64,000 bases of DNA from Liolophura sinensis (taxonomy: Eukaryota > Mollusca > Polyplacophora > Chitonida > Chitonidae), in the NCBI RefSeq assembly GCF_032854445.1, contig NC_088298.1, positions 5,638,160 to 5,702,159 of the forward strand. Direction: 5' to 3'. This document shows positions 1-64,000 of this stretch, in pieces. The notes below the pieces were generated by a model. The model searched no databases, was not told the DNA's origin, and was given only the letters and a program-made list of their open reading frames with translations. A program made the position numbers and the translations under genes. Numbering within the stretch: position 1 is the first letter of the stretch; each line of letters starts with the position of its first letter.

Positions 1-138
1 CATAAAGCTGACAGGCGCCGTATATGTATGTTACGACCCAAACTGTCTGTACTATAAAGAGATGGCTTGTTCGAAATACACGACAGTTTAGCCGCACAAA
101 AAAGTAACCAAAAACCAGCAGATTTTACAATTTATTAG

Positions 139-237
139 GTTTAACAAGAACAGATAACAAGAGTTTTACAAATACTAAAGTACTTAAGTTTAACAAGAAA
201 GGATAGCAGTATCTATACAAATACTAAAGTACTTACA
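139..237. repeat. Two-copy tandem repeat, about 49 bp
   Basis: Two adjacent copies share GTTTAACAAGAA and ACAAATACTAAAGTACTTA. The right copy ends in the sequence that would be the minus-strand splice donor of the exon-like ORF at 236-461 (GTAAGT read on the minus strand). In the left copy that position reads TTAAGT, so only one donor is intact. Confidence 0.6.
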
Positions 238-461
238 TGTACAACGGTGTCAAGTCCAAACGGACGCATATACTCCACAATGCTCAAAAAAAATGTGTAC
301 AGCGCTGTGTACACAAGAGCACAAATTAAATATACAAGTTCAGACTGAACAAGTGCTGGGTGGAGATATGACATAACAAAGCCAGAGGCTATAAAGACAC
401 CAAAATTCAGCACAAAAGGCCTACTAAAGTAATACACAGCGAAAGCATCCAAAACTCTCAA
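236..461 (-). CDS. Possible first coding exon of a membrane protein (unrecognised)
   Basis: On the minus strand an ATG at 461 opens about 75 codons containing two strongly hydrophobic stretches: FVLNFGVFIASGFVMSYL, and LVYLICALVYTALYTFFL followed by SIVEYMRPFGLDTVV. The open frame meets a good donor (CAT|GTAAGT) at about 236, as expected for an exon rather than a chance ORF. I do not recognise the family. No further exon can be followed because the window ends about 235 bases further on. It could also be chance coding in AT-rich DNA. Confidence 0.35.
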
Positions 462-785
462 TAATTCTCCTTTCTCTCCTTTGACCTGCTTTCATAGGTC
501 TTATATAGACTGGTGGAATTGTCTAGAAAAAGAAAATTCTTGAACACTTGTTGTAAACAAACAGGCCCCGAACTGAGCGTACTCTGGATCATTCTAAGAT
601 AGAGGCAGACAGCAGGCCCTGAACTCAGCATATGTAAACAGTGGCAAGCTAAATTTATAAACTGACGGCAGTTGTTCACATAACAATGTAAAAAATTCTT
701 TAGTATGGGGTTAAGCAGTAATGGAATGAATTAATAAATAAGTAAGTCTTATATTCCAGCTTCTGAGGAGGATGAGTGAAAAGAG

Positions 786-1959
786 CATGTTGTCTTTCTG
801 GACTTGTTCGGGTGCGCGCCTTCCAAAGAGGACCTTCAGAATTCGTTACCCAAGGTGGGCACGGCAATTCAAGGAGCCAAGCTTTTAGCTGCTCTACTCC
901 ATGACGCCAACACCGGTTTGGACTTGCCGGCACTTCTTTCTGGAATCCCGACAGAGAGTGTCAGCCACGTGTATGTCAAGGCGGTCTTGATGGCGAAGGC
1001 GCGACTAGATGATTTGTCAAGTGAAGCGTCTTCGCATTGTGACGGATCGCGATTGTGCCGAGTGGTGGAAGAGAGTCCAGAAGTCTACTTCACCCGTGTT
1101 ACAACATAGATCAAATCCACACCACCGTGCCAAAGCGGACGGTGAAGATCAATGCAGATTCTGTCAGTTCGATCGGAAACCAGGTTAGGCATTTCTTTCG
1201 AAGCCTTGCGACCATTGGTCAAATCGGCTTTCTCCGGTCACCGAATATTCCGGCGGAGGTGTTCGGCGGTTTGAGCTCTTACCCAGGAACGATATTTCTA
1301 AATCTAACATACGCCACGAAAGAACCGGATCCGTAAGCTCTGGTCAAGGAAAACATCCGACTCCTGGCGAAAGTTGCGGGCTTTGACGGCGGCAACCTCC
1401 GCGTAGCAGCAGCTACCCACGGCATCCAGGTTTGGGCGGTCGGAGAAAAGAAATAAGAGGGAAACGACGCCGTCATTCCATCATGTCAGGCGTTGTTGTT
1501 GCTGCGCCGTCGGCTGACTGCACGCTCGTGCTTTTCGCAGACCCGGTCAACAAATGCTGCGGCGCGGTGCATGCTGGCTGGCGTGGAACTGTGATGTCAG
1601 AAGGCATTGCCATGGCAACTGTGAATGCCATGAAGAGCAAATTCTGCACGAATCCGAAAGATGTGTTGGTAGCTATCGGCCCTTCCATCGGTACGTGCTG
1701 CTACGAATTCGGTGTAGGTAAGGCCCAACAACTCGAAGAATTTGACTCCAGCTGCACTGTACACAAGCCTGATTATCCTAAGCTCTTTGTGGACGTCGCC
1801 TGGAGGAATAAGCTTCAACTGCAGAGAGGAGTCCCAGCATCCAATATCGACATGCCTAATACTCTCTGCACAAAATGTCCCCTGGACAAGTTTTTCTCCT
1901 ACAGACGGGATGGGACACCCTTTGGAAACCAGATTGGCTTTATTGGGATTAAGCAGTAA
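786..1959 (+). pseudogene. LACC1: LACC1-like (laccase-domain, purine nucleoside phosphorylase family) pseudogene
   Basis: Without introns, three reading frames together spell an almost complete LACC1/FAMIN-type protein. The start (FLDLFGCAP at about 795-820) and N-terminal region are in one frame to about 1095. The middle (TVKINADSVSSIGNQVRHFF to ATHGIQVWAVGEKK) is in a second frame with TAA stops at 1334-1336 and 1454-1456. The C-terminal half is in a third frame from about 1480 (SGVVVAAPSADCTLVLFADP, then CGAVHAGWRG, AIGPSIGTCCYEFG, LCTKCPLDKFFSYRRDG) and ends at TAA 1957-1959. In living members this family uses a His/Cys zinc site (HAGW and C-C motifs) to cleave purine nucleosides. Those residues remain, but two frameshifts, two stops and a short deletion where family members carry a TTRTGG-like motif make a working product very unlikely. 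Lack of introns suggests a processed retrocopy. No poly-A tail is obvious; an AATAAA lies at about 2461. Confidence 0.88.
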
Positions 1960-2744
1960 TTCATACAGATTGCCAGATTGTTTAAAATGAGCTTGTACGA
2001 AAACGATATACCAGAATTTTAACCGTTCAAGCGTAACGTTGATTCCTGGAGACGTCGATCACAGCTTTGTTCTGACATCTTTTGAGTTAAATCCACGAAA
2101 TGGAAATCCAACCATTGCTTATTACCTTTACACAACGCTGCATTCTCAGACATTCCATATTCCGCAAAGCCTATGGAGAAATTAGCCATGGTAGTCTGCC
2201 ATCAACTAAGACAACATTACCAAGTACCAGTACCAAGTTTGTTTTCTTGCCATCCTATATTTTTATTTATATTTTAGGTTTTTATATATTTTTGAGATGG
2301 TAGATACGTTCATTAAATTGTCTGTCCTTTTATAATTGACCTGACGTTTGAGCACTGTCTATAATCGCCATTTTGCTGGATCATGGATGATCATGGTTGA
2401 TCTTCAGTCTGTATGCTGATTTGTAATTGAGTTTTTTGTCCTGATTTCTCGAGACCCCTGAATAAATATCAATCAAACTCAGATTCCGACCATGCTTTGG
2501 AGTGTGTTTTACAGCAGAATTTTAAATCAATAGGCGCAAAAACAAAAAATTTGCCAATCTATTACTTTGTTCAACTGGCACTCAGTATACATAATAACGC
2601 ATGCGCCGCTCTCTATGTTCGCTGTCATCATAAGTAAGTTTCGTTCAGGAATGGTGTGCAAATCCAAGGTCACATGGACCACAGTGATGAGGCAGGAAAT
2701 GTCAGAAAAAGCAAAAACGCCCACTGGGGTGGGGGGGCTAATCT
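1960..2744. other. No gene recognised
   Basis: AT-rich sequence between the LACC1-like copy and the duplicated block. Short ORFs on both strands show no recognisable motif. Confidence 0.5.
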
Positions 2745-3620
2745 TTGTACAGCTCTAACCTCGGCCTGCGTGTGAACGTGTCCGATACACAGTCAGAATA
2801 TTTCCTTCTGACGGAAAACGACTGGATTTAGGTTCATACTGTTTAACTGTGTCGATCCAGTCACGATCTGTACAGGGTGATGAGACGTTATTAATGTGAG
2901 GTTCTGAAGATTTAACATTGAAAAGCATTATGCCGCTATGCTGAAGGTCGATTACTGGCGGCGACGCGCCGCCTATGGCACACAAAGGTCGAATACCATG
3001 CCTCTATGGATCGCTGTTTATTTACCTTTTACAACGTTTGACTGTCATGGTCCAAATATAAAAAAATAAATAAATATTACTAGACCTAATTTGTTATCAC
3101 CGTTGATTTATGAGCCACCCGATCAGATGCAGCTCAAACCGTACTCTGTAAATAACGACCAATCAAATAAATAAATAAATAAAATATATTGCTCATAACG
3201 TCAAAGCTGAGGAATGTGGGTATACGCAAATAGTGCTAAAAGTAATAGAATTGAATAGAATTATTTATTTAGTAATAGAATTAAAATTATATACGGATTT
3301 GCACATATTTTCTTCAGCCTTACCTACAATGTATATAGGTCCCCGTAAGGCTGTCTGTTGTACAACGCTAAGACGCAAATGTACACCACCTGCCCTCAGT
3401 CACTGGTAATACTGGTCTCTTCAATTAGGGGTCACAACTCAGGGCAAAAAGGTATTCCTTTATGGCCTCTCACACAAAACGAGCAGATCTGGGTCTATAA
3501 TATTTATCGGGGCCACATGGGAGAGCTCTAGGTTAGTCACCTATAACGACAAGGTTGCCTTGAAGGATGTACTTTTATTCTGTTCACCCAGAGACCCCAG
3601 TGGGGTTATGCGCTTTAAAT
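2745..3620. repeat. Degenerate local duplication, copy 1
   Basis: The segment from CTCTAACCTCGGCCTG to GGTCCAAATATAAAAA (2753-3062) recurs at 5339-5655 and, more diverged, at 6075-6405. The part from about 3100 to 3617 (shared words GATCTGGGTCTATAA and TTTATCGGGGCCACATGGGA) recurs at about 4352-4812. On the minus strand, 2755-2985 encodes an open stretch similar to that of copy 3. The origin (old transposon or gene fragment) is unknown. Confidence 0.8.
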
Positions 3621-4056
3621 TAGCTTTTGTTTCTCGATGAAGAGATGAGGCAACGTGCTTCTTGAAAAGTTATTTTGTTTTTAGCTTTTAAGGTAATGAC
3701 ATGTTTCTGTTTTATAAAGAAAGAACAGTCCCTAGAAGACGCCATGTGGGCATTGTCGTAATTTAAACATTTCATTGTCTACGTACAGTCAGCCCTCATG
3801 GCCTTCTCCTGCGCATCGGACGCAAACCAGTTTTTTGTCTACATTGGTCATTGCCCAAACTTTTGTCATGTACAGCAACTAGTCGGATTAGGTATGTACA
3901 GGATCGCTGTTTATTTACTTACAACTTTCGCCTCTCTGGTCCAAATATAAAAATTGTGATAGTAAAAAAAAATCATGTTATAAGGGTATTAGTGCTCTCC
4001 TAATCCATATACCTCAGTCTGTCTGTTATATGAGAGCCTATATCACTGGCTCGTAG

Positions 4057-4322
4057 GGGTATCTGTGGCCGAGGGTATTATCACGTCAGCATGGCGCAAT
4101 GACTGAGGAGCCGCCCGCCAATGCGGTCGATGTGAGTTCAAGTCCAATTCTTGCTGGCTTCCTCCTAGGCCGTACGTGAGTAGGTCTGACAGCAACATGC
4201 GGATTTTCGTGGGTTTTCCCAGGGCGTTGCCAGGTTTCCTCCCACCATAATGCTGGCCGCCGTCGTATAAGTGAAATATTCTTGAGTACGGGGTAAAACA
4301 CCAATCAAACAAATAAATAAAT
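4057..4322 (+). mobile_element. tRNA-derived SINE, full length
   Basis: The head has a tRNA-like A box (TGTGGCCGAGG) and B box (GAGTTCAAGTC). The body includes CCACCATAATGCTGGCCGCC and CTTGAGTACGGGGTAAAACA, and the tail is AAATAAATAAATA. The architecture matches tRNA-derived mollusc SINEs with a conserved 3' domain; the exact superfamily name (MetaSINE or Nin-type) is not certain without a library search. Confidence 0.88.
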
Positions 4323-4434
4323 ATCACTAGAGGCAAATTGTTATGATCGGTAATTTGTGAGCTATCCTATCAGAGGTAGCTCAAACCGTACACTGTAAAT
4401 GACAGTCATGTCTAAAGATAGCATTTTTGAAATT

Positions 4435-4486
4435 ATGCGCACATTCTTGAGTTTGGCGTAAACACCAGTCGAGTAAGGAAATAAAC
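4435..4486 (+). mobile_element. SINE 3' remnant
   Basis: CATTCTTGAGTTTGGCGTAA and CACCAGTCGAGTAAGGAAAT resemble the decayed 3' end of the SINE at 4057-4322. Confidence 0.4.
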
Positions 4487-5129
4487 TCAATTACTCATAA
4501 TGTCGAAGGCATGGAATGTGTGTATACGCAAATAGTTTCTAACCGGTTTCTAACTTAAGTAAGAGCCGAAGTGGGGTGTTGGGATTGCGAATCCCGCAAC
4601 ACCAACTTGCCCACAGTCACCGGAATCACCGTATTTTCGATCAAGGGTCCAAACTGAGGCCAAACAGGCACTCATCATTGGCCTCTCACACAAACCGAGG
4701 AGATCTGGGTCTATAACATTTATCGGGGCCACATGGGAGAGTTCTAGGTTAGTCACACTGTGCTTTTATTCTTTTCACCCAGGAGATCCCACGGGGGTAA
4801 TGCCGTTTGAATTCGATGTCAAAGTGTTGTAGTTATAGCCTAATCTCATTATATTGTTTTCAGAAACCCCTCCGACATTTTTCAACTAGACTTTCAATGT
4901 GTTCTGTTTGGAAATAAACGTAATAAATAATACAAATGATTTAAGCCCATTTGCTGAAATAATTTTATGGGAAACTGTTTGCTGAATTGTGAAATTCACA
5001 TATAGGCCTAAGTATAATGGCGAGCTGTGGAAACCGTCGTTGAGATGTCACAGAGTATAAATGTGTACAAACATACTGAGGGATTTACCTCCCCTTCACA
5101 AATCACGTGCATCTCTCAGAACTGCGAAG

Positions 5130-5170
5130 TTTTATTACATGGTGAAGAACGGCGGTCTTTGTGTCGACAG
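5130..5170 (+). other. 41-bp exon-like segment, copy A
   Basis: A 41-base stretch reading FYYMVKNGGLCVDR and ending at a consensus donor CGACAG|GTAAGT. The same-length counterpart at 5868-5908 has an acceptor and the same donor. Here the preceding dinucleotide is also AG, but the polypyrimidine tract is poor. It may be a short exon left from a duplicated gene. The parent family is not recognised. Confidence 0.3.
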
Positions 5171-5749
5171 GTAAGTTCTGTAAGAAGGGGTACGTGTATT
5201 TTGGGTGGAAATGTTTCTGTCCATTTACGGAGTTGTTTTTACTTGGTCGTGTTACCGACTGTCAAACACTGCGTAGCCTGCGTTGCCCTCATATCGACAC
5301 AAGGGAGACATACCACTAGGGAGGCGTGTCTTTGTAGAGACTCTAACCTCGGCCTGTGTGTGAACGTCTAACATTGCCGATACACAGTCAGTATATTTCC
5401 TTCTGGCGAAAAACGACTGGATTCAGGTTCATATTGTTTACCTGTGTCGATCTTGTCACGATATGTACAGGTTGATGAGACCTTAATAATGAGAGGCTCT
5501 GAAGCTTTAACATTGAAAGGTATTAGGCAGTTATGCTGAAGGTCGATCACTGGCAGTGACGTGCCGTCTATGGCACACAATGTGGGAATATTATGCCTAT
5601 GTGGATCGCTGTTTATTTACTGACAACGTTCGCCTGTCTGGTCCAAATATAAAAATTGTGATAGTAAAAAAATTGTCTTCTAAGGGTATAAGCGTTCTCC
5701 TAATCAATGTACGTCAGTCCGTCTGTTATATGATAGCCTATATCACTTG

Positions 5750-5810
5750 CTCGGGAATCTGTAGCCGAAAATATTAGCACGTCAGCACGGCGCAATGACT
5801 CAGTAGCCAG
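5750..5810 (+). mobile_element. SINE head fragment
   Basis: AATCTGTAGCCGAAAATATT and CACGTCAGCACGGCGCAATG match the first 60 bases of the SINE at 4057, at the equivalent position of the duplicated block. This SINE probably inserted before the block was duplicated. Confidence 0.65.
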
Positions 5811-5819
5811 ATGCTCAGG

Positions 5820-6420
5820 TGACGTGTATTTCTAAGATCTAAGTATTTTCTGTTTCACTCTGTGCAGTTTTATCAATTTGTGAAGCACGGTGGGAATTGT
5901 GTCGACAGGTAAGTGCTGTAAGACGGATTACGTCTATTTTTATGTCCTGATGTTTCTATCAGATGAGGGAGTTGTCTTTACTTGATCGTGTACCGACTCT
6001 TAGTATTTAGTTGGTCTGGTCGCCTTTAAATGGACACAAAGTAGACGTAGGATTTGGGGTGGTACCATACGGACTCTACTCTCAGCCTGTGTGTGAACCT
6101 CTGATACCGTCAATACAAAGTCAGAATAATTTCTTCTTAAGAAAAAAACTACTGATTTGGGTTTAGGTTCATACTGTTTAATTATGTCGATCTTGTCACC
6201 GACTAGGCAGGGCGATAGTACGTCATTAATGTGTTTTGAAGCTTTGGTCTTGAAAGGCGTTACGTAGGGTTTTTCCTGAAGGCCGTTGGTTGCCGGTGAC
6301 CTGTTGTCTGGCGTTGGGCCCACATAGGTGTAAATAGCCAGAACAACCGACATGTATGGATAGCTGTTTGTTTACTTACACTGTTCTCCTCTCTGCTCCA
6401 AATATTCAAGTGTAATAGTC
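5820..6420. repeat. Degenerate local duplication, copy 4
   Basis: The most diverged copy. It shares TGTCGACAGGTAAGTGCTGT, GAGTTGTCTTTACTTGATCG and the region from 6075 (TCAGCCTGTGTGTGAAC) with copy 3. The minus-strand frame at 6000-6353 keeps recognisable residues (DKID, KQYEP) of the ORFs in copies 1 and 3. Confidence 0.7.
5868..5908 (+). other. 41-bp exon-like segment, copy B
   Basis: Flanked by a good acceptor (CACTCTGTGCAG) and a consensus donor (CAG|GTAAGT). It encodes FYQFVKHGGNCVDR, aligning residue for residue with the segment at 5130-5170. No neighbouring exons could be joined to it. Confidence 0.35.
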
Positions 6421-7622
6421 AAAACTTCATAGTTAGGATATACATGTTCTTATATTCCAAGCGACGCAGAAACAGATACAATTTTTTGTATGATCCGACT
6501 CGGGTTTGATATCAGGTCTCCTGACTTCGAGGTGGGCTGAAACCTAAGGAATGTGTTACAGTGTATAAGTGAATCGAATCTTAAAATAATGTACTGAATT
6601 GTACATAGGATTTTCAGTGATACAGAACTGAAAGGCTACGTGTATTAGTAACTTCCCACTCAGCAAGCTATTACAACCTCGCCCCACTGATCACCAATAA
6701 TGGGGTGTGTAACTTGACACAGCTGAGTCAGTCAGGACAGCCGCATACTGCATATAGGTCTACTTATACATTAGCTCGATCTGTCTGCGTGTGCAGACAC
6801 TGACCAACTTCTACTGTCTAAGTGGGGTTACATATCTCCAATCCAAGGTTTTTAGTTGTCTCTAAACTTTCTCCGTCATAACACTGTATCTAATCGGACA
6901 TGTATTTCGCGCTTCTACGTTGGAGCGAAGTCAATATTAAGGGTTTAAACATTTTATTTGATCTGTGTTGATCGTAGGACAGCTCTGTTGTGGTCTGAAC
7001 TTCTGTGGTTCTTGACAATAACATGATAAAACACCCTTACTCGTCATTGTAAGTAATGTGGTATTTATCATGTGTCAAAAATTCAGCAGATCGAGATAAT
7101 CCAGAGGTTTGGTCCGGTTATCATACAGTACATAGGCTCAAGTTACCTTCATAACCACTGCAGTCCACAATCTTGGCCAAATGACCATACTGAGTCAAGT
7201 CCCGACACTGCTGCTGAAGGTGTTTTCGTACTGGCTGTATATAAATCGACTTTTAAATCGCGACAATCTCTTTTTACACACAAATCTGCTGATTATGGAT
7301 GGGAGCTATATATCTATCGAACATCACTATCAAACATGTCTGCCCAAATTGGCTTGAGCAGACCTTTGCCAATCTCTCGTGCGCAATAAAAGGAAGAATC
7401 GCTATATTTCTAACTGAGCGGAATGGATTTATTCTCAGGAAACGAGGTGCGCATACTCTCCTCGTACATGTATAGGTACTCTAATGCTTCTTAAATGAGA
7501 ATTGGAGAATAGCGAGAAAAAGTATTGTACCGGTACCCAATATGATGTTGGAAGACCTTAATATTTTTGTATAGGAACACACTCACAGTGCTAATCTGAG
7601 CGATTTGCCATTTTCATTTCAG
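6421..7622. other. No gene recognised; region upstream of the TRIM coding exon
   Basis: AT-rich DNA without repeats I can name. An ORF at 7072-7389 uses a non-ATG start and shows no motif. An upstream non-coding exon of the TRIM gene should lie here or further left, because the first coding exon is preceded by an acceptor. Confidence 0.45.
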
Positions 7623-8311
7623 GAGAAAAAGACAAGAGAATAATGGCCGAAAGCAAGCAGAATCGTGATGATGTTTCCACATGCTCTATATGTATGGAAA
7701 CGTTCCGGAAACCAGTAACGCTACCCTGTCAGCACAGCTTTTGTAGGGAATGCATTGGTTTGTATGCTGACAAGTCTAAACCTGTACGGGCAGATGAGAC
7801 CTCTGGCAGCACGGGGAATGAGGACGTTCATCAACTGATCTCATGCCCTGTGTGTCGGGCACCGACCAGTCTAGGGAGAGAAGGTGTGGCTGGTCTGCCA
7901 CCCAACTTTCATCTGGCAAAAATTGTGGAGAGGTTCTCGTCTGTTGTAAAGGTTGAGGATGACACCCCATATTGTTCTATGTGTGAGGTGGAAAATCACG
8001 CTAAAGCTGTCAAGTTTTGTACCAACTGTGGTGTGCTCTACTGTCAGGAATGTCTTGCAAATTACCATCCAATGCGGGGGCCTCTGAAACGTCACCGACT
8101 GATTTCCTCCGTGGAGTACCTCTCCCAGGACACCTCACAGGGTCAAGTCAGCAGAGACCACCAATCTACTCAACAAGCCACATGTTCTAGACATGGTCAG
8201 CCATTCTGCTTGTACTGTGTAACGTGCCGGATGGTGATCTGTCTGGGGTGTGTGGTTGACCATCCGAAACACGCTGTGCAAGATATAAAATCTGCAGCTG
8301 AGAATGACAAG
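7623..8311 (+). CDS. TRIM exon 1: RING and two B-boxes
   Basis: Acceptor CATTTCAG ends at 7622. The ATG at 7643 follows 20 bases of 5' UTR. The donor is GACAAG|GTAAGG at 8312, phase 0, 223 codons. The long RING loop between C37 and C68 is acidic and polar. B-box 2 reads TCSRHGQPFCLYCVTCR onward. The open frame continues a further 27 codons into the intron to 8392, but the donor is strong. Confidence 0.92.
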
Positions 8312-11300
8312 GTAAGGCGAAAAGAAATTCGTATATCAGTCATCAACCAAAATGGATGTTCTGAGTCAATAATAGCAAGACCAATTCCGTAAACAACGAT
8401 TAATACGAACCACAAAAAAAAAAATAAGAAACTGTATAAGTACATAATTACTTTGGAATAATGCGAAGTAGGAAACAGATTTCAGTGATGTCGGAAAGAG
8501 GCAAGGACTGTTCAAGGCGAATAACTTAAATTAGTATCTAAATTGTATACCATGCTAGTATATAAGTCGCTAATTAAAATTAATAGTTTTTGAACTATAT
8601 ATTGACCCAACGTTTATGATCTATAGTGAAAAAGGCCACATTTTTTCTTGTACCGTAGTGAGTCGTTTGAAAGCCTGGTTTTTGAATGCATTGCAGCCAG
8701 ATGTTTTAACCAAGACTAGTGAACTGGAGAAAGTTCTACAAGAAACTAAAGAATCACTGTCAGGAGTTATGAGGCTGCACAATAAGATACAGGTGGGTAT
8801 TTTCCATGACACCTGTTCAGTCTGTGTTGTACTGCATACCCTGGTAACTCATTTTGACTATGTAGAATATCGCTATCATTCACAAATCCAGGTCACATAC
8901 ACCTGTCAATCATCTTCAATAAAGCTCTATTCTGTCACATATTATACGACTTTTTATAAGAATTTAAATAGTGTTATGCACGGGCTGATGCCGGGATTCG
9001 TTTGCATGAAGGACAAGTCTATTTACCTACATGTATTTCTGGTTTATCTAATCAGACTGTCCTACCATTAATATGACTTTCTTCTCTGTGACACACGCGC
9101 AATATGCCCACCTCAGACAACTCCAGTTGATACATCATCACCGATCATACGCTGTTATGATAATATCTATAGTATATAGACATGTAAGTACACCATTTGA
9201 TCTGATTTGGCGACAGTGTTTTAGTTTGAACCAGCCTCAGGTATCTGAGGTGCTATCCGAAGCATCTAAGGCTTCACCATCTCACCTTGCTCGGAGAATC
9301 AGTTGTGATGGCACGACCCTTTTGGGGGTTGAACCACCTACCTGTCCGTTTTGAGTCGACATATACTTGCACATCACTGGACTAAAGGGGAATCCCCGCC
9401 AGCCCGGAGGTACATTGTAGATACAGTTGTGTAGCGTGTATATTTTACCCTGTTATAAATGCATATGTAATATCTTGAACACATAACTCAAAATCTGTGG
9501 ATGAGGTAATAAACGATTTTTCTGTTTGGCAGGAAAACCAGGATCTTCACACTCAGGAGGTAGAAAAGGCTTATTGCGCAGCCTTGGAAGCTTTACAAGC
9601 CTGGCGGCTGCACTCATTAGAGGCTATGAAAACGCGCTATTCACAGTGGAGAGTGGAGTGTAGCGCCATACTCAAACATTTCCAAATACAGGCTCAGGAA
9701 ATGGAGAGTATGGTACAGGCTTCCAAAGATTTGTTGACGTCAATGGACGTCGAGTTTTTACAGGTAAGTCAAATGTACACAATCTCTAACATTGGTTCAG
9801 CTGCCTCAACTCCAGTTAAATACCTCAAGTAACCACACAGAACAAACTGCCAATAATTTGTCAGCTTCAGAGAACATGCAAAGTTTTCTTACCTCTATGG
9901 GCTGTAAATATCTTTATTTTGACCGCTCATTTGTAAACAGATGTGATATGTAGGCGTATGTAGTGTAAGTACACAGAGGTGTCTCATTTACCATTGTCAC
10001 ATTATTGAACCTGTGACCGGCCTCATACAATGCCCCTTATGAACAGTGATCAGGTGTTCAAATCCATCTCATGCTGCCAGATCTACTGAAGGTTTAGTTC
10101 CAGAGTTTAACTGCTTTACTTTGTTCAGTGGTTCTCTCCGGTTGCTCTCCGTTTTTCTACCCATAAACATAACCGCTCAGCGATTAGACCAATAAACAAC
10201 TCCAGGATCTTGTCTATGTAATGTTAAAAAAGAGTGTATTGTTTGATGTTTTTCGAAAACGACATGTGAATACAAACAGTAATAAAGGCATTATCTGTGT
10301 TTGAAACAATAAATTAGCCAATGTACAAACCAGATATCGACAACTATATCTCTGTTGATGTCCCCAGGCACTGGCCGGTTTCCTCCAACCAAAGGGCTAA
10401 GCACGGTCTAAAAAGAGAAATATTTTTGAGCACGACGTAAAACACCAACCAAACAAACCATCATGTTGTGGCTCATTATGTTGTCCCAATTTTCAATCAT
10501 TTGGATGATAACAGCTGTTTGCTGTTTTGGGTTTTTCGGTCCAAAGTTGATTTACCTGGAACAGAAAGTCCAGGCCCATAGGTGATAAACACAATGGCTA
10601 CTTTCACAAGCTTGTAACACACAGAATTTGATAGCGTTTACTGTGTTTGTGGTATTTGTTTGTTTCGGATTGTAAACATCGTCCTTTTGTATGCACCAGT
10701 AGTCTACTTTAGCCTAACATTTTCATAAACGCGCCGTAAAATAACCATATAACAGTCGTAGAAAGGGACTCCTAACAGGAAGACAAGAATTTAGCCATTT
10801 CTTCATTTTCCTGACATCACTGGTTTATATCCCTCTCTTTAGAAGATTTCTACCCTGGTCTTCTTATTTATAGTCCACGGTTAATACGATTGTTTACCTT
10901 CTTCCCACAGCTGTTAGGGGAAGGGGAGATAACTCTAGTGCCTTCCACTATAATGAAACTTTCTGCCACAATACTCGTGACATTGACTAAAGATTGCTTC
11001 GATGACAGTAGCGTAGGATTCAGAAACCTTACCACATGCTAAGATTTATGCAACCACTATCTTTAAGTTGGTTACTGTTTTACTTTTAATCTGTGGAACA
11101 AATCATTTTCAACTAAGATTGGGTGATCTCGAAATCTTTGGGGAAAAATTACACAGCAACAAGCCCCAAAGAATTTATTACACCGGAATTTAGAGCTGAT
11201 TTTGACTATGTGATTGACTAGGGAGTGGTCTAATTTTTTGAGGGAAAAGCCAAGGGCCCCTGTGTACTATAGGGGAGGTAAACCATTTCAGTTACAACTG

Positions 11301-14300
11301 TGTTCTTGTTACATATTGTGGTGAAAGTACAATGTATACCCTAATTTTTCTAAAATTTGGGACAGATATTACTAGTGTTTGAAAGAAAGAAGATATGAAT
11401 AGATTGTTCATTAGATGGTCCAACCATGTGACAAAAAAGAAACTCAATATTCCTGCTATAATTACATGTTAATTGGCTACAATGGGCAGACCAGGTGTCC
11501 CAAATTTTAGAAGAAACAGGGTAGGTACAGAATCTTAGTTTCGGTTATCATCTTTACTTGATTTTATATGGGTTTTCAATTCTGTTTGTTGACAGGGTTC
11601 CACAGACTTCACCAAAATGTATGTATGAATATGTTATACCTATCAAGGTTTGTTACACATGTGCATGTGACTATTGTCAGCAGATGTGTTTCTGTAACGC
11701 TGAGCACCAGCACTGTAGGCCTCCAGAACATGACTCAAGCGTAAAATATATCTAGTGTTCAAACATACGTATGTTCGGACAAATCAGATTTAACCTGCTA
11801 GGAATAGTACACTGTATATTATGGCATTCTCATAACTGCGTGGTACATAGGATTATTACACGACTTTGTCTCTTTCTTTTCTCCCCCCTTCTCACAGAAT
11901 TGATGATCGATTGAATGAGATAAGAGCAGATCTGGAGAAACATGAAGTCAGCAGACAGAAGCTTCTAGATTCTGTACAACAGGACCATGTTGTCCCCAGA
12001 CACGTGACTGTAAAGGAGTCAGTGCAAGATAGTCAGGACTTAGAAGCAGCAGTCGGTGAACAAATGTCACCCCTACGTGTTAAAAGTAGGTTCTTATATG
12101 TTTAAATGGTGTACATTTGGGTGTGCTCAGAGAGCATAAACGACTGTGGGGTTTACACTAGTGTGTGCATCAAAAACACAAACATAAAATGAAGGCACAC
12201 AGTTGTGTTTAGAAAACATGCAGAAGACTGTGTTAAGAAGGAAACAAAACAATACGAGCTGTAATACAGCTGGGTGTGCCCAGAAAATGAACAGTATTCC
12301 AAGAGAAACGAAAATGGGAAGAGTTTACAAAAAGCACAAATACTATGAGGTGTTCGCAAGGGCGTGAACAAAACACAAACTGGTGTCAGGTTTACTGTAG
12401 AGTGTGGGCAAAAAACACAAAGTAATGCAAAAAACACAAAGTAATGCAAAACACAAAGTAATGCAAGGTGTATAGTGGAGTGTCTACAACAGATACAAAC
12501 TAATGTGAGGTATGCATTAGGGTGTGAACAAAAGCTACAAACTAATGTTAGCCATGTCAAAGGGTTGGCAAAACAGAGAAAAACTAATATAAGGTGCACT
12601 AAAAACAATGTGGGAATTACCTTAGGATGTGCTCAGAAGACAAAAACAATGTAAAGCAAACATTTGGGTGTGCCCAGAAGACGCAGACTAATGTGAGGTA
12701 TACAGTAGGGTGTGCTCAGAAGACAGAGACTAATGTGAGGTATACAGTAGGGTGGGCACAGAAGACACAGACTAATGTTAGGTATACAGTAGGGTGTGCA
12801 CATAGGATATAAACTTATGTGAGGTGTACAGTAGGGTGTGCACAGAAAGATCGAGACTAATGTGAGGTATACAGTAAGTTGTGTACAGAGGACACAAACC
12901 AATGTGAGGTATACAGTAGGGTGTGTACAGAGGACGGAAACTGATGTGAGGTATACAGTAGGTTGTGCACAAAATACACAAACTAATGTGAGGTGTACAG
13001 TAGAGTGTGTACAGAAGAAACAAACTAATGTGAGGTGTACAGAAATGTGTGAACAGAGGACACGAACTAATGTGAGGTATATAGTAGAGTGTGCCCAAAA
13101 AGAAACAAACTAATGTGAGGTATACAGTAGGGTGTGTACAGAGGACACAAGCTAATGTGAGGTGTAAAGTAAGGTGTGTACAGAGTAGACAGACTAATGT
13201 GAGGTATACAGTAAGTTGTGTACAGAGGACACAAACCAATGTGAGGTATACAGTAAGGTGTATACAGAGGACACAGACTAATGTGAGGTGTACAGTAGGG
13301 TGTGCTCAGAAGACACAGACTAATGTGAGGTATACAGTAGGGTGTGCACAGAAGAAACAAACTAATGTTAGTTATACAGTAGGGTGGGCACAGAAGACAC
13401 AAACCAATGTGAGGTATACAGTAGGGTGTGTACAGAGGACGGAAACTGATGTGAGGTATACAGTAGGTTGTGCACAAAATACACAAACTAATGTGAAGTG
13501 TACAGTAGGGTGTGTACAGAAGAAACAAACTAATGTGAGGTGTACAGAAGTGTGTGTACAGAGGACACGAACTAATGTGAGGTATATAGTAGAGTGTGCC
13601 CAAAAAGAAACAAACTAATGTGAGGTATACAGTAGGGTGTGTACAGAGGACACAAGCTAATGTGAGGTGTAAAGTAAGGTGTGTACAGAGGAGACAGACT
13701 AATGTGAGGTATACAGTAAGTTGTGTACAGAGGACACAAACCAATGTGAGGTATACAGTAGGGTGTGTACAGAGGACGGAAACTGATGTGAGGTATACAG
13801 TAGGTTGTGCACAAAATACACAAACTAATGTGAGGTGTACAGTAGGGTGTGTACAGAAGAAACAAACTAATGTGAGGTGTACAGAAGTGTGTGTACAGAG
13901 GACACGAACTAATGTGAGGTATATAGTAGAGTGTGCCCAAAAAGAAACAAACTAATGTGAGGTATACAGTAGGGTGTGTACAGAGGACACAAGCTAATGT
14001 GAGGTGTAAAATAAGGTGTATACAGAGGAGACAGACTAATGTGTGGTATACAGTAGGGTGTGCCCAGAAGACACAGACTAATGTGAGGTATACAGTAGGG
14101 TGTGCTCAGAAGACCAAGACTAATGTTAGGTATACAGTAGGATGTGCTCAGAAGACACAGACTAATGTGAGGTATACAGTAGGGTGTGTTCAGAAGACAC
14201 AGACTAATGTGAGGTATACAGTAGGGTGTGCTCAGAAGACAGAGACTAATGTGAGGTATACAGTAAGTTGTGTACAGAGGACACAAACCAATGTGAAGTA

Positions 14301-17300
14301 TACAGTAGGGTGTGTACAGAGGACGGAAACTGATGTGAGGTATACAGTAGGGTGTGCACAGAAGACACGAATTAATGTGAGGTATACAGTAGGGTGTGCT
14401 CAGAAGACAGAGACTAATGTGAGGTATACAGTAGGGTGTGCTCAGAAGACAGAGACTAATGTGAGGTATACAGTAGGGTGTGTACAGAGGACACAATCTA
14501 ATGTGAGGTATACAGTAGGGTGTGTACAGAAGACACTGTAGACAGTAGGGAGCGCAGAAAAGACAGAAACTAATGTGAGGTGTACCGTAGGGTGTGTATA
14601 GAGGACACAAACTAATGAGAGGTGTACATTAGGGTGTGTACAGAAGACACAGACTAATGTGACGTATACAGTAGGGTGTTTGAGGTATACAGGAAGGTGT
14701 GTAGAGAGGACACAAACTAAGGTGAGGTGTACAGGAAGGTGTGTACACAGGACAGAAACTAATATCAGACATAAAATTGTGTATGATTATTGTAAAGTGT
14801 ACAGTGGGCTGAGAAGTCAAGAGGAATTCAGTAGGCAATCCTAAGAAATTTAAAGTCAATGTAAGCTATATACAGCATGGTTTGCTAATAAATAAATAAA
14901 AATGTAGTGTATACAACAGTATGTTTTTCCCAAAAAACAAAGGAAAGTACACTGCAGGGTTATATATCAGCAGATGTACATGAAGTTAGAACAGGGCAGG
15001 TGGGAGCGTACCCCTCAGTTTATTCTATGTGTACAAATCATCAGGTGTATTGCCTAGTGTCTGGGTGGTATTTATACCATGTATAAAAATCAGCAGGAGT
15101 CCTGTTAGATGTCTGTGTGATGTTTACCTCATAGGTAGAAATCAACAAGTTTACTGCCAGAGCAGGACAGATGGCAGTGTACCCCTCAATGCCAGGTGTG
15201 ATATTTACCCATTTGTACATATCAGCAGGTGTCTGCTGTTAGAATAGGACAGATGAAAGTGTTCCCATCAGTGTCTGGGTGATATTTACCTAATGAGTAG
15301 AAATCAGCAGGTGTACTGTCAGGACAGAACAGATAACATATTGTACCCCTGAGTGTCTGAGTGATATTTACCCCATGTGTACAAATCGGTAGGTGTACTG
15401 TTAGGACAGACCAGATAACATATTGTACCACTGAGTGTCTGGGTGATATTTACCTCATGTGTACAAATCAGTAGGTGTACTGTTGGCACAGAACAGGTAA
15501 CATATTGTACCCCTGAGGGTCTGAGAGATATGTACCCCGTGTGAACAAATCAGTAGGTGTACTGTCAGGACAGACCAGATAACATATTGTACCCCTGAGT
15601 GTCTGGGTGATATTTACCCCATGTGTACAAATCAGTAGGTGTACTGTTTGGACAGAACAGATAAGATATTGTACCCCTGAGTGTCTGGGTGATATTTACC
15701 TCGTGTACAAATCAGTAGGTGTACTGTTAGGACAGAACAGATAACATATTGTACCCCTGAGTGTCTGGGTGATATTTACCTCATGTGTACCAATCAGTAG
15801 GTGTACTGTCAGGACAGACCAGATAACATATTGTACCCCTGAGTGTCTGAGTGATATTTACCCCATGTGTACAAATCAGTAGGTGTACTGTTTGGACAGA
15901 ACAGATAACATATTGTACCCCTGAGTGTCTGAGTGATGTTTACCCCATGTGTACAAATCAGGAGGTGTACTGTTTGGACAGAACAGATAACATATTGTAC
16001 TCCTGAGTGTCTGGGTGATATATACCTCATGTGTACAAATCAGCAGGTATACTGTTAGGACAGAACAGATAACACACTGTAGCCTATCTCTCAGCGTCTA
16101 GACCTGTGATATTTAACCCATAAGTGATAACATGATATATGTCAACTCTCTTAATTATTAATGAAACAGTTATCCAAGTAAAAACTCACAATGATTTGCT
16201 AGATTCAAATGTAGTCAAACACATATTTCAAAGGGTAAAAAACCCTCATATCTGTTTTTGTTTCATTGTTATTTAAAGGTAGAGATTCGATGTATGCAGG
16301 CCTATATATTAATAATCGTTGATCTTCATGTATTTCCTCACTTGATATAAGTTTGTTTTTAATATTTAAATATTTAACTCTCATTTGAAAAAATCTGCTG
16401 AAGAAAATTGAATCTAATAGTTCTTTACTACTAATAATTCTGATGGATTAAGTAGTCTTTGGAGTACTGCGGCAAAGAAAGTCACTTGGTGAGTTATGTG
16501 TGGCGAGTTACCTCCCTTACTAGACATACGGCTTCGGTACCGGTAGCTTGTTACTCCACAAATGGCAACAGGCCTACTACAGCTTCATAGTGAATTGTGT
16601 GTTCAGATGTGCCATAACTGACAACTAAAACCAAATGCCGGATAGAGGAAGGTATTGTTCTTGTTGTAGGTGATAATATTCAAACAATTTAGAGCTAAAA
16701 ATCTGTATTTTAACCCAGCACTTAGTCAATATCGTACCCGTCATTTGGTGATAGATCCAGATCATGTCGGAGATCACCTCTTTTTCAAACCAGCTGAAAT
16801 TGACTGAAACCTGTGTATAAATTACATTCGTGTCAGCAGTATATGTCAGTTTATTCCTAGAGATTGTGTTGAGAAGATAAAACCACGGTATGTGTACAGG
16901 TATTTACACCTCAGTCTCACAGCGTGTGTTTATGGTTTGCTGTTGTTTATGATGCTTCTGTTATGTTTTTGCAGAGCCGACGCTGAGATTCACAGAGACA
17001 GACGACAGTGACCTGCGAATCATTGAGAGCGGCTCTGTGGTAAAGGCTGAGGTCTTGTCCGTGGGGAGGTGGTGGTGGAGGAGAGCTGTGTCAGACGGGC
17101 GTTACCAGACGGGCAGGTACTACTGGGAGGTGCAGATCACCTGTTCACATGGCTGTTACTGTGACTGTTGTGTAGGAGTGACACAGGTGAGGCGTGATGT
17201 GAGTGAGGAGACAGACCGTGGCCGTAACTGCTGGTACATTGGGATGCAGTACAGTGGTGATAAGGTCAGGTGTGATAGTCTCTGTGGTGGTGAGGTCAAA

Positions 17301-17570
17301 CCTGGCTATCGACAGGACAGACGTTACACACGACCTCATCACCTGGGTGTGTACCTGGACTGTGATAACCACACACTGACAGTCCTGGACTGTGACAACA
17401 ACCAGGTAATGTGCACTGTCAGTGATGTTATCGTCACAGAGCCTCTCGTGCCATGGGTTGAGTTTGAAGTCTGGTCTGAATCTGGATCTGTGTCTCTGTC
17501 TGCTCGTCTGGTAACGGGTGACTCTGCAACTCTGCCTCCAGTTCTCTATGATATGATAAACACTTCCTGA
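7643..17570 (+). CDS. TRIM-family E3 ubiquitin ligase gene (RING, B-boxes, coiled coil, B30.2/SPRY), five exons seen
   Basis: Coding exons: 7643-8311, about 8659-8792, 9533-9763, 11898-12085 and 16975-17570. Together they give the standard tripartite order: RING (C14, C17, C29, H31, C34, C37, C68, C71), B-box 1 from about residue 111, B-box 2 from about 180, then a coiled coil across exons 2-4 and a PRY-SPRY domain in the last exon. TRIM proteins transfer ubiquitin through the RING and bind targets through SPRY, and many act in innate immunity; the specific role here is unknown. Exon 2-to-3 and 4-to-5 junctions keep frame exactly. Exon 1-to-2 and 3-to-4 do not match in phase, so a small exon is missing, a boundary is wrong, or there is a base error. 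The last intron (12086-16974) is mostly minisatellite. In expanded invertebrate TRIM sets one-to-one names are unsafe, so no symbol is given. Confidence 0.88.
8659..8792 (+). CDS. TRIM exon 2: start of coiled coil
   Basis: Encodes SRLKAWFLNALQPDVLTK and then a heptad-like stretch to HNKIQ; donor CAG|GTGGGT at 8793, phase 0. The acceptor is uncertain: CCGTAG (ending 8658) gives a phase that does not fit exon 1, so the left end is tentative. Confidence 0.65.
9533..9763 (+). CDS. TRIM exon 3: coiled coil
   Basis: Acceptor TGTTTGGCAG ends at 9532; donor TTACAG|GTAAGT at 9764; 77 codons, phase 0 at both ends. It starts ENQDLHTQEVEKAYCAALEA and is rich in Glu, Gln and Leu, as expected for the TRIM coiled coil (BBC domain). 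Confidence 0.88.
9764..11336. other. TRIM intron 3, unique part
   Basis: Mostly AT-rich with no gene recognised. It contains a decayed SINE 3' end at about 10360-10462. The phase mismatch between exons 3 and 4 means a small exon could lie in this intron. Confidence 0.5.
10360..10462 (+). mobile_element. SINE 3' fragment
   Basis: CCGGTTTCCTCCAACCAAAG and TTTTTGAGCACGACGTAAAA with CACCAACCAAACAAACC match the 3' domain of the mollusc-type SINE seen elsewhere in the window. Confidence 0.6.
11337..11523. mobile_element. MITE-like element with terminal inverted repeats
   Basis: The left end reads TACCCTAATTTTTCTAAAAT and continues TTGGGAC. The right end, GTCCCAAATTTTAGAAGAAA then CAGGGTA, is its reverse complement with about three mismatches over 27 bases. 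The outer TA on each side is consistent with a Tc1/mariner-type TA target duplication. The element is 187 bp with no coding capacity. A diverged relative is at about 58706-58915. Confidence 0.75.
11558..11755 (+). other. Cys-rich ORF resembling half of a B-box (doubtful)
   Basis: The ORF contains VCYTCACDYCQQMCFCNAEH followed by QHC, a spacing close to the second half of a B-box zinc finger. It sits between TRIM exons 3 and 4, where a B-box is not expected. It has no clean acceptor-donor pair in a fitting phase and starts from an ordinary ATG. It may be a decayed exon of a second TRIM copy, or chance. Confidence 0.2.
11898..12085 (+). CDS. TRIM exon 4: end of coiled coil and linker
   Basis: Acceptor CTTCTCACAG ends at 11897; donor AAAA|GTAGGT at 12086. 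The reading frame (IDDRLNEIRADLEKHEVSRQ) enters with one leftover base and leaves with one base, which joins exon 5 exactly. The entry phase does not match exon 3. Confidence 0.8.
12400..14780. repeat. 42-bp minisatellite, about 50 copies, with higher-order structure
   Basis: The unit is ACTAATGTGAGGTATACAGT followed by AGGGTGTGCTCAGAAGACACAG. It is best ordered from about 12650 to 14660 and decayed at both ends. Because 42 is a multiple of 3 the array stays open in several frames, producing repetitive ORFs on both strands. A marker monomer containing GTGCCCAAAAAGAAACAAAC with one extra base recurs at 13091, 13596 and 13933, that is, at 505 and 337 bases (12x42+1 and 8x42+1). This shows higher-order units of 12 and 8 monomers. 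It lies entirely inside TRIM intron 4. Confidence 0.95.
15010..16085. repeat. 82-bp minisatellite, about 13 copies
   Basis: The unit starts GTACCCCTGAGTGTCTGGGT and continues GATATTTACCCCATGTGTAC, AAATCAGTAGGTGTACTGTT, then TGGACAGAACAGATAACATA. The copies between about 15300 and 16060 are the most regular. It is unrelated in sequence to the 42-bp array next to it, although both are rich in GTGTAC words. Confidence 0.93.
16086..16974. other. End of TRIM intron 4
   Basis: AT-rich and unique, ending in the polypyrimidine tract and acceptor TTATGTTTTTGCAG. No other feature was recognised. Confidence 0.6.
16975..17570 (+). CDS. TRIM exon 5: PRY-SPRY (B30.2) domain and stop
   Basis: Acceptor TTTTTGCAG ends at 16974; stop TGA is at 17568-17570; about 198 codons. 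PRY begins LRFTETDDSDLRIIESGSVV. SPRY hallmarks are GRYYWEVQITCSHGCYC, the LGVYLDCDNHTLTVLD strand pair and a final PWVEFEVWSESGSVSLSA. The domain is the substrate-recognition part of the protein. Codon use is clean and no break is seen. Confidence 0.93.
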
Positions 17571-18112
17571 CCCTCGGGTCATTATTCATTACATCTTTTC
17601 CATCATATTATAATTTGTTGAAATAGACTTTAATTAGCATTTAAACAAACTGACAAATTTGTGTATTGATGTTTTAGTTAATGTCAGCAGTGGGGCTAAT
17701 TCAGTATGTATAGCTTCTTCTGCAAAGTGGTCAGTGATCTGTTACAAGCTTACAACTTGCTGTAGTTATACACAGTCTGTCTGACTTGTCCTGAACATCA
17801 ATGTCAGTTTTCTTCCAGATAAAATACATGTAGATAATGACTGGGTAGTTTTATTTTTAGTAATGGAGACTTGTAAATCAGCATAATCAGGAGTGTCACT
17901 GAGCAAAACAGTTCACAGTTTATACATGACAATACATAATATAGTTAACATAGTACATGTAGTAATTCTTGTTGTGTTACGTAACTTTAGTTCCTAAAAA
18001 AGTACTAAATGAGAGATATATCACTTACCCTTTTAGGTTAGACAGGATAATTGACTTTCCTTAATAACTATGTAGTAAATCTTCAACGTGGAAAATATAT
18101 ATACCCTTACTT
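17571..18112. other. TRIM 3' UTR and flank
   Basis: AT-rich, no ORF of note. No strong AATAAA lies in the first 500 bases, so the polyadenylation site cannot be placed. Confidence 0.4.
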
Positions 18113-18658
18113 TCGCGTGGTACCTTGCCATACCTCCACATGCAGCTTGCACTTTTGTCTACAACATTCTCGGCTACCATTTTTTTTTAGCTGAAGTGGC
18201 TGAGAGTGAAGTCATAACATTTTCTTACCTTGGTATCCGCTACAGAGGTGAGTAATAACACTAGGGGAAAGATTTTCAGTTCTATCTAGAACGAATAAAA
18301 TTCTGATATATTTTATTTCAGACATGATTTTTTTCCGCTTTTTAGCGGAATTCCGCTTTTTCTTTGTTCAGTTTCGATTAATTTACCTGTTTTCCGCAGA
18401 TTTTTCTAGCTTCCGGGGCCTAGGCGGCCCCTGGACCCCGGCCTTTTTGGGCTATGATAGTAAATTTCAGCTATTTTCTTGGTTCACCACAATCATGTCT
18501 GTTATTTAGACATGTTAGATGTAAAATAGCACAGCAGAAATTTATAGTGTACAACTTACATGCCTCGGTGTCAGTTTTATCCAATCAGTCCTCCGACTTC
18601 AGTTCGGAGGCAAATCTTGGACCCAATTTCCCGAATTGCGCATGTGTAACCTATAATT
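18113..18658. repeat. Dispersed non-coding duplicate, copy 1 (with a 190-base extra segment)
   Basis: Shares with 19544-19892 the words GAAGTCATAACATTTTCTTA, AGCAGAAATTTATAGTGT and GGACCCAATTTCCCGAATTG. Copy 1 has about 190 extra bases (roughly 18320-18515, TTTCCGC-rich) absent from copy 2, flanked by AGACATG on both sides. Confidence 0.75.
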
Positions 18659-19543
18659 AGGACGAAGTCTTTACAGATTTTGTAAGTAATTTGTTTATAT
18701 AAATTTGGCACTGAAACCAAAATTTTACATGGCTAATAGCAAAAGTCAGATTTCAGAGCTGTGTATAGTAGCCCACCTGGTTTGATACTCTACACGTAAG
18801 TGTCTGGGATAGAATGTTTTGTGAAGAACGGGGTTTAAATTTCTTTATGTCAAAAAGAAAATCTGCAGAAATGAACATTTACCCTGTATTTCCTTAAAAT
18901 GCAACACTTGTTCTTAGATGCTAAAACCCTTTCCCCACTTGTGCATTTGGAAATGAATTTAAAAAACTGAACAAATTTTTATTATTATTGCTTAACAGAC
19001 AGCATATTTAATCAAATTTCATCAAAGATAAGAAGCAGATCAACTTTCAGACGTATTTTGAAACACAGCATTAGCATATGTAATGTTGTAAAGTCACTTT
19101 GCATATAACAAAATTGCAATACATAATTGTGCATTGCTGTACTAAGTGTCATACATGTATATAGGTGTTTCAGAATATGTGATAAAAATGACTTGCTAGG
19201 TCTATCTGTACACATCCTAAAACAGTTCTGGTCAAATAAATGCAATCTTACACTCGCCTGTGTAAATGAAATTTGGAAATACAAGCCTTATAAGTGTGAG
19301 GGGGAAATTTTGCATAAAAAGCAAGGGAGTGGGAAGAGTAGGCGGAGTTGGGGTTTTAATGGTTGGGGATAACCCATGGTAAATACACAAAAAGTAGTCC
19401 AGTTAAGGCACTCACAACTTGACCTTATCACAATTAACGGTGATCAGGCAAAAATTGTTTTGTTTTTTTTTGTTTTTTGTCCTTACTGTGTATGTAGTAA
19501 ATTTGTTAAATTTAACCTCAAAAATACATCCCCTACTAAATTT
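18659..19543. other. No gene recognised
   Basis: AT-rich spacer between the two duplicate blocks; short ORFs on both strands without motifs. Confidence 0.5.
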
Positions 19544-19892
19544 TCGTGTGGTACCATGCCATACCTGTAAGCCTACATGCAGTTTGGACTTTTCTCTACA
19601 ACATATCGAAAATCAACGTATCATTATCGCCATTTGTTTGAGCTGTGGTTACTGGAAGTGAAGACATAACATCTTCTTACCTTCGTAACCTTCATGGGGT
19701 GTGCAGAAGGTTTTTAGTTCTATCCAAAACAACTAAAATTCTGATGTAATTTAACTAGATGCAAAATAGCAGTGCAGAAATTTATAGTGTGTCTTAGTGG
19801 CAGTTTTATCCAGTTTTATCAGTGCTTGTTCACACTTCAGTTTCGGAAGCAAAGGTTGGACCCAATTGCCCGAATGGCGCATTTATAACCTA
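19544..19892. repeat. Dispersed non-coding duplicate, copy 2
   Basis: Counterpart of 18113-18658 in the same orientation, beginning GTGTGGTACCATGCCATACC. It lacks the extra segment found in copy 1. Confidence 0.75.
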
Positions 19893-19894
19893 TA

Positions 19895-20175
19895 AGGTGT
19901 GCTGGAGGTATACATGAGGTACATCTAAGGTGTACCCTTGAGGTGTAGCATATCTGATGGTGTTTCTGAGGTATACATGTACTTGGGGATGTATGTCAGG
20001 TGTATTGAGGGTGTATCTGAGGTACTGCCAATTATGCAAATGAGTACCTCAAGTAAACCTATAGATATGGCACACCTCAGGTATACCCTGCAAAGATTAC
20101 ATAAAAATATGATGTCTGAGGTATAGCTGGAAATATAGCTCAGGTATATGCTATTGGCAAGGTGGATGTACATGA
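19895..20175. repeat. Degenerate short repeats (GAGGTATAC-type)
   Basis: Irregular repetition of words such as CTGAGGTAT, AAGGTGTA and ACATGAGGTA at about 20-40 base spacing. It is too decayed to give a unit length. Confidence 0.5.
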
Positions 20176-20634
20176 GTTACTAGACATATTTCCTTCATGA
20201 ATACAGACCAAAATGTGTTCTAAAAGTATAACAGAAATGTGTTTAAAAACGAAACACCTGTTTTAGTTTGTAAGCTATGTGAAGAAGGGTGCTAAGCAAG
20301 TATATCATAAAAATAGACTTCTTTATTTAAACAAGATTTCCATGTAAGTGCTGGGATGTTAGATAATATGCATTATTGGACATTGTATTCACTTCTCAGG
20401 TGGATCCCTATCCTGTAAGTATTACACCGTGTCTGGTGATTGTATATGATGACATTGTGATAATTTGGCCCAGTGCAAATGATTTGTTTTAGGTGTGTTA
20501 TACGTTTTTCTAAATACATGTACATTGATTACATGCATGCCGTGTGTCAGTTGTGTAAGGACTTCGTTTAGAATGTAGTTTGTGTTTGGCTCGGATGTGC
20601 TTAGTCCGGTGAACTGATATGTGTATAGTTGTTA

Positions 20635-20905
20635 CACCGTTTTTCTTTGGTTTTCCTTTTTTTCAAATTATGATGTAAACAATCCTGAAAATAATTTTTC
20701 TTTCATCAATTTTTGGTGTACTTATATTGAGCGTTAATTAATGTATGTATTGTTGTTAAGACGTTTTTTCTTTGTGTTTTGTTTTTCAGATTTTGTAAAC
20801 AATCTTATCCACAATTTTTCTTTTAAAAGCCGGATCAGTTTTGTTTATATGTACTGAGCGTTGAGTTTTCTTTATTGCATACATGTATTAATAACTTTAA
20901 CATGA
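20635..20905. repeat. Two-copy tandem repeat, about 135 bp
   Basis: GTAAACAATCCTGAAAATAA (20675) and GTAAACAATCTTATCCACAA (20797) head two diverged copies. Both continue to AATTTTTCTTT and, after TATATTGAGCGTT or TGTACTGAGCGTT, to similar ends. Confidence 0.6.
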
Positions 20906-21940
20906 GCTGTCCCGTTCTTTTGTTTAATTAACTTCATCCAGATCTGTAGACCTACTCGTGCTTAGAGTAAATTGACATGTATAATATACACCCTGATATT
21001 ATCTGCTTGTAAGACACTCACAGCCAGCTTGTAATGGCACGTATCACTATGTGTGCTCTACAGAATGGGTAGATAGTTCCATTTTAAGTTTAACATCAAA
21101 GACCACCATTCATCTCCAACTTGATCTGTAGCTCATCCAAACACTTGATATGTTGCCATGTGTAACTTTGTCAGGGTGTTTTTGGTTCAAAGTCCCCGTT
21201 CATGTATATGTTAAAACAAACAACATTGTGTCCATCTAAAATCAGCTGGAAAATCATCTTTGGTTTCTGAACTTTGCAAGTGCTAACGTCTGGCTTTGAG
21301 TCTAGACCAGTGACCTCATATATATTTCAATTAACAAACCCCTCATTTTTTTACCTAATTCTCCTTAAGCCATGATGCTTGGGGGTTTGTAAATTGCTAC
21401 TATTTATGCATTTACAAGAACAGCTAGAACAAAACCCTAATTGAGGTAAATTGATAAGAGACTGTATTTCGCCGGTTACGTGTGACCATTTGCCAGCTCT
21501 GGTTTACTCTCTATGCTGTACGCCTTTAATTATATTGTGTCTGATTTACTTTAACAAGCGGCGTCATCACTAGTACTGTATCTATGGCAACCTGCGGTCA
21601 AGATTATGAAGTCATCTATTAGCGCATTGCGCCATTGCATCTGCTTGCTGTTATTTTGATGTCAGTTGTATTTTTACTCATCCACATGTAAGATTCAGTG
21701 ATATTTTGCCATTTTCTGTCCTTTGTGTTCCAACTTCTGATGGAAATATGCTAAATAAAAATGAATGATTGTTTATTTTTGTAATTCTCGTTTGAGTGGT
21801 TGAGTTAGTATCAGTGAAATATAGTAATACACACTCAAAATCATGAACCGTATGTAGTATTGTTACAGAATTTTGTATGTATACAAACTTCATATTTTCA
21901 TATTCAACATATTCATGTAATCTCATGGGTATGTTATCAG
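20906..21940. other. No gene recognised
   Basis: AT-rich intergenic DNA. A minus-strand ORF at 21678-21980 has no recognisable motif or splice signals. Confidence 0.5.
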
Positions 21941-22342
21941 AAGTGCTGGGTTTCCTCTCTTTCCAATACCGAGCCCTCACAGTACCTGATGTGTATCTTC
22001 TCGGGAAAGCTGGTTTTCATCTCTCTAATGCCGGATCCACACATTACCTGATAGGTGTCTTCTCAGGTTTGGTCGATTTCGTCTTTGTCTGATACCTTGT
22101 CCGTATATTACCTGATGTTTAACTTCTCAGGAGGGCTGGTTTTCCTCTCTTTCTAATACCGAGTCCACACATTACCTGATGTGTAACTTTTCAGGAGAGC
22201 TGGTTTTCCTCTATCTACATGTAATACCGGGTCTTCACATGTGTATCTTTCAACGTGTGCTGGGTTTCCTCTCTGGCTGACACCCCGTTCACACATTACA
22301 TGGTACATGTATCCGTCTTCTCTGATGTGGTACGTTTCCTCT

Positions 22343-22352
22343 CTGTCTGACA

Positions 22353-22355
<3 letters not shown>
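22343..22355. repeat. Target site duplication, left
   Basis: CTGTCTGACACCT, repeated exactly at 22624-22636 on the other side of the SINE. Confidence 0.9.
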
Positions 22356-22385
<30 letters not shown>

Positions 22386-22623
22386 ATTGGTGTTTTACGC
22401 CGTACTCAAGAATATTTCACTTATACGACGGCGGCCAGCATTATGGTGGGTGGGAACCGGGGGAAACCCACGACCATCCGCAGGTTGCTGTCAGACCTTC
22501 CCACTTACGGTCGGAGAGGAAGCCAGCATGAGCTGGACTTGAACTCACAGCGACCGCATTGGTGAGAGACTCCTGGGTCATTACGCTGCGCTAGCGCGCT
22601 AACCGACTGAGCCACGGAGGCCC
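22356..22623 (-). mobile_element. Full-length tRNA-derived SINE, minus orientation, 13-bp target site duplications
   Basis: Starts with a run of about 29 T (the poly-A tail read in reverse) and GATTGGTGTTTTACGCCGTA, and ends with the tRNA-like head (CTGAGCCACGGAGGCCC in reverse). Exact 13-base duplications flank it at 22343-22355 and 22624-22636. The pure tail and perfect duplications suggest a recent insertion. Confidence 0.95.
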
Positions 22624-22636
22624 CTGTCTGACACCT
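22624..22636. repeat. Target site duplication, right
   Basis: CTGTCTGACACCT, identical to 22343-22355. Confidence 0.9.
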
Positions 22637-22904
22637 GATTCAGATGTTAGGTTACCTGATTTGTATTTCCTTAGGTGTGGACAGTTTCGTTTCTTTCTGA
22701 TTTCGGGCCCACATGTTACATGAGTTGTATCTTCTTGGGTGTACTTTGTTTCCTTTCTGTCTAATTCCTGGTCCCCCTATCTGCTTTCTTGTGAATACGT
22801 GGTTCAAATTTTAATATAGGTTGTGTAAGAAGCCAGACAGGAGACTCTGGCAAAAAGATGTGATCCCATATAGCTTGTTGGCCTCCAGAATATGCTCGTG
22901 CGTA

Positions 22905-23024
22905 TGGTATGCGGATGGTAATGGGTTTCTCTCTGGCCTTGTCCTTTTTCCTCCCACCATGATACAGGGCCGCACCAGTATAAGTGAAACGTTCTTGAGT
23001 GCGGCGTTAAACACCAACCAAATA
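22905..23024 (+). mobile_element. SINE 3' fragment
   Basis: TATGCGGATGGTAATGGGTT, then CTCCCACCATGATACAGGGC and TTCTTGAGTGCGGCGTTAAA; the 3' half of the common SINE, diverged. Confidence 0.7.
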
Positions 23025-25290
23025 CTTACGTATAAAGAAGGCTCATTAACTCTCCACCGTGAGGTCCTAAAAGCACCAAGGCTGAGCTTCAAACTCTTGT
23101 GATGGGCAGGATCCAATATTTTAACTCATGATTTCCTTGTGGAGTCGTAACTGATAGACCCATCGTGCATGTACTGCCCAACTTCTTATGTGCTGGGAAG
23201 CGATGAGTTTAGTTAAGCCGCGTCTCGTGCCTTGTGAATGATGATATGATTTATTGCTGGAATGAAGCTGTGAAGTCACATGATGAGCGCGAGATGTTGA
23301 GGTAAAAGCTACAAAATTAGCGAAAGGATAGCTCGATAAGTATTTATGTTACACAGTTAGAAGCCATGCATCAAGATATTAAGAGTTAAAGCATGACAAA
23401 TATATCGCGCCTAGTAGATGTATGTATATCAAAACACATTAAAATGGCTCGTAAAAATCATGACATTTGAAGTTTGATCAATTCTAACAGCATTAAGAAT
23501 TAACAAAATTATCGTTGACATGAAATGACGGACAACTTTATGTTCTCCAATCTTAAAACATGCATGTAGCCGCCTGCTAACACTAGCTGAACAGTAGTGT
23601 ATTACCGAGTGCCGGCGGAGGTATTAATTAAGGAAGGTGGAAGGCGAAACACATGTTTATAGAACTTATGTCATTTTTACCTAACTTAGCAAAATACCAT
23701 GATATACCATGATCAGATGTTTACAGATTCCAATTACACACACCTTAAAACGTTATTTAAGTAGACTGGTGCATAATACGGAGAAAACCAAATTACAGAT
23801 TTGACGAGAACACAGTCACTTTCGATTTCAATAACAGCATGTACGGCACTCATCAATAAATATCTCTCATATAAATTTTACACAATTTCGTGATATGAAC
23901 ATAACAGAAGTTTCATTTATGCTGTAAGTCAACTCACCCTGGAGGGGAAATCTGATGAGATTCGACCCTGTGGCACGAGGCCTATGTCGTCCGTGTTCAA
24001 TGCTAAACGTTCGATTTCGCTGCCAATTGCCTACAGTGGTAATGTTCACGACAAGAACATACCAAGAAACAGACGGTGGCCTCCAGTTTAGCCCTCACCA
24101 AAGATCGATATAATGTTAGTAAATCAAACCAGATCGCTTAATATCGATAGACTTTAATATTGTCATTGTGTATTCGATGTGATGACCATATTCCAGACCG
24201 TTTAACGTCACGTCTGAAACAACGTCTCTTGACCTTAAATAATCGGCAAGATTTTAGGTCTAATAAGACGTACCTGTTCTAAATTATCATTAGTAGGACA
24301 ATGATTAAAACTGTGTACAGCATTTACCGTCCTGTATGGCTTCACGACAGTCATTGTCGTGTTAGGATATACATTTGGATTTTTAGATGTCAACATCTTA
24401 TGAGTTGTTCTTTCCGCTGCTGTTGAAATAGTTTCATTTTTTTAGTGTTAACGAAAAACAGTCAAACCATCTCCAGATCTGAGATTTGTAATCTGTCTTT
24501 TACGTTCAGCACAACCTTCAGTACTTTTGTTTAAAGCAACGACTTTAGACGCCGCTTTTCTCTGTTTTTTTTTGTCGTGAGAATCATGAAAGCAGGCCAA
24601 AGCTCCAACAGAGCTTCATTTATCCTTGTCTTAGCACCAAGTGAAGATGTAGGCTGATAGTGAGGCACAATTAGTTGTGGGTACATCAGAAAAAGTAGAA
24701 GAATGAGAACTGGAAGACGACATCACAAAGACATACAAGAATTCATAGCCCCGTGTTTCTCACCCACCACAGAAGGCCAACTACGGTGAACCCCTTCTGC
24801 GAGTAGCCATCAGAAAGAGAAACAAGACTTCCACGCCATCCTCGAGGAGATGGTTTTATGGCTTCTACTCGGACATGCCAGATCTAAACAGTAAGAAATA
24901 ACCTACTCGACAGACTGTAAAGATGTCAGGGCCAAAGCGCAGTGTTCGGCGTGAAGGTCTCGTAGGACCAATCAACCATCAGCTCCCACGGAAGACCGCT
25001 TTAAGGGAAAGTGTGGTTTGTTTCTGAATTATTTTTGAAAGATTCTCTTTCAGAATTATGTCTACAATTCTATTCCAGTTCGTCGATCACTGTTTGACTT
25101 TTACGCTCTACAAAGACAGTCAGCGAGAAACGACTGCGTATTGACATGGCCAATTTCTTGTGCGAGACGGAATGAAGCTTGCCACCAGGCTTTCGTAAGA
25201 TTATAGAATATGGCACAGACAATCCCTTGTGTGTTCGCAAGGCTCTAATTAGTCTACTTATCCCCATGTTTAAGAAATCTGTAAGCTAAC
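23025..25290. other. No gene recognised
   Basis: About 2.3 kb of AT-rich DNA. ORFs at 23867-24049 and 25070-25267 (both minus) show no motif. Nothing here supports a gene. Confidence 0.5.
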
Positions 25291-25299
25291 ATGGTTTTG

Positions 25300-25465
25300 G
25301 CACGAAAATATGCCCTAGGGCTCACAAAGAGCCCCATGCCTCAGGGCCAATATGCTCCAGGGCTCACAAAGAGCCCCATGCCTCAGGGCCAATATGCTGC
25401 AGGGCTCACAAAGAGCCCCATGCCTCAGGGCCAATATGCTACAGGGCTCACAAATCACAAAGGCT
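25300..25465. repeat. 42-bp tandem repeat, four copies
   Basis: The unit is ATGCCTCAGGGCCAATATGC then TCCAGGGCTCACAAAGAGCCCC. As a 14-codon period it yields a repeating GLTKSPMPQGQYA peptide in an ORF at 25291-25593. It is most simply a small minisatellite. Confidence 0.85.
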
Positions 25466-25599
25466 CACTAATAAATCTCATCAACTATCAGAATCGTTTA
25501 ATAACACACAATGTTCAGACACATAAAGATATTTGGGGAATGTGCAGGCTGGTGATTTTAACTACCCAATTAATGCCAAGGTTCGGAAGGTAACTCACT

Positions 25600-26320
25600 C
25601 TGAAAAATTGTCACTACCTTTAATGGATTGCTAAAGAGTGTATGTCGTTTGTAGAAGATAAGTAAGTTGGAAAATGTTATAAAGTAACTGCATGTGAATG
25701 ATTTAATAATTAAACCCCTCGGCCTACAAACTTACGTAACTTGAAGCAACTGTTTGTTGAAGAAAGGGATACTGTGTAATAAAACACCGCAATAATTTAT
25801 CATCATTTGAAGGGAGTTTTTATGATTTTTAGAAAATTAAAAGGTAATTATAAGGGTGAACAACAGTAAGTCAATCTAAGTCTAAATGTAAACCTCAATA
25901 TCAAAAAGGTATTTTAAGAAGGAATATATAGTTTCTGAAGGACACACTTGTCAGTGATTGATACATCATATTTACTTTTTCAGACTTTTTGTGATTAGCT
26001 CATAACACTTGAGTACAAAATTATATTGATTGGCTGAAGCCTGGACTGGAGGAAACTGAGTAACTGAGCACGTAACGCCCTTAGGTTGTTAGAGATATTA
26101 CATGATCACTTAAACACAAATCACCATGTGACTTTATTTCTTTGTTACAATATTAATTAACAGTAAAACAGCAAACAATAATATTCATCTTGTATTCTCC
26201 TTGGGTTTCTTGTACATGTATGTCAAATGTGTTTTGTGTTCACTCAGGGTTTGTTGCACATACATCTTATAGATTTTGAGGTCTTGTACGTCTGATTCAT
26301 TTCGCGTTTCATTGATCACA
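25600..26320. other. No gene recognised
   Basis: AT-rich spacer before the 60-bp minisatellite. Confidence 0.5.
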
Positions 26321-27650
26321 AAGGACGTCCATAAACTGGCCCAGTCAAGACGTCCAGCCGACGGCAAAACAGTGATCACAGAAGGTCTAACCGAGGACAA
26401 AAGACTGACCATAACAGGACGTTCACACCCTGTCTCGGTCATGACGTCCAGCCGACCACACAACACTGACCACAAAAGGACGTCCATACACAGCCCATGT
26501 CAAGACGTCCAGCCAACGACAAAATCCTGACCACTAAAGGACGTCCATACACAGCCCCTGTCAAGATATCCGGCCGACAACAGAACACTGACAACAGAAG
26601 GACGTCCACACACTGCCCCGGTCAAGACGTCCAGCCGACGACAGAACACTGGTCACAAAAAGACGCCCACAGACTGCCCCTGTCAAAACGTCCAGCCGAC
26701 GACAAAGCACTGAAACATAAAACCACGTCCATACACTGTCTCGGACAAGACGTCCAGCCGACAACAAAACACTAACCATAAAGGGACGTCCATATACTGC
26801 CCCTGTCAAGACATCCGGAGACGATAAAACACTAACCACAAATGAACGTCCGTACACTGCCCTTGTCAAGTCGTACAGCCGACGACAAAACATTGACCAT
26901 AAAAGGATGTCCATACACTGCCCCGGTCAAGGTGTCCAACCAACGACAAGACCATGACAACAAGTGGACGAACGCATAATGCCCCTGTCAGGACGTCCAG
27001 CCAAAGACAAATCTCTGATCACAAAAGGACGTCCATTCACTGCCATGTCGTGATATCAAGCCGACTACAAACCACTGACCACAGAAGGACGTCCATATAT
27101 TGCCTCTGCCAAGACGTTAATTCGATCGCAAAACACCGACCACAGAAGAACGTCCATACACTGCCCCGGTCAAGACATCCAGCCGACCACAAAACACTGC
27201 CACAGAAGAACTTCCATACACTGCCCAGGTCAAGGCGTCCAACCGACGACAAAAAACTGTCAAAAATAGGACGTGCATACACTGCCCCTGCCAAGACATC
27301 CAGTCGACCACAAAACACTGACCAAAAAAGGACGTGCATATGCTGCCCTTGTCAAGCCGTCTAGCCGACGACAAAACACTAAACACAAACCGACGTCCGT
27401 ATATTGTCCCTATCAAGACATCCAACCGACCACAAAACATTGACCACAAATTGACGTTCGTATTCTGCCCCTTCAAGACGCCTAGCCGATGACAAAACCC
27501 TGACAACAAATGGACGTCCATATACTGCCACTGTGAAGACATTAAGTCGACCACAAAACGCTGACAACAAAAGCACGTCCATACACTGCCCCGGTCAAGA
27601 CGCCCAGCCAACGACAAATCACTGACAATAAATGGACGTGCGTATATTGA
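26320..27650. repeat. 60-61-bp minisatellite, about 22 copies
   Basis: The unit is AAAGGACGTCCATACACTGC, CCCTGTCAAGACGTCCAGCC, GACGACAAAACACTGACCAC(A). The two halves each carry GACGTCCA, so the unit is partly dimeric. Copies differ by about 5-20 percent. It keeps ORFs open on both strands without codon logic, so those ORFs are not reported as genes. Confidence 0.93.
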
Positions 27651-28500
27651 CCTTCTCGGCACCTCGATCGTTACGATCAAATGACCATATGCGACCTCTG
27701 CCAGTGTTATGCAGAACGTTACAACGTCCCCGCGACTGGAATGTTAAAATGTTAGCCACTCTCTATTGTATACAAAGTCTACATTGTCATACGTACTGGA
27801 GATTTTCCACCGGGAGTAAACGCACGACTTAAGGGAAAATGGCGATCATTTCTTTGCAGCGGCTATCTATCTGAATTGGAAAATATGACAGGGCTGTGAA
27901 TCAGATGCTACAGTCTGAAGTTATTATTAGTTATTGTTTATATTAGCCTATTCATTTTGTGTTTTGTATCCACAAAATGTAAAAGGCTTAATACAGTATG
28001 AGTTAACACACCAATACAGCAAGAACAACACCAGTGTAATCCATTTTCTATACTAAACTTATCACATTGACATAAGGCAAGAAAGCATACATTCTACATA
28101 CAATCGCTAAAGGAATACATTCCAGACTATCAGATAAATGTTCCAAATATTCGTTGAAAATGCCTATTTTCCCCGAGTCTTTGGATAGCTAAACGGGCTA
28201 AATTTCTGTTTAAATCGTTGAATGACCAAATCTGCCGACCATTCGTACCTGTGTGTACAAACGTATACATCAGGGACTTCGTTTATGTGACAAAACGTTT
28301 CACAAAGTCTATGTGATTTGTTCTTGAGGTACATAAATACAATATGTTCCGCCAGATTGTATCAATTCAGTATAGGTTTAAGGTATTACACTAATCGTCT
28401 TCATTATGTAGCTCTCAACCAGCGTGTGATAATCAGCTCTTCGTGACCTGTTTGCTTTGCTTGTTTAAATCAACATGCAGACTAAATGAGATGAGCATAC
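27651..28500. other. No gene recognised
   Basis: Unique AT-rich DNA. Confidence 0.5.
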
Positions 28501-28502
28501 AC

Positions 28503-28674
28503 AGCTGTCTCCGGCCGTAAGTGGGAAGGTCTGTCATCAACCTGCGGATGGTCGTGGCATTCCCCCGGGCTGTGCCGGGTTTCCTCTACCATAATGCTGG
28601 CCGCCATCGTATAATTGAAATAGTCTTGAGTACGGCGTAAAACACCAATCAAGTAAATAAACAAATAAATAAAA
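28503..28674 (+). mobile_element. SINE, 5'-truncated
   Basis: Begins within the body (CTCCGGCCGTAAGTGGGAAG) and runs through CCATAATGCTGGCCGCCATC and CTTGAGTACGGCGTAAAACA to an AAATAAACAAATAAATAAA tail. The tRNA-like head is missing. Confidence 0.85.
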
Positions 28675-28784
28675 ACACTGCTGTTAAATATACAAGCTCT
28701 GTTAGAGCATGATACATACATACATATACGAATCAGATAATCAAATAAATAAATAAATAAAATGAATCTTACCCCAGATTAATA

Positions 28785-29065
28785 ATATTTACAGTTGTTA
28801 TCTTACAAGTAAATTGTGTGTCATATAACTCTATCACAGTTGTTATTCTACAAGTAAATTGTGTGTCATATAACTCTATTACAGTTGTTATTCTACAAGT
28901 AAATTGTGTGAATCAAATAACTTTATTACAGTTGTTATTCTACATGTAAAATGTGTGAGTTAAATAACTTTATTACCGTTGTTATTCTACATGTAAATTG
29001 TGTGAGTAAAATAACTTTATTACAGTTGGTATTCTACAAGTAAAATTGTGTGAGTCAAATAACTT
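28785..29065. repeat. 45-bp tandem repeat, six copies
   Basis: The unit is ATTACAGTTGTTATTCTACA then AGTAAATTGTGTGTCATATAACTCT, with gradual change from the left copies (TCATATAACTC) to the right copies (AGTCAAATAACTT). Confidence 0.9.
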
Positions 29066-29069
29066 TAGA

Positions 29070-29891
29070 ATTAGAGTTGGATCAGTCTTATTTCTAAATT
29101 TTTCCGATTTCCATGCAGGAATCTGGTGTTCTGTGAAAACTGCATGGTAGAAAATCAGGTAAACTGTATTCCTGTTTCACAGGCAAACTTTAATGGGCCT
29201 GTTTGCGAGTAAGCCAGTTTTAGCCTCTTTTTCTCTATCAGTTTTCATACCACGCAACGTATAAACCTTTCAGACTACTTTGAATGCCGGACCATACCGT
29301 CAGTGTATTGTATACGCTGTCAGTAGTGACAAAAGCGCTTTACTTAGCAAGTGACAAAAGCGCGTTACTTACCCATGTAACCCGCAAGTAGATAGGGACC
29401 TGCTCCCTCATCCCACCCCACGCCACCAAAACCCAACCCACCCTACTGCCTGTTCCCGGAGTATACTGGTTGGATTGCCGCCCTCATAGATTAGACAGGT
29501 AATAACTTAACGCACAAGTGGTCTCAGGTAGTCTGATGTCTCGCCGTCAACCATATGGGCGGAATCGTGGATGTACATGACAGAAGGACAGACCAAAAGC
29601 AAAGATGTGTGTCTTTTGAAAACACTGAATGAAATAAACATGGGTATGTGTAGGCTATATGTAGAGTAGATCACATCATTAAACATGATTCTACGACATG
29701 CGATTGTGATATAATATACACATATATTACGCGTGTATACGCGTGGTGATGAAGCCATGTTTAGATATTGTGTTTCTTTGTATAAAATATTTCACTTATA
29801 TACAAGCATGGGCATATTTGTGAAGATTAAGAAAAAAAAAAGAATGCTATATAAGTGGTACATGATTCACATGTCAGGATATAAAAATGGA
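29070..29891. other. No gene recognised
   Basis: Unique DNA with one pyrimidine-rich patch at about 29400-29460. The minus-strand ORF at 29507-29758 is without motif. Confidence 0.5.
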
Positions 29892-29905
29892 TAAAATATT
29901 TAATT

Positions 29906-30169
29906 TATTTATTTATTTGATTGGTGTTTTACGCCGTACTCAAGAATATTTCACTTATACGACGGCGGCCAGCATTATGGTGGGTGGAAACCGGGCAGAG
30001 CCCATGGAAAACCCCGACCATCCACAGGTTGCTGGCAGACTTTCCCACGTATGGCCGGAGAGGAAGCCAGCCTGAGCTAGACTTGAACTCACAGCGACCG
30101 CATTGGTGAGAGGCTCCTGGGTCATTTACGCTGCGCTAGCGGGCTAACCAACTGGGCCACGGAGGCCCC
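29906..30169 (-). mobile_element. Full-length SINE, minus orientation, 14-bp target site duplications
   Basis: Runs from TATTTATTTATTTGATTGGT to GGGCCACGGAGGCCCC. TAAAATATTTAATT occurs at 29892-29905 and again at 30170-30183, an exact 14-base duplication. Both the body and the tRNA-like head are intact. Confidence 0.95.
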
Positions 30170-30183
30170 TAAAATATTTAATT

Positions 30184-31053
30184 ATGCGTGTGTATATGTA
30201 TATGTATGTATGTGCGTATGTTTGTGATTTTTCACGCCTGAGTTTTACGTCATATTAACACTTTTGCAGTCATATGCCGTCGAGGGGCCATTAGATGTAT
30301 GTACATACACTGTGTCTTCTTGTAGCAGCTCGAATCTTTGCCGCCAAAGTGCAGCCGCCACTGAAGTATCATGCCGAAGACACTAAGGCACTGAGCGCCA
30401 AGACAAAAAGAAGTTCCATTTTTATAGACGTTTGTAGTTGAATTCTGGGAGAAGTATTAAGGTGTGCTGTATATAGCGGCTAGGTAAGGTGATTTGGCCG
30501 AGAGGGGTAAGGGAAGCATTACTAATGTTAGAATAAAACCCCTAACTAGGGCAAATTGACAAGACTTATCTTGATGACATTTTCCAGTTTTGATATACAT
30601 GTAGCTTGAAACTGCGGTGAGTTCATGTACAAATAGGTGTACATATGTGCGCAGGTGTCTAGAAGTCCGGTTCCAGAGATTGGTATGGCCACAGACCCCC
30701 ATTAGTTTTCCATAAGCGACAATGTTAACGTTTAGCGCTGTAGCTCAGTCCCAAACATTCCGAGGCCAATAAGCTTTGGTGCATACCTGGCCCAGCCTGT
30801 GAGAAAGAAGCTGTAAAAATCTTGACATAGGTTGACCGTCAAAATCTGGACCTTTCCATGCCGGCAGTTGGGAGGGGTGCCTAGCAACGCCAAGGGGACG
30901 TCACTCGCAGGTCTCCTTGTGTCCTCTCGCCCAGAATTTCAAACTTTCACCATTAAAACTCATACCTGCCCAAAGCTTAGACAATTTCCATCATTTTAAT
31001 ACCAAGCATGCACCTGTACACCAAAAACGGCAGGCTGGCAGCAAAAAAAGACT
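30184..31053. other. No gene recognised
   Basis: Contains a short TGTATATG-type simple repeat near 30190-30225. Nothing else was recognised. Confidence 0.5.
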
Positions 31054-31434
31054 TTACACCCTAAAATACACAGAACTACAATCGTCCCTACTGAAAAACG
31101 GAAGTTGTAATGGGGGTCTGTGTCCGTATAGCCTGTACAGGAGGGCGTCTGATTCCAGACTCCTTACAGCGCATGCTCCGCTCCATAATGTTCGGTTTTC
31201 ATCACTGCCTCCACTAACAAATTTTGTGCAGAAATCTCGAACAACGCCGGGGTCACTTGAGACACGGTGATGAATATAAGCGTCAAGTCCGACATTCATA
31301 TACCATTCGTAGTCCGTAAAAGGCGTTCCAAGTCGATAATCGCAAGATCCATTTCCAAAACAACGTTTAACATTAACTCCCAAAGACAAAGGTACGTAAG
31401 AAATTATACAAATGAGAAATAAAGCCGGTAACAC
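31054..31434 (-). CDS. Unrecognised ORF or exon with Cys residues (possibly decayed)
   Basis: The open minus-strand frame encodes a hydrophobic start (PALFLICIISYVPLSLG), then VKRCFGNGSCDYRLGTPFTD, YEWYMNVGLDAYI and a Cys-containing C-terminal part (WSGACAVRSLESDALLYRLYG). It has no in-frame ATG at the left end, only GTG. A donor-like GCGCT|GTAAGG within the frame could end an exon early. A 76-base piece of it recurs at 35539-35614, and a shorter FTDYEFEL-like echo lies at about 31500-31545. The hydrophobic start looks like a signal peptide, but function and family are unknown. Confidence 0.35.
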   Translation of the reverse strand: MLPALFLICIISYVPLSLGVNVKRCFGNGSCDYRLGTPFTDYEWYMNVGLDAYIHHRVSSDPGVVRDFCTKFVSGGSDENRTLWSGACAVRSLESDALLYRLYGHRPPLQLPFFSRDDCSSVYFRV

Positions 31435-31766
31435 ACGAGAGAGAAGCGGTCATAAGTTTTCAATGATGCCGGGCAGACAATGAATATTCCAGGCATGAAT
31501 TCCATATCAAAGTTCAAATTCGTAGTCCGTGAATGAGTTCCACGTCAAATAACAATTAAGCAAGTATCTCAGTCGAGCTTTAATTGCAACTGTTCATAAA
31601 GGCATCATGCTGATGTAATGAGCATGGCTACCTTTACGGCCCCTAGCCCCAGGTTAAGCGGTATTAGATACAGTTTGAAAATGACGAGCGTTACAGACCC
31701 TAACCGATCAGATTGTGATTCAAAAGTAACGGACGATTACGTCTTTCCTGTTAATATGCAAAGATC

Positions 31767-31778
31767 TCATGTTACAAG
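31767..31778. repeat. Imperfect target site duplication, left
   Basis: TCATGTTACAAG; the partner at 31998-32009 is TCATGCTACAAG (one mismatch). Confidence 0.75.
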
Positions 31779-31997
31779 ATTTATTTATTTATTTGATTGG
31801 TGTTTTACGCCGTACTCAAGAATATTTATTTATACGACGGCGGCCAGCATTATGGTGGGTGGAAACTGGGCACACCCCGGGGGAAACCCACGACTATCCG
31901 CAGGTTGCTGGCAGACCTTCCCACTTACGGCCGGAGAGGAAGCCAGCATGAGCTGGAGTTGAACTCACAGCGATCGCATTGGTGAGAGGCTCCTGGG
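31779..31997 (-). mobile_element. 5'-truncated SINE, minus orientation, with target site duplications
   Basis: Contains tail, 3' domain and body but stops at GGTGAGAGGCTCCTGGG, lacking about 45-50 bases of tRNA-like head. Flanking 12-base duplications with one mismatch show that it inserted already truncated. Confidence 0.88.
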
Positions 31998-32123
31998 TCA
32001 TGCTACAAGAGGCGCCATCTATGATGTTACACATGACATACAAGATAGACGGATGGGCAACCAGCGCCATCTATGTTGTTAAATACCATGTGTGTGATAG
32101 ATATGTACATAGGGATAACATCG

Positions 32124-32606
32124 CTATGGTTGATCACAATGCAGATGGCCAAGATTCTGAACGCTCTGTCCATACCTCCCAACGAGAGTGTTATACTCAT
32201 TGTAAAATTTGAGAAACTTAGAATGAAGGCGTTTGATGGAATATCCTTGACAAACTAGTTTTTGAACTAGCAACTTGTGACGCAGATTAAAGTCATCACA
32301 ATTAACGCAATATCTGACAAATGCTACAAGGCGAGATATGTATACGCCATATGCAGGACCCTTTGGTATATTGCTATCTAAATAAGCATAATTTACAATA
32401 TCAAAATTGAAATTATCCCTTTTGTCGTAAAGGCGGCGTGAAAGGAGACCTTGTTCATCTTTGTACAGATATAGATCCAAATAAGATGTACCATCAGGAC
32501 TATCTGTTGTCTCCTTTAAATCCAATGAAGGCGGAGAGATTTCAGGAAGTGACGTCAGAAAACACAGAAAAGCTCTCTCAGCCTTTGCTTCTAAATAACA
32601 CTTCAT
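32124..32606 (-). pseudogene. Reverse transcriptase C-terminal fragment (retroelement remnant)
   Basis: The minus-strand frame includes SYLDLYLYKDEQGLLSRRLY, DKRDNFNFDIVNYAYLDSNI and PKGPAYGVYISRLVAFVRYC, then a Lys/Arg-rich KFYNEYNTLVGRYGQSVQNL. This pattern (YLD, KLYDKRDDFNF, SNIP, YGVYISQLIRY) is a familiar one at the C-terminal side of reverse transcriptase ORFs repeated in many invertebrate and fish genomes. The element class is not certain. The catalytic palm motif (YxDD) is absent, so this is a fragment. Confidence 0.75.
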
Positions 32607-32609
32607 ATA

Positions 32610-34050
32610 CTCATGCGCTCTGTGAATCTAAAGTATCCACAGCATGCTTCCAACCCACATCTGAAACAATTTAATGGATGTATGCTGATAAAGTAGTTCC
32701 GCGCAAGGACACCAGTGATGAGCCTAAACAAGCCTAAGCGGTCCAAAGCTAAAGGTTGTCTGGGAGTACTAAGGAGTCCTTATATGGTACGATTCCAATA
32801 AGACACCATGCAAATGGGATTGATAGAAGTGTCGGCCTAATGTTCGACACAGTCGCTGATTGATGTATTTGGTTTTGTGTGTTGTTGGGGTGGTGTTAGC
32901 TTCCACATTGTTTTCATGTGATTGGTGGGTTTGCTTCCATATAATGACGCTCTTCCTGCATATATAATGCATGTCTATTATGTTATTATTCTGTGAATAA
33001 TAGAGTGAAATATAGCATTTACATGGGTGTCGGAACCGGGGGAGGGGGGCAGAGGGGGCAGTCCCCCCCCCCCCAGCCCCCACACCACCACCCCACCCCA
33101 CGCCCACCACCACCACCGGGTCCGACATGGTGGGGGGGCGGATATCTCCCCCCGCCCAACCCCTCGCCCCTACTTAGGTTTGCCGTTGATGAAGTCAAGC
33201 CAAATGTTATGAAATGCTTTGGGCAGTGACAAACACAGCATGAAATTTGCTCCAGCACGGCCGTACAGGCCCTATTTCCCAGACGCAAAAGCTAATCATG
33301 ATATACCCATTATATGACACCACATCTAGGCCTACTGTATAAGTCTATGGTTTCCTAGGATAAGACATATGTACGAAAAGAGAATGGCCTATATATAGAG
33401 AAGCTACGACAAATTAAAAGATGGTCGTACTTTAACATATGTACGCTATATTACGGCTAAGGCCTAGGGCCACTTGATATATAGTGCTCTCAGAATTCAA
33501 ACTTTTAATTTACCAAGACATTGTTGTGATATTTTATATCAAATTTTAGAAAAGGAGTTTTGATGTGATTTATCTTTTCCTGTGTCACCAAATTAGCCGA
33601 TAAAGATTTCCATCTAATGTAGGCCCCATATAGCCTAGGCCAATCGGCCTTTCAGTCAATATTTGACGCCAAATTGCAGCCAAACTCTGATCTTTTATGT
33701 CTTTGCAGTTCAAACATAAAATTTAGAGACAGAAAATGTCATATATTTGCCGAAAAAAGTCCGTACTTTACATTCATATTATGTGCACGAATCATTCGAA
33801 GGTCAAATGCACTGACTAATTAACCCAGTGGTCTTTTGGAAGTGATTAACCGAAGAATATTCCGCCAGGCGGATTTATCTGACTAGCCAGATCACCGCGC
33901 CATCTATGTTACCGCTGCCTATTGTACGTGTTTGGTATGGTAACAAGCGGACAAGCATGAAACGACAACAACTGAATAGCACTCATCTTTTCAAGAAGCC
34001 AAGTAGGCCTAATTGCTTACAAAATCACAGTACGTGTATCTGACACAAAT
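32610..34050. other. No gene; contains a C/G-rich patch
   Basis: 33027-33175 is an unusual run of C, CCA and GGGG in an otherwise AT-rich region and encodes only low-complexity proline or glycine peptides. The remainder is AT-rich unique DNA. Confidence 0.55.
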
Positions 34051-34412
34051 GACCGGCCCGGTATAGCTCATTTAAAGCGTCGTCTTCGGGGGCGGGAGAT
34101 CAAGGGTCAATCCTGGGTTGGGTCTCACCTAAGACTTTAAAGGAGAGAGTTGCAGCTTCCTTTGGCGCTCTGCATTAAGAAGATAGCGCAACGACTAGTC
34201 GACTCGTATCAGTATAAAGGCTAGGGTGGGGAGGCTTACTTGCCTACGGTACGTCGTTTCGGTGAAGCAACACCAGATAAAAGAGCGGTCGAAATCCGTC
34301 CTGCAACAAGGAGGCACATTACATATGCTTACACCTAAAGACTCCCTCGTCGTCATATGTATGAAAAATTGTTAAGTACGGCGTTAAACCCTAAGCACGC
34401 ACTGACTCACTC
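34050..34412 (+). mobile_element. Second SINE family, long copy
   Basis: The head CCGGCCCGGTATAGCTCATT with a B-box-like AAGGGTCAATCCTGG suggests tRNA origin. The 3' end reads TCGTCGTCATATGTATGAAA, AATTGTTAAGTACGGCGTTA, then AACCCTAAGCACGCACTGAC. The same 3' end is found at 43285-43476 and 50280-50363. Confidence 0.7.
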
Positions 34413-35120
34413 TGATACAAATGAAACTATGAGCACATGCGTTAGCACACTCCCTTTTTTGCATAGCGACATCTTGACCTATGTCTCTGAGATATGTTAC
34501 TTTTTATTTCAGGGGATGTTGAAATACATGGTAGAGACTGGTAGAGAGAGTCCAATATCTACTAATGCAAGCAAAGCAGTTTTTCTGGCGGAATCCTCTA
34601 GCAATGAAACAAGCCGCTCCTGCGAAGGTGTTTAAGGCATTACAGAGGACCAGTCTATCGTGAAAAGGTGAGCAAGATACAATAAAATAATTTTATTCCA
34701 GCGTTAAGTCCATAAATACATTAATAAAAAAAAGAAAAATAGGTACATTACAGTGTTTTACACATGCAGTTAAGTAAATGGGAAAACGCTTGATATAATG
34801 TAGCGAGTTAAATGCGTTTTAATTCATGAACCCCAAACCGAGAAAACCTGCATTCCCCATATATATGTGGCATTACTTGTGTACAATTACAGCTGTTAAT
34901 GGGTAGCCAATAGGTATAGGATAAATACATTTTCTTATGCGTGCATAAATTTATGGAGGCATCCCCAAAAGTGACAATAAGCAACCAAATATCTTTCTAC
35001 TTCCAGTGGGACAAGTACAAGTGACACGCCTCATTGCACTGCGGACTGTTGCTTAAGTAAAGATTCCCCACATCAACCAGCAGGCGACGAGACAAAGGGT
35101 TGGGAACAAAACTGAGCGCA
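34413..35120. other. No gene recognised; left flank of the transposase remnant
   Basis: Short open stretches (around 34510-34640) may be a decayed N-terminal part of the transposase, but no motif is visible. Confidence 0.35.
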
Positions 35121-35124
35121 GAAA

Positions 35125-36995
35125 ATTTAACTAAGACTGGTACAACGACTTCCAATGGCTTTCACTCTGTCTGACCAAGAAGAGTGTGTTTTGTTTTCAT
35201 TGCCGAAAATGCCACCGAAACAAGGAACTGACGGTGAGTAGAAATTTGGAGAGTGCATTTACAAAGGATGGATTCCAGAATTGGAAAAAGCTAGACAGAG
35301 ATTTCAGCAACATGGACAGAATGAAGGACATCGGGAAGTAGTGTATAAATTAAAATCCCATGAAAATAGACCGATCCAGGCACAACTTCTGGACCAATTA
35401 TCTAAATCTCAAGCTCTTAACAGAGAAATGTTTCTGAAACAGCTGTCAAGTTTGCGAATGCTGCTGAGGCAGGGAAGCGCTATCCGCGGACACCACGATA
35501 TGGAATCCAATCTTGAACAACTTCTTTTACTGAGATTAGAATATAAGCGTCATATCCGACATTCGTATACCACTCGTAGTCCGTAAAGGGCGTTCCAAGT
35601 CGCTAATCGCAAGAATTCCTGCACTGAAAAATTGGAAAAATTGAAAAAAGACCTCATAGGAATGGTGAATGTTGACAAAACAGATTCAGATACTTTGACC
35701 AAATCCATTAAAGATGTCCTCCTTCAGTCCTCTTAGTCACTTAACCAATGTAGAGGTCAGGGTTATGACGGCGCATCAAATATGATAGGAAGCCTTCATG
35801 GTGTGGCTACACAAGTCAGGAAGGAAGAACTGTTTGCTCTCCATGTACACTGCTTCGGCCATTGCTTGTACCTTTGTCTGCAAAACGCTGCTAAACAGTG
35901 TAGTATTGTTAGGGACTCTCTTAGTCTAATTCAGGAAATATACCAACTCATTCGCTTTTCACCAAAACGAAACGCTTTGTTCCAGAAGGTGCAAAGCGAA
36001 ATATCCCCTGCATCTCCAAGTTTGCGTCCACTCTGTCCTACAAGGTGGACGGGCCGCACAGGTACAATACAATCAGTCGTGGACAACTGTGAAGCTCTTT
36101 TGGAAACCACGGAGGAAATAAATTCCACAACGCATGAGGAATGTGGGATAAACACTCTGGGGGAATAGTCGCTCAAATGACGAAATTCCAAACATTATTT
36201 GGCCTTCTCTTGTGTCCTGCTTTCTTTAGGGAAAATCAAGCACTGTAAACTCCCCTCATCGAAATTGACGTGGCAAAAAAATCCTTAACCGGACAGCATG
36301 AAGATGGGTCGTTTGAGATATTTTATCAACAGGTGCTGGAGGCTGCCAGTAAACACACGGACAATCCTTGTTTACGGAGGTATGTTCGAGGACCCGGGCG
36401 TGTGAGAGTACTTTCGTAAAATCTACTTTGAGGTGCTGGACTTGGTGACGCAGGAAATTTCAGGACGGTTTGACCAATACTCCTTGACTGTTTCAAAAGC
36501 TGTACGGGATCTCCTTCTCGAGGCAACAGATTGGGATGGAGTTCGGGATTTGGATGTCAACGAGAAAGTTCTCAAATTGTATGCCAAAGACCTAGATGGA
36601 AGTCGCCTCAAAAGTCAGCTGAAAATGTTACCAAAACTAGTTCGGCAAGTGCGAGAAGGCCCGGGCGTCTTGCACTGTCTTAAGAAAGTAACAACTGTTG
36701 AAACCGTTGTTGAAATCCTGGAGCATACAAGTAACTACCCGTTGGTACCTGCTGAAACCGGGTTGTTCTCAGAGGTCGCCAAACTTCTAAGGATATTCAG
36801 AACAATCCCAATTTCCAGTGCTTCTGCAGAGAGATCGTTTTCAGATCTACGTAGGTTAAAAACATACTTGCGTTCAACAATGACTCAATCTAGACTAAGT
36901 AATCTAATACTGATTCATTGCCACAAAGACCTTGCTGACAAAATTCATTTATTGGGGGTAGTGAGGGAATCCGGGAGGTTTTTCTTTTATCTGTT
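35125..36995 (+). pseudogene. hAT-superfamily (ZMYM1-like, TTF zinc finger/DUF4371) transposase pseudogene
   Basis: Frames joined across breaks give the following. A TTF-type zinc finger lies at about 35133-35340 (WYNDFQWL, FCFHCRKCH, DGFQNWKKA). The DUF4371 core begins with SKSQALNREMFLKQLSSLRM, then GYDGASNMIGSLHGVATQVR, HCFGHCLYLCLQNAAK and LCPTRWTGRTGTI at 35765-36065. The hAT C-terminal dimerisation region is at 36790-36960 (ISSASAERSFSDLRRLKTYL and SRLSNLILIHCHKDLADKI). Stops and frame changes occur near 35210, 35585, 35735, 36165 and 36400. About 75 bases at 35539-35614 replace the expected transposase interior. Such proteins cut and paste hAT transposons; this copy cannot. Terminal inverted repeats and the 8-bp duplication were not found. 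Confidence 0.85.
35539..35614. repeat. 76-bp insert shared with 31272-31347
   Basis: Begins GAATATAAGCGTCATATCCG and ends AGTCGCTAATCGCAAGA. It matches 31272-31347 at nearly 90 percent in the same orientation and without gaps. It interrupts the transposase frame. Confidence 0.85.
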
Positions 36996-37180
36996 TCATT
37001 AGTGCTTTACGCCGTACTCAAGGATATTTCACTTATACGACGGTGGCCAGCATTGTAGTGGGAGGATATCGAGCAGAGACCCAGGGGATCCCAAGGCCAT
37101 CCGTAGGTTGCTGGGGAACCTTCCCACATACGGCAGTGATTCGTAGGCGAGCTCCTAGACAACTCGGCCACCAGTAACAT
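36987..37180 (-). mobile_element. Diverged SINE, minus orientation
   Basis: TTAGTGCTTTACGCCGTACT, ATTTCACTTATACGACGGTG and CATCCGTAGGTTGCTGG match the common SINE read in reverse. It lies directly against the end of the transposase remnant. Confidence 0.8.
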
Positions 37181-38460
37181 GGTCGGTAATTGGTGTTACA
37201 TTTTAAGGTACCTTCATAATACTTTCTCTTGGAACATGTAAGTGTATGATTTTATTTTAACGACACGTTTGTACGGAAGGTATGTGAGTGAAGGATTCAG
37301 AATCCTAAAGTTAGCCATTGTTTTTCAATTTTAATTTTCCCACCTCAAATATTAATAAATGAGAAGCACTTGAGGTACATTTCTTCTTGAGAATGTAGCA
37401 GTTCTTCCGTTTTCATAAAGCTTTTGATTCAATTCCCGTATCATTGCATAGAAGTCTAACTGATGTCAACGTTGGACAATCAGTTAATGACTTGAAACCT
37501 GAAAGCGAATCACACAGCCAAATTGCTGTTAAAAGATAATGTTATTTCGAAGTACTGTAAAAAAAATTAGGGGAATTCCATGTGCGAATTTTTTTTAAAG
37601 CTATGTGACATGTAAGAGATAAGTATGCATGATAAAATGCTTCTACCTGTCTCCAATTGCCTGTGTTACACATTAGGTTGAAGGATTCATTTTGATTTAG
37701 CAGTCTGTTGGAGTTTTTCCCTGTGAGAAGACTCAGATTTATTTTCAACTGTTTCAGAATACAAAGATTATTAAAGTTGAAAACAAATGTAACTAACAAC
37801 AGCAAAATAAAACCAAATACATCGTGACAAAATCCACCAGATGTTTGAGTGATATTGCCGTGTTCATACGCGCCAAACACAAATCTAAAGACCGTAGGAT
37901 TAGTCCTTGGCTATAGGTCGCACCTAAGACCGAAAAAATGAGGAAGATGCCTCTTCCTCGCTCACCATTATGGGGAAATAACAATGACGGCAAGGTTTCC
38001 CCGGTATAATGGTGTCGACGTATAAGAGATAAGCGAAACGTCTACCCTAGCCACTTGTAGATGAGAGTCGTTTTGGGACCAATAAAAGTGTATATAAACA
38101 GATGTGAACAGAGGTTATATCACTGAATTATAAGAAGAAAGTTAGACATACATTGATTGTAGATAGGCCTAGGCTTGGCTAAGTACGTACAGTATTAGCA
38201 ACAATCTTTTGTCTTTCTTTCTTTTGTCTTCCTTTAAATATTTTGTTTATTATCTTTTATATTTTTTTACCTGATTTATTTTAATTTCAACGAATTGAAG
38301 TGTGAAAGTCCGTGACCGTTTTCGCCAGATCATTGCGGCGGACTTTAGATTCACCCGCCTCTTACTCGCTACAACAGCGAGAACACATGTTGAAAAAGCG
38401 ACGCACATGGCGTGAAAGTGAGATGCCTTAGTTTAATGGTTTTTGGGAGCAAATTAAGTT
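37181..38460. other. Upstream region of POLR1B
   Basis: Mostly AT-rich. Two overlapping minus-strand ORFs (37542-37880 and 37793-37993) lack motifs. No TATA box was convincingly placed. The 5' UTR and promoter of POLR1B must lie here. Confidence 0.45.
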
Positions 38461-38541
38461 ATGGCAGATACACAGACATTACCGAACTATAGCTACACGA
38501 CCGACAAAGACTATGGAAGGCCAAAGAAAGAACAACATCCC
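38461..38541 (+). CDS. POLR1B: POLR1B exon 1
   Basis: 27 codons from ATG ([19 protein letters not shown] onward) to CATCCC|GTAAGT; phase 0. Confidence 0.92.
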
Positions 38542-41500
38542 GTAAGTGTTTGTATATCAGGTGTGTGCTACCAGAGTGTAAGATGTTTCTTCGTCTTATA
38601 GTCAGTATGTTTCGTTGTTTTTACTTTCGAGTTTTGTTGCGAAGAAAATATTTTGTTGTTTATTTGTATCAAATTAAACCTCTGACAAACGCATTACGAC
38701 TAAATCTTCGAGGAACAAGAAAGGTTTCGGTGTTACAGTAAGGCATAAGAACTGAGGTTGGGAGTTGTAAAGTTCAGATTGCTGCCATTGTTCATCATTG
38801 CCCCCATTACCAAGTTTTCACTGTCAAAATCAGATTCTCCAGTGAACTCTACTCCCCGAGCAACGCAGCAATCTCGCTCTGGAGCCCATTAATTCACAGG
38901 TGCTTATTTGCAGAGTGTACATCTTAAGTGGAAGAAGTGTTGGGAAATTGAAAAGTTGCATTCCACAGCTAACAGGTGCTCTGACAGTGAGTTGGCAATT
39001 GGACTAAATGAATCTTACGATAGTTTCTGAAATTCTGAGTACTGCATAGAAGGTATTGTTGTCTTGCACTGAGGCACTCTATTTAAAGATGTGAAAAATT
39101 TTACAGACAGAGTGACCCACTGTGAAGCTTAGTCACAGGTAAAAGCGATTTCACAAGAAATGTAGAAATGTGAAGTGATGAAAACAACCTAGCATCACAA
39201 CATTCACTGAGAGTTGTAATTGGTATGCTTCATTCCGAAAAATGGGGGCCTCCTTGGCTGAGGGGGTTAGCACGGCACAATGATCCAGGGGGCTCTCATC
39301 AATGGGGTTGCTGTGGACTCATTCCCAGCTCATGCTGTTTTGGGAAGGTCGTCAGCAACCTGCAGATGGTCATGCAGGCCTCGACATAAGAGGCGATTGA
39401 ACCGGCTGATCACCTGTCGATCTCCTAAATGCAAATTCAGAAGAACAAATTTTAGATCACCATGTAAGCTCCAGGGGACAATAGTTTCACGCGTTGGCAA
39501 GTACAATGTGTTTTCAGTAGGTTGCAAATAGCTAACTTTATTCTACCTACAGGACAATCCGCACAAACTTTATGCCGGTTTAAATAGAAAAAGAACTGAT
39601 GACCGATGTTGGTAAAATGAAAATGGTTGCTTGTTTCGGTGAGCATTGACTACCTGTATGTGTGACCTATGATTGGCTCAGCAAAAATTGCGTGACCAAT
39701 GAAATGTTTCGTTTCATAATCCCAAATAAATGTTTACACCTCGGAGGAGTTTGTGAGTGATGTAATACATGAATACACAGGATATTGACTGTAATTTAAT
39801 GATTAATATTTTAATTAACACTATTACCACGATGAAATCAATCAAAGAATATTATTAAAATCAACATATATGTATGACAATTCTCTGTAAGAGTCTTCTT
39901 TCAAACACAATCAAACCTGATTCTTAAAATGAAGAAAACATATAGCTTGTACATTGGGACCCATTATCTTTACACGGCAACGTGGGTATATGTACCATGA
40001 AATACACCTGTTAATACAAGACATTTCTGTAGTCAGAATGTGGTGCTAATATATGGGTTTCGGATGATGTCAACAAGCACACATAGTAGAAGGCTGGATG
40101 AAGTATGTAATCTGAAGGGGAACGAATGATCCCTTAGACCTCTGTTGGGGTGATAAGAATTTTGATAGCCTGGCAGAAAATCCAGGAGAATGATTTTCTG
40201 ATCCCCTCGTTCATCGTTATGTTGAGGCCTGTCACGGGTTTCCCACTGGTTTTGCCCAGTTTCTTTCCACCATAATGTGGGCCACCATCATATAAGAAAC
40301 CAATCAAATGAATAAATAAATGAAAACCTTTTTTTTTCTCATTCGTTATGAGCATTTTGTTTTATGTTTCCAAAAAACAAGTCTGATAAATCAAATATAT
40401 GAGGTAACAATGGATTAATATCACTGTTTCAGCCATTACAAGAGCTGACAAAGCCTCATACAGACTCCTTTAATTACATGTTGCGAGAAGGACTGACGAA
40501 AGCAGTACAGGTAAGTTAAATGATCATAATGCTTGTCAAGTGAACGATCTGCATGGGAAGATTTTGAGAACATTCGGGTTTAATTTCATCGGTTCCCATC
40601 CTCGGACAAACTTTCCAGATTCACCTGCCTCCACTTTTCTTGGTGTTTTGGTGCAAAAAAAAAAGTTCATGGCACCGTCTTGTGTGCTATGACATGAAAG
40701 TCACTGCGGAATGTTTTCCTATACAATACAGAAAAGTTTACCAGTAACTTGCCAAATTTTTATTTCAGTATTTTGCACCCATTAAATTAATGATTATAAT
40801 ATGTGTAATATGAGTGTGAAATATCAGATTCCCATGAAACTACAACTGTTTATGCTGTAAATTCACACACAGTTATAAATTGTTATAAAACACACAACTT
40901 AGGCACTATTGGCATCGCTAATTACATATTTTATGTCGATCTTAGTTGTTAAATAAATACATACTGAAAATGACATAGTGCTGGTCTCCGTGGCCGAGGT
41001 GGTTAACATGCCAGCACGGTGCAGTGACCCAGGAGCCTCTCTCCGATGATGTCGCTGTGAGTTCCAAGTCCAGCCCATACTGGCTTCCTCTCCGGCCGTA
41101 AGTGGGACAGTCGGCCAGCAACCTGCGGAACAACAGAAACAAATCAAACTGATAATTTATTAGCATGTTTTATGTTTGTGATAAGGTTAAATTAAAACAT
41201 GCTGAAAAGAGAAATAAAGAATGTATCCAAGACAAGTACTGTGAAAAAAAAAAACAAAAAAGAAAAAAGAACAGGCTTGGCACTGAGCTGAGGTGTGTTA
41301 ATTTTAATATGATTTTGTTTCAGAACATAGAACCAGTAGAGTTTGTCCTTCCCAATGACGACAAGATTGCGCTTTTCATTAGGGTAAGATTTATATGGGA
41401 GCAAGACCTGGCTCAGTGGTAAGGCGTAGATATTTCCACGTTCATTATTCTTTGGTAGACACCTACATGTACTTGGTAACAACAAAGTGTTTCATGGCTG

Positions 41501-44500
41501 TCATGAGGCTATTCACAATGTCTAACATTCATTGAAGACCATGAGTGGAGGATCAAGTTTGAACTCTTTTGTCGCTAAGATATGAACAGTCCCAGTGTTT
41601 ACGGGTCACTTTTCGTGTGGTGGTTTGGAAACACAAATGACACCTCTTTCCTTCAGTTTTATATGTCACTTGTGTTTGTTCAGGAAATTGTGTCAGTATT
41701 TAGTCAAAAGTTGGTGCTTTACTCTGTGGCATGTTAAAAAAATTCTTAAGTATGGTGTCAAACAAGAATCAAATAAATACATGGCAATGAGAAGAGAGTG
41801 GACTGTGCAGTTTGGTGCATGAGACTAAAGGGGTTGTGTAGGGAGGAATTAATAGGGTTGTGCAGAACAGGGATTAAAAGGCTTGTGTAGGAAGGGATTA
41901 AAAGGCTTGTATAAGAAGGGATTAAAAGGCTTGTGTAGGAAGGGATTAAAGCTTGTGAAGGAAGGAGTTAGGAGGCTTGTGTATGAAGGGATTAAGAGGC
42001 CTGTGTAGCAAGAGATTAAGAGGCTTGTGTAGCAAGGGATTAAGAGGCTTGTGTAGCAAGGGATTAAAAGGCTTGTGTAGCAAGGGATTAAAAGGCTTGT
42101 GTTAGAAGGGATTAAGAGGCTTGTGTAGCTAGGGATTAAGAGGCTTGTGTAGCAAGGGATTAAAGGCTTGTGTAGCAAGGGATTAAAGGCTTGTGTAGCA
42201 AGGGATTAAAAGGCTTGTGTAGCAAGGGATTAAAAGGCTTGTGTTAGAAGGGATTAAGAGGCTTGTGTAGCAAGGGATTGAGAGGCTTGTGTAGCAAGGG
42301 ATTAAAGGCTTGTGTAGCAAGGGATTAAAAGGCGTGTGTAGCAAGGGATTAAAGGCTTGTGTAGCAAGGGATTAAAAGGCTTGTGTAAGAAAGGATTAAA
42401 AGGCTTGTGTAAGAAGGGATTAAGAGGCTTGTCTATAATATAGTAATAATAATGATATATGTTTAATGGGTAAAATGCTCATGTACATGTAAGTCCTGGG
42501 AAATGGTTATAATGCATATTATAAAGGGTATACCTCGATATAAATTGTTTTACCCTGAACTTCAGTACCCCTCTTACACCCTGTCTTTTCCTCTTTAATA
42601 TCCCCCAATCGCAGCAAGCTGTATATCTTGCAAACTATCTGTACAACAGATAAATGTCCCAAACTTGGATGACAAAATCTGAAGACTTTCAGAAATGCAT
42701 ACCCTTTCTATTTGTAGGATGCGACAGTGTTCAGTCCCGCAGTGGTGCAAACCAACATCCACGCCACCTCCCTGAAGGTCTACCCAGCTGAGGTGAGCCA
42801 GTCAAACAGTTTGCCAGGAGTGTTTGTTAAAGATAGAATTCTTGAAATGTAGGACAGAGATGATTTTTGAGATCAAGATTAATTTTCGCCTTGATAAAAG
42901 TTTCTAAAGCAGCATTCTTTTGGTAGTTGATGAGGTGTTGACGAATGAAATTGCAGGCCTGTATCAAGGTTACACTGGAGCGGCCATGCATATAAGTAGA
43001 CAAGTTTGTCAGGCACCTGCCAAAGGGCAGTTGGTTTTTTTCCAGGACACTTCAGTCTCCTCCATACAAATGCATGGGCATGTAAAGGACCACTGTTATT
43101 TAAGTGAAAACCTCTTAAGCAGTGTTAAACACAAGTCTATTTAGCGAACAAGTCAAAAATTTAATAAAGTGGTGAATAAATAAACATTGATACACTTCAG
43201 TTAAAATATTTTCCCAGTTTATTATTTCACCTTGTGTCTCTGTTGATTCATCTTCACATAGACCTTCATATCTCCAGCTTCATTCTACAAGATCAGACAT
43301 TCTGCAGCTTGGCGTTCAGCATTAAAAGGATAGTGCAATGACAGATTGACCCATATCGGTATAATGGCTGCAACGTCTTGCAACAAGGAGGCACATTACA
43401 TACGCTCTTAAGAACTCCTTTGTCGTCATTTGTTAAGTGTGACGTAAACCCTAAGAAATCACTCGCTCACTCCAACGTAGGGTTCATTGTGTCATGGATC
43501 ATGCCTGATAGCGCCACACTCTGTGTGACCTCACCTTGCACAGGCAGTTTAATGTGGTGAGTTGAGATGTCAGATGTGTATATATTATCTGCATACATTA
43601 ATGAGGTGGCGTAACAAAATTTGAAGAAAGTGTATTCAAATAGCTGAGCATTTATTTCAGTGTCGAGAACGTGGGGTGACCTACAAGGGGAGACTTTTAG
43701 TGAATTTGGTATGGCAGGTGAATGGACAAGTGATGGGAAACACAGAGCGAGTGATCGGTGAAGTGCCAATCATGGTCAAGGTGGGTGTGTCTTGTTACCA
43801 TGGAGACATCAATCTTACACGCATTTTAGCTGATCAGCTTACTCGGATAAATAAAGTTGACTTATTCATGTGTAAATTTGGTATTGGTTTGTGATAGTGT
43901 CTTGTATGGTGTTTTGTAGCACATTGTTGCAGTAAAAGAAAACTTTACAATTGTCTGCATTTCAACCACCTGGCCTAAAGGAGAGACTGTTGTAGGTTGA
44001 GAAAAATAATGTTGAAAGTGATATTAAACCCGGGTGATCATATGCAATTTTTTCAATAGTTGCAATGGCTTAGATTTTTACTTCTTAATTTTGATTGAAA
44101 TGAAAGTATTGAGAAGATTTGGAAATGCTCACGTCATTATTTTGACAGACTTTTAGTGTCATTTCTGCATTACGTGTGCACCTGTTATTGCAATGGAGGC
44201 CTCTCTGGCTGAGGTGGTTAGCACGCCAGCATATCGCAATGACTCAGGAGTCTCTAACCAATATGATTACTGTGAGTTCAAGTCCAGTTCATGCTGGCTT
44301 CCTCTATACATGGAAAGGTATGCAGGCAACATGCGCATGGCCGTGGGTTTGCCCCCCTTTTCTCCTATCATAATGCAGGCCACCGCCTCTTAAGTGAAAT
44401 ATTCTTGAGGAAGATGTAAAACACCAGTCAAATAAAGAAATAAAACTTATTGCCTTATTTGTGTTGGTTTCACAGTCCGAGATCTGTAACTTACACAAGC

Positions 44501-47500
44501 TGGGTCCTGCAGAACTGATACGTCGTGGGGAAGAAACAGAGGTGAGACAATAGCTAATCTTATCTGATAGACTATTAACAAGAAAGAAAGGAAGATATCA
44601 CCTGTCAAATAACTAATACAAATGTATTACAAATATCTGAGTTTAGATGCCCACCATATGACCACGAGAGGGAGATGGATTTAAGTTTAGGATCTGGCTG
44701 TACTTCACCTCCCCGGTTAAAAAAAATATCAAAGAGTTCAAAGAGCCTTTCCCACATGTATATTTCCCTGGCACAGTGTTGGAGGTTTACTCTGTTATTA
44801 TCCACTGGTTAGTGGTTAATGTGCCAGCACATTGTAATGACTCAGGAGCCTCTCGTCAGTTGATGCTGTCACTTTGAGTTCAAATCCGGCTCATGCTGGC
44901 TTTCTCCCTGACCCTGCTCGGGAAAGTCTGCCAACAACCAGATGGTCGTGGGATTTCCTCGGGCTCTGCCCCGGTCTCCTTCCATCATAACGTTGTCACC
45001 ATTGTATAAGTGAAATATTCTGGACTATGGCATTAACCGTCAATCAAATAAATAATTACATAAATTTCTGATTTCAGGAGATGGGAGGATATTTCATCGT
45101 TAACGGAATAGAAAGAATTATCCGTATGCTCATCATGCCCAGGAGAAATTTTGTGAGTTTGTCAATCACCACTCCATGTTATATTTCAGCTTTTAGCACC
45201 AACACTTTTTTTATCTAAAAAAAAAATAATTATAATTATAGTGAATGTTGTGAAATACGAGTGAGAGATAATTTTATGTTCCAAAAAAATTTATCACACC
45301 GTAATGATTCATTCAAAGCTGAATTGCAGCCCTCATAATTAGGGATCACATTCTGCAGAAGCCGTCACCCTTGTAATTAGGAATGGCATTCTGCAGAAGC
45401 CGTCACCCTTGTAATTAGGAATGGCAATCCACAGAAGCCGTCACCCTTGTAATTAGGGATGGCAATCTGCAGAAGCCATCACCCTTGTAATTAGGGATGG
45501 CATTCTACAGAAGGCGTCACCCTTGTAATTAGGAATGGCATTCTGCAGAAGCCGTCATGATTGTAATTAGGGATGGCATTCTGCAGAAGCCGTCACCCTT
45601 GTAATTAGAGATGGCATTCTGCAGAAGCCGTCACCCTTGTAATTAGGGATGGCAATCTGCAGAAGCCGTCATGATTGTAATTAGGGATGGCTTTCTGCAG
45701 AAGCCGTCACCCTTGTAATTAGGGATGGCATTCTGCAGAAGCCTTCACCCTTGTAATTAGGGATGGCATTCTGCAGAAGCCGTCACCCTTGTAATTAGGG
45801 ATGACATTCTGCAGAAGCCGTCACCCTTGTAATTAGGGATGGCAATCTGCAGAAGCCGTCACCCTTGTAATTAGGGATGGCATTCTGCAGAAGCCTTCAC
45901 CCTTGTAATTAGGGATGGCATTCTGCAGAAGCCGTCACCCTTGTAATTAGGGATGGCTTTCTGCAGAAGCCGTCACCCTTGTAATTAGGAGTGGCATTCT
46001 GCAGAAGCCGTCACCCTTGTAATTAGGAATGGCATTCTGCAGAAGCCGTCACCCTTGTAATTAGGGATGGCAATCTGCAGAAGCCATCACCCTTGTAATT
46101 AGGGATGGCATTCTGCAGAAGCCGTCACCCTTGTAATTAGGAATGGCATTCTGCAGAAGCAGAATAAGTGAAAATTTTCACCCGTTAAGTGAAAATAGGA
46201 TGCACTGTCCTTCATGCCATTACAGCATTTGACAAATGGCATCGTTGTGAACATAGCCGATAAAAATAAACTTGACTTACTTTTAGTCCACTCGTTGTAC
46301 TGTATTTCATGCCTAGATACAACAAATCACATCGTCTGAATGTGGCTTCTGAAATAAACTCGTCATGTTTTTTTCATTCTTTCACTTCTAGGTCGGATTC
46401 CATGTGTCAAAACAACTAATTGCATTTTATGTACACGACTTTACAAACCTGATCAATATTTTCCACCCAACAGCCCATGTGTATCGTACGTCCGTCCTGG
46501 AAAAAACCGTGGCAACCAGTACACAGAGTTTGGCATCTCCCTACGCTGTGTGACGGAGGACCAGTCAGGAGCGGTAAGTCTGTTTTGTTGTCATGACAAC
46601 AGTACAGGCAGACAAACTCTGATCATGCCAATATGGGAGTTTCAGTTTGAACTCTGTTATCGCTTTTGGTAAAAAAGGAAAGCCCTACTGTACCATTTGA
46701 CCTGCCTGAAATTGTTTTTTTCTTTTTTTTTTTTTTTTTTTTGATCACATGTGCTAAAACATGAGTGTCTGAAAATACCTTAAAGTTATTTAGAGTAGAT
46801 AAACAATGGAGGAAATAGAAGAGCTGAACATCAGAAAGTTGTGAAGTTTCTAAATAATGTCCACAAGAGTTGCCTTACATTTTTGACAAGACACATGATA
46901 CAGTGGGACATTTTTTGCCTTTAGCAACAATCAAAGTTTGATCTTTAAAGCTCTCCATAGTATTGGTTTTTTCGATGGTTAGCAGGGGTCAAGGGTATTA
47001 AAAGGTAGTTAAGTTGATAAATAGATTTGAACATACAGGTTTTCTTAGTTGATTTATCTATTTATTTCCTGGGTATTATATTTGTTGTATATTTTGATAT
47101 AACACTGAAGTACACAAAATTTTGTTTTCTACATGTTGTTTTGCATGTGAAAGCCTTAAGGAAAGAGTAGTTTCACTGAACTGTAATTTCTTTAACCTTT
47201 TGTATGTTTGCAAGATGTTTGTTTAAGCATATTCCGACAGCATTATTTTGAGCAAATTGATAAAATTATGCTTTTTGTGAAGCCCTGAAAATTTCCAATC
47301 CAACCAATGTAGTTTGATCTCCAAAATCAAGTTATAATTGTGCTAAAAGTGCTCAGAAAGTTTGCTCTTTCATATGCGAAAAGGCCGAGGGTTGAAAAAA
47401 GAAAGATATAATTACTGTATGTATATATACCAGTAGGTTAAGTTATCCAGCCATTGTGAGGCTCCTAAAGGAATAATTGTAACGTTGTCTAACAAAGTAA

Positions 47501-50500
47501 GAGCTTAGTTCTCCTTAAAACACAGATATTGAGTTTGTGAATTTGTGCCTGGGGGTATTCTCTATTTCTTCCCTCAGAACCATGTACTGCATTACCTATC
47601 CAACGGTACAGCCTCCCTAAGCTTCACTTACCAAAAGGAGCAGTTCTTTGTTCCGGTTGTCTTCATTCTCAAGGTAAATCGTATTAAAACGTGGAGAAGA
47701 ACATAAAAAAAACTTTCAGAGAAAAAGTGTGGAAAGATATTTGTAAGAATGGTCTTGATTATGTTTTTTTTTTATTTATTTATTCTTAAGCAGAGGAAAA
47801 GAGAAAAAGACAGCTGAAAATAATTTTTGTAGCATGGATATTTGGGATTGCCTCTTGGAGTTTATCAGCTTTGTAGAAATTATGCTCTAGATGAGAGTGT
47901 AACACCAGAATTTTCATTATATTTATAGTTTTAACATATTAATAAATATTATCAAAAGACCACTCAAAAATGAAGTATAGATCAGATCATTAAAAACTGT
48001 CCAGGAAAATAGTTGGATTTATTTTTTTTAAATTTTTTGGTAGAATTTTTGTGATTAAGTAAATTTGTGTTAAAAGATCGCATTCAGTGGTGGTCTGTGG
48101 TGACCTAGAATGTATAAACAACGTCACATCTATACTTTTTGCCAGAAATAATTTGTTTCAAGGTCAAGTGGGTGAATGCATTTATAGATCTATATATGCA
48201 TATGCATTTTGAATGATGAAATGTAGCAGTCTAATGTGTGTTAAGTAGAAAAAACCTTATGCGATGTCTCTGGTCCCATTGTGGTCAGAAACAGCAACCA
48301 TAAAATATTAAAATGCATTTTACTAGGTTAAAAAAATTTTAAAAAGTAAATAAATCCAAGTACTTTCTTGGACAGTGTTTAATGGTTTTTCATCTGATAC
48401 ATACTTCAGTTTAGTGTTTTCTTTTGCCTTTAAACTGAACTTCATAGTTCGGCTTCATCATCTTCGATAACTGTTTTACAATGTGACTAACCTGGAGCTT
48501 TCTCTCTTTTCTGTTTTTTGGCTTTTTTTAAATAACTGTAAAATGACGATTATGATTTTAAGGAAAGCTTATATCCCAAAAATCTTAATATTCCCTTTGT
48601 TCTATGCATATTTTCATTCAATGGTTAGAAATTTTTTGAAACTAACATCATCAATGAGCTTACTGGGAACAGAGGGAGGAGCTTAGCACTCATAATTGGG
48701 ACATCTGCCCTCACATTGTTGTTTTGATAGCTGTTACATGTATCATTGACTGCAGGTTATCTTATTTCTAGATTGGCCACTTGGGCCTCAGGAAAGCTAG
48801 TTTTCACAACTCAAAAAGAAAGCTTAGAAGTTTTCTTGTAGTTTTATTATGCATATTATAGATACATATTATGAAATGAAAACCAAACGCTGCATGTATT
48901 GTTGAAATATAAGTGTGTTCATCGATAACTTGCGAAAGGTTAGTAAGTTTCCCCCTGGGCACTGGTTTCCTCTGGGTGCTGTGGTTTCCTCTGGGCACTG
49001 TGATTTCCCATGGCCTCTGTGGTTTCACCTGGGTGCTTTGGTTTCCCTCTTGGGCACTGTGATTTCCCCTGGGCGCTGTGGTTCTCCTTGGGTACTGTGG
49101 TTTTCCCCGGTGCACTGTGGTTCCCAGCACCCCCTACTCCCATCCCCGGGAAATGTGGTTCCCTCCCGGGCACTCTGGTTTCCCTGTGCACTCTGGTTTC
49201 CTATACTTTTAACACACTAATTACCGTTGTACAAGTGAAAAATTCTAGAGTGTGTCATTAAACAACAGATTAAATCATACTTAGAGTACCAAGAAAATGG
49301 CCATATTGTTTTTGTGACCCAGGGTCTGCTGAAGGTGACTGATAAACACATCTACAACCAGCTGATAGCGGGCAGAGAGGATGACTCTTTCTACAGAGGG
49401 TAAGTTTTCTGTATGGTTAAGCCAAATCACATTTTCCCCTATTAGCAAGAAAAACTCAAATATCAAACTTGTAACTGTGCTGTTTATAATGGTAAAATAA
49501 TTATAAAGTTTGAAAAAGTTATTAAATGACTCACCATGTATATTTTGTGAACTTTATGACTGATTTTGAACGGTAATGACAGATAGGAGATGTGATATTT
49601 TGTGAACTTTATGACTGATTTTGAACGGCAACGACAGATAGGAGATGTGATATTTTGTGAACTTGATTACTGATTTTGAACAGTAACGACAGATAGGAGA
49701 TATGATATTCTGTGAACTTTATGACTGATTTTGAATGGTAACAACAGATAGAAGGTGTGATATTTTGTGAACTTTATGACTGATTTTGAACGGTAACGAC
49801 AGATAGGAGATGTGATATTTTGTGAACTTTATTACTGATTTTGAACGGTAACGACACATAGGAGATGCAATACTTTGTGAACTTTATTACTGATTTTGAA
49901 CAGTAACGACAGATAGGAGATGTGATATTTTGTGAACTTTATGACTAATTTTGAATGGTAATGACAGATAGGAGATGTGATATTTTGTGAACTTTATGAC
50001 TGATTTTGAATGGTAACGACAGATAGGAGATGTGCACTACTGGTATTGAGCTCATGGTTTGCACACATGTAGTGCACAATAACATGAGGGGAATATTCCA
50101 TCGTTGATTTGGTGTGTAGATATTAAATACCATAAATTACTGAATTCCTGACTTAGTGTATTGTGCAATAGAATCCATGTTAAACAGAATGTTGGGGGTG
50201 GTATCTCAAAAAGTACTCACCAGCCCGGATAGCACAGTTGGTAGAGCGTCTGCTTCTCGAGCGGCAGATGAACTTTACATGAACTGTAAGGACTCCTTCG
50301 TCGTCGTATGACTGAAAAATTGTTGAGTACGACGTTAAACCCCAAGCACTCACTCACTCACTCAAAAAGTACTCTGTGTTGATCTGAAATTTTACATGCA
50401 TATAAAGCACAATGACACAAGGGGGATGTTCCATCAGTGATGATCTATGTGCATATTAATTACCGTAAATTGCACTGAAGAGATTGTGCTCCAGTTGATT

Positions 50501-53500
50501 GCAGTGGTCATGGGTTGTTAGCAAGTAAATAGGGCCAGTTGTGAGGTTTTGCCTAAATAAATATGGGATACATATGAGTTGAGCTTACATGTTAGAAAGT
50601 TTGTTAGTAACTGTATGTTTCCATCACACTTTTTTTTTCTTTTGGGTACAGCTGTGTTATCTTCATGCTGAGGCAGGCATTGGATGAAGGGTTGACCAAT
50701 CAGAAGACAGTCCTCAAACACATCGGGGAACGATTCCGTCCCAAACTGCGAAAACCAGAGTGGTACTCTGATGAGGATCTTGGGAGACATTTGTTTCGGT
50801 AAGTCCCAGGAATGTCTTAGGAGACATTTGTTTCAGTCAGTCCCAGGAATGTCTTGGGAGACATTTGTTTCGGTAAGCCCCAGGAATGTCTTAGGAGACA
50901 GTTGTTTCGGTAAGTCCCAGGAATGTCTTAGGAGACATTTGTTTCGGTAAGTCCCAGGAATGTCTTGGGAGACATTTGTTTCAGTCAGTCCCAGGAATGT
51001 CTTAGGAGACATTTGTTTCGGTAAGTCCCAGGAATGTCTTAGGAGACATTTGTTTCAGTCAGTCCCAGGAATGTCTTAGGAGACAGTTGTTTCAGTCAGT
51101 CCCAGGAATGTCTTAGGAGACATTTGTTTCAGTAAGTCCCAGGAATGTCTTAGGAGACATTTGTTTCAGTCAGTCCCAGGAATGTCTTAGGAGACATTTG
51201 TTTCAGTCAGTCCCAGGAATGTCTTAGGAGACATTTGTTTCAGTCAATCCCAGGAATGTCTTAGGAGACAGTTGTTTCAGTCAGTCCCAGGAATGTCTTA
51301 GGAGACATTTGTTTCGGTAAGTCCCAGGAATGTCTTAGGAGACATTTGTTTCAGTCAGTCCCAGGAATGTCTTAGGAGATATTTGTTTCAGTCAGTCCCA
51401 GGAATGTCTTAGGAGACATTTGTTTCAATAAGTCACAGGAATGCCTTGGGGGACATATTTCAAAAAGTGCTGAGGTTTTGGTTGTTCCTCTGGCTTTATT
51501 GTCTATACCCATGTAGTCCTGTGTGTAAGGATACCCACGTAGTCCTGTGTGTAAGGATACCCACGTAGTCCTGTGTGTAAGGATACCCACGTAGTCCTGT
51601 GTGTAAGGATACCCATGTAGTCCTGTGTGTAAGGATACCCACATAGTCCAGTGTGTAAGGATACCCATGTAGTCCTGTGTGTAAGGATACCCACGTAGTC
51701 CTGTGTGTAAGGATACCCACATAGTCCTGTGTGTAAGGATACCCATGTAGTCCTGTGTGTAAGGATACCCACATAGTCCAGTGTGTAAGGATACCCATGT
51801 AGTCCTGTGTGTAAGGATACCCACGTAGTCCTGTGTGTAAGGATACCCACGTAGTCCTGTGTGTAAGGATACCCATGTAGTCCTGTGTGTAAGGATACCC
51901 ACATAGTCCAGTGTGTAAGGATACCCACATAGTCCTGTGTGTAAGGATACCCACGTAGTCTAGTGTGTAAGGATATCCACGTAGTCCTGTGTGTAAGGAT
52001 ACCCATGTAGTCCTGTGTGTAAGGATACCCACGTAGTCCTGTGTGTAAGGATACCCATGTAGTCCTGTGTGTAAGGATACCCACATAGTCCAGTGTGTAA
52101 GGATACCCATGTAGTCCTGTGTGTAAGGATACCCATGTAGTCCTGTGTGTAAGGATACCCACGTAGTCCTGTGTGTAAGGATATCCACGTAGTCCTGTGT
52201 GTAAGGACACCCACGTAGTCCTGTGTGTAAGGATACCCATGTAGTCCTGTGTGTAAGGATACCCATGTAGTCCTGTGTGTAAGGATACCCACGTAGTCCT
52301 GTGTGTAAGGATACCCATGTAGTCCTGTGTGTAAGGATACCCACGTAGTCCTGTGTGTAAAGATACCCATGTAGTCCTGTGTGTAAGGATACATATGTGT
52401 TATGAAATGAAAACTAAATTATTTGGGTACCAATGGCCATCAGACATTATACAGTATACCTAATGCACAGATCTCGTGATACGTATGAGAAGTAGTTTGG
52501 CATATAAAAAGATTAATGATGTACTTGTGAATAAGGTAAAATTAATGCCAAGTTTTCGATGAAGTGTTTGTATTGTGGATATGAATATGAAATATATTTA
52601 ATACAAAAAAATGCAACATTCTCTGTCATGGATGATGTTTTTTCTTTTATATTTGTGTATTTTTTTATTCTTAACTAACTTCATATTTGTGGTCTCTTCC
52701 TTCTTGTTTCAGACATTGTGTGTGCTTTCATCTCCACTCCAATGTGGAAAAGTTCAACCTTTTAGTGTGAGTTTCAAGTTTTTGAATGTAACAAATGTTT
52801 GATGAGGTCAGGAATTTTTACACTGGGATATGTAATTATGTATTCACAAAAAAAGATATCAAATCAAAATACATGTACCTGTAAACAGATTGTTCATATA
52901 TTCTTTTATTATGAATCACAAGTACATACATATATTTAGGCCAAAACCTGGAATGGTGTCAGAGTCTAGAATGGGGCCAAAGCCTGGAATGGGGTCAAAG
53001 TCTGGAATGAGGCCAATATCTTGAATAGGGTTAAAGCCTGGAATGGGGTCAAAGTCTGGAATGAGGCCAATATCTTGATGGGGTTAAAGCCTGGAATGGG
53101 GTCAAAGTCTGGAATGGGGTCAATGTCCGGAATGGGGCCAAAGCCTGGATTGGGGTCAAAATAGCCATTGAGGCCAAAGCCTTGAGTGGGGCCTTAGCTC
53201 AGGGATTGGGATCAAAGCTGAAGGATTGGAACCAAAGCTGGAGGATTGGAACCAAAGCTGGAGGATTGAGACCAAAGCGGAAGGATAAGGGCCAGTGCTA
53301 AGGGACTGGGGCCAATGCTGAAGGATTGAGGCCAAAGCTAGATGTCATGGCTTGGGGAATGAATCTAGCTCCTGGTGGTATCTCTGTACCTGTGTATGCA
53401 ACTTTGTTCAAGAAATGTGATAATCTTGATTGATGAAGTCTATTTTTGCCGACCAACATTCTGTTGTTAAAACCTTGTCTTAACATTACATGTACACTTT

Positions 53501-56500
53501 TGTGAAAAGAAAAACATAGATCTGAAGAAAAGGGAAATTCTGAAGCTGTATGTTATCACTTCTCAGGTACATGACACAGAAACTGTTCGTGTTTGCCAAA
53601 GGTGGCTGTGCCACAGAGAGTGCGGATAATCCCATGAACCAGGAGGTGCTGCTAGGGGGTCATCTCTACCTCATGGTGCTCAAGGTAGGGACCATCTTCA
53701 AATAACATGATGTTTGGTGATTTATGAGCATTTGGCGAAAAAGGTTGCCACAGCACATAGATCTGTAGAAGAGAAATGTCATAAAATAGTACTTTTGCTA
53801 CTGAGACTTGAATTGTCCAGTATGGTGGTATTACCCTCTTTACAATCCAAACAAACCTCAAACATCATTTTAAGATCAGCAGAACACTTTAAAATGTGGC
53901 AGAAGGAGGAAATTAGTCAACAGATTTGTCCATTTTATATGTCAGTATTTTATTCATTTGATTGATACTTTACACTGTGCAGAAGAATAGTTCATGTAAA
54001 CATAAAAACCCACTGTCACATTGTGATTTTTCATGGGACGTTGAAATTTAAACTTTATAAACTTGTGGCATGAGTTCTGAGCTGGACACAAAACACTGAA
54101 AAACTTGTGAGGCTCATTATTCACACAGACTGAGGTGTGTGTGTGTGTGTCGGGAGTGGGGGGGACGGGACCGGCAGGGCAGTGGGGACTGGATTGGGTG
54201 ACTTGAGGGTCCTATACTCTGTCCTTCATAGTCTTTCAGTGATCCATGTGTATATATAGTTTTAGTGGACACACATAAAGTAATATTGTACTGGACACAC
54301 AGGAAACAATGTTTTACTGGACACAGAAAACAATGTTTTACTGGACATACAGAAAACAATGTTTTACTGGACACACAGAAAACAATGTTTTACTGGACAT
54401 ACAGACAACAATGTTTTACTGGACACACAGAAAATAATGTTTTACTGGACACACTGAAAACAATGCTTTACTGGACACACAGAAAATAATGTTTTACTGG
54501 ACACACAAAAAACAATGTTTTACTGGACACACAGAAAACAGTGTTTTACTGGACTCCCAGAAAACAGTGTTTTACTGGACACACACAAAGCATTTTTTTA
54601 CCGGATACACAGAAAGCAATATTTTACTGGATACAAAGTGTTTTACTGGACTGATGGAAACCAATGTTTTTCTGGACACAGAGAAAACAGTGTTTAGCTG
54701 GACTCAGAGAAAGCTGTGTTGTACTGGACACAGAGACAACAGTGTTTCACTGGACACAGAGAAAGCATTGTTTTACTGGACATGGAGAAAACAGTGTTTT
54801 ACTGGACACGGACACGGAAAGCAATGTTTTACTGGACACAGGGAATATAGTATTTTACTGGACACAGAGAAAACAGTGTTTTATTGGACACAGATAAAGC
54901 AGTGTTTTATTGGACACAGATAAAACAATGTTTTATTGGACACAGATAAAGCAGTGTTTTATTGAACACAGATAAAGCAGTGTTTTACTGGACACACAAA
55001 AAACAGGGTTGTACTCGACACCCAGAAAACCATGTTTCACTGCACACTCAAAAAGCAATATTTACTGACAAACAAAAAAACAATGTTGTACTCGCCACAC
55101 AACGTAATGCTTTGCTGGACACACATAAACCATTGTGTTACTGGATACACAGAAAACAGTGTTCAACTGCACACTCAAAAATCAAAGGTTTACTGGACAC
55201 AAACAACTTTTGTGTTGCAGGAGAAGATAGAATCTTGGCTTCATTCTCTTAGGACATCCATTGAAAGGACAGCCAAAGGAAAAGGCACTGCTTTGGATGT
55301 AAACCTGGGTAAGTAAGAACATATAATTCATTTGAAACAGTGGATTGTGGGATGACTGTTTCTGACCATTTTGACCAGTGATGTCAGGTGTTTACCAGTA
55401 AGCACGCACTCAGGGTCTTACCTTTCTGCATTCACAGGGTATGTACATGTAAAGGTGTGAAGAGCAAAATATACTGATGTAGGAACATTGACACCCATTG
55501 GGTACTAACAGACCACTGTAGAATCTAATGTTTTACAAGAATTCAACTGGGATAAATTCCACCAAGAAAAAAAAAAGAAACAAAAACTAATTAAACTAAT
55601 GGTCTTTCCTCAGTTGCAACTTCACTGTCTCTATCACTGCTTCTTTCTTAGGTACAATTTCTGATGCATGTCGGCATGGCCTAGAGGTGACCAAACCCAT
55701 GGAGTATCTCATGGCCACAGGGAACCTGGTATCCAGAACAGGACTGGGCCTTATGCAGGTACAGTACAGCTGGTGTTTACCTGATTGTGCTATATCCCTC
55801 ATGACGTGGAGGTGACCAATCCCATGGAGTATCTCATGGCCACAGGGACAGGACTGGGCCTCATGCAGGTACAGTACAACTGGTGTTTACGTGATTGTCC
55901 TGTATCCCTCATGACATGGAGGTGACCAAACCCATGGACTATCTCATGGCCACAGGGACAGGACTGCGACTCATGTAGGTACAGTACAGCTGGTGTTTAC
56001 CTGATTGTGCTATATCCCTCATGACGTGGAGGTGACCAATCCCATGGAGTGTCTCATGGTCACAGGGACAGGACTGCGACTCATGCAGGTACAGTACAGC
56101 TGGTGTTTACCTGAATGTGCTATATCCCTCATGACGTGGAGGTGACCAATCCCATGGAGTGTCTCATGGCCACAGGGACAGGACTGCGACTCATGCAGGT
56201 ACAGTACAGCTGGTGTTTACCTGAATGTGCTATATCCCTCATGACGTGGAGGTGACCAATCCCATGGAGTGTCTCATGGCCACAGGGACAGGACTGCGAC
56301 TCATGCAGGTAGAGTACAGCTGGTGTTTCCTGATTGCGTTATATCCCTCATGACATGGAGGTGACCAAACCCATGGAGTATCTCATGGCCACAGGGAACC
56401 TGGTATCCAGAACAGGACTGCGACTCATGCAGGTACAGTACAGCTGGTGTTTACCTGATTGTGCTATATCCCTCATGACGTGGAAGTGAACAATCCCATG

Positions 56501-59500
56501 GAGTGTCTCATGGCCACAGGGACAGGACAGCGACTCATGTAGGTACAGTACAGCTGGTGTTTACCTGATTGTGCTATATCCCTCATGACGTGGAAGTGAA
56601 CAATCCCATGGAGTGTCTCATGGCCACAGGGACAGGACTGGGCCTCATGCAGGTACAGTACAACTGGTGTTTACGTGATTGTCCTGTATCCCTCATGACA
56701 TGGAGGTGACCAAACCCATGGACTATCTCATGGCCACAGGGACAGGACTGCGACTCATGTAGGTACAGTGCAGCTGGTGTTTACCTGAATGTGCTATATC
56801 CCTCATGACGTGGAAGTGAACAATCCCATGGAGTGTCTCATGGCCACAGGGACAGGACTGCGACTCATGCAGGTACAGTACAGCTGGTGTTTACCTGAAT
56901 GTGCTATATCCCTCACGACGTGGAGGTGACCAATCCCATGGAGTGTCTCATGGCCACAGGGACAGGACTGGGACTCATGCAGGTAGAGTACAGCTGGTGT
57001 TTCCTGATTGCGTTATATCCCTCATGACATGGAGGTGACCAAACCCATGAGTGTCTCATGGCCACAGGGACAGGACTGCGACTCATGCAGGTACAGTACA
57101 GCTGGTGTTTACCTGATTGTCCTATATCCCTCATGACATGGAGGTGACCAATCCCATGGAGTGTCTCATGGCCACAGGGAACCTGGTATCCAGAACAGGA
57201 CTGCGACTCATGCAGGTACAGTACAGCTGGTGTTTACCTGAATGTGCTATATCCCTCATGACGTGGAGGTGACCAATCCCATGGCCACAGGGACAGGACT
57301 GAGACTCATGCAGGTACAGTACAGCTGGTGTTTACCTGATTGTGCTATATCCCTCATGACGTGGAGGTGACCAATCCCATGGAGTGTCTCATGGCCACAG
57401 GGACAGGACTGCGACTCATGCAGGTACAGTACAGCTGGTGTTTACCTGATTGTGCTATATCCCTCATGACGTGGAGGTGACCAATCCCATGGAGTGTCTC
57501 ATGGCCACAGGGACAGGACTGGGCCTTATGCAGGTACAGTACAGCTGGTGTTTACCTTATTGTCCTGTGTCCCTCATGACATGGAGGTGACCAAACCCAT
57601 GGAGTATCTCATGGCCACAGGGACAGGACTGCGACTCATGCAGGTAGAGTACAGCTGGTGTTTACCTGATTGTCCTGTATCCCTCATGACATGGAGGTGA
57701 CCAAACCCATGGAGTATCTCATGGACACAGGGACAGGACTGGATCTCATGTAGGTACAGTACAGCTTGTGTTTACCTGATTGTCCTATATCCCTCATGAC
57801 ATGGAGGTGACCAAACCCATGGAGTATCTCATGGCCACAGGAACAAGACTGGATCTCACGTAGGTACAGTACAGCTGGAGTTTACCTGATTGTCCTGTAT
57901 CCCTCATGACGTGAAGGTGACCAAACCCATGGTATCTCATGGACACAGGGACAGGACTGGGACTCATGTAGGTACAGTACAGCTGATGTTTACGTGATTG
58001 TCCTGTATCCCTCATGACGTGAAGGTGACCAAACCCATGTAGCCACCAGTGTGTGCCTTTGTTTGGTGGGAATAATTATTACTTAGACAAACGATATGTG
58101 GATTTCACTTAAGTTTAATTATATTTAAAATCAGTGGGCAAAACTTATGCAAAATTACCTGAATACAATTGGCACATGACTTGAAGGGTGCCAAAGATAT
58201 TTTAGCCTTATAAATCGAATTGACTTCAGGTTTGTGTTTGTGCGGGGCATGAAACCAAAACTGACCCATGTTATCCAGGCATTAAAATCATTGTGTGAAG
58301 TCTTTCATGGGTAATTGTAGCTGCCCACACTGTAAAAAATTGCACTTAGAAAAAACTGATGACTACTTGTGTTTTTTTGCTTTTTTGTTATAAAATGATG
58401 AATTTTTGCATTGTAGGCCACAGGTCTGACTGTTGTAGCCGACAAACTGAACTTCATGCGTTACATATCTCACTTCCGATGTATTCATCGCGGAGCGTTT
58501 TTCGCACAAATGAGGACGACAGCCGTTCGTAAACTTCTACCCGAGGCCTGGGGTATGTATGCTATGTGTAACATTGTCATTTCTGGCAGTAGAGTGCAAA
58601 TGTTTTTATTTCTGACCAGGTTAATTTGGAAATTTATCACGTACTTGTAGACATATTGTTATGTCATGACAAGGTGTCCAATCCGGTGTCCAGTACGGTG
58701 TCCATTACCCTAATTCTAAGGCCAGATATTAGTACTGCTGAAAGCCAGAAATTCTCCCCCAGTGTTTTGGGAAAAGGAAAGATATGAATACATTGTTCAT
58801 TAGATGGACTAACCATGCAAAAACAAATGAAATATTCTGCACATAATTACACATATATTGGCAAAAATAGAGCAGACTAGGTGTCATAAACTTTCTTTTG
58901 GAAGAAGTTTTTTAAATCCAGCCTCCACCTTAATTGTGTTAGTCACATCTAAAAGCATGACTTTAAAATAATTGGGATCAGCCCCAGTTCTGTTACTCTC
59001 TCTTTGCCTGTATTCCAGGTTTCCTGTGCCCCGTACACACACCCGATGGAACCCCCTGTGGACTGATGAACCACATGTCTGCTCTCTGCCAGGTGAGTGC
59101 GGGACAGGTATAATGGGTGGATGTAACAGTATCGAATGTTATTTTCACATTTTTATAAGGAAAATAGACAGGCATAAAATACAAGAAGAGACAACGCCAG
59201 TCCAAATGTATATATCAGCATGGATAAAGTATTCCACAGGAGGTTTAGGAAGCATAACTTTCTATTTTTGTAATGGTGCATAAACAGGCTATCACAGTTC
59301 AAAGTGAGCAAAAGGATGTGCCTTGAGAAATCAAAAATGCTACCGTGTGTTCAGTGTTAACCTGTCATGTCAGAACCAAATGGCTGACATCTGACCACTT
59401 GTTCCACCCTTATCTGAAGTACGCCCTAACTAAGGTTAAATTATTTGTGGCCTTTTTAAGTAAAACTGTTAACAGAACTCAATCTTTTTCTTTGGAGAAG

Positions 59501-62500
59501 TAAAGTGTAAATAGAGTTTTTAAAAAAAACCTGATTTATTGTTGCAGATTGTGAACATTCAGTTCCGTGTGGCCCACCTCCCGAGAGTTCTCGTGGCATT
59601 AGGGATATGCCCGTTTGATGGGCCATTACCAGCTCCCGTGAAGGAATGCTACACTGTGCTGCTGGATGGGAAAGTCTGTGGCTACGTCCCCGATGAACAT
59701 GCGCAGGATTTAGAGCGAAGGTTACGGGTCATGAAGGTTCAAGGTCAGGAAAAGGTCAGGAGTTTTAATTCATCACTTTAAAGTTGTAAGTAAAATTAAC
59801 GAATTCATTCTCTCACATACTCATTCTTTCTACCCGGCGCGCATAAAACTGGCAAACAACAGTGAGATAAAATAAATAGCTTCGGCAAGGATTTTACTGT
59901 CATCAGTTTCAGCATAAACAATTTATGTATTCATTTATTTGATTGGAAATTTATGTCCTACTCAAGATTTATTTCACTTATATATGCACAATGGCGGTCA
60001 GCATTTTGGTGGAAAGAAACTGAGCAGAGCTTGGACAAAACCCAGCGATTATCTGCAGGTGTCGTGGTAGAGCGTCCCACTAACGACTGAGGAGGAAGCC
60101 AGCATGACCTGGACCTAACTCACAGTGACTGCATTGGTAAAAGGACCCTGAGCCATTATGCTGCGCTAGCACACTTTAAATCAGTAGGCCATGATGGAAC
60201 AAACATAAGTAAATGCTATCGCTGATTTTAATTATCAGTGACACTTCCAGAATTAACCACCAGTGACAAAAGTGCATCTTTGTTTTTGTTATCCGTAGAT
60301 TCCACCACTGATAGAAATCTGTCTTGTGCCCAAAACAAAAGTGGCTAGTCAGTACCCAGGATTGTACATCTTTACCGGCTTAGCGCGGATGATGAGACCC
60401 GTTACAAACCTGGCGCTGAATAAGGTGGAGATGATAGGCACATTTGAACAAGTTTACATGAACATAGCCATAGTACCAGAGGAGATGGAGGTAGCCGTAA
60501 GTTTTCATTTTTATCTCGTATGTCATATATTATATCCAAGGGTAAGATGAGCCAAAGCTTGACTAAATATAAAACTGAAAATCCACTATTTATTTTGTCA
60601 GTGCTCCATGTTTTTATGATATACCTGTTTTTATGATATACCTGTTTTTATGATATACCTGTTTTTATGATATACCTGTTTTTATAGGCTTTCTGATAAT
60701 GTAAATGTGACTTCAGCAGGAAAAATTGTCAGGACAATCCTGGTTTTTACGTTCTTGGTCTTATCCTGACACACCCACTCTAAAATTTAAATTTATCTAT
60801 TAGATTGGAGTTTTTCTGCCATTCTCAAGAATATTTCACTCATACTCAGTGGCGAGCATTATGGTGGAAGGAAACTGGGGGGAAGACCTTTCAACATATG
60901 ACAGGAAAGGAAGCCAATGTAACCTGAGCTTACAGTGAACACATTGGTGAGAGGCCCCTGAGTCATTGTGCTGCGGTAGCATGCTGACTGCATGGCCATG
61001 GAGGCCTCTCTCTCACATTTAAAAAGTTACAGTAGATTATTAGTATTTTTTAATGCTCTCACATTTAAAAAGTTACCGTAGAGTATTCCTATTTTTTTTA
61101 ATGGTCTCACATTTAAAAAGTTACAGTAGATTATTCCTATTTTTTAATGCTCTCCTGTGGATGCAATTAGGGGATCTTGATTTGCACCTGTACATGGATG
61201 TGTTGTCAACTTCTGCTTTTTCTTTTACATGTGGAATAAGGTAATTTTTAAATACCAATGAGAATGTAATCAAAAATTTAATAAAAGGAGACTTTACACC
61301 ATATTTGTCATATTCAGATTAAATTTTTCTGTTTTCAAGTTTTCAGATTATTTAAAAAATTTGGACTATTTTTATAGAAATATTGATAGTGAACAAAAAA
61401 TTTCAACATAAAAAAACAAAAATTTTGTAACAACACACATGAACATCCAAAGACTGTTTTGTTGTGGTGTCAGTATAATGTAACTGGGTGGGTGTCCAGT
61501 TTGGTGTCTTCAGCATGGCATACCACTGAGCAGCATTGTAAATAATTCTGACTTTAATCATGTTGAAAGCAGCATTAATACTCAACCAAGCAAACTTGGA
61601 GATAAATTAGATAGTTAATTATTCCACAAAAGATGTGAAGATATTATGATTCTTTAATGGCATGTCTATCTTGTCTCAGACTTCAGTCTTGCTGCTCTCA
61701 ATCTGTTTCAGGTAACGACCCACCAGGAGCTTAATGAGCAGAGCATGCTGAGTGCCGTCGCCAGCTTTACACCTTTTTCTGACTTCAACCAAAGTCCCAG
61801 GAATATGTACCAGTGTCAGGTGTGTGGCAAGATTGACTCATACATTGGTCAGTTATGTTTTTTTTTTTTTTTTTAATGACTAATTACTTAATTAAATATG
61901 TAAATAATTAGATACCATGTTTTTCACTTCTGGATAATATTTATTTATGTATTTGATTGATGTTTTACGCCATAAATTTCACTTATACGACGGCGGCCAG
62001 CGTTGTGATGGGAGGAAACCGGGCAGAACCTGGGGGAAAACCATGACCATCCGCAGGTTCATGCCATCACTCACCGCTAAAACAACAGTGTATGTTTGTA
62101 ACAGATATATATGTTTGCTTTTGGATGGGTAAACAAACGATGGGCACACCTCTTCATGCCATCGCTCACCGCTAAGACAACAGTGTATGTTTGTAACAGA
62201 CATATATGTTTGGTTTCAGATGGGTAAACAAACGGCGGGCACACCTCTTCATGCCTTCGCTTACCTCTAAGACAACAGTGTATGTTTGTAACAGATATAT
62301 ATGTTTGGTTTCAGATGGGTAAACAAACGATGGGCACACCTCTTCATGCCTTCACTCACCGCGCGGACAACAAACTGTACAGGATCCTCTTCCCACAAAC
62401 CCCTATGGTCCGACCAATCATCTATGACCAGTACAAGGTGGATAACTACCCGTTGGGAACCAACGCTATTGTGGCTGTCATCTCGTACACGGTAAGACTT

Positions 62501-62989
62501 CGGTATTGAACCCTCAGAACACAAAAAAAAAAATTTTTGTAGCATGTTTGTTGTGGTTTTTTTCATCATGGGTTCAATGAAACCATTAACTGTATGTAGC
62601 TTGCTGTTTCTACCAAAGCGTTGTTGAAGTCAAAATTGGTGTATTTTCAAGGCTTATTATTACTAACACATAATTTAGAATTAAGAACCATTTCAAAAAA
62701 CATTTGTTATTTTACCATAATTCACAGTTTGAACTCAGGAGGCATCATGGTACGTGCTCATCTACTTCACACAAGACGGGAACTCACATGATTTGTAAAC
62801 ACTCAGCTTTGATGTCGTATTTTTGTCATTTTCCATATTTTTATCATTTCCGTATTTTTGTCATTTCCATATTTTTGTCATTTTCGTACCCTTTCTGTGG
62901 CACAGGGCTACGACATGGAGGATGCAATGTGTCTGAACAAGGCTTCATATGAGAGAGGTTTTGCTCACGGGGTGATCTACAAGTCAGAG
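38461..62989 (+). CDS. POLR1B: RNA polymerase I second-largest subunit (RPA2/POLR1B), 22 exons, 3' part beyond window
   Basis: Twenty-two exons join in frame to about 775 codons of an RPB2-type beta subunit (animal POLR1B proteins are about 1,130 residues). This subunit forms one side of the active-centre cleft of RNA polymerase I, which transcribes rRNA in the nucleolus. Visible parts in order: N-terminal protrusion ([25 protein letters not shown]), lobe, the [20 protein letters not shown] segment, fork ([20 protein letters not shown] to [19 protein letters not shown]), the Pol I-specific domain 4 (exon 18) and the start of the hybrid-binding domain ([31 protein letters not shown]). The ED pair of GYDMEDA is the family's metal-contact position. 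The ATG has G at +4. Every junction is GT-AG with matching phase except for a one-base insertion in exon 8. About half the introns hold tandem arrays, four of them copied from exon edges. Confidence 0.95.
39244..39378 (+). mobile_element. SINE head fragment
   Basis: GGGGGCCTCCTTGGCTGAGG and GTTAGCACGGCACAATGATC match the tRNA-like head, then CAGCAACCTGCAGATGGTCA. The 3' domain is missing. Confidence 0.75.
40214..40322 (+). mobile_element. SINE 3' fragment
   Basis: CACCATAATGTGGGCCACCA then ATCAAATGAATAAATAAATG; decayed 3' domain and tail. Confidence 0.65.
40433..40510 (+). CDS. POLR1B: POLR1B exon 2
   Basis: 26 codons, [20 protein letters not shown] onward; acceptor CTGTTTCAG, donor CAG|GTAAGT; phase 0. 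Confidence 0.93.
40511..41323. other. POLR1B intron 2
   Basis: AT-rich, with a SINE 5' part at 40981-41129 and an A/G-rich tract near 41245-41275. Nothing else. Confidence 0.7.
40981..41129 (+). mobile_element. SINE 5' part
   Basis: CTGGTCTCCGTGGCCGAGGT, GTTAACATGCCAGCACGGTG and CTTCCTCTCCGGCCGTAAGT; ends at CAACCTGCGG, so the 3' domain is lost. Confidence 0.8.
41324..41383 (+). CDS. POLR1B: POLR1B exon 3
   Basis: 20 codons, [20 protein letters not shown]; acceptor TTGTTTCAG, donor AGG|GTAAGA; phase 0. Confidence 0.92.
41830..42435. repeat. 24-bp minisatellite in POLR1B intron 3, about 25 copies
   Basis: The unit is AAGGGATTAAAAGGCTTGTG(TAGC). The array is bounded by unique DNA on both sides. 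It is not derived from a neighbouring exon edge. Confidence 0.92.
42718..42792 (+). CDS. POLR1B: POLR1B exon 4
   Basis: 25 codons, [20 protein letters not shown] to VYPAE; acceptor TATTTGTAG, donor GAG|GTGAGC; phase 0. Confidence 0.92.
42793..43660. other. POLR1B intron 4
   Basis: Holds the 3' part of a second-family SINE (43285-43476). The remainder is unique AT-rich DNA. Confidence 0.65.
43285..43476 (+). mobile_element. Second-family SINE, partial
   Basis: CAACAAGGAGGCACATTACA and AACTCCTTTGTCGTCATTTG with TAAACCCTAAGAAATCACTC match 34300-34412. Confidence 0.7.
43661..43780 (+). CDS. POLR1B: POLR1B exon 5
   Basis: 40 codons, [20 protein letters not shown] through GEVPIMVK; acceptor TTATTTCAG, donor AAG|GTGGGT; phase 0. 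PIMVKS is a conserved protrusion-lobe motif of the family. Confidence 0.94.
44192..44446 (+). mobile_element. SINE, near full length, diverged
   Basis: Head GGAGGCCTCTCTGGCTGAGG and GTTAGCACGCCAGCATATCG; B-box GAGTTCAAGTCC; 3' domain GAAATATTCTTGAGGAAGAT; tail CAAATAAAGAAATAAA. Lies in POLR1B intron 5. Confidence 0.85.
44476..44541 (+). CDS. POLR1B: POLR1B exon 6
   Basis: 22 codons, [20 protein letters not shown] onward; acceptor GTTTCACAG, donor GAG|GTGAGA; phase 0. Confidence 0.92.
44805..45052 (+). mobile_element. SINE, near full length, diverged
   Basis: GGTTAATGTGCCAGCACATT, GAGTTCAAATCCGGCTCATG, GAAATATTCTGGACTATGGC and CAAATAAATAA tail, in POLR1B intron 6. It ends only about 25 bases before the exon 7 acceptor. 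Confidence 0.82.
45078..45152 (+). CDS. POLR1B: POLR1B exon 7
   Basis: 25 codons, [20 protein letters not shown] then PRRNF; acceptor TGATTTCAG, donor TTT|GTGAGT; phase 0. One of the most conserved blocks of RPB2-type subunits. Confidence 0.95.
45335..46165. repeat. 38-bp minisatellite in POLR1B intron 7, about 22 copies
   Basis: The unit is AATTAGGGATGGCATTCTGC then AGAAGCCGTCACCCTTGT. Several copies carry the variant GTCATGATTGTAATT, and the first copies at 45335-45360 are decayed. Not exon-derived. Confidence 0.94.
46474..46573 (+). CDS. POLR1B: POLR1B exon 8, with a one-base insertion
   Basis: Acceptor CACCCAACAG, then PMCIVRPSW, a run of six A at 46501-46506, and from there the expected residues ([22 protein letters not shown]) appear only one frame over. 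The exon is 100 bases, where 99 would keep phase 0 on both sides. Donor GCG|GTAAGT. If the extra A is real, translation would stop at TGA 49340-49342 in exon 10. Confidence 0.9.
46574..47577. other. POLR1B intron 8
   Basis: AT-rich, with a T-run at about 46716-46742. No array or gene. Confidence 0.6.
47578..47673 (+). CDS. POLR1B: POLR1B exon 9
   Basis: 32 codons, [20 protein letters not shown] onward; acceptor TTCCCTCAG, donor AAG|GTAAAT; phase 0. Confidence 0.93.
47674..49322. other. POLR1B intron 9
   Basis: 1.6 kb. The first 1.2 kb is AT-rich and unique. 48945-49205 is a degenerate tandem region, described separately. Confidence 0.6.
48945..49205. repeat. Degenerate 17/34-bp tandem repeat
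   Basis: Theme CTGGGCACTGTGATTTCCC with the variants GGGCGCTGTGGTT and GGGTACTGTGGTT. It opens overlapping ORFs on both strands that are not genes. Confidence 0.8.
49323..49399 (+). CDS. POLR1B: POLR1B exon 10
   Basis: [20 protein letters not shown] onward; acceptor GTGACCCAG, donor AGAGG|GTAAGT; ends two bases into a Gly codon. Confidence 0.92.
49540..50035. repeat. 55-bp minisatellite in POLR1B intron 10, about 9 copies
   Basis: The unit is GAACTTTATGACTGATTTTG, AACGGTAACGACAGATAGGA, GATGTGATATTTTGT. Copies are about 90-95 percent alike. Not exon-derived. Confidence 0.93.
50222..50363 (+). mobile_element. Second-family SINE, internally shortened
   Basis: The head AGCCCGGATAGCACAGTTGG then TAGAGCGTCTGCTTCTCGAG is a good tRNA-like A-box half. 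The 3' end TCGTCGTCGTATGACTGAAA, GTTGAGTACGACGTTAAACC and CACTCACTCACTC matches 34330-34412. The middle is missing. Confidence 0.8.
50652..50798 (+). CDS. POLR1B: POLR1B exon 11
   Basis: Acceptor TTGGGTACAG, then [20 protein letters not shown] and, at the end, DEDLGRHLF; donor TTTCG|GTAAGT with two bases of the Arg codon left. The last 20 bases plus the donor are the seed of the array that follows. Confidence 0.93.
50779..51445. repeat. 37-bp array copied from the exon 11 donor boundary, about 18 copies
   Basis: The unit is CTTGGGAGACATTTGTTTCG (the last 20 bases of exon 11) followed by GTAAGTCCCAGGAATGT (first 17 bases of the intron). The first unit is the real boundary. Later units alternate between TTTCGGTAAG, which keeps the donor (for example near 50907, 50944, 51019 and 51309), and TTTCAGTCAG, which has lost it. 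Confidence 0.95.
51510..52392. repeat. 26-bp minisatellite, about 34 copies
   Basis: The unit is TAGTCCTGTGTGTAAGGATACCCACG, with CATG, CACG or CACA at the last bases and occasional TAGTCCAG. It has no stop codons on the minus strand, so all three minus frames stay open with a 26-residue period. Those ORFs are artefacts. Same intron as the exon 11-derived array. Confidence 0.95.
52713..52766 (+). CDS. POLR1B: POLR1B exon 12
   Basis: Acceptor [27 protein letters not shown] after completing an Arg codon. Donor TTTTAGT|GTGAGT was chosen because it joins exon 13 in phase; a GTGTGA two bases earlier would not. Confidence 0.88.
52930..53340. repeat. Degenerate 18/36-bp tandem repeat in POLR1B intron 12
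   Basis: Theme GGAATGGGGTCAAAGTCTGG and GAATGAGGCCAATATCTTG, passing into GGATTGGAACCAAAGCTGGA towards the right. Confidence 0.85.
53567..53684 (+). CDS. POLR1B: POLR1B exon 13
   Basis: Acceptor [29 protein letters not shown] through [16 protein letters not shown]; donor AAG|GTAGGG; leaves phase 0. Confidence 0.93.
54265..55205. repeat. 26-bp minisatellite in POLR1B intron 13, about 35 copies
   Basis: The unit is GTTTTACTGGACACACAGAA(AACAAT), more diverged to the right, running to within about 15 bases of the exon 14 acceptor. Several plus-strand ORFs (repeating FYWTHRKQC) arise from it and are not genes. Confidence 0.94.
55221..55308 (+). CDS. POLR1B: POLR1B exon 14
   Basis: Acceptor [30 protein letters not shown] to DVNL; donor CTGG|GTAAGT; leaves one base of a Gly codon. 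Confidence 0.92.
55652..55758 (+). CDS. POLR1B: POLR1B exon 15
   Basis: Acceptor [28 protein letters not shown] then [15 protein letters not shown]; donor CAG|GTACAG; phase 0 at the end. The last 75 bases and the donor are the seed of the 110-bp array downstream. Confidence 0.94.
55684..58037. repeat. 110/125-bp array copied from exon 15 and its donor, about 20 extra copies
   Basis: Each unit holds the last 75 bases of exon 15 (GAGGTGACCAAACCCATGGA to ATGCAG), usually with a 15-base deletion (ACCTGGTATCCAGAA missing), plus the first 50 bases of the intron (GTACAGTACAGCTGGTGTTT to ATGACGTG). Units near 56393 and 57178 keep the 15 bases. Nearly every unit retains a donor (CAGGTACAG, TAGGTACAG or CAGGTAGAG) but has no acceptor. 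Running past the real donor gives a stop (TGA at about 55813) after 18 codons. Confidence 0.96.
58417..58552 (+). CDS. POLR1B: POLR1B exon 16
   Basis: Acceptor [29 protein letters not shown], then [25 protein letters not shown]; donor GG|GTATGT, phase 1. Fork-loop region of the subunit. Confidence 0.95.
58706..58915. mobile_element. Diverged relative of the MITE at 11337
   Basis: Shares TACCCTAATTCTAAGGCCAG, AAAGATATGAATACATTGTT, CATTAGATGGACTAACCATG and GAGCAGACTAGGTGTC with the element in TRIM intron 3. The right terminal repeat is decayed. Confidence 0.65.
59019..59092 (+). CDS. POLR1B: POLR1B exon 17
   Basis: Acceptor [28 protein letters not shown] then ALCQ; donor CAG|GTGAGT; leaves phase 0. 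[13 protein letters not shown] is a hallmark of the family. Confidence 0.96.
59548..59754 (+). CDS. POLR1B: POLR1B exon 18
   Basis: Acceptor TGTTGCAG; 69 codons, [20 protein letters not shown] through [18 protein letters not shown] to GQEK; donor AAAAG|GTCAGG. An earlier GTCAGG (59743) could serve as an alternative donor, but the end used here joins IPPLIE as expected. Confidence 0.92.
59928..60193 (-). mobile_element. Diverged full-length SINE, minus orientation
   Basis: CATTTATTTGATTGGAAATT, CAGCATTTTGGTGGAAAGAA and ATTATGCTGCGCTAGCACAC read the common SINE in reverse, in POLR1B intron 18. Confidence 0.82.
60299..60496 (+). CDS. POLR1B: POLR1B exon 19
   Basis: Acceptor ATCCGTAG; 66 codons, [40 protein letters not shown] to EEMEVA; donor GCC|GTAAGT; phase 0. 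Confidence 0.95.
60608..60690. repeat. 17-bp tandem repeat, about five copies
   Basis: The unit is TTTTTATGATATACCTG, almost perfect. Confidence 0.93.
60790..61010 (-). mobile_element. Diverged SINE, minus orientation
   Basis: TATTAGATTGGAGTTTTTCT, CTCAAGAATATTTCACTCAT and GCATTATGGTGGAAGGAAAC with a head at GGCCATGGAGGCCTC. Confidence 0.78.
61010..61150. repeat. 46-bp tandem repeat, three copies
   Basis: The unit is CTCACATTTAAAAAGTTACA then GTAGATTATTCCTATTTTTTAATG. Confidence 0.9.
61712..61819 (+). CDS. POLR1B: POLR1B exon 20
   Basis: Acceptor [45 protein letters not shown]; donor CAG|GTGTGT; phase 0. [15 protein letters not shown] spans this junction in the family. Confidence 0.94.
61937..62062 (-). 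mobile_element. 5'-truncated SINE, minus orientation
   Basis: TATTTGATTGATGTTTTACG, TTCACTTATACGACGGCGGC and GACCATCCGCAGGTT; the head half is missing. Its right end abuts the first unit of the exon 21-derived array. Confidence 0.82.
62063..62345. repeat. 95-bp array copied from the exon 21 acceptor boundary, three copies including the real one
   Basis: The unit runs from CATGCCATCGCTCACCGCTA through AACAGACATATATGTTTGGT to TTCAGATGGGTAAACAAACG and GGCACACCTCTT. It contains the intron end, the 3' splice site and the first 36-38 exon bases. Copy 1 has lost the AG (CTTTTGG|ATGGG), copy 2 keeps TTTCAG, and the third is the real exon 21 start. Pseudo-exon copies run into an in-frame TAA soon after (CACCGCTAA or TACCTCTAA). 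Confidence 0.93.
62315..62491 (+). CDS. POLR1B: POLR1B exon 21
   Basis: Acceptor TTGGTTTCAG; 59 codons, [20 protein letters not shown] through [20 protein letters not shown] to VISYT; donor ACG|GTAAGA; phase 0. Start of the hybrid-binding domain. Confidence 0.96.
62906..62989 (+). CDS. POLR1B: POLR1B exon 22
   Basis: Acceptor TGTGGCACAG; 28 codons, [20 protein letters not shown] then HGVIYKSE; donor GAG|GTAAGT; phase 0. Contains the ED residues of the metal-contact motif and the NKASxERG motif. The coding region continues outside the window. Confidence 0.96.
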
Positions 62990-64000
62990 GTAAGTACACA
63001 GTAGCTGTGTGATGGGAGGATTTGGTCACGGGATGATCTACAAGACAGAGGTAAGTACGCAGTAGCTGTGTGATGGGAGGATTTGGTCACAGGGCGATCT
63101 ACAAGTCAGAGGTAAGTACGCAGTAGCTGTGTGATGGGAGGATTTGGTCACGGGGTGATTTACAAGTCAGAGGTAAGTACGCAGTAGCTGTGTGATGGGA
63201 GGATTTGGTCACGGGGTGATCTACAAGTCAGAGGTAAGTACGCAGTAGCTGTGTGATGGGAGGATTTGGTCACGGGGCGATCTACAAGTCAGAGGTAAGT
63301 GCGCAGTAGCTGTGTGATGGGAGGATTTGGTCACGGGGTGATCTACCAGTCAGAGGTAAGTGTGCAGTAGCTGTGTGATGGGAGGATTTGGTCACGGGGT
63401 GATCTACAAGTCAGAGGTAAGTACGCAGTAGATGTGTGATGGGAGGATTTGGTCATGGGGTGATCTACAAGTCAGAGGTAAGTACGCAGTAGCTGTGTGA
63501 TGGGAGGATTTGGTCACAGGGCGATCTACAAGTCAGAGGTAAGTACGTAAGTACACAGTAGCTGTGTGATGGGAGGATTTGGTCAAGGGTTGATCTACAT
63601 GTCAGAGGTAAGTACGCAGTAGCTGTGTGATGGGAGGATTTGGTCACGGGGTGATCTACAAGTCAGAGGTAAGTACGCAGTAGCTGTGTGATGGGAGGAT
63701 TTGGTCACGGGTTGATCTACAAGTCAGAGGTAAGTGCGCAGTAGCTGTGTGATGGGAGGATTTGGTCACAGGGCGATCTACAAGTCAGAGGTAAGTACGC
63801 AGTAGCTGTGTGATGGGAGGATTTGGTCACTGGGAGATCTACAAGTCAGAGGTAAGTACGCAGTAGCTGTGTGATGGGAGGATTTGGTCACGGGGAGATC
63901 TACAAGTCAGAGGTAAGTGCGCAGTAGCTGTGTGATGGGAGGATTTGGTCACGGGGAGATCTACAAGTCAGAGGTAAGTACGCAGTAGCTGTGTGATGGG
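62958..64000. repeat. 61-bp array copied from the exon 22 donor boundary, about 17 copies, runs off the window
   Basis: The unit is the last 32 bases of exon 22 (GATTTGGTCACGGGGTGATC then TACAAGTCAGAG) plus the first 29 intron bases (GTAAGTACGCAGTAGCTGTG then TGATGGGAG). Every unit I read keeps a consensus CAGAG|GTAAGT donor, with GTAAGTG variants in some. One unit near 63545 has a short GTAAGTAC duplication. The right end of the array is not seen. Confidence 0.97.

What the first reader, a model, noticed from the sequence alone, without database searches (positions are those of the whole stretch)
38461..64000. Repeated tendency of one housekeeping gene to turn splice boundaries into minisatellites
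Four independent arrays with different unit lengths (37, 95, 110 and 61 bases) in one gene are built from exon-intron junctions (three donor-side, one acceptor-side). About six other introns have arrays unrelated to exons. A mechanism tied to splice boundaries (for example R-loop or nick-repair slippage at junctions of a highly transcribed gene, or repair from nascent RNA) would explain the bias; chance would rarely put four array seeds across exon edges that make up a small part of the gene. I know of no named system for this.
Basis: inference. Interest (0 to 1): 0.85.

Follow-up and report, generated by a model that had tools for sequence, protein, structure and literature searches.

The report
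Splice-boundary minisatellites in a mollusc genome
In a mollusc genome crowded with minisatellites, several housekeeping genes carry tandem repeats built from an exon end plus the start of the intron; this kind of repeat already has a name ("mirages") in amphioxus, and here it appears somewhat more often than random placement predicts, though that excess is not settled.

Summary
The gene is POLR1B (RNA polymerase I subunit RPA2). Four arrays (units 37, 110, 95, 61) span three donors and one acceptor, and the reading frame is intact around them. "No named system" is wrong: minisatellites spanning exon-intron boundaries are called "mirages" in amphioxus (PMC3087553, PMC3902484). This genome carries an eight-unit haemocyanin gene of molluscan type, so it is not amphioxus.

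I tested the claimed bias in 19 other conserved genes (34 arrays). Seven arrays are contiguous with exon edges, nine with two found by homology. Uniform placement predicts 3.05 (P=0.025; 0.0018 with the two). Stricter nulls weaken this (GC-weighted 3.63, P=0.057; longest period 4.18, P=0.105), as does dropping one array whose real exon I did not see (6 of 33, P=0.053). The last-fetched pieces show no excess. Donors outnumber acceptors (9:2, P=0.065; 11:2 with the two, P=0.022).

Best reading: ordinary DNA-level tandem duplication in an array-rich genome, tolerated at exon edges because the original splice site stays usable, more so at donors. Repair from spliced RNA is disfavoured; other transcription- or splicing-linked seeding is not excluded.

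The parts
38468..64000 (+). POLR1B (RNA polymerase I subunit RPA2) gene, exons 38468-38541 to 62906-62989 inside the window, continuing to about 13.5 kb beyond it
   Evidence: spliced alignment, intact 1129-aa frame over 31 exons; PDB best match RPA2
50652..50798 (+). exon whose donor end seeds the 37-nt array
50778..51456 (+). 37-nt array, 18.4 copies, 21 nt of exon plus donor; 17 of 18 aligned copies keep GT, 9 of 18 read CAGTCAGT instead of CGGTAAGT
55652..55758 (+). exon whose donor end seeds the 110-nt array
55738..58039 (+). 110-nt array (220-nt higher order), 20.8 copies; 21 of 21 aligned copies keep GT; 17 places lack a 15-nt exon segment, 2 have it
62058..62362 (+). 95-nt array, 3.2 copies, acceptor plus 48 nt of exon; 2 of 3 aligned copies keep AG
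62315..62491 (+). exon whose acceptor end lies in the 95-nt array
62906..62989 (+). exon whose donor end seeds the 61-nt array
62955..64000 (+). 61-nt array, 26 copies in all, continuing 559 nt past the window; 25 of 26 aligned copies keep GT
41826..42432 (+). intron array, 24-nt unit, no match to an accepted exon of the gene
45336..46160 (+). intron array, 38-nt unit, no match to an accepted exon of the gene
48952..49122 (+). intron array, 19/59-nt unit, no match to an accepted exon of the gene
49536..50034 (+). intron array, 55-nt unit, no match to an accepted exon of the gene
51505..52392 (+). intron array, 26-nt unit, in the same intron as the 37-nt array
52948..53339 (+). two intron arrays (18/54-nt and 20/60-nt units)
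54259..55201 (+). intron array, 26-nt unit, ends 19 nt before an exon, no match to an accepted exon
60609..61154 (+). two intron arrays (17-nt and 46-nt units)
62816..62888 (+). intron array, 17/34-nt unit, ends 17 nt before an exon

Best explanation
These are 'mirages': minisatellites whose founding tandem duplication happened to straddle an exon edge. The genome is rich in minisatellites (shown for introns of 20 genes and for the rest of the window). A DNA-level duplication (slippage or unequal exchange, inferred) copies an exon end, the splice site and some intron. The exon-side original keeps working (inferred from the intact frame), so the copies become intron and then expand as any minisatellite does, from internal copies (shown by changes shared among copies and absent from the exon). 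Duplications wholly inside exons are removed by selection (inferred), so edges are the main place where exon sequence can seed an array. Donor-side duplications are tolerated more than acceptor-side ones because an extra downstream donor can be ignored while an extra upstream acceptor is met first (inferred), which would give the donor excess. The remaining modest excess at edges may come from a GC preference plus chance, or from a weak preference for exon edges.
For: Arrays (TRF score >=100) cover 14.5% of 210,699 sampled intron bases and 14.0% of window 1-38000, outside this gene. Contiguous edge arrays occur in 6 of 20 sampled genes: POLR1B 4, CCT3 2, POLR3B 2, CCT5 1, CCT6 1, MCM6 1; homology adds one in POLR2B and a third in POLR3B. 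Their mean unit is 77 nt, against 73 expected if units of the observed lengths fall at random and 39 for other arrays. The POLR1B frame is intact. In the 61-nt array an 11-nt exon stretch occurs once and a form with two changes 23 times; in the 110-nt array 17 places lack a 15-nt exon segment and 2 have it. In 8 of 9 donor arrays the frame of my models meets a stop 1-66 nt past the donor (for one POLR3B array read from an array copy), so the first donor should normally be used. Seeds somewhat favour GC: 42 non-edge arrays average 0.414, array-free intron windows 0.370. Amphioxus mirages are reported not to interfere with regular splicing (PMC3087553 passages).
Against: Uniform and GC-weighted placement under-predict edge arrays in the 19 other genes once the two homology cases are counted (9 of 34 against 3.05 or 3.63, P=0.0018 or 0.0057; 8 of 33 against 2.83, P=0.0042, with the uncertain array dropped), so tolerance plus chance may not be all. 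The donor excess (9:2, P=0.065; 11:2, P=0.022; 8:2, P=0.11 and 10:2, P=0.039 with the uncertain array dropped) has a selection explanation that was not tested. No transcripts were available. Copies show no clear purging of pseudo-donors: 123 of 139 aligned donor copies keep GT (copies were picked by similarity to the real site, which inflates this).
Confidence: 0.68

Rival explanations
1. Splice-linked or transcription-linked seeding: a process at exon-intron junctions (R-loop, nick repair, pausing, chromatin at exon ends) starts duplications there more often, above all at donors.
For: Edge arrays in 19 genes not used for discovery: 7 of 34 against 3.05, P=0.025; 9 of 34, P=0.0018. Donor excess 11:2, P=0.022. 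Non-edge arrays lie within 20 nt of an exon 7 times of 42 against 3.17 expected.
Against: 7 of 34 against 4.18 (P=0.105) with the longest period; 6 of 33 against 2.83 (P=0.053) or 3.95 (P=0.19) with the uncertain array dropped; no excess in the last-fetched pieces, 1 of 10 against 1.13; unit lengths fit random placement; exon portions of units vary from 19 to 97 nt; arrays are about as dense in window 1-38000 as in the sampled introns.
Confidence: 0.16
2. No bias at all: edges are hit at the random rate and the sample excess is chance plus post-hoc counting. This differs from the best explanation only in leaving nothing beyond chance to explain, so the two overlap.
For: Pieces fetched last: 1 (2 with homology) of 10 arrays against 1.13, P=0.72 (0.31), and 0 (1) of 9 against 0.91 with the uncertain array dropped. 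Contiguous arrays only: P=0.057 with GC weighting, 0.105 with the longest period, 0.053 and 0.19 with the uncertain array dropped.
Against: With the homology cases every version that pools the 19 genes gives P of 0.03 or less; the null ignores selection against edge duplications and so should over-predict.
Confidence: 0.32
3. Repair or copying from RNA (spliced mRNA or nascent transcript) writes exon ends into the gene.
For: None found beyond the presence of exon sequence.
Against: The units contain intron, so spliced mRNA cannot be the template; 23 copies of the 61-nt array share changes absent from the exon, which points to expansion from array DNA. Unspliced RNA as template is not excluded.
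Confidence: 0.02
4. The arrays serve splicing (for example as donor reservoirs or regulated alternative exon ends).
For: Donor GT kept in 123 of 139 aligned copies; the CCT3 66-nt array is in frame and stop-free over the 300 nt read.
Against: In 8 of 9 donor arrays a stop follows within 66 nt of the donor; the POLR3B 75-nt array consensus has TTAAGT where the exon has GTAAGT; 9 of 18 copies of the 37-nt array have the changed donor CAGTCAGT.
Confidence: 0.03
5. Assembly artefact: collapsed or inflated repeats.
For: Copy number in arrays is often wrong in assemblies (recalled); no reads available.
Against: Copies differ from each other, and contiguous edge arrays occur in 6 genes on 4 contigs.
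Confidence: 0.02

Closest known systems
Amphioxus 'mirages' (Adh3, globin BflGb6 and BflGb9, PGBD5, reported also for TnC)
   Same: Minisatellite-like tandem copies spanning an exon-intron boundary, donor or acceptor side, many but not all copies keeping AG/GT; units 10-160 nt (passages of PMC3087553 and PMC3902484).
   Different: Here in a mollusc; up to 26 copies; up to four per gene; donor side in excess in the sample; splicing and somatic instability not tested.
Intron gain by tandem genomic duplication (Rogers model; AGGT duplications)
   Same: Tandem duplication that includes splice-site sequence.
   Different: In the four POLR1B introns the opposite splice site lies outside the array, so the array did not create the intron.
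Ordinary intronic minisatellites
   Same: Similar copy numbers and copy identity; growth from internal copies.
   Different: The unit includes coding sequence and a splice site; units are longer on average (77 against 39 nt).

Membership tests
mirage (exon-intron-boundary minisatellite) | tandem unit spans an exon-intron boundary | tested here: met
   11 of 55 arrays contiguous with an exon edge in 20 genes, 4 of them in POLR1B; one of the 11 rests on an array copy, its real exon not fetched
mirage (exon-intron-boundary minisatellite) | many but not all copies keep the splice dinucleotide | tested here: met
   123 of 139 aligned donor copies, 8 of 9 aligned acceptor copies
mirage (exon-intron-boundary minisatellite) | either boundary can be duplicated | tested here: met
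   9 donor, 2 acceptor
mirage (exon-intron-boundary minisatellite) | regular splicing is not disturbed | not testable with these tools
   no transcripts; only the intact 1129-aa frame
mirage (exon-intron-boundary minisatellite) | length or somatic instability | not testable with these tools
   one assembly, no reads
intron gain by tandem duplication | both splice sites of the intron derive from the duplicated segment | tested here: not met
   for the 4 POLR1B introns the partner sites 52713, 58417, 61819 and 65648 lie outside the arrays; not checked for the other genes

The most novel reading that the evidence does not exclude
Minisatellites in this mollusc are seeded preferentially at exon edges, above all at splice donors, by a process coupled to transcription or splicing, so that coding genes keep generating multi-copy donor tracts that could be raw material for new exon ends and introns.
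Probability: 0.16. Interest if true: 0.75.

Novelty: new member of a known kind. Interest (0 to 1): 0.45.

Why it matters
Mirages were described gene by gene in amphioxus. Finding them in several housekeeping genes of a mollusc, at about 2% of sampled exon edges (11 of 548), suggests a general by-product of minisatellite-rich genomes. It also offers natural tests of splice-site choice: 26 near-identical donors in a row of which only the first should be usable. If the donor excess holds genome-wide it gives a measurable asymmetry in how evolution tolerates duplicated donors and acceptors.

Tried and rejected
Amphioxus origin: rejected on the haemocyanin gene (one search matches haemocyanin chains; that this family is molluscan is recalled). 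The GFP search is uninformative because no control rang. MCM8/9-like loci L024 and L026 were fetched but dropped: exon models too poor. Family or protein hits not fetched: two CCT-family matches in long single frames (C5, C6), one clathrin match (C2), two adaptin matches (C6, C8). Of 348 chained exons, 294 scoring 30 or more were kept; one false POLR3B exon was then removed by hand (on), so the 548 edges are 546. In the later POLR3B piece the exon-like match at 2020-2106 is an array copy; its real exon must lie before the fetched piece and was not seen. Retention of donors could not be read as selection because copies were chosen by similarity. A microhomology test at unit limits was considered and not run, since TRF limits are fuzzy. 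Literature: five searches on mirages or boundary minisatellites and four on tandem duplication, intron gain or intron repeats listed no report of boundary minisatellites in molluscs; two searches showed only 12 of 202 and 10 of 47 papers, and I saw listings only. A search on duplicated donors gave nothing that I used. A conotoxin gene-structure paper (PMC3862624, passages) mentions simple intron repeats. The founding paper (Nucl Acids Res 2002, PMC117041) is not held, so its content is taken from passages of two citing papers.

Full report
What is there. The 38-64 kb part of the window is the POLR1B gene on the + strand. A 332-residue stretch matches RNA polymerase I subunit RPA2 best among solved structures (E=5.5e-142). 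They overlap an exon by 21, 21, 48 and 35 nt and run on into intron; the splice sites are canonical. The 61-nt array runs past the window end, and all 26 matches that a search of the genome listed lie at this locus (such counts are lower bounds). Nine introns in the window part hold other arrays.

Which organism. The genome (609 Mb, 632 contigs) has eight tandem haemocyanin beta-sandwich matches in open frames of 429-529 residues, and one unit matches haemocyanin chains in the PDB. I take it to be a mollusc; that this family is molluscan is recalled, not printed by the call. The species is not known.

Is it more than chance? I fetched pieces holding 19 other conserved genes (CCT1-8, HSP60, MCM2-7, POLR2B, POLR3B, CLTC, AP2B1), aligned references recalled from memory, and kept exons with a local score of 30 or more: 294 of 348 chained exons and 548 internal edges in 20 genes. 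Two further loci were dropped for poor models. Inside these genes lie 55 TRF arrays with score 100 or more, none wholly within an exon. Eleven are contiguous with an exon edge (at least 8 nt on either side): POLR1B 4, CCT3 2, POLR3B 2, CCT5 1, CCT6 1, MCM6 1; 9 at donors and 2 at acceptors. One POLR3B case rests on array copies whose real exon was not fetched. A BLAST of array units against exons of the same gene found two more, POLR2B (40-nt unit, 17-nt exact match) and POLR3B (75-nt unit, 18-nt exact match), matching at or near an exon's 3' end but separated from it; this criterion was added afterwards.

The null puts one unit-length seed per array uniformly in the gene, never wholly inside an exon. 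Leaving POLR1B out: 34 arrays, 3.05 expected, 7 seen (P=0.025), 9 with the homology cases (P=0.0018). With seeds weighted by the GC preference of non-edge arrays: 3.63 expected, P=0.057 and 0.0057. With the best-scoring rather than the shortest period: 4.18 expected, P=0.105 and 0.014. Requiring 16 nt overlap gives 1.87 expected, P=0.0012 and 0.00003; 2.20 with GC weighting, P=0.0029 and 0.00005; 3.03 with the best-scoring period, P=0.019 and 0.0009. Dropping the uncertain POLR3B array: 6 (8) of 33 against 2.83, P=0.053 (0.0042), or against 3.95 with the best-scoring period, P=0.19 (0.030). The pieces fetched last, taken as a replicate, give 1 (2) of 10 against 1.13, P=0.72 (0.31), and 0 (1) of 9 against 0.91 without the uncertain array. 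I read this as a modest excess of perhaps 1.5-3-fold by the 8-nt criterion, not settled.

What the anatomy says about origin. The units carry intron as well as exon, which excludes spliced mRNA as template. In the 61-nt array the exon form of an 11-nt stretch occurs once and a form with two changes 23 times, so the array grew from an internal copy. The exon part of units varies from 19 to 97 nt and the edge-array unit lengths (mean 77) fit the size-biased expectation of random placement (73, s.d. 12). Both fit a duplication that happens to cover the edge better than one that starts at it. On the other side, non-edge arrays lie within 20 nt of an exon 7 times of 42 against 3.17 expected. Arrays are about as dense in window 1-38000 (14.0%) as in the sampled introns (14.5%), while window 38461-64000 is richer (34.9%).

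How the gene lives with it. Reading on past the donor meets a stop within 1-66 nt in 8 of 9 donor arrays, in the frame of my models (one read from an array copy), so the first donor should normally be chosen; that is inferred, there being no transcripts. Copies keep GT in 123 of 139 aligned donor sites and AG in 8 of 9 aligned acceptor sites. In the POLR3B 75-nt array the donor GT has become TT in the consensus. The donor excess (9:2, P=0.065; with homology cases 11:2, P=0.022; without POLR1B 6:1, P=0.125, or 8:1, P=0.039; 8:2, P=0.11, or 10:2, P=0.039, without the uncertain array) fits the idea that a spare downstream donor is harmless while a spare upstream acceptor is met first; this is inference.

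Comparison with the known. [quoted passage not shown] a passage of PMC3902484 adds PGBD5 and troponin C. The present arrays meet the three features that I could test. They are not intron gain by duplication in POLR1B, because the partner splice sites lie outside the arrays. My searches listed no report from molluscs, but the library lacks most subscription papers and some lists were cut short.

Noticed in passing
L013, reverse complement 7483-8337: The 66-nt donor array of CCT3 is in frame and free of stops over the 300 nt read, so use of later donors would add 22-residue repeats to the protein.
   Followed up: partly
window 12408-14762, 15110-16081, 26391-27639: Large 42-, 82- and 61-nt arrays outside POLR1B; the first two lie between frames resembling RING and SPRY domains (labels recalled).
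   Followed up: no
window 35242-37002: Frames resembling a hAT-type transposase-derived protein (label recalled, no family search run).
   Followed up: no
G000 C8:37880506-37891931: Eight haemocyanin beta-sandwich matches in a row, in open frames of 429-529 residues.
   Followed up: partly
L013 rc 506-1048; L014 2389-2640; POLR2B model (L033+L027) 4331 onward: Arrays that begin or end within about 1 nt of an exon and so include the splice site with little or no exon; 3 of 42 non-edge arrays lie within 5 nt of an exon against 0.91 expected.
   Followed up: partly
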